Notes under the pieces: model-generated
Told to the model about the DNA's origin: nothing
What the model saw: the letters and a program-made list of their open reading frames with translations, nothing else
Databases searched by the model: none
From: Microcyclospora pomicola
Taxonomy: Eukaryota; Ascomycota; Dothideomycetes; Capnodiales
Length of the DNA stretch: 23,692 nucleotides
Direction: 5' to 3'
NCBI GenBank assembly: GCA_002786065.1
Contig: NHNY01000054.1
Span: 190-23,881, forward strand
Shown: in pieces, positions 1-23,692 of the stretch
How positions within the stretch are numbered: the stretch's first letter is position 1
How the letters are laid out: the number at the start of each line of letters is the position of its first letter
Position numbers and translations under genes: made by a program

Positions 1-322
1 CAAGCCATTCTACTAGAGACCTAGGGATCCTGAGCCAGATACAGAGGCACCTACATTGGTAGATGACGAAGGTCAGGAACAATGGGAGGTGGAAAAGCTC
101 CTTGATCGGCGAATTCATAAGGGAAATAGACAGTACCTAGTACGATGGAAAGGGTACTCGGAGGTATGGGATACCTGGATGAGTAGCGATGAACTCGATG
201 GTGCGAGCGAGTTGCGCCTCGAGTGCGATGCCAGGCTAGACGACACCAGAAAGACTAGCCAAAATGACAAAGGCACACCTCAGAGAGGTAGACCAAGAGG
301 AAGGCTAAGGAAGTTACTGTAG
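1..322 (+). pseudogene. C-terminal end of G1 pol: chromodomain of a chromovirus integrase
   Basis: The frame ending at 322 contains WEVEKLLDRRIHKG, then QYLVRWKGY and DTWMSSDEL. This is the order of a chromodomain: a first strand, the YLVRWKGY core with its aromatic residues, then a W-containing loop before the last helix. In Ty3/gypsy chromoviruses this module sits at the integrase C-terminus and directs insertion to particular chromatin. The tail after it is basic (RGRPRGRLRK). Integrase itself is off the left edge. The remnant is treated as a fossil. A host chromodomain protein is less likely, because the frame ends upstream of a purine tract and LTR on the same strand. Confidence 0.75.
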
Positions 323-546
323 GTCGTTGTTGCGAAGCTGCGATACCCGAAAACGACTGTCAAGCGCACGTTAGGGTATTCACAGACACATCTGGCGGAC
401 ACAAAATTGGAGAAGACAATGATCAAACAGCATGGTATTCAGCCCCAGCTGGCATAACTACTTGCATAGGACATGAGCCACCCAAACGCCAACTATCAGA
501 GAGCCAGGCGCGGACCCAGCGTTCCACATGCGCTCCTTATGGATGC
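323..546. other. Spacer between G1 pol and the antisense gene
   Basis: About 220 bp lie between the chromodomain frame's stop and the stop codon of the opposite-strand gene. The two frames therefore converge tail to tail. I see no further reading frame or obvious repeat in it. It presumably holds 3'-end signals for the antisense transcript. Confidence 0.4.
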
Positions 547-1435
547 TCAGGCATCGTCAAAACCACCAAAGTCCTCACTGGAGTCAGTGGTGCTGCCACC
601 TTCCTCATCACTCCCAGCTGTGTTTCTAGGGGTTCTAGCACCCGGCAGACCCAACTCTTGACGCGCACGTGCGGCGGCGATGGGGCGGGCAACGATCGGA
701 GCCTCGGCGGCGGCGCGGCGCTCGGCCAAACGGTCCATGGTCTCAGTCATCTATTTGCAGTGTTAGCATCGTGCGAGCGACGTGCGTGCATGGGGCGGAC
801 TTACGCCGAAGAGCGTGGCGTTCAAGTCACCCAGGCTGTTGTTGATGGCGACGTTGGAGGCGATCAAGCGACGCGTGTTTGCGTTGCTGATGCGCTGCTC
901 AGCCAGGATCAGGCGCAAGTAGTCTGCACTGGTGGTGGGGTTCCTGGTGGCTGCATTCACCTGCTGGCCCTGGCGTGCTGCGCTCAACCTGAGCGCCTGG
1001 AGCGAGATGGTGGCGGCTTTCTGGGCACGCGCAAGCTTCAAGCCTGTACGCTGGACAGCAGGGTCGTCCTTGCCTCTGGCACCATTGAGGGCAGCAACAG
1101 CTCTGTCATATCTCTCACGAAGGTGGTACAGACGCTCGTAGCGCCCGTACATCTCGGGAGGGATCTGTTCGAACGATTAGCGATGCACCTGCGCGACTCG
1201 CAAAGGAAAAACTCACCAAACCACAGCTGCGATGGCCAGACACACAGTGCTTGCACCTGGCTTCCTCAGGCTTGTTGCAGAGCTTGCTCTGCTTGGCAAT
1301 GGCGGAGAAGCACCTAGTGCAGGTGAGAATTTGAGGCTCAGGTGCGTCCTCACGTAGGTCGGCATCGCGCCACACGAAAGGCTCTGCGCGATTGACCTGG
1401 CGCTTGCTGATGTACTTGGGGAGACTGAAGATCAT
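547..1435 (-). CDS. Three-exon antisense gene inside G1; six-cysteine cluster protein, 260 aa, function unknown
   Basis: Exons are 1217-1435, 805-1164 and 547-750, all joining in phase 0 (73, 120 and 67 codons plus stop). Intron 1 (1165-1216, 52 nt) has a GTGAGT donor and a CAG acceptor. Intron 2 (751-804, 54 nt) has a GTAAGT donor, a GCTAAC branch site and a TAG acceptor. The start at 1435 lies in CCATCATGA. Residues 39-71 carry C-x2-C-x10-C-x7-C-x2-C-x6-C, close to a Zn2Cys6 binuclear cluster but with a longer first loop. Residues 75-190 look helical and charged, ending in IASNVAINNSLGDLNATLFG. The last 20 residues are acidic (SDEEGG, SSEDFGGFDDA). The gene runs opposite to the retroelement that contains it. 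Because the element's RNA is the other strand, these introns would not be spliced from it, which explains their survival. It may be related to fungal six-cysteine proteins of unknown function (DUF3716-like, from memory). Gene model: good. Function: unknown. Confidence 0.72.
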
Positions 1436-2099
1436 GATGGGCAATGAGATGCTGGTGCGTTGAACGTGCGTGCGATGGGTGTGATGATGGTGATGCAGGT
1501 ACGTTGCGAATGGACAGAAGAATGTGCCAAACAATCAGAAGGTGTGATGATGTTGTGGGAAGGAACTTCCTGGGAGGAAGTTTGAAGTTATAAACACAAC
1601 AACAACAACATCAGCCCTACCATCAGCGCAACGCGCGTCATACCTGCGCACAACAACAACAACGCGTTCGACGCGGCAACGCGTATCATAGCCTCACGAC
1701 GAGGTTTGGGACATGCACATGCAGACTACAGGCATTGCAGACATTGAGGAGACCGTCGATACAGGGGTGCACAACAAGCGACATGGATGCAGCAGCCTGC
1801 AGGCTCGAGGAGGTCTATCCCGGCTGCAGACTCGGGCACAAGGCTTGTCGAGGAACCGTTAGCTACACATGCGTGCGAGGCGCGATCGCGAAGCGCGTCG
1901 CACTCTACGCGTGTACTGCTCTCGTAGGCCCGAACTACTCCCTAAGGACTCTGACATGGCGAGCTCGTACTGAGCGAACGGCCGTCGCACATGCGTGCGA
2001 CGAGCGTTCGGGAGGCGACCGACTACCGCTTCGATCTCGGCTATCGTAGCTGCAGAATCACTATGTAGGAGACCTCTCTTATCCTAGGGACAGGATCTA
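1436..2099 (-). promoter_or_regulatory. Promoter and leader region of the G1 antisense gene
   Basis: Read on the - strand, a TATA-like GTTTATAAC (1587-1595) lies about 150 bp before the start codon. It is followed by a pyrimidine- and CAT-rich leader typical of fungal genes. Further upstream, 1605-1690 is rich in CAA triplets and has two ACGCGT boxes (1662-1667, 1679-1684). A perfect 13-bp direct repeat, CACATGCGTGCGA, occurs at 1866-1878 and 1988-2000. A + strand frame of 104 codons at 1735-2049 has no recognisable domain and I do not call it a gene. The promoter role is inferred from position and the TATA-like box. Confidence 0.4.
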
Positions 2100-2112
2100 G
2101 GGGGGAGGAGAG
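2100..2112 (+). other. Polypurine tract of G1
   Basis: GGGGGGAGGAGAG lies one base before the LTR start at 2114. This is the standard plus-strand primer site of an LTR retroelement and fixes the element's orientation as +. Confidence 0.75.
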
Positions 2113-2113
2113 T

Positions 2114-2329
2114 TGTAAGGCCCCTTTCCTACATGAAGTGAGGTTGAAGTCACGTGTCTCCAGTCTTGGCATGAGGCGACACTTCGGTGCGCGACCTGCG
2201 CACCTCGTACGCTTTATGGATTATTCTCGGTAGTAACTGTATCATACTATTACTCCCTTATTTCTGTGTACTACGCTATCCTTTGGCATCCAGAAGCTAC
2301 GCCCTAGTAGCCTATTGCTGCCCCTTACA
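2114..2329 (+). repeat. 3' LTR of G1 (216 bp)
   Basis: It begins TGTAAGGCCCC and ends GCCCCTTACA, so the ends form the TG...CA inverted repeat of an LTR (TGTAAGG/CCTTACA). A purine tract precedes it. The following sequence is transposase-like Fot1/pogo DNA, so the 5-bp target copy on this side would be ATATC. Its partner at the 5' LTR is outside the window, so the duplication cannot be checked here. Confidence 0.75.
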
Positions 2330-3434
2330 ATATCTCTAAAACTACCCTCCTTCGAAGAATCAATAGCTACCCTTTAAAGGAAGATTATACACCTAAGAAT
2401 AAGAGACTAAGCTTAGTTAAAGAGGAGGCTATAATATAATAGATTCTAAGGCTAGATAACTAAGGTTTATACCCTATAGTAGCTATTATTAAACAGATAG
2501 CAGACTTAATTTATACTATAAGGGGATTATAACCTATAGGTAAAAACTAGACTACTAACTTTATAAGAAGGACCCTAGTACTTAAGATTAGAATAAATAG
2601 GGTTTATAACTACTAGAGGAAGCAGTGTAAGGATATATAGCTAATTTAAGAGTAGTTCGAGCTTGTTAGGAATATAGTTATATAACATAGTATTATACTA
2701 GTAGATATATATAACTTTAATAAGACTAGCTTTTAGATAGGCTAAATAGCTACCTTAAGGGTTATTATATTAGTAGAAAGGTAAGGTAAGCTAAAGTAAA
2801 TTAGACTAACTAGTACAGAGTAGGTTATATTAATATAAGGTGCTAGTATAGATAGCTATATTATACTACCCTTTCTAATCTTTAAGAGGAAGGAATATAA
2901 TAGAGTATAGTTTAATAACTTCTCTTTAGACTAGCTAATTAGTATAAGCTCTAATAGCTAGACTTCTAATTAACTTAGCCTATAATAGATCTATTACTTT
3001 AAGAAGTATACAAAGGCAAGGATATAAGGCTCTAAAAGGCTTCTTATCCTTAATAACTATAGTAGCTATAAGACTATTAAGTTTATTAGCTTTTATAAGG
3101 ATTATAATATTATCCTCCTTTAGATACTACCTTATTCCTTATATATATTATAACTACTAGATGTTAGTTGTTTTAGCCCTTTAAAGAGGTTATTCTTAAA
3201 GTATAACTAGGCCTTAATTAAGAACTATATATTCTATATTTAAAGGACTGACTTTATTACTACTTTCTATACCTTATTTATTAAATCAATTATACTAGCT
3301 AATATTAAAGGAGGTTTTAGAGGCTTAGGGATATATCTATTTAATCTAGAGGTTGTGTTATTAACCCTTAACCTACTACTATAACTATTAAGTTAACTAT
3401 CTAGTTAAGGGTTATAGTAGCTACATATATTAAA
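2330..3434 (+). pseudogene. Fot1/pogo-type DDE transposase, RIP-eroded, left segment
   Basis: Very TA-rich sequence full of TAG and CTA, the outcome of heavy RIP. Through the decay a pogo/Fot1 transposase is recognisable on the + strand. ISKTTLLRRINSYPLKED resembles the end of the helix-turn-helix, about 2331-2390. DIYNFNKTSF near 2705-2735 resembles the first catalytic DIYNFDETGF block; the catalytic Asp is now Asn and a Gly is now Ser, both RIP-type changes. PFLIFKRKEYN is at about 2875. LLILNNYSSYKT near 3040 matches the second block (LLILDNHSSH), again Asp to Asn. LLDVSCFSPLKR near 3155-3190 matches the third block, Asp kept. Many in-frame stops replace Trp and Gln codons, so it is dead. 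The N-terminal part is cut off by G1 at 2329, and the C-terminal part resumes at 10626 beyond G2. Confidence 0.72.
3430..3434. repeat. Target-site duplication of G2, left copy
   Basis: TTAAA immediately before the LTR start at 3435 matches TTAAA at 10626-10630 just after the other LTR. Five bases is the usual duplication length for Ty3/gypsy integrases. Confidence 0.85.
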
Positions 3435-3600
3435 TGTCACGGGAGAGCTACGCATACGCAGAGGCTCGTTGTGGTATTTAATAAGTTCGATACAGGAGGG
3501 AGGCCTTTCCCTCTAGGAGTCCGGAGAGAAAGGGTCGGCTATACTAAGCCTAAAGCACTGGCTTCGCCAGTGCGCTACATTTAGGGCCGCGCCCTTTATA
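3435..3600 (-). repeat. 3' LTR of G2 (166 bp)
   Basis: Starts TGTCACGGGAGAG and ends GCGCCCTTTATA, where the partner LTR ends TTTACA. It pairs with 10460-10625 at equal length. A perfect 8-bp-stem hairpin, GCACTGGC-TTC-GCCAGTGC, lies at 3555-3573. One arm of the same hairpin is altered in the other LTR. Confidence 0.9.
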
Positions 3601-3620
3601 ATACCCCCCTCCCCCCGGCG
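3601..3620 (-). other. Polypurine tract of G2
   Basis: On the - strand a G-rich tract (GGGGGGAGGGGGG) abuts the LTR at 3600. It marks this LTR as the 3' one and the element as - strand. Confidence 0.8.
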
Positions 3621-4031
3621 AAAATCGAGCGGTTTCCGCACAAACGTGTTTCCTATTCCCACTGAAGACAGCCGTCTCGTTCGCACTAGTGACTGGGCGG
3701 TGATTTCCTTCCTCCACGACTACTGCGGGCCTTCCTCGACAAGCTCGTACAGGCTGCCTCTCCCGCTAGGTCGAGTTCTGTGCACGAAAGCCCGTGGTCC
3801 TTTCACCTAGCCTCGCTATTTATATAGAGCTTCTCTTTTATCCATATCGAATTCTGTGCGTAAAAGCCCGTATCCCCCGTCGCAATGTTCGCTGCCTATT
3901 CGCTCCCCTTCGTATTTCTACTTCGTGATAGACAGTCGAACGGTGTTCTAGCATGCGTGCTAGCCTTTCCCCCTCGTAGCCTAGAGCGAACTTCCTAGGT
4001 TACGAGGATTAGCTGTGATCGCTACGAAGTG
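3621..4031. other. Post-integrase region of G2, LTR-proximal part
   Basis: Between the purine tract and the tandem repeats I see no supported reading frame on either strand. There is a loose duplication of TCGA(G/A)TTCTGTGC..GAAAGCCCGT-like text at about 3772-3792 and 3848-3872. It lies upstream of the antisense relic and may be its promoter; this is inference from position. Confidence 0.3.
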
Positions 4032-4224
4032 TTTGCCCCGGGATCCTACGTGAAGCGCCGGCTGACTAGTCGGCTCTTTGTCTTTGACGCTATGTAAGCC
4101 TTACTTCATTTAGAGGGTGAAATTATAGGGTTTCGGCTTGCCGAGCTCTTTGTCCCGGAATCCTAAGTGAAGCGCCGGCTGACCGGTCGGCTCTTTGCCC
4201 TTAACACTATGTGAACTTTACTTC
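4032..4224 (+). repeat. Tandem repeat A in G2, two 76-bp copies
   Basis: Copies at 4032-4107 and 4149-4224 (117-bp period) share AAGCGCCGGCTGAC and end in TTACTTC. Each contains CCG-N10-CGG (4058-4073 and 4175-4190) around an 8-bp palindrome: GACTAGTC in copy 1, GACCGGTC in copy 2. Everted CGG triplets are a known type of Zn2Cys6 binding site. The repeats lie 0.4-0.6 kb before the six-cysteine relic on the same strand. Confidence 0.7.
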
Positions 4225-4227
4225 TTA

Positions 4228-4450
4228 TTGTTGTAGCTATTGTTAGCTACCCTTTGCGTCACCTAGTTACGATGACTCGGATTGCCCTTTGCTCGGAGCT
4301 AGCAACGTTATATGTGCCTGTATAGCTTCATTGTAACATCTTCTTTGTCGTGGCTATTGTCGGCCCCTTTCTGCGTTATCCGGTCACGATGACTCGGATC
4401 TCCCTTTGTTCGGGGCTAGTATATGAGTTTGTCGAGCTTCATTGTCACAT
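4228..4450 (+). repeat. Tandem repeat B in G2, two copies of about 110 bp
   Basis: Copies at about 4228-4339 and 4344-4450 share GGCTATTGT/AGCTATTGT-like starts, ACGATGACTCGGAT in the middle and AGCTTCATTGT-ACAT ends. They follow repeat A directly. Divergence between copies is partly RIP-like. A 99-codon + frame across the second copy is not supported as a gene. Confidence 0.6.
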
Positions 4451-4559
4451 TCACTTTCACTACTGCTGCCTTAGGGCCCTACTACCAGTGCATATTAACC
4501 TCTTTCCCTCCCTTCTTAGTAGTTCTTCTTCCTTTCTCTCTTTAACAACATTAAGCTTT

Positions 4560-4780
4560 AAGGCAAGTACCTATTCTTTAGTCAACAAACGTTTTCCTGC
4601 TACTAACGATCGGCTAGATGCCTCTAATCCACTGCGTCCGTTGCGCTAACCTTAGCAACGACTGCACGCCCCAAACTGTAAGTTTTCCGGTCCTTTTGTA
4701 CTAGTTCCTAGCTAATCTTTTGTAGGGTGATAAAACTCGATCTTGCTTAGGTTGCAATGCAGCTAGACACTATTGTGAGA
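4560..4780 (+). pseudogene. Relic of the antisense six-cysteine gene in G2
   Basis: On the + strand, opposite to pol, C-x2-C-x6-C is encoded at 4633-4665 (CVRCANLSNDC) and C-x2-C-x6-C at 4744-4776 (CLGCNAARHYC), in one frame. Between them 4678-4725 (48 nt) has a GTAAGT donor, a GCTAATC branch-like site and a TTTTGTAG acceptor. With that stretch as an intron the half-clusters lie about ten residues apart, which matches the Zn2Cys6 spacing. A pyrimidine-rich leader (about 4500-4560) precedes it, as in the G1 and G3 genes. Sequence beyond 4780 toward pol is too eroded to define the end. It is a fossil with several breaks. It is not a host gene, because it lies inside G2 between pol and the 3' LTR. 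Confidence 0.55.
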
Positions 4781-5425
4781 AGCTATAAGTATCCTCCGAG
4801 CTCCGGTCGAGAGTCGTCGCTAACCTCTCAAAGTCCAGCAATTGCTTACCTTACCTATGCTAGCTAGACAAGGTCTGTTAGAGTCAACCTATCGTACGTC
4901 CCTATTCTCCGCTCGTTTTTTATAGGCTAACGTTTGTATAGTCTAGCTGCTTATACAAAGCTCTAAAAAGTTCTCAAAGCTTAGAAAGCTTTGAAACCTC
5001 TGCAAGCAGAAGGCTTGCTTCCTCTGTAAGTTCGTTAGGCATCCGGTTCTTTTCAGTCGCTAACCCTTGTCCTTTTAGCCCTATAGCTTAGCAAGTCACT
5101 TCTACTGTTGCTGATGCCGTAGCAAACCAAGGTCAAGCGTAAGTTACTCGTCGCTCCTCGCTGCTTTTCGATCGCTAACACCTCTCTTAGTGCTAGTAGA
5201 GTTCCTGCTGCTCTTATAATTGGGCCTAGACGCCGCTAGGCTTAAATGCTCGGGGACCCGGTGCTTTTACGCCGGATCCCTATAAAGTAGTTTTTGTATG
5301 AAAGTTGCCTATGCCTTCTTAATTATCCAGTAACATGTAATTCCTAAAACGCCTGTTCCCGCCTTGTAACTCCTGTTCCCCGAGGCCCTTTACCCGGACT
5401 TCCGCCTCTTCTCCTAAGTAGCTCT
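4781..5425. other. Post-integrase region of G2, pol-proximal part
   Basis: This probably held the rest of the antisense gene, judging by the layout of G1 and G3. Short serine- and leucine-rich stretches occur on the + strand, but I cannot support any domain. No repeat or structural RNA is evident. Confidence 0.3.
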
Positions 5426-8400
5426 AGGCCTATCGTTTGTCTTAGGGTCTCTATACTTTGCTTCGAAACTGTCTATTGCCGTAGTGTCGGCTAGATTTTC
5501 CAGCGGCTCCTAGGTTAGTTAGTAGTGTCCGGCCTATTTTACTAGGACTTCCCTTGCTTTCTGTCTCCCTTTGCTCCTAGCGCACAGAATGCTTTCCACT
5601 TCCCACTCTTCATACGATTCGAATAGTACGGGTCCCGGTTAGTCGTTATCGGTCACCTGCCCCGGCAGTAGGTCGTTGCTAGCTGGCCTTAGCAAGTCGG
5701 TATAGAACACTAGGTGGATGTTGCTAGGAATACCACTCAACCGGACTAAGACCGGTAATAACACTTCGGCTACCGTGTACTTAGCGTGCCTCACATCTAA
5801 GCTCTTCTTTGGCCGATTCGTTTGGTAGTTTCTCAGGTCTAGCTAGACCTTATCGCCTTCCTAGTAGATTGGCGCTAGCGTCCGGTTCTTATTCGCGGAC
5901 TCCTCTTGTTTCTAGGCTGTCGTAGCTATGCTTGTTTAGCAAAGGTCTAAGATGTCCTTCATCCTTTTTACGAACACCCTAGCTCGGCTAAGAGCAGGCA
6001 ACGGTTGTCCGACCGAGGGCTCCGCGCTGAAAGCTACGGGCGACAGAGCATTGTACCCGTAGGTTGCGAAGAAAGGACTCATGCCAATTCCTGTATTATA
6101 ACGCCCGTTAAGCGCTAACTAGGCGGTGGGGAGCTAGTCTTTCTAGTCGGTTTGCTCCTAGTTAATAAAATTCCTTAGGTACGCTTGTACATCTTAGTTC
6201 AATCTTTCGGGGCTACCGTCCGTTTGCGGGTAGTACGCGGAGCTCAGTCTCTGCTTCACGCCGAGTAATATACAGAACTCTTTCTAGAAAGTGCTGGTCT
6301 AGTTAGTTCCTCTGTCGCTTGTAATAGCGCTAGGCATACTATGGTGTTTTACCTAGCAGTCTATGAACTTTTAGGCGCAGTCCTCCGCTTTTATACTGTG
6401 CATCGCTTCAAGCGCTACCTATTTACTCAGCCTGTCTTTAATAACCTAGAGGTATCGGTTCCCCCCGGAGTCTAGGAGGTCGGTCATAAAGTCCATCGAG
6501 ATCTCCTAGAAGAACCTGTCGGGAACCGGAAGGGGTCGCAGGAGGCTATGCTTGTGTTCCCTCTAGACCTTGTTCCTCCTACAGTGGTCGCAGTTTCGTA
6601 GAAACTGCCGTATGTGGCGAGATTGTAGGGGCCAGTAAAAGTCGCGTCCTAGTATCGATGCGGTAGAGTCCCTGCCTAGGTAACCGTACACTGGAGAGTC
6701 GTAGACGGTTTGAATAAGTCGGGTCCGGAGTACATCTACGAGGCGTGTCTCGGGCTCCGCTTCTTTTACGTCGGAGTCCGCTACAAAGGGGGCTCCTAGC
6801 ACCTATAGCTTGCCCCGATGCCGAAGGTGTCTATTTTGGTCGATGCTACAGTCCCTAGCTTAGACTTTAGCCTTCGTATCGCTTAGGAGTAAGCGGCATC
6901 CTGTCCTGATCGAGCAGGCGACGGCCTAGTAGACAGTGTCTTTCTCTAGAGCCGCCTGCTAGAGATCGTTTAAGTCCTGGTCTTAGAAGGGTCCTTTATC
7001 TTCCGGTGATGCGCCCGCGGCTCCTGTAGTCGTGTCGCTAGGCTCCCGCTGTTTGAGGTCGGTGATTTGGCTTACTTGTGTAGCTAAAAGCTGCACAGAC
7101 GTAGTAGCTACTACCACCCCCTCCCCGCCGGACTCCGGCCATGCAGGGACGCGTTCCGGTTCTAGGAATCGCCGGAATCTTAAGTATTTGTCGTCCTCCC
7201 TAAGCGTGTCCTGCTCTCTTCTTAATAAGGCATCCGGTATGATTGCTTCTGCTCCTAGGCGGTAAATCAGGGTGAACTGGAACTTGGATAATGTTTCATA
7301 CCACCGAATCTGTCTCTTAGACAGTTGCCTCTTTACTATAAAGTATTCGAGGTTCTTATGGTCCGTCTAGATTATGAAGGGTCTACAGGCCTTTAGCTTA
7401 GGGCCCTAGAACTTAAGGCAGGACACTATAGCTAGTATTTCCTTGTCATAGATGTCGTAGTTAATCTCGGCTTTGTTTAGCTTCTAACTAAAAAAGCCTA
7501 CAGGTCGCTAGACTCCGTCCCTTTCCTAGATAAGAGCGCCTCCTATCGCAAACCCGCTACAATCGGTTTCTAGGAACGTTAGAAGTTCCGGATCCTAATA
7601 GCTAAGTACCAGGGCGCTACAGAATTTGTCTCTTAGCTTCTCGAACGCTCTCTGTTCTAGCGTTCCCTAGTTAAACGGCACGCCTTTGCTAGTCAGCGCT
7701 GTCAAAGGTACGGCTATCTTCGAGTAGTTAGGGATAAACCCTCTATAGTAGTTAGCGAACCTAAGAAACCTCCTTACCTCTTTCTAGGTTTTAGGTCCTG
7801 CCTACTTCCGAACAGCTTCCACCTTTTCTTCGTCGGCTTTAACGCCTTTGCTATCGGCGTGTACTATAAAGCCTAAGTACTTGACTCTCTTCTAGGCAAA
7901 CTCGCTTTTCCCTAGGTCTAAGTACAGCCTACCGTCCTAAAGAGTCTAGAGGACGGTCCGAACCTTGCTAAAATAGTCTTCTCTCGACCCTGTGGAGTAA
8001 ATAATCACATTATCCATATATGCTGATACGAAGTCGTCTAGGTACTTCCGTAGCAAAGTGTTAATATAACGCTAGAAAGTGGCCAGGGCCTCTAACAACC
8101 CGAACAGACACACTAGCTACTCGAATGAGCCGAATCTAGTTCGAAAAGCCGTCTTATGTTTGTAACCGGACGCCATCCGAATCTGATAGAACGCCAAGAC
8201 TACGTCCACCTTCGTGATCTACCTAGCTCCTGTTAGGTTGCGTAAGGTCTCTAGTATTAGTAGCAGCAGATACCGGTCTTGCTTCGTGATTGCGTTTAAC
8301 GCCCGATAATCACAGCAGAACCGCAGCCCTCCCCTAGGCTTCTTCACGAACAGTACAGGGGCCGCGGCCTCTAACATTGTTAGGCGGATATAGCCCTTTT

Positions 8401-9110
8401 CTAGTAGGTTATCTAATAACTTACGTAGGACTAGGAGTTCTTCCTTCGACATTCTATATAACGGGCCCTAAGGCAATAGGGGCAGCGTCCCGTCCGCTTG
8501 CGGGCGGATGTCTATCTAGTGGTTAACCCCCGGTCTATAGGGGGCCAGCTTTTCCGCTTCCCTGCGACAAAACAGCGGGGCTATATCTTTAAGCTCCGCT
8601 AGGAGCTTTTCTTAGAGCTCCCCTATCGTTAGGTAGCTCTTCGTCTTTAGAGCCTTCTCGACGTCCGCGCTCGACGTAGCGGCAAGCGTTAGCATGTTGC
8701 CGCGATCCGCGCGTTCTAAGTAGTTCCTGCCTTCGGGCACCTACTGTCTCGATCTCCTATAATAGAACCGGCGCTTTTCGGGCGCCGTCCTGACGTTGTT
8801 ATAGGCCTTCTAAGGGTTCCCTAGGATTAGAGGGAATGCTAGCCCAGGTACTACATAAGTGTATACTATTTATCGGAATCTAGCAACATCTAGCCGGAAA
8901 GCGACTACTCCTTCGATATTCAAGCCTTGTATTAAGGCTAAGGCGCCTATCACAGCCCGGGACTTATAACTTACATAGCTAAGTCCGAGACCTCTCGCTA
9001 GGTCTTCGTTAATCGTAGCATAACATTAGCATCCTTCGTTAATAAGTGCAGAGGTTCCGACGTTCTTTTCGAGGACTACGTCTGTAAATACAAGGCGTCT
9101 ATTCATTTTC
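5426..9110 (-). pseudogene. G2 pol: protease, RT, RNase H, integrase, chromodomain
   Basis: Read on the - strand. A protease-like stretch lies at about 9105-8760 (TSALINEGC, then PLILGNP). Reverse transcriptase runs from about 8450 ([19 protein letters not shown]) with its active-site region near 8020-7985 (AYMDNVIIYS). RNase H is near 7575-7510 (ETDCSGFAIGGAL) and the TDHKNLEYF block near 7370-7340. The integrase zinc-binding domain is at 6800-6565 (ends RNCDHCRRNK). The integrase core begins near 6500 (EISMDFMTDLLDSGGNRYL), with the YYPQTDG block near 6200. A chromodomain-like stretch lies at about 5615-5430 (EEWEVESILCARSKGRQ). The domain order is that of a chromovirus. The gene is broken many times by RIP-type change and cannot be expressed. 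Confidence 0.85.
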
Positions 9111-10448
9111 CCTCTAACTTCTTTCTACTTCTTTACTAATGTTCTATATACTCTTACTTCCTACCTTCGAACAAGAGCTACTCTTTTCCCTGTCCTAATC
9201 GTTCAGAGTCCGACCCCTTGTTATTAGTGTCTAGTAGGAGGGCGCTAGTAGCATTGATGGTAGTTAGTTGTACTGCTAGGGCATAGGGACATTCGCGAAT
9301 GCGGTGCCCTACGGCTCCACACCGGAAGCAAAGCTTGTTCCCCTAGCGTCTCTCCCTTTCCGCAGTGTCCACCTATTTCGCCCTCTGTTTTCCGGCGCTA
9401 GGGCGCTCTCTGTGCCCTTTGCTCCGCTCTTCGCGCGAGCGCCTGCGTTCTCCTACAGTTCGAGTCGGGGCTATTAGGGTATCCCCGTCCGCATCTACCC
9501 TAACGGTAGAGGGCCTATACGACCTCGTAGTTACTGTCGTCGAGGTGCCGGACCCCCTTCCCCTCTCCCTGATCTACCTCTTGTTCGCTGCTTTAAATTG
9601 GTCAGTAGTTTCGAGGTTCGTTATGATTCTCTCGACTTCCTTAGAGAACACGTAGTAGTTATCCGTCTTTGCGACGGATGCCGTGTATATTTTCGCGGGG
9701 TTAGAGAAGGTGTTCTTTAGGTAGCTAATCTTGGTGGCGTTAGTCTAACTCTCCCCGCCCGCGCTAAGTAGGAGGCCGTCGAATTGTAGCTAGTGCTCGT
9801 GCTATAGTTGCCCTACTAAGTAGCGTAAGTAGGTAAGCTGTTCTAAGGCCTTAGATTGTTCGTTGCTGTCCGCGAAAACGTTCTCGAGCTGCGCGAAAAA
9901 GGCCTCAGGGTCCTTACCGTTTAACGCGCTTCCCTTTTCCTAGAAATGACGCATCCTTGCTCTTTTACGGGCTAGGAGAGTGTTATAGATAGCATCCTAG
10001 TAGTACTCGATAGATAGCATCGGTTTTGTCCCGGATCGCACTCGGTAGGAGCTTCTTAACCTTAGAAGATAATCCCTAAATGTTTCTGCCCTTCTATCCT
10101 AGGTAGGAGGCTTCTAGTCCCTAGGTCCCGTCGGTTCGCGTCCGGCGCTCGACGCAGTTGTCGAGGAAAGGGTGTAGAGTAGGGTCCTAAGTAGGGCATT
10201 CGTAGGAGTCTCCTCTGCTAGCTCCGTTTCGAGTACCGGTTGGTTACGGCTGGCTTCAGATCGGTAGAGAGCGGCTCGAGTCTGAGCTAGCTCCGCCTCT
10301 ATCTGTTGTTGCCTCGTATATAGCTAATCGAATGCCAGTCTCATTTCTACGATCTCTGGGTTTGTTGTACTAGAGTCCGTATTCTCGCTGCTTATCGGGG
10401 TACGGTCGCCGTCCGACGTGAAACTCGCGGATAGCGCTAGTAACATAG
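9111..10448 (-). pseudogene. G2 gag, RIP-eroded
   Basis: Lies between the 5' LTR/primer site and the protease. The clearest landmark is a CCHC zinc knuckle near 9335-9270, CFRCGAVGHRIREC, with exact C-x2-C-x4-H-x4-C spacing. A basic, arginine-rich stretch (about 9450-9350) precedes it. The upstream capsid part is recognisable only by position. It is a fossil with several breaks. Confidence 0.7.
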
Positions 10449-10459
10449 ATCGAACTTAA
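10449..10459 (-). other. Candidate self-priming primer-binding site of G2
   Basis: The 11 bases next to the 5' LTR read TTAAGTTCGAT on the - strand. They do not look like the 3' end of a tRNA. Nine of them are complementary to a stretch inside the LTR (inverted copy AAGTTCGAT at 10508-10516 on the + strand, also in the left LTR). Tf1/sushi-group chromoviruses prime with the 5' end of their own RNA annealed next to the LTR, and this geometry fits. Functional assignment is inference. Confidence 0.5.
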
Positions 10460-10625
10460 TGTCTCGGGAGAGCTACGTATACGCAGAGGCTCGTTGTAGT
10501 ATTCAACAAGTTCGATATAGGAGGGAGGCCTTTCCCTCTAGGAGTCCGGAGAGAAAGGGTCGGCTATGCTAAGCCCAAAGTACTAGCTTCGCCAGTGCGC
10601 TACATTTAGGGCCGCGCCCTTTACA
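10460..10625 (-). repeat. 5' LTR of G2 (166 bp)
   Basis: Starts TGTCTCGGGAGAG and ends GCGCCCTTTACA on the + strand. It aligns without gaps to 3435-3600 and is followed by the second TTAAA target copy at 10626-10630. Confidence 0.9.
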
Positions 10626-11149
10626 TTAAAGACCTTAAGGGAGGTCAATTAATAGACTATATTAATTAACTTAAGGCTTTAAAACTACATAGATAGCTTA
10701 CTAACTCCTATACTTAAGGCAATTAACTAGCTTTTAAAGGGAGCTTAAATTATAGCTATATTAGCTGCCCTTCTTTAAACTTAAGTTTAGGATCTATAAT
10801 ATGTTAATAAGGCCTTCTATATTAGAAAGAAGAGAAAGAAGGTGCCTTTTAGATTAGAACAACTATTAACAGTAGAATAAGTGTAGTTAATACTAGTTAA
10901 GGTAGTTAGCAATAAGATAATAGAGGGTACTATAAAGCTAGCTAGAAAGCTACTAACCTACACTATATATAGTATAGAAGGCTATACTAGAAGATCTTAT
11001 AAACAACTACTGCCTACTATATTATGATCAATATATTTCAATTTAAAGCCAATCTATCTAGTGGTTGTTGTGCAATCAATAGTTGAAGCCACATCCATTG
11101 CTGCAGCTAGACCGGACCCTTGTGTGGACCGGACCCTTGTGGTTTACGT
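10626..11149 (+). pseudogene. Fot1/pogo transposon, right segment with candidate right terminus
   Basis: Continues the transposase interrupted at 3434. It is the same strand and the same TA-rich decay, with KEEKEGAF and RTTINSRISVVNT remnants like the charged C-terminus of Fot1-type transposases. RIP-type composition stops near 11030, and the last 110 bp are ordinary in composition. A 14-bp direct repeat, ACCGGACCCTTGTG, at 11111-11124 and 11128-11141 is followed by GTTTACGT and then TA at 11150-11151. I propose this as the right terminus plus TA target. The left terminus is beyond the window, so the inverted repeat cannot be confirmed. In-frame stops show that the transposase is dead. Confidence 0.6.
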
Positions 11150-11151
11150 TA

Positions 11152-11769
11152 TCGAGTGAGAGATACATGTAGTTCGACGAAGCTTCAGAAGGCCAGACAG
11201 CATCCTCCGTACAAAACAACATGATTTCGCAGGTGCCGAGTGAACTGTTACACATTCTACTACGCTAATAAGGTCTACGTGGAGATGCTTCCTCTATGCA
11301 CTTCAATTACCTGAATCCAGTGCGAGCTGAACAGTAAAGAAAGCATCGATCCGCCATGATGATGATGTGTTCCTCTTGCATGTGAATATAAGAATGTCAT
11401 ATGCACCATTTGCAAGACAGCTCAGTATTCACTTCCATGCAACAATTGATAAGTGACTGGACAAGAACATGGAGAAGGGAATATACAAGGGACATGTCTT
11501 GATTCCATCATCATCGTGAAGTAAGGTAAGGTAGAAGTACAGCAGCAAACGGCGAAAGCGCCAGGGAAAACAACCTTTGCCTGAAGAAGCGGTCGACCCG
11601 ACCGAACCCCTTGCGTGAAACTCCCAAATACCAGACCCAAGATGACCCGACTATGTTCGTGGAAACGCCGCACCGCCACATAATCACCCAGTCCAACTCC
11701 ATTGCCTTCCGTAGCCCTCAGCCAAGCGTTTTGTGATTGAAGCGAAGCAGGAAAGAAACTCAACGGCAC
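11152..11769. other. Intergenic region downstream of the MAP65 gene
   Basis: About 620 bp of host-like sequence between the transposon end and the MAP65 stop codon. It presumably contains that gene's 3' UTR. Small frames on the - strand here read on from the UTR and have no domain. I see no RNA gene. Confidence 0.5.
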
Positions 11770-14192
11770 TTAATAGCTGTCACCAATGTCCCCATCGTCC
11801 GTCCAGCCGCCATCGCTAGCATGTACCGGCCGCAGTCCTTCTTCTGCGATAGGGCTTTCACGCATCCGCTTCTGGACGCCGAGTTGCGCGTTGGCGGTCC
11901 CCGGCCTCTTGAGCGGCGGCTGTTGACGAAGTTGTTGTGCCTTGATCTTAGCATAATACGCGTCTGTCGCATCGGCTTCGTCAATCTCAGAGTTGTCGGT
12001 GTATGTCTCCCAGTTCTCGCTGCCGCTGATATGTGACCCCGACATGATCGAGGATGTGTTGCTGGTTTGGCGTGATGGTGGTGCTACAGGGTAATCGTGT
12101 CTGGTCATCGGCCGGGAAGAGTTAGTGGTGTAAGCGGCAGATGAAGCATATGAGTCCTGCGATCGCGCGTATGTGGGTCGTGGGGGAGGCTGCATCGTCG
12201 AGTTCTGAAGTGCGCGATAGCTATGTCCGTGGTCACTGTACGGATCCTCAGGCTCTACATTCCGAATGACGCTTGTGCTACGGTCCAGACCATGGCGGTC
12301 GTTGTCCTCATCATGGACTGATGCTGGAGCGGTGGCAGGCATGAAGATGTCCTTCATCTTTGGCGGGGGAGCATGCGGTGGTCCAGTACGTCCGCGTAGT
12401 GTGCTATTGGGGTCATCGATGGGATGCTGGCTCTTGACGACTCGGACACGCCTTTCGGGGGAGTTGTTTCCGTCTCGCATCGCGCTCATTGGTAGTCGAG
12501 AGGCACCCGGGATCTTCGACGGACTCAGGCTGGCAGGGGCACCCATCGTCGTGGATGACATGGTAGATGCGGCAGCGGACGCCATCGCACTTCTTCCATA
12601 TGCCGCCGTTGGTGTCTTACTACGTGACGGTGGAGCACCTCTCACAGTGCCAGCTCTGCTTTGCGCTGTGGCCCTTCCAGCACTCTTTGGGGCTTCCCGC
12701 GCAGGCGCAAGTGCGTTCGGAGTCTTGCTTCGAGGAGGTGGTGCCCTTGTCTGAGCTGAGTCTAGCTCATCCAGATATCGTTGGCCATGCACGCAGAATG
12801 GGCGACCGTACTCATCCTCCCAAGCCTCAAGCGTTCTACGTAGATCAGCTTCGACCTTGGGAAGATCCTTCGTGATTCTCTTGCGTTGCTTTTCTTCTCT
12901 CAACAGCTTTCCAGGATCCCGCTTCTCGCCCTTGCCACCTTTGCCCATCAGCCTACTCGCGTCTTGACTGCTTTTCTCTAGGTCTTGACGATCCTGTATC
13001 AGACTCCTGTGCTTGTCGACTGCGGCAAGAATGGGAGCTCGCTGCTCCTTGAGAGCTTCCAGTCGTTCGATCTCGTGTTCGTGAGCGGAGTAAAGAGCGT
13101 CAGAATAGACATCAGAGAACGCAGGCGTAAAATCCAGCATTTCCTCCTCAGAAAAGTACATGGCGTCCCACAAAGCCTGCAGCTTGAAGCGCGCGTCTTC
13201 CACGAAGAGGTGGAGATTCTGCCTCTTCAACTCGTTCAGTCGACTCAGCTCGTCCTCGAATTCGTTGATCGTCCGTAGCCCGCAACCTCGATTCGACGCC
13301 AAGAATTGCTTGCGCTCACTTTCATCTACACCAAGTCGATCCCATAGACTTTCGATGTTGATGCGAAGCTCCTTCAGCCGCCGTTCCCGCTGTTGCTTTT
13401 CGGCGATAAGCTTCTCCCGCCGTGAGGACAGCCTTTTCAAATCGTCCGCATGTAGACCCAGCTGTTCGGGCGACTCGTGTGCGTATTGTACCACCTGACT
13501 ATCAACCTGCGCCTGTGGTGTTCCAAGTTCGGACCACAAGCTGATGATCTCGCGTGCGGTTTGTGACACGCAAGCGACGCGTTTGTTATATTCCTCGTAA
13601 ACACGAGTGAATTCGGCATCCAGCTTCGCCACATACGTCGGCGATAGATCGAAGTTCGGCGGTATCGTCGCATTCGGCGAGGTCGGCGGTAGTTTGATGG
13701 AGACAAAGGCCGGCTCCAGATGTGATGCATATGACTCCAAAGCCTCGACTAGTTTCTTCACCTGCTCGTAGCGCTCACGGTGCAGCTTGGCGATGGTGCG
13801 GTGCTTCTCCTTGAGCGCCTGCATGCAGTCGAGCAGGGGGTATGTGATTTTCAATCCATCATTCTGCGCCTCATCATCATCATTCGGCCGTGAATCGTCC
13901 AGTGATCGTCCCATTTGTCGAATCGTCTTGATCAGTCTTTGTGCCTCTTCGGTGAGCTCATGCTTCTCCTTCGCGACGAGGTTGAGCTGGTTGTGTAGTG
14001 TTTCGGAGAGTGCTGAGAACAGCTGGCAGAGAGGTCAGCTTGCGCATGGACGATGTAGGTGCTCTACTCATGGCTCCTTACCTCCGACTCACGAGAGTCG
14101 CGTTCATGGCTGGGCACGCCAATCTCGTCAAAGAAGCCGTGCAGGCGCTCGATGATGGTCGTGACTTGCTGGCTGAGATATGAAGTGTCCAT
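11770..14192 (-). CDS. ase1: Microtubule-bundling protein of the MAP65/Ase1/PRC1 family, 787 aa
   Basis: Homodimeric proteins of this family cross-link antiparallel microtubules in the anaphase spindle midzone and help recruit kinesins. Exon 1 is 14082-14192 (37 codons, MDTSYLSQQVTTIIERLHGF). Intron 1 (14023-14081, 59 nt) has GTAAGG and CAG ends. Exon 2 is 11770-14022. The join is in phase 0 and gives SHERDSRESE then LFSALSETLH. Residues 1-310 are coiled-coil and spectrin-like (dimerisation rod). Residues about 320-460 hold the conserved microtubule-binding block: LWDAMYFSEEEM, HEHEIERLEALKEQR, RDPGKLLREEKQRKR (about 405-419), LPKVEADLRRTLEAWEDEYG and PFCVHGQRYL. The remainder is Ser/Pro/Arg-rich, disordered and basic, with S/T-P sites of the kind Cdk1 phosphorylates in yeast homologues. 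Length is normal (S. pombe Ase1 is 731 aa). It diverges from the heme-oxygenase-like gene. No damage is seen. Family call is secure; the symbol is by orthology. Confidence 0.93.
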
Positions 14193-14973
14193 GGTGAGCG
14201 AAGAGCTGCCAGCAGCAGATGCAACCCGACCAATGGCTCTAGACCATTCACGGTGGAAGACGTGTTGCGGTGTTGAGTACCGCGACGCGATTTCACAACA
14301 ATATGCTGGGGAGTGCTTGTTAAGACGTGTGATATGCCGAATACACCGAGAGAATGTCGCGCGAACGAGTGGTCTGTGGAATGACAAAGGCGATGTCTTA
14401 GAGCAAGCGAATTAGATGTATGTGCACGCAGCAGGAGTCCAGTACATGACCTGCAATGTGATGTGCTGAAGTGCTATGGTAGCGGCACGTCCAACGCCTT
14501 TTCCCGTGGCGCCAAAGCAACGGCTGTTGTCATGGACGACCATCCAACAGCCACGTGATAGCATACGACATCTTATCTGATCACTGATCTGTTTCACTTT
14601 TCGAAGCTTTTGCCTAAAAGGTGGCGTTGATGGCGTTTGCCTGCGTGACCTCTGCTGCCAACATGCCTCGACTCTTGTCATGATTGAGGTGTTATGTAGT
14701 CACTCGGGTGCCTAACATTAGAACCCTTTGTTGTTGCAGTCACGCTCCTGCATGATCGTTTGCTCACACGCGTAGCGCATGGGGGCTTTGATGAAATAGT
14801 TGCTGCTGTTCTGACTCAGGATGTGCCCTTTTCAAATACAATCAAGTGCACCCACCCTTACTGACGAGCAATTCGCTCGCTTGTCTCGAAGAGTCCAACA
14901 GAAGTTGTAACCGGCTGTCAACAACAAAGTGCCTTGGGGAAGCGAAGTTGATCGACCATTTGATTCTCACGCC
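14193..14973. promoter_or_regulatory. Divergent intergenic promoter region
   Basis: About 780 bp separate the start codons of the MAP65 gene (-) and the heme-oxygenase-like gene (+), so both promoters lie here. No clear TATA box or known operator stands out. Frames in this interval lack domain support. Confidence 0.55.
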
Positions 14974-15867
14974 ATGGCTCTCGGCGAAACACCATCATTA
15001 CGATCTCCGCCACCAGGGGCTTCAGTACCATCACCTCTCCTTTCCGCAGAGATAAACGCAGCAACCCAAAAACAGCACATCGTCCTCAATCGCTTGATCA
15101 TCGACCGGCTCGGTCTCGCACTACCGCCTCGCGCACAAGATCCCACACTTCTCGGATACGGTCTTGCGGCTTTTGCGCAGCTCTACAACATTTTCGAAGA
15201 AGAATGGTCGAGCATCGAACAACGCCGGGACGAGCGAGACGACCGCGTTGGTGCGAACGAGCACTCCGCAGACGTCTTGTCATATCTAGCCACATTACGC
15301 CCAGCCGGACTCCATCGCTCACATCGCCTCCGACGAGACCTGGAGCACCTTTCGAGACGATGCGGGAAGAACTTCATTCAGCTGATGCCGAGCGTGGACC
15401 CGCGCGGCGAGATCCGATCGCTGTTGCGGACGAAACCTCACGTCCACCTCGCGTATGCGTGGGTGATGTACATGGCCATCTTCTCGGGCGGCCGCTGGAT
15501 CCGGCAACAGCTTGCGGAGGCCGGCGAGCAGTTCTGGATCGGTCAGATGAGGGTGCCGGGGGATGAGAAGTTCGACGCTTTCGGTGCAGGATACTCGTTT
15601 CTATCCTTCGACTCTGTGGAGGATGGAGAGGACATCAAGGCGTTGTTCAAGGCCCGGCTGGTGCAAGCCGATGAGTTGTTGAGTGCTGCCGAACGGCGAG
15701 ACGTGATCGAGGCTGCACAGCGGCTGTTCGGGGATTGTATCGATCTGATCGGGCAGCTCGATCGGATGGTGGCGCGGCGGCGGACGATGGAGATGCTGGT
15801 TTCGTTGATCGGGCCTGTCCTTGTGGTTGTGGTATTGGTTTGGATGCTGCAGTTTCGTGGATTTTGA
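14974..15867 (+). CDS. Heme-oxygenase-like protein with C-terminal membrane anchor, 297 aa
   Basis: A single exon starts at 14974 in a strong context (GCCATGG). Residues about 25-265 have the all-helical heme oxygenase fold pattern. T31-x3-H35 (ATQKQHIVLNRLI) matches the N-terminal helix with the proximal heme-ligand His. HLAYAWVMYMAIFSGGRWIR (159-178) matches the distal helix that in HO-1 reads RYLGDLSGGQ. There the catalytic Gly-Asp pair (D140 of human HO-1) is Ala-Ile, while SGG is kept. Residues 274-293 (LVSLIGPVLVVVVLVWMLQF) form one hydrophobic tail anchor, as in ER-bound HO-1, with a short lumenal end. True heme oxygenases use O2 and electrons from P450 reductase to open heme to biliverdin, CO and iron. 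With the distal Asp missing, heme binding is plausible but activity is doubtful. It diverges from the MAP65 gene. Family call is good; function is uncertain. Confidence 0.78.
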   Translation: MALGETPSLRSPPPGASVPSPLLSAEINAATQKQHIVLNRLIIDRLGLALPPRAQDPTLLGYGLAAFAQLYNIFEEEWSSIEQRRDERDDRVGANEHSADVLSYLATLRPAGLHRSHRLRRDLEHLSRRCGKNFIQLMPSVDPRGEIRSLLRTKPHVHLAYAWVMYMAIFSGGRWIRQQLAEAGEQFWIGQMRVPGDEKFDAFGAGYSFLSFDSVEDGEDIKALFKARLVQADELLSAAERRDVIEAAQRLFGDCIDLIGQLDRMVARRRTMEMLVSLIGPVLVVVVLVWMLQFRGF

Positions 15868-16745
15868 TGCATGACTTCAAGCGGGCATGATAGCATTGCA
15901 TGGCGGTGGACTATTAGATGCATACGAACATATAGATCAAGTCAGTAACAGTCCGAGGTGACCCATGATTGGGTCTTCTCTACTGTGCAGACTACGTGTC
16001 AAAGTGCGACTTTCAAGTCGTTGAATCACCTCTTGACGGGGTGGTGCCGCCTTGACATCGTAAGGATGAAGCACATCCAGCTGCTTGTAGAAGGATCTTT
16101 TCCGGGTAGCACTGCATATATGCACAGTGAAAAGATCAAAGTACACGTATCGAACGAATGGACGGTCACTTCGCTTACAGACCACATGCAGCCAGTATGT
16201 ATGTAGGTTTCATACGACTTTGCACAAGCATTTCAATGATGACTGCAGCACGCAGATCCGCAACAGCTGAAATGCATGTGCAGATCTTATCTCTGCTACT
16301 GTACGTCTGCACACATGCAGTCAAGCGAAGCGAGAGGATGTGGGGTGGTGCCCTCGAATTCACCTGATCCGGCATGCCGCAGCATGCTCTTCTCGGTTCG
16401 GGGATCGGCCGCTTGTGGGGGTGGCTGTCCGATCGTGGCGGGCGACGGCGGTGGGCGGAGAGATGCAGTGTTACCAGTGGACTGTATGGCTGGCGGATCG
16501 GATGACGTGAGGGATCGTGCATACCTTACATGCAGGAGGGGATAGAGTATGCAGGGTCGAGACACCGCTACGACGGAGTGTTATCCCACTGGCTACTGGT
16601 GATAGCGAAGGGGGTTACAGTATATCTGCTGGTCGTGTGTGTGGTGGATTCGGTCATTACTCCGTTCTACTGTCCCGGCATGATGATAACCCGAGCGCGT
16701 GACCGGTCATGCACGGCCGTGAAAGAATATTCCGAGGGTGCGTGC
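15868..16745. other. Intergenic host sequence between the heme-oxygenase-like gene and G3
   Basis: About 880 bp of CpG-containing sequence. Several short overlapping frames occur on both strands, but none has a domain, intron signals or biased composition. I see no tRNA or repeat. The CpG-rich character ends near 16745, which is my best estimate of the host/G3 border. Confidence 0.45.
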
Positions 16746-16849
16746 CTCAGGAAGAAGATCTTCCTGCACAAGGGATTGTTTTCTACATAACTGACTGGTC
16801 ACGTGTGCTCTACATCACGTGTTCCATCTGATCAGNGATCATTCTCACA
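16746..16849 (-). repeat. 3' LTR of G3, inner end clear, outer end uncertain
   Basis: The inner end reads ATTCTCACA on the + strand (TGTGAGAAT on the element's strand) and stops one base before the purine tract. The segment holds two CACGTG hexamers and a near-palindrome TGATCAGNGATCA containing the one ambiguous base. The left limit is only a composition change. The true LTR may start elsewhere. Confidence 0.4.
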
Positions 16850-16862
16850 TCCTCCCCTACCA
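16850..16862 (-). other. Polypurine tract of G3
   Basis: TCCTCCCCTACC on the + strand is GGTAGGGGAGGA on the element strand, directly inside the LTR end. It confirms the - orientation given by gag and pol. Confidence 0.55.
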
Positions 16863-17376
16863 AGATCTCTCAACACCTGGTGAGAGGGTGTCATTCATGG
16901 CTTAATGTGGCCTTCATGGAGTGAATGGCAGTCCATCACTTCACTTGTAGCCTCTCACAAGCCTTCAAACAAAGAAAATCCTTCAGTAATCCCTAGTGAA
17001 AATGACCATCTCATGCCATTTCAGATTCACTCAAGTCAATGGCATGACCTCCAAGAGGGGCACATGGCCATCACTTTTCACTTCAGAAGGCCTTATGCCT
17101 TCACTTCAGTGCCTTGTGACACCTTCATTCCCCCAATTGATCAGCAGATCCTCAACCAAACCTCAGGGGTTAGTGCCTAATGTGTCCTCAGGCTGGCAAC
17201 AAGGTCCATATAGTCTGTGACCTTCCCACCAATCCTCCATCTCTTTTACATCAACAACATCTTCCACTTGATCAACCTTGACAACAACAATCTCCTTCTT
17301 CTTGACCATCATCACCTTCAACTGCCTCAACAGCCTTCAAACCACCTTCTTCCTCACCAAACAATCCCTAGCCATC
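16863..17376 (+). promoter_or_regulatory. Upstream region and leader of the G3 antisense gene
   Basis: About 510 bp without CpG. From 17217 to the start codon it is a pyrimidine- and CAA-rich leader (CAACAACATCTTCC, CTCCTTCTTCTTGACC), typical of fungal 5' UTRs. A CATATAG box near 17207 is a possible TATA element. Frames reading through this interval lack ATG starts in good context and I do not call them. Confidence 0.4.
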
Positions 17377-18345
17377 ATGTCTTTCTCTCCAATCAACACT
17401 CCATCCAGCTCTAGGATCTTGGTACCAGTTGCATCTTCTAACACCAACACTGCTGGGGTCAATATCACCAAAGCCAACATTTTGGTGGAATTCAAGAAGA
17501 TCAGGAAGTGGAGCTTGGGTATGCTGGTGCAGTTCTTCAACATTTTGAGAGCTGATGGTCCAAAGACTGGAATGGGGGCTCAGTGGGAGTGTTTTCTGGA
17601 TGTTGCAAATGCCAGCCCTGCTGGCTCTGGACCATTGAGGTTGACAGCCCTTTTGGAGTTCAACCCCAACAAGGATACCTTTGCTGGATCATTCTCCCAG
17701 TATTCCTTGGTGGCAATGGGTATTGAAGCCAGTTATGGAAGGACCAGGCATACCAATGATGCTTGTGCAAAGTGTGCTAAGGGAACTGCCAACAAGAAGT
17801 TCAAGAATTGCACCACAGTCACTGGTCTCAGTGGGAAGGTTGTGGCATATGGAGCTTGTTCCAACTGTCTGCTCACCAACAAGTGGTGGGAATGTTCCTT
17901 GGTCTCCAAAACCACTCTCAAGAACAACAACAGGAATCCAGATGGCTCAAGCAAGGGCAACAAGAGAGCCAGGGCTTCCATGAGTCCACCATTGAGAGGT
18001 CAGAGATCCAGGAGTCACAGCTTTGGTAACAATGCCAACTTCTCTGGTCAATTCAATCAGCCTCAGCCTGAGGGTATGGCTGTTTCAGGGCCAACAATGA
18101 GACCTGCACCAACTGGCCTTCACATCAGGATCCCTGTTGCTTCCCCAGCTGATACCACCAATGGCAGGTTTTGGATTGATGTGATGAACAGAGTCACTCA
18201 GTTCCAATCTGCCTTGGCCAGCAATTTAGCAGCCATCAATGCCTCCAATGGCCCTCAGGATCTCAACAACATGTTTGGGGCTCCTGACATTCATGCTGAT
18301 GATGTGGAGCTTTCTAGGATTGTGGAGGAGGAGGAAGATGAGTGA
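17377..18345 (+). CDS. Antisense six-cysteine gene inside G3, 322 aa, function unknown
   Basis: A continuous frame from ATG at 17377 (CCATCATGT context) to a stop at 18345. It is on the strand opposite to pol and ends 188 bp short of the pol stop, tail to tail. Residues 130-173 carry C-x2-C-x11-C-x15-C-x2-C-x8-C, resembling the fungal six-cysteine DUF3716-type pattern (CAKC...FKNC...GACSNC...WECS; identification from memory). Residues 30-60 (FKKIRKWSLGMLVQFFNI) look helical. Residues 195-215 are basic and serine-rich (NKRARASMSPPLRGQRSR), a plausible nuclear signal. Residues 280-301 read ALASNLAAINAS then GPQDLNNMFG, like the end of exon 2 of the G1 antisense gene. The tail is acidic (VEEEEDE). 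It shares G3's CpG depletion, so it has long resided in the element. A zinc-binding nuclear protein is the most I would infer. Confidence 0.72.
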   Translation: MSFSPINTPSSSRILVPVASSNTNTAGVNITKANILVEFKKIRKWSLGMLVQFFNILRADGPKTGMGAQWECFLDVANASPAGSGPLRLTALLEFNPNKDTFAGSFSQYSLVAMGIEASYGRTRHTNDACAKCAKGTANKKFKNCTTVTGLSGKVVAYGACSNCLLTNKWWECSLVSKTTLKNNNRNPDGSSKGNKRARASMSPPLRGQRSRSHSFGNNANFSGQFNQPQPEGMAVSGPTMRPAPTGLHIRIPVASPADTTNGRFWIDVMNRVTQFQSALASNLAAINASNGPQDLNNMFGAPDIHADDVELSRIVEEEEDE

Positions 18346-18533
18346 GTATGGATTCTTGGAATCTGATGGTGGAGATCCTTGGTGTTTTCTTGGGTTTTGA
18401 TGATTTTGTTCAATGAATTGAGGATGATTGATTCCTCTAAAAGTTGTCCTTGGGTTTCTTTAAGGCAATGGTTGCTGCATTAAGCAGCCAGATTCCATGC
18501 AGTTTGTTTGAGAGAAAATGCAATAAGACTTGG
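18346..18533. other. Spacer between convergent G3 pol and antisense gene
   Basis: A 188-bp gap between two facing stop codons. It should hold the 3' end of the antisense transcript. No frame or repeat is seen. Confidence 0.5.
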
Positions 18534-21500
18534 TCACCAATTTTGTTGTTTCTTCCTAGGTCTTTGCCTCAAACCTGATGGTCTCTGCCTCCCAGTTGGT
18601 TCAGAGTTGTCAAGCTCTGGTTCAACTGGTGTTTCTGGAGTTCCAACAACATGTTGTCTGTCAACAACCATGTCATCTACTTCCAGTGGTTCCAGTCTTT
18701 GTGGACTTGTTGTCTCAAGCTGCACACCTTGTGGTGCCAACTGAACATCTGGCCTATTATCCACTACTTCAAAGACTCTGGGAGCCTTGTCAACAGTGAC
18801 AGCTGTTGGGGCTCTTGGAACCAACACATTTGGCTGTACAGTCCCTTTCTTAGACTGTAATCTAGCCTTGGTCTTCCTTGACCTTGAGGTGAGATCTGTG
18901 ATTAAAGAATTGTTATTAACCACCATAGAATCTCCCTCCCCTACCAAGAACCTTCTTGCTCCTGCAGAAGCATGATCCTTCTTTGGCAAGGCCTGGAGTT
19001 GCCTCCATTTCTGTTCTGACCATGTTGACAATTCTTTGACATCAACATGATCAACATTATGCTCATCCAGAACATTATCAATTTCTGGGGAACTTGCAAC
19101 AATGCCCCTATCATTTCTTGTAGGCTGCTTGTTCCAAAAGTCTTTTGCACTTTTGCAATGGGCTGTGATGAGCCTGTTGCCATGTACCAAGTGCTTCAAA
19201 ATTCTCCCAGTTGGTGTTCTCAAAGCATATGTTCCAAGCCAATGTGATTTGGCTACTTGGTATGGACCAATCCATTTAGGCTGGAGCTTTGTTGGTTTTG
19301 GGTTTTGTAAAAGAACCCAGTCACCAACCTTTCTCCTTGCATTTGCTTCAGGTTGAAGTATCTTGGCATCAATCAAGCCTCTGGCTTGAGCTCTCTGCAA
19401 CAACCTTTCATTTGCAAGCTGCCTTGCATGTCTTACTTGAATCAATTTGGTATCTGGATCTGCCACTGACATGTTGACAGGCCTCATTGCATTCTCATCT
19501 TGCAAAATCCTTGGATGTTGGCCATACACAAGGTAGAATGGGCTCAATTTGGTTGTGGCATGCTGCCTACTTCTCAACCATAACAGAGCTTCATGTAAGA
19601 ATGTGTCCCAGCATCTCAAGTCAGTGCCAATACACATCTTAGTCAAGACCTTGCCAAGAGAGCCATTGAAGTTCTCAACCTTACCATTTGTCTGTGGATG
19701 GTAGGGGCTTGTCAAGTCTTGATGAGTTTTGAGCTGTGCCAAAAGGTGGGCAACAACTCTTGACAAGAAATTCTTGCCATTGTCAGAGAGCAACTCTCTT
19801 GGGGGACCATATAAACTATATATGTCCTCATAAATGAATTTGGCAGTGGCCTCATCATCTGCACTAGGAACAGCTTTGGCAACTGGCCAGCCTGTAGCCA
19901 CATCAATAGCTGTGATGATGAATTCATTGCCATCAAGGGTCTTTTCAAGTGGACCAACAACATCAATTGCCCACCTCTCAAAAGGTAGCAACTTGTTGTT
20001 GACTTGGTGGTACTGCTTTTCCCTGTTCTCAGGTTTGTCTGGCTTTGCCTTTTGTACCAATTGACAAGTTGGACACCTATGTGTGAAAGACTTGAGATCA
20101 TCTACCATTCTTGGCCACCAAGCTCTGTGTTGGATGTAACCCATCAACCCTGGATATCCAAGATGACCATATTGATTGTGGATAGTCTCAACAAAGTCCC
20201 ATCTCAACTGGTGCTCCAGGAATGGGGCAGTGCCAAGGTTGTCTGGCAACCTATATCCAAGCTTGGTGATGTCTTCCCCAAGTGGTTGGATCAACTCAAA
20301 ATGTTCTGCCTTCTCCTGAACCAACTCTGACAAATGTTTGTCTTTTGGCAGTTCCTTGGTGGTCAAGTAGGCATACATCGCTACTGGGAAGGTCTCAGTC
20401 TCATCCAACTTGAATCTCATCGAGGCCATAAAGTCTGGCCTCCTTGAAATAGCATCAGGTACAATAGCCTCAGCTCCCCTTCTATATTTGATCTCAAGAT
20501 CATAGCCTTGGAACTCTTCAACCCATCTGGCAATTCTTTTGCTAGGGTTGGTAGCAGTGTTGAGATACTTGAGGCTGTCATGGTCTGTCAATACAGTGAT
20601 TTTATGACCATTGACCACATAATGGTTCCAAGTCCTTAGGGCTTCCTTAATTGCAAGGCCCTCCTTCTCATGAACTGGGTAATTGAGCTCAGCATTCTGT
20701 AACTTCCTGCCACTAAAGGCCACTGGATGCAACTTGTTGTCGTCATCATGTTGATACAGAGCTGCACCAATTGCCCAGTCAGAGGCATCAGTCTCTATTT
20801 GGAAGGGCTTGGAGACATTTGGTGGTGCTAATACTGGTGCACTTGACATAGCTTGTTTCAATCCAGCAAATGCAATGGCACATCCAGCATTCCATTTGAT
20901 AGGCCTTCTCTTTTTGGTCCTAAGTAGGGCATCATCTTCCTTAATTAAGTCTGACAAGCAGGCTGCCATTTTGGCAAACCCTGAGATGTATCTCCTGTAA
21001 TAACCAACAAGACCAAGGAATTGCCTAACTTCCTGAACATTGGTGGGTTGTGGCCAGTCTGTGATGGCTTTGACCTTGTCAGCCATAGGTTCAACTTGGT
21101 TATGCCTTACCAAGTGGCCACAAAAGGTAACTTCTGTGACTCCAATCTCACATTTGGCTGGAGAACAGAAAAGGTCAGCCTCTTGGAGCTTTTGAAACAC
21201 TGCTTGGAGGTGTTGTTCATGTTCAGCCTTTGAGTTGGAGTAAATCAAGATGTCATCAAGATACACCACACAGCATTTCCAGAGCAAATCTCTCAACAAA
21301 TCATTCATCAATGTTTGAAATGAAGATGGAGCATTGGTCAAGCCAAATGGCATAACCATGAACTCATATTTGCCATCTCTGGTATTGAAGGCTGTCTTAT
21401 GAACATCTTTCTGGTCCACCAACAGCTGCCAAAATCCAGAAACAAGGTCAAGCTTGCTGAAGTACTTGGCTGGAGCAATGGCATCAAGGCAGTCTTGAAT

Positions 21501-22610
21501 CCTAGGCAAGGGAAATGTGTTCTTAACAGTGACCTTATTGAGGGCCCTGTAGTCAACACACATTCTCCAATTGCCACCAGGTTTAGGCACAAACAAGACT
21601 GGACTGCCCCAAGGGCTTGAAGATGGCCTTACCAGTCCCTTATCAAGCAGTTGTTGGACCTGGTTGGCTTGCTCCTCCAGTTGTTGTGGGTTCAATTGAT
21701 ATGCTGGATTGTTGACAGGCTTGGAGTCTCCAGTGTCAATTTTGTGGTCTGTGAACCTTGGTTTTGGAAGCCCATTGGGAAGGGAATCCTTCCAAAGATG
21801 TGGGTATTGATCCACCAAAGGTTGAAACTGGGGATCAACTGCTCTTGGTTGAAGCCCTTCTTGGATCATGGAGATGGATTCAATAACTCCATTCCTGAAC
21901 CAGCCAAGATAGACTTGATCATCTTCTTGGATGTGATCTATAGGAATCAAGAGGTCCATCAACTCATATTCTTGATGACTGGTTGCAGCCAAATCAAAGA
22001 CCTTGGAATGAGTCCTGACTGCATGAGACTTGCCTTGACCATCCTTCAAGTGCATCTCTCCCTTTTGCCAATTGATCCAAGGATTGACTTGTTCAAGCCA
22101 TGACAAGCCAAGGATCACATCAAAGTCCTCCAGATCCACTACCCTTGCTCCAACAAGAGTATCATGCCAGGTCCCAAGGGAGATTGGAGTCATGATAGCC
22201 TCATCTGATCTTAGGATCTGGCCATTAGGTAATTTAATCTGGATTGTAGTAATGGATTTTCTCAATCCATTAGGCAACCTGTCTGCCAATTTTCTGGCAA
22301 TATACACCCCAGATGCTCCACTATCAACAGTGAACTTGGCCTTTCTGATTCTATCAGGTGGCCCAATCTTGCCATTTATGGTGAACAACTTGTTATCGAT
22401 GGCAGCAAGATGTTCAAGAGTGGCATCAACAAGATTTGGAGTGTCTATGGGAGCACTCAACAAGTTGCAATGTTCAACTACCAACTGCTCAGCCAGCTTT
22501 GTCAGTCCTTCACCAAGACCATCTAGGTCCTTAGGGACTGGTTGGATAAGTTGGGCTTCTCCAATGGCAGCCAATGCCCTATAGCTACCACCACTCATTT
22601 TTTTGGACAC
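18534..22610 (-). CDS. G3 pol polyprotein: protease, RT, RNase H, integrase (about 1358 codons)
   Basis: Domains in order. Aspartic protease has DSGAS at 96-100 and VILGLSWL at 165-172. Reverse transcriptase spans about 300-500, with SPVLFVPKPGGNWRMCVDYR and the YLDD active site at 450-453. RNase H has ETDASDWAIGAALY (606-619) and TDHDSLKYL. The integrase HHCC zinc domain is at 811-849 and the core has D883, D943 and E979 (35 residues between the last two). A GPY/F module is at 1111-1145 (PKWIGPYQV). There is no chromodomain; residues 1150-1358 are a long charged tail ending in Arg/Lys-rich sequence. The frame begins within the end of gag and overlaps it by 16 bp in the -1 frame. A run of seven A's lies just before the gag stop, so expression by -1 frameshifting, as in many Ty3/gypsy elements, is likely. 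It looks whole. Confidence 0.92.
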   Translation of the reverse strand: MSKKMSGGSYRALAAIGEAQLIQPVPKDLDGLGEGLTKLAEQLVVEHCNLLSAPIDTPNLVDATLEHLAAIDNKLFTINGKIGPPDRIRKAKFTVDSGASGVYIARKLADRLPNGLRKSITTIQIKLPNGQILRSDEAIMTPISLGTWHDTLVGARVVDLEDFDVILGLSWLEQVNPWINWQKGEMHLKDGQGKSHAVRTHSKVFDLAATSHQEYELMDLLIPIDHIQEDDQVYLGWFRNGVIESISMIQEGLQPRAVDPQFQPLVDQYPHLWKDSLPNGLPKPRFTDHKIDTGDSKPVNNPAYQLNPQQLEEQANQVQQLLDKGLVRPSSSPWGSPVLFVPKPGGNWRMCVDYRALNKVTVKNTFPLPRIQDCLDAIAPAKYFSKLDLVSGFWQLLVDQKDVHKTAFNTRDGKYEFMVMPFGLTNAPSSFQTLMNDLLRDLLWKCCVVYLDDILIYSNSKAEHEQHLQAVFQKLQEADLFCSPAKCEIGVTEVTFCGHLVRHNQVEPMADKVKAITDWPQPTNVQEVRQFLGLVGYYRRYISGFAKMAACLSDLIKEDDALLRTKKRRPIKWNAGCAIAFAGLKQAMSSAPVLAPPNVSKPFQIETDASDWAIGAALYQHDDDNKLHPVAFSGRKLQNAELNYPVHEKEGLAIKEALRTWNHYVVNGHKITVLTDHDSLKYLNTATNPSKRIARWVEEFQGYDLEIKYRRGAEAIVPDAISRRPDFMASMRFKLDETETFPVAMYAYLTTKELPKDKHLSELVQEKAEHFELIQPLGEDITKLGYRLPDNLGTAPFLEHQLRWDFVETIHNQYGHLGYPGLMGYIQHRAWWPRMVDDLKSFTHRCPTCQLVQKAKPDKPENREKQYHQVNNKLLPFERWAIDVVGPLEKTLDGNEFIITAIDVATGWPVAKAVPSADDEATAKFIYEDIYSLYGPPRELLSDNGKNFLSRVVAHLLAQLKTHQDLTSPYHPQTNGKVENFNGSLGKVLTKMCIGTDLRCWDTFLHEALLWLRSRQHATTKLSPFYLVYGQHPRILQDENAMRPVNMSVADPDTKLIQVRHARQLANERLLQRAQARGLIDAKILQPEANARRKVGDWVLLQNPKPTKLQPKWIGPYQVAKSHWLGTYALRTPTGRILKHLVHGNRLITAHCKSAKDFWNKQPTRNDRGIVASSPEIDNVLDEHNVDHVDVKELSTWSEQKWRQLQALPKKDHASAGARRFLVGEGDSMVVNNNSLITDLTSRSRKTKARLQSKKGTVQPNVLVPRAPTAVTVDKAPRVFEVVDNRPDVQLAPQGVQLETTSPQRLEPLEVDDMVVDRQHVVGTPETPVEPELDNSEPTGRQRPSGLRQRPRKKQQNW
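22595..22610 (-). promoter_or_regulatory. gag-pol overlap with A7 slip run
   Basis: On the element strand the gag end reads CCAAAAAAATGA (A run at 22598-22604). pol is open in the -1 frame across this point. An A-AAA-AAA heptamer fits the classical -1 slip consensus. No downstream stimulatory structure was assessed. Confidence 0.55.
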
Positions 22611-23692
22611 TCATTGGCAAGATGGTCAGGGGATTGGCAGGTGTAACAAAGCTTTCTCCATCTCTTTCTCTCCTTGGAGCCATCATTAACAGGTTTGGGC
22701 TTCTTGTTCTTCTTTTCCCATTGATTGAACTTGTTGGTCATGGCATTGAGTTTTTCCTCTTGTTGTCTCAACAATGCAGCATAGCCATGGTTCTTGTTGT
22801 GAAAGTTGAGTTCATCAATGGTCATGGCCCTTGTGATGTACTCATGGTATGGAGTATTTGACACTAAGACTTGGAGTTTGTCAAGTTCATTCCTAACCTG
22901 AGTCTTAATGCCACTTTGGAACCTTCTTGCCAGCATGTCTACATTCTTTGGTGGAGGAAGCCTGTCATAGGCAGCTTGCAGGTCAATTGCAAACTTCCTC
23001 ACAGTTGTCTTCTGTACCATGCTCTCAAAGTTCCTTCTCTTGGTCTCATCCCAATCAAGATCAGTCTGTTTGAACTTCAAGAAGTTCAATTGACTGGCCC
23101 ACCTTGCCTCTTGATCAGGTAATGACAACAACCTGACACCTTTTGATGCATCTGTCCATGCAAACAAGTTGTTGTCCTCCAACAATGTTGACACCAATCC
23201 AAGCTTTTCTCCACCAGTCATTGGTCTCCCAAACTGGAACTGTTCCATTTGGTCCAAATAGTTCTCAACCTCCAGCCACCATGTCTCAAAGGCTGCATTT
23301 CTGGCAGCAGTCTTGAGTTTGCCTGGCCCTTTGATGTGTACCTTAGGGTCCTTTGGCCTAACTGTGGCAGTTGGGTCCTGAGGTGGCACAATGAATGATG
23401 GTAATGGGCCAGTCTGTAGAGGTTGCATTGGGGGTATGGGGTTTCTTGGAATAGGTCGAGACTCTATTGGGACTGGTTGAGGGCCTGAATTCTGGTTTTG
23501 AAGCCTTTGGAAGGTTGCCATTAAGGCATTGAAGCCGGGATGTTGGGCTAACCCTTCCATAGATTCTTGGAGATGAGGTGGAAGCTCCATGCTTCTTCCA
23601 AGCTGCATAATGACCTCTGGTTCAATCTCAAATGGGGTCTGGGGCTGGTTGGAAGAGCTTTGGGTGGATTGGTCTGAGTTGAAGTGATTGTT
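22595..23692 (-). CDS. G3 gag, N-terminus beyond the right edge
   Basis: The frame is open from the right edge to its stop at 22595. A Met lies at 23608, but 28 further codons upstream are also open, so the real start may be outside the window. The middle (about codons 110-260 from that Met) is the helical capsid-like part (ETWWLEVENYLDQMEQFQFG, LDWDETKRRNFESMVQ). A basic linker (KKNKKPKPVNDGSKERKRWR) leads to a CCHC zinc knuckle, CYTCQSPDHLANEC, C-x2-C-x4-H-x4-C, which packages RNA. It looks whole in the visible part. Confidence 0.88.
   Translation of the reverse strand, partial: NNHFNSDQSTQSSSNQPQTPFEIEPEVIMQLGRSMELPPHLQESMEGLAQHPGFNALMATFQRLQNQNSGPQPVPIESRPIPRNPIPPMQPLQTGPLPSFIVPPQDPTATVRPKDPKVHIKGPGKLKTAARNAAFETWWLEVENYLDQMEQFQFGRPMTGGEKLGLVSTLLEDNNLFAWTDASKGVRLLSLPDQEARWASQLNFLKFKQTDLDWDETKRRNFESMVQKTTVRKFAIDLQAAYDRLPPPKNVDMLARRFQSGIKTQVRNELDKLQVLVSNTPYHEYITRAMTIDELNFHNKNHGYAALLRQQEEKLNAMTNKFNQWEKKNKKPKPVNDGSKERKRWRKLCYTCQSPDHLANECPKK

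Follow-up and report, generated by a model that had tools for sequence, protein, structure and literature searches.

Antisense six-cysteine genes between pol and the 3' LTR of gypsy elements in Microcyclospora pomicola

The window, that is, the whole stretch of 23,692 nucleotides of Microcyclospora pomicola DNA analysed here, contains three unlike gypsy elements (G1, G2 and G3), and each of them bears between pol and the 3' LTR a gene, or in G2 the relic of one, that lies on the strand opposite to pol and encodes six cysteines. Several gypsy families of the genome carry antisense cysteine genes at a near-constant distance from the reverse transcriptase (RT), and two of the types have single-copy relatives outside elements. 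We think it somewhat probable that they are element-encoded nuclear zinc-binding regulators that have been exchanged with the host at least once, a function that we infer from sequence.

Antisense Genes of the Three Elements

The window begins at base 190 of contig C50, inside the pol of G1, of which the following features were read.

17–322, plus strand: 3' end of G1 pol with a chromodomain (PF00385, E=2.8e-11); the remainder of pol is beyond the contig start
547–750, minus strand: G1 antisense exon 3, coding for an acidic tail and ending with the stop at 547
805–1164, minus strand: G1 antisense exon 2, from the gene model and similarity to P0001
1217–1435, minus strand: G1 antisense exon 1, with the start codon and all six cysteines; similarity to P0001
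2115–2330, plus strand: G1 3' LTR; 41 genome matches listed, 11 LTR-to-LTR spans

The antisense gene runs on the minus strand from an ATG at 1435 to 547, with three exons coding for 260 amino acids, and is convergent with the plus-strand chromodomain frame. Its two introns measure 52 nt (GTGAGT..CAG) and 54 nt (GTAAGT..TAG), and the spacing of the cysteines is C-x2-C-x10-C-x7-C-x2-C-x6-C. About 1.79 kb separate the end of pol from the 3' LTR, the LTR ends being set by eye and supported by LTR searches. A purine-rich tract, also seen by eye, is found at about 2099–2114, immediately before this LTR. The antisense gene is overlapped by a long sense frame (292–1317, plus strand).

In G2, the antisense gene is a relic on the plus strand, with its ATG at 4618 and split by an intron at 4678–4725 (GTAAGT..TAG).

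3433–3603, minus strand: G2 3' LTR, direct repeat D1 with 10458–10628 (93%); pol is on the minus strand
4618–4677, plus strand: first exon of the relic, first three cysteines
4726–4784, plus strand: second exon of the relic, last three cysteines; exon end set by eye
10458–10628, minus strand: G2 5' LTR, the other half of D1

The preliminary description was right in placing a relic here, at about 4560–4780, with a start that is slightly early. Read across the intron, the spacing is C-x2-C-x6-C-x12-C-x2-C-x6-C. The four other G2 copies that span the relic (L049–L052) align without gaps and keep the GTAAGT donor and an AG acceptor, and they show stops and Cys-to-Tyr changes. A second donor follows the second exon at about 4785 and is intact in copy L051. 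A chromodomain was detected in copy L050.

The third element, G3, has its pol on the minus strand (22610–18534), convergent with a plus-strand antisense gene.

16720–16849, minus strand: G3 3' LTR, with LTR matches elsewhere in the genome; boundaries read in the sequence
17377–18345, plus strand: G3 antisense gene, single exon, 322 amino acids, DUF3716 domain
18534–22610, minus strand: G3 pol, with protease, RT, RNase H and integrase
22595–23692, minus strand: G3 gag with a CCHC knuckle, extending past the window end

The protein matches the Pfam family DUF3716 (PF12511) with 29.5 bits and E=7.1e-07, over a cut-off of 22 bits, and the six cysteines of the domain, encoded within 17764–17895, are spaced C-x2-C-x11-C-x15-C-x2-C-x8-C. 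The Pfam search of G3 pol reported no chromodomain. The distance from the end of pol to the 3' LTR is about 1.68 kb (LTR ends by eye, supported by LTR searches). Just inside this LTR, a purine-rich tract was seen by eye on the minus strand at about 16850–16862. The gene models, the LTRs and, for G1 and G3, the resampling control described below uphold what had been claimed from the sequence for all three elements, namely that the interval from pol to the 3' LTR holds a six-cysteine gene on the opposite strand, and the reading of G1 and G3 agrees with the convergence with pol and the post-integrase region of 1.7–1.8 kb. The claim of chromodomains in two elements and none in the third likewise stood.

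In GC-rich DNA an open frame is by itself little proof of a gene, as the long sense frame over the G1 gene illustrates, and the antisense genes might have stayed open by chance in a long tail of non-coding sequence. Two occurrences of the strict six-cysteine pattern were counted in the six frames of the window, precisely in G1 and G3 (G2 escapes the scan because its cysteines are split by an intron); in 200 Markov-resampled windows its mean was 0.03 and its maximum 1. This control refutes the chance reading together with the DUF3716 match above cut-off, the antisense-frame homologues P0001 and L067 and the splice dinucleotides kept in the G1 copies, and we give it hardly any credence. An artefact of a single copy was rejected as well.

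Copies in the Genome and RIP

The gene is retained in other copies, whose lack of it the preliminary description had set as evidence against its proposal: among the matches listed, the gene region is present in all 11 G1 LTR-to-LTR spans, a 3' LTR adjoins 21 of 23 G1 gene-region pieces, and all seven long G3 matches carry the gene. In the 17 other G1 copies, the lengths of exons 1 and 2 and the splice dinucleotides are kept throughout, and every one of these copies, as read, has early stops. The G3 gene is identical in three other copies.

RIP damage is found in all 17 other G1 copies and in three old G3 copies. Among the differences of G1, 1276 of 1400 are RIP-type, 1095 of these 1276 being C-to-T type changes in CpA context; for G3 the corresponding counts are 483 of 497 and 450 of 483. 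For unique transversions the N/S ratio is 1.13, without sign of constraint, in RIP-damaged copies where few non-RIP changes remain, and because of this damage selection at the protein level is not demonstrable within this genome. In a host with such strong RIP-type mutation a counter-defence gene would pay, and the product could be an anti-silencing or anti-RIP factor shielding the element from genome defence. However, the copies that carry the gene are heavily RIP-damaged all the same, and we find this role very unlikely.

Relatives Outside Elements

The G1 antisense protein has a homologue, P0001, with 55% identity over 201 residues. At 410 kb of contig C10 there is a single-copy gene (L067) in which all six G1 cysteines are conserved (pairwise E=1e-16) and which has an intron at the same residue as the first G1 intron. 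A single-copy DUF3716 gene on C58 (L001) scores above the Pfam cut-off and is far from any RT found; both genes bear introns. The preliminary description had also named ordinary single-copy host genes unlinked to elements as a finding against it. Such genes do exist, in addition to the element-borne copies, so that this objection applies in part.

Wider searches gave few relatives. The protein search with G1 returned one relative among 4713 candidates and that with alignment A1 the same one among 8000 scored, while G3 gave none among 1226 candidates. Viral contigs gave no match to the antisense protein or the pol of G3 or to A1, bacterial and archaeal genome contigs gave none to A1, and a search of NCBIfam for distant relatives gave none; among solved structures, G3 matched only at E 0.23 or worse and the X-type protein L086 not at all.

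The intron-bearing relatives L067 (for G1) and L001 (for G3) are what one would expect if host genes had been captured as passengers with no part in the element life cycle. Yet the gene region is in every G1 span and every long G3 match among those listed, and comparable genes in the same slot of unlike families are hard to square with useless cargo; we regard mere passengers as improbable. Slightly better placed, though still doubtful in our opinion, is a function of the antisense RNA itself, which would pair with the genomic transcript through convergent transcription, the resulting double-stranded RNA tuning copy number via RNA silencing. The genes face pol and stop about 190–230 bp short of it, and a 2020 review proposes the same for plant antisense frames (PMC7264820). 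Such a role, however, does not require cysteines, splice sites or the amino-acid sequence to be kept, as they are among G1, P0001 and L067.

Other Gypsy Families

The claim that unlike elements carry antisense genes extends to several gypsy families of the genome. Of 42 places scored by script, 31 were antisense to RT, 9 had no RT and 2 were on the same strand. One of these two is the window copy of G1, where the RT detected belongs to G2, the contig starting inside G1 pol; at the other, C9:9554, the nearest RT is a different one and a minus-strand RT is 3295 bp off, at C9:13121. No such gene was found in 6 of the 11 post-integrase stretches examined, all six in a gypsy setting (L058, L059, L062, L063, L084 and L085), and the gene may thus be dispensable for some families or have decayed there. 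Deep branching in the RT tree is weak, and the tree places the C14/C44/C5 group, without the gene in L084 and L085, among bearers; for this comparison, post-integrase stretches were read at places other than C53, C14:412 kb and C10:42 kb. Whether the gene-bearing families would form one clade is not settled by such a tree.

Protein Types and Zinc Binding

The X-type proteins are linked among themselves, L087 matching L086 (E=3.2e-9), L090 (4.6e-7) and L060 (5.3e-4). Profiles of the G1, X and DUF3716 types, made of 2–3 sequences each, gave hhalign probabilities of 1.2, 0.6 and 0.4% when compared with each other, G2 and the L057 type being left out, and this comparison lends no support to descent of the three main types from one ancestral gene. 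The DUF3716 model, in turn, had no match in G1, P0001 or X-type peptides. Because these types have no detectable relation, repeated acquisition appears to fit better than one ancient gene, without being settled; the preliminary description had offered both.

The cysteine spacing of the X type and G2 (C-x2-C-x6-C-x8..12-C-x2-C-x6/7-C) resembles that of the GAL4-type Zn(2)-Cys(6) cluster of fungi, a binuclear cluster (PF00172). The Pfam model, with a cut-off of 21 bits, scored L086, the best X-type peptide, at 17.2 bits whole and 19.5 bits for a 42-residue piece, and L087 at 15.8 bits, all below cut-off; G1, G3, L088 and L090 had no match. When L086 was shuffled preserving its cysteines, 2 of 10 shuffles scored, at 13.3 and 12.8 bits, under the 19.5 of L086. 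A role as zinc-cluster regulators is therefore best described as plausible. In HTLV-1, another retro-element, the antisense gene HBZ is also located close to the 3' LTR, as the preliminary description noted. Its product is a bZIP protein; it differs in this from G1 and G3, for which no bZIP domain was among the Pfam matches up to E=10.

Comparison with Known Systems

An antisense gene in this slot is already known in fungi and plants, and the preliminary description, which knew of none in fungi, is not supported on this point: in Botrytis cinerea, Boty-like elements carry brtn, an additional gene in antisense (Zhao et al. 2011, Virology 417:248, title as cited in PMC8365987, PMC4227169 and PMC7264820). 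According to the 2020 review, brtn of Botrytis and Sclerotinia follows pol and precedes the 3' LTR (PMC7264820), and a Monilinia transcript with 63% similarity to BRTN has been published. As here, the host element is a fungal gypsy element with a chromodomain and the extra gene is antisense to pol (PMC7264820, PMC4227169, PMC8365987). No protein named BRTN was among the matches of the protein searches with G3, G1 and A1, and the likeness rests on position and strand.

In plants, the aORF-3R genes of maize Grande (gene23), rice RIRE2, Silene Retand and PvRetro13 share slot and strand, occur in most copies of a family and are given no assigned function in the review, which mentions nuclear localisation for the Grande antisense protein (PMC7264820). 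The genes described here share three features of this class: position between pol and the 3' LTR, strand opposite to gag-pol and, among the matches listed, presence in most family copies. In the account of that review, plant antisense frames have no similar sequences outside elements, whereas here two types have host relatives (PMC7264820). DUF3716, common to the G3 protein and the host gene L001, has a Pfam entry that gives no function, and no naming paper was found in the literature searched. What looks new is the breadth within one genome, the six-cysteine content and a host homologue of matching structure.

Conclusions

We think that each element has a resident accessory gene that would be read in the direction opposite to the genomic RNA; its promoter probably lies in the 0.5–0.7 kb between the antisense start codon and the 3' LTR. 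Since the gene is antisense, its introns stay in the genomic RNA, and an intron-bearing gene can thus outlast each round of retrotransposition. The product would be a small protein with a six-cysteine module, probably binding zinc, which may bind DNA or chromatin in the nucleus and regulate either transcription from the LTR of its own element or silencing by the host, much like a self-encoded transcription factor. The gypsy families of this fungus would have gained such genes more than once, and at least the G1 type may have been exchanged between element and host. A bolder proposal, which we put forward only tentatively as rather unlikely, is that fungal gypsy elements keep antisense zinc-cluster regulators and that the host took one, the C10:410 kb gene (perhaps the C58 DUF3716 gene too) being domesticated to control element transcription or silencing in trans.

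Antisense genes between pol and the 3' LTR are known without an agreed function and, in plants, without relatives outside elements. Several gypsy families with cysteine-rich antisense genes, together with a single-copy relative that has the same cysteines and intron position, offer a tractable system. If the proteins regulate their elements, eukaryotic retrotransposons would here have their counterpart of retroviral regulatory genes, together with gene flow between parasite and host.

Antisense genes in the window

The window (C50:190-23881) belongs to the Microcyclospora pomicola assembly G000, of 23.4 Mb in 58 contigs (C-numbers). It holds three Ty3/gypsy elements, G1, G2 and G3, together with host genes for ASE1/MAP65 and haem oxygenase; G1 is truncated by the start of the contig. 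A preliminary description had placed in each element a six-cysteine gene opposite in strand to pol, between pol and the 3' LTR. These antisense genes are real, as judged from exon structure, the DUF3716 domain and the strict six-cysteine pattern, which occurs in the window in G1 and G3 only, against 0.03 occurrences expected.

1435-547 (-): G1 antisense gene, three exons with short canonical introns, encoding 260 aa
17377-18345 (+): G3 antisense gene, a single frame of 322 aa, whose DUF3716 domain scores above the Pfam cut-off
292-1317 (+): sense frame of 341 codons spanning the entire G1 antisense gene, probably a shadow of its coding sequence

G2 is a relic, in which the six cysteines are divided between two exons with a GTAAGT..TAG intron.

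Other families of the genome

Eleven other post-integrase stretches were examined (L056-L064, L084 and L085). Antisense six-cysteine genes are present in L056, L057, L060, L064 and, by phmmer, L061, and none was seen in L058, L059, L062, L084 or L085. L063 (contig C11) has a six-cysteine cluster with a leucine-rich tail in a stop-free frame, 2377-2901 (-), for which Pfam gave no significant match; the integrase-core gene beside it is, by eye, unlike gypsy.

Besides the G1-type and the DUF3716-type of G3, we distinguish X-type and L057-type genes, found by own-genome searches in 10 and 5 places, respectively. X-type members of unlike loci are homologous, and profile comparison of the G1-, X- and DUF3716-types detected no homology between types. 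Strand and distance were scored for 42 places in four groups against a list of reverse transcriptase (RT) positions in the genome: 31 are antisense and downstream of RT, nine have no RT, and two scored as same-strand. One of these two is the window copy, where the RT found is that of G2, since the contig begins inside G1 pol; the other is C9:9554, where the nearest RT is a different one, with a minus-strand RT 3295 bp off at C9:13121. The distance to RT is 3.21 kb in the G3 group (5/6), 2.34 kb in the L057-type (all four with RT), 2.32-2.50 kb in the X-type (n=9) and mostly 3.29-3.43 kb in G1. Such genes in unlike gypsy elements are commoner in this genome than was first seen.

Linkage and mutation across copies

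The antisense genes belong to the elements. Among the matches listed, the G1 post-pol region matched 25 genomic pieces; leaving out two of 30-41 bp, the 3' LTR adjoins 21 of 23. Each of the 11 spans of 5-14 kb that run from LTR to LTR among the matches listed includes the gene region (eight of 7.16-7.32 kb, one of 6.7 kb, two of 12.7 kb). All 17 other G1 copies keep the lengths of exons 1 and 2 (219, 360) and of the introns (52, 54) with their GT/AG ends, and all have a premature stop, 13 of them at codon 13; in copy L024b the initial 94 bases are unmatched, so its early reading is unsure. Three more copies of the G3 gene are identical across 969 bp, with the pol frame (1358 codons) open, and three older ones are 81-85% alike, gapless and with stops. 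Since identical G3 copies lie at or near contig ends in C50, C36 and C30, recent elements probably cause breaks in the assembly, so that they are undercounted. The G3 3' LTR has an N at about window position 16836; the same spot is N in the C38 copy and C or T in others.

Counted against the window copy as reference, C-to-T type changes make up 1276 of 1400 differences in G1 and 483 of 497 in G3, with 1095 and 450, respectively, in CpA context. By this signature they are repeat-induced point mutation (RIP), which accounts for the stops (CAG to TAG) and Cys-to-Tyr changes and blocks a dN/dS test. In G1, the few unique transversions comprise 24 non-synonymous and 5 synonymous changes and 1 stop, and gave no sign of the constraint looked for; this counts against a protein role, and we read it as post-mortem change.

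G3 (16850-23692) is nearly CpG-free, with an observed/expected ratio of 0.00-0.03; the ratio is about 1.08 in nearby host genes and about 1 in G1 and G2. This scarcity may reflect long residence in a host that mutates CpG, or else horizontal transfer.

CpG counts in G3
Antisense gene: 0
16850-17376: 0
pol (4.1 kb): 4
gag (1.1 kb): 2

Separately, an AT-rich segment between G1 and G2 (2331-3432; GC 0.28, CpG observed/expected 0.10) is probably heavily RIP-mutated DNA.

Possible function

By its anatomy, the gene looks like an antisense transcription unit of its own, which would start inside the element. Its six cysteines point to zinc binding, and the X-type spacing, with a sub-threshold PF00172 score (19.5 against a cut-off of 21 bits; no shuffle above 13.3), hints at a GAL4-like module. 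Because of these features, we favour with moderate confidence that the antisense product would be a nuclear regulator.

Relatives outside elements

The single match to the G1 protein in a large protein set, P0001, is labelled Quercus suber. Contamination is heavy in the cork oak genome, from which 7955 fungal-specific proteins have been selected (2024; PMC10831095), so we infer that P0001 is probably fungal. Searched back against the genome, it led to a stop-free, single-copy place at C10:410384 (L067), in which the six cysteines are all present and one intron falls at the residue of G1 intron 1, flanked by invariant Leu and Ile; its second intron position and last exon are a guess. L067 is flanked by genes with SNase and haloacid-dehalogenase domains, the closest listed RT on C10 is more than 300 kb away, and blastn and tblastx of its region against the window found nothing else in common. 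L001, a DUF3716 gene on C58, is separated by over 50 kb from every listed RT; the frame next to it has a flavin-monooxygenase match below threshold. Transfer of an antisense gene with introns is possible in either direction, by an element capturing a host gene or by the host taking over an element gene. The X-type peptide L086 has a weak match (E=0.019) at C1:1863430-1863645 (+), inside an open frame of 260 codons that has no listed RT within 450 kb and is possibly another host relative.

Relation to published elements

The arrangement had been thought undescribed in fungi, which does not hold: Botrytis Boty elements are reported to carry an additional antisense gene, brtn (Zhao et al. 2011). 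A 2020 review of plant aORF-3R genes assigns Boty of B. cinerea and S. sclerotiorum to that class too (PMC7264820), a BRTN-like transcript is mentioned in Monilinia (PMC5987419), and additional ORFs of unknown function are marked in fungal and spikemoss elements (PMC2864245). DUF3716 is not named in the literature searched, and no description of six-cysteine antisense genes of fungal gypsy elements was recognised from titles and abstract openings, most subscription journals falling outside the search. The arrangement is real and widespread in this genome, yet a variant of an already published kind. We think that the most interesting new fact is the host homologue, L067, with an intron position common to G1.
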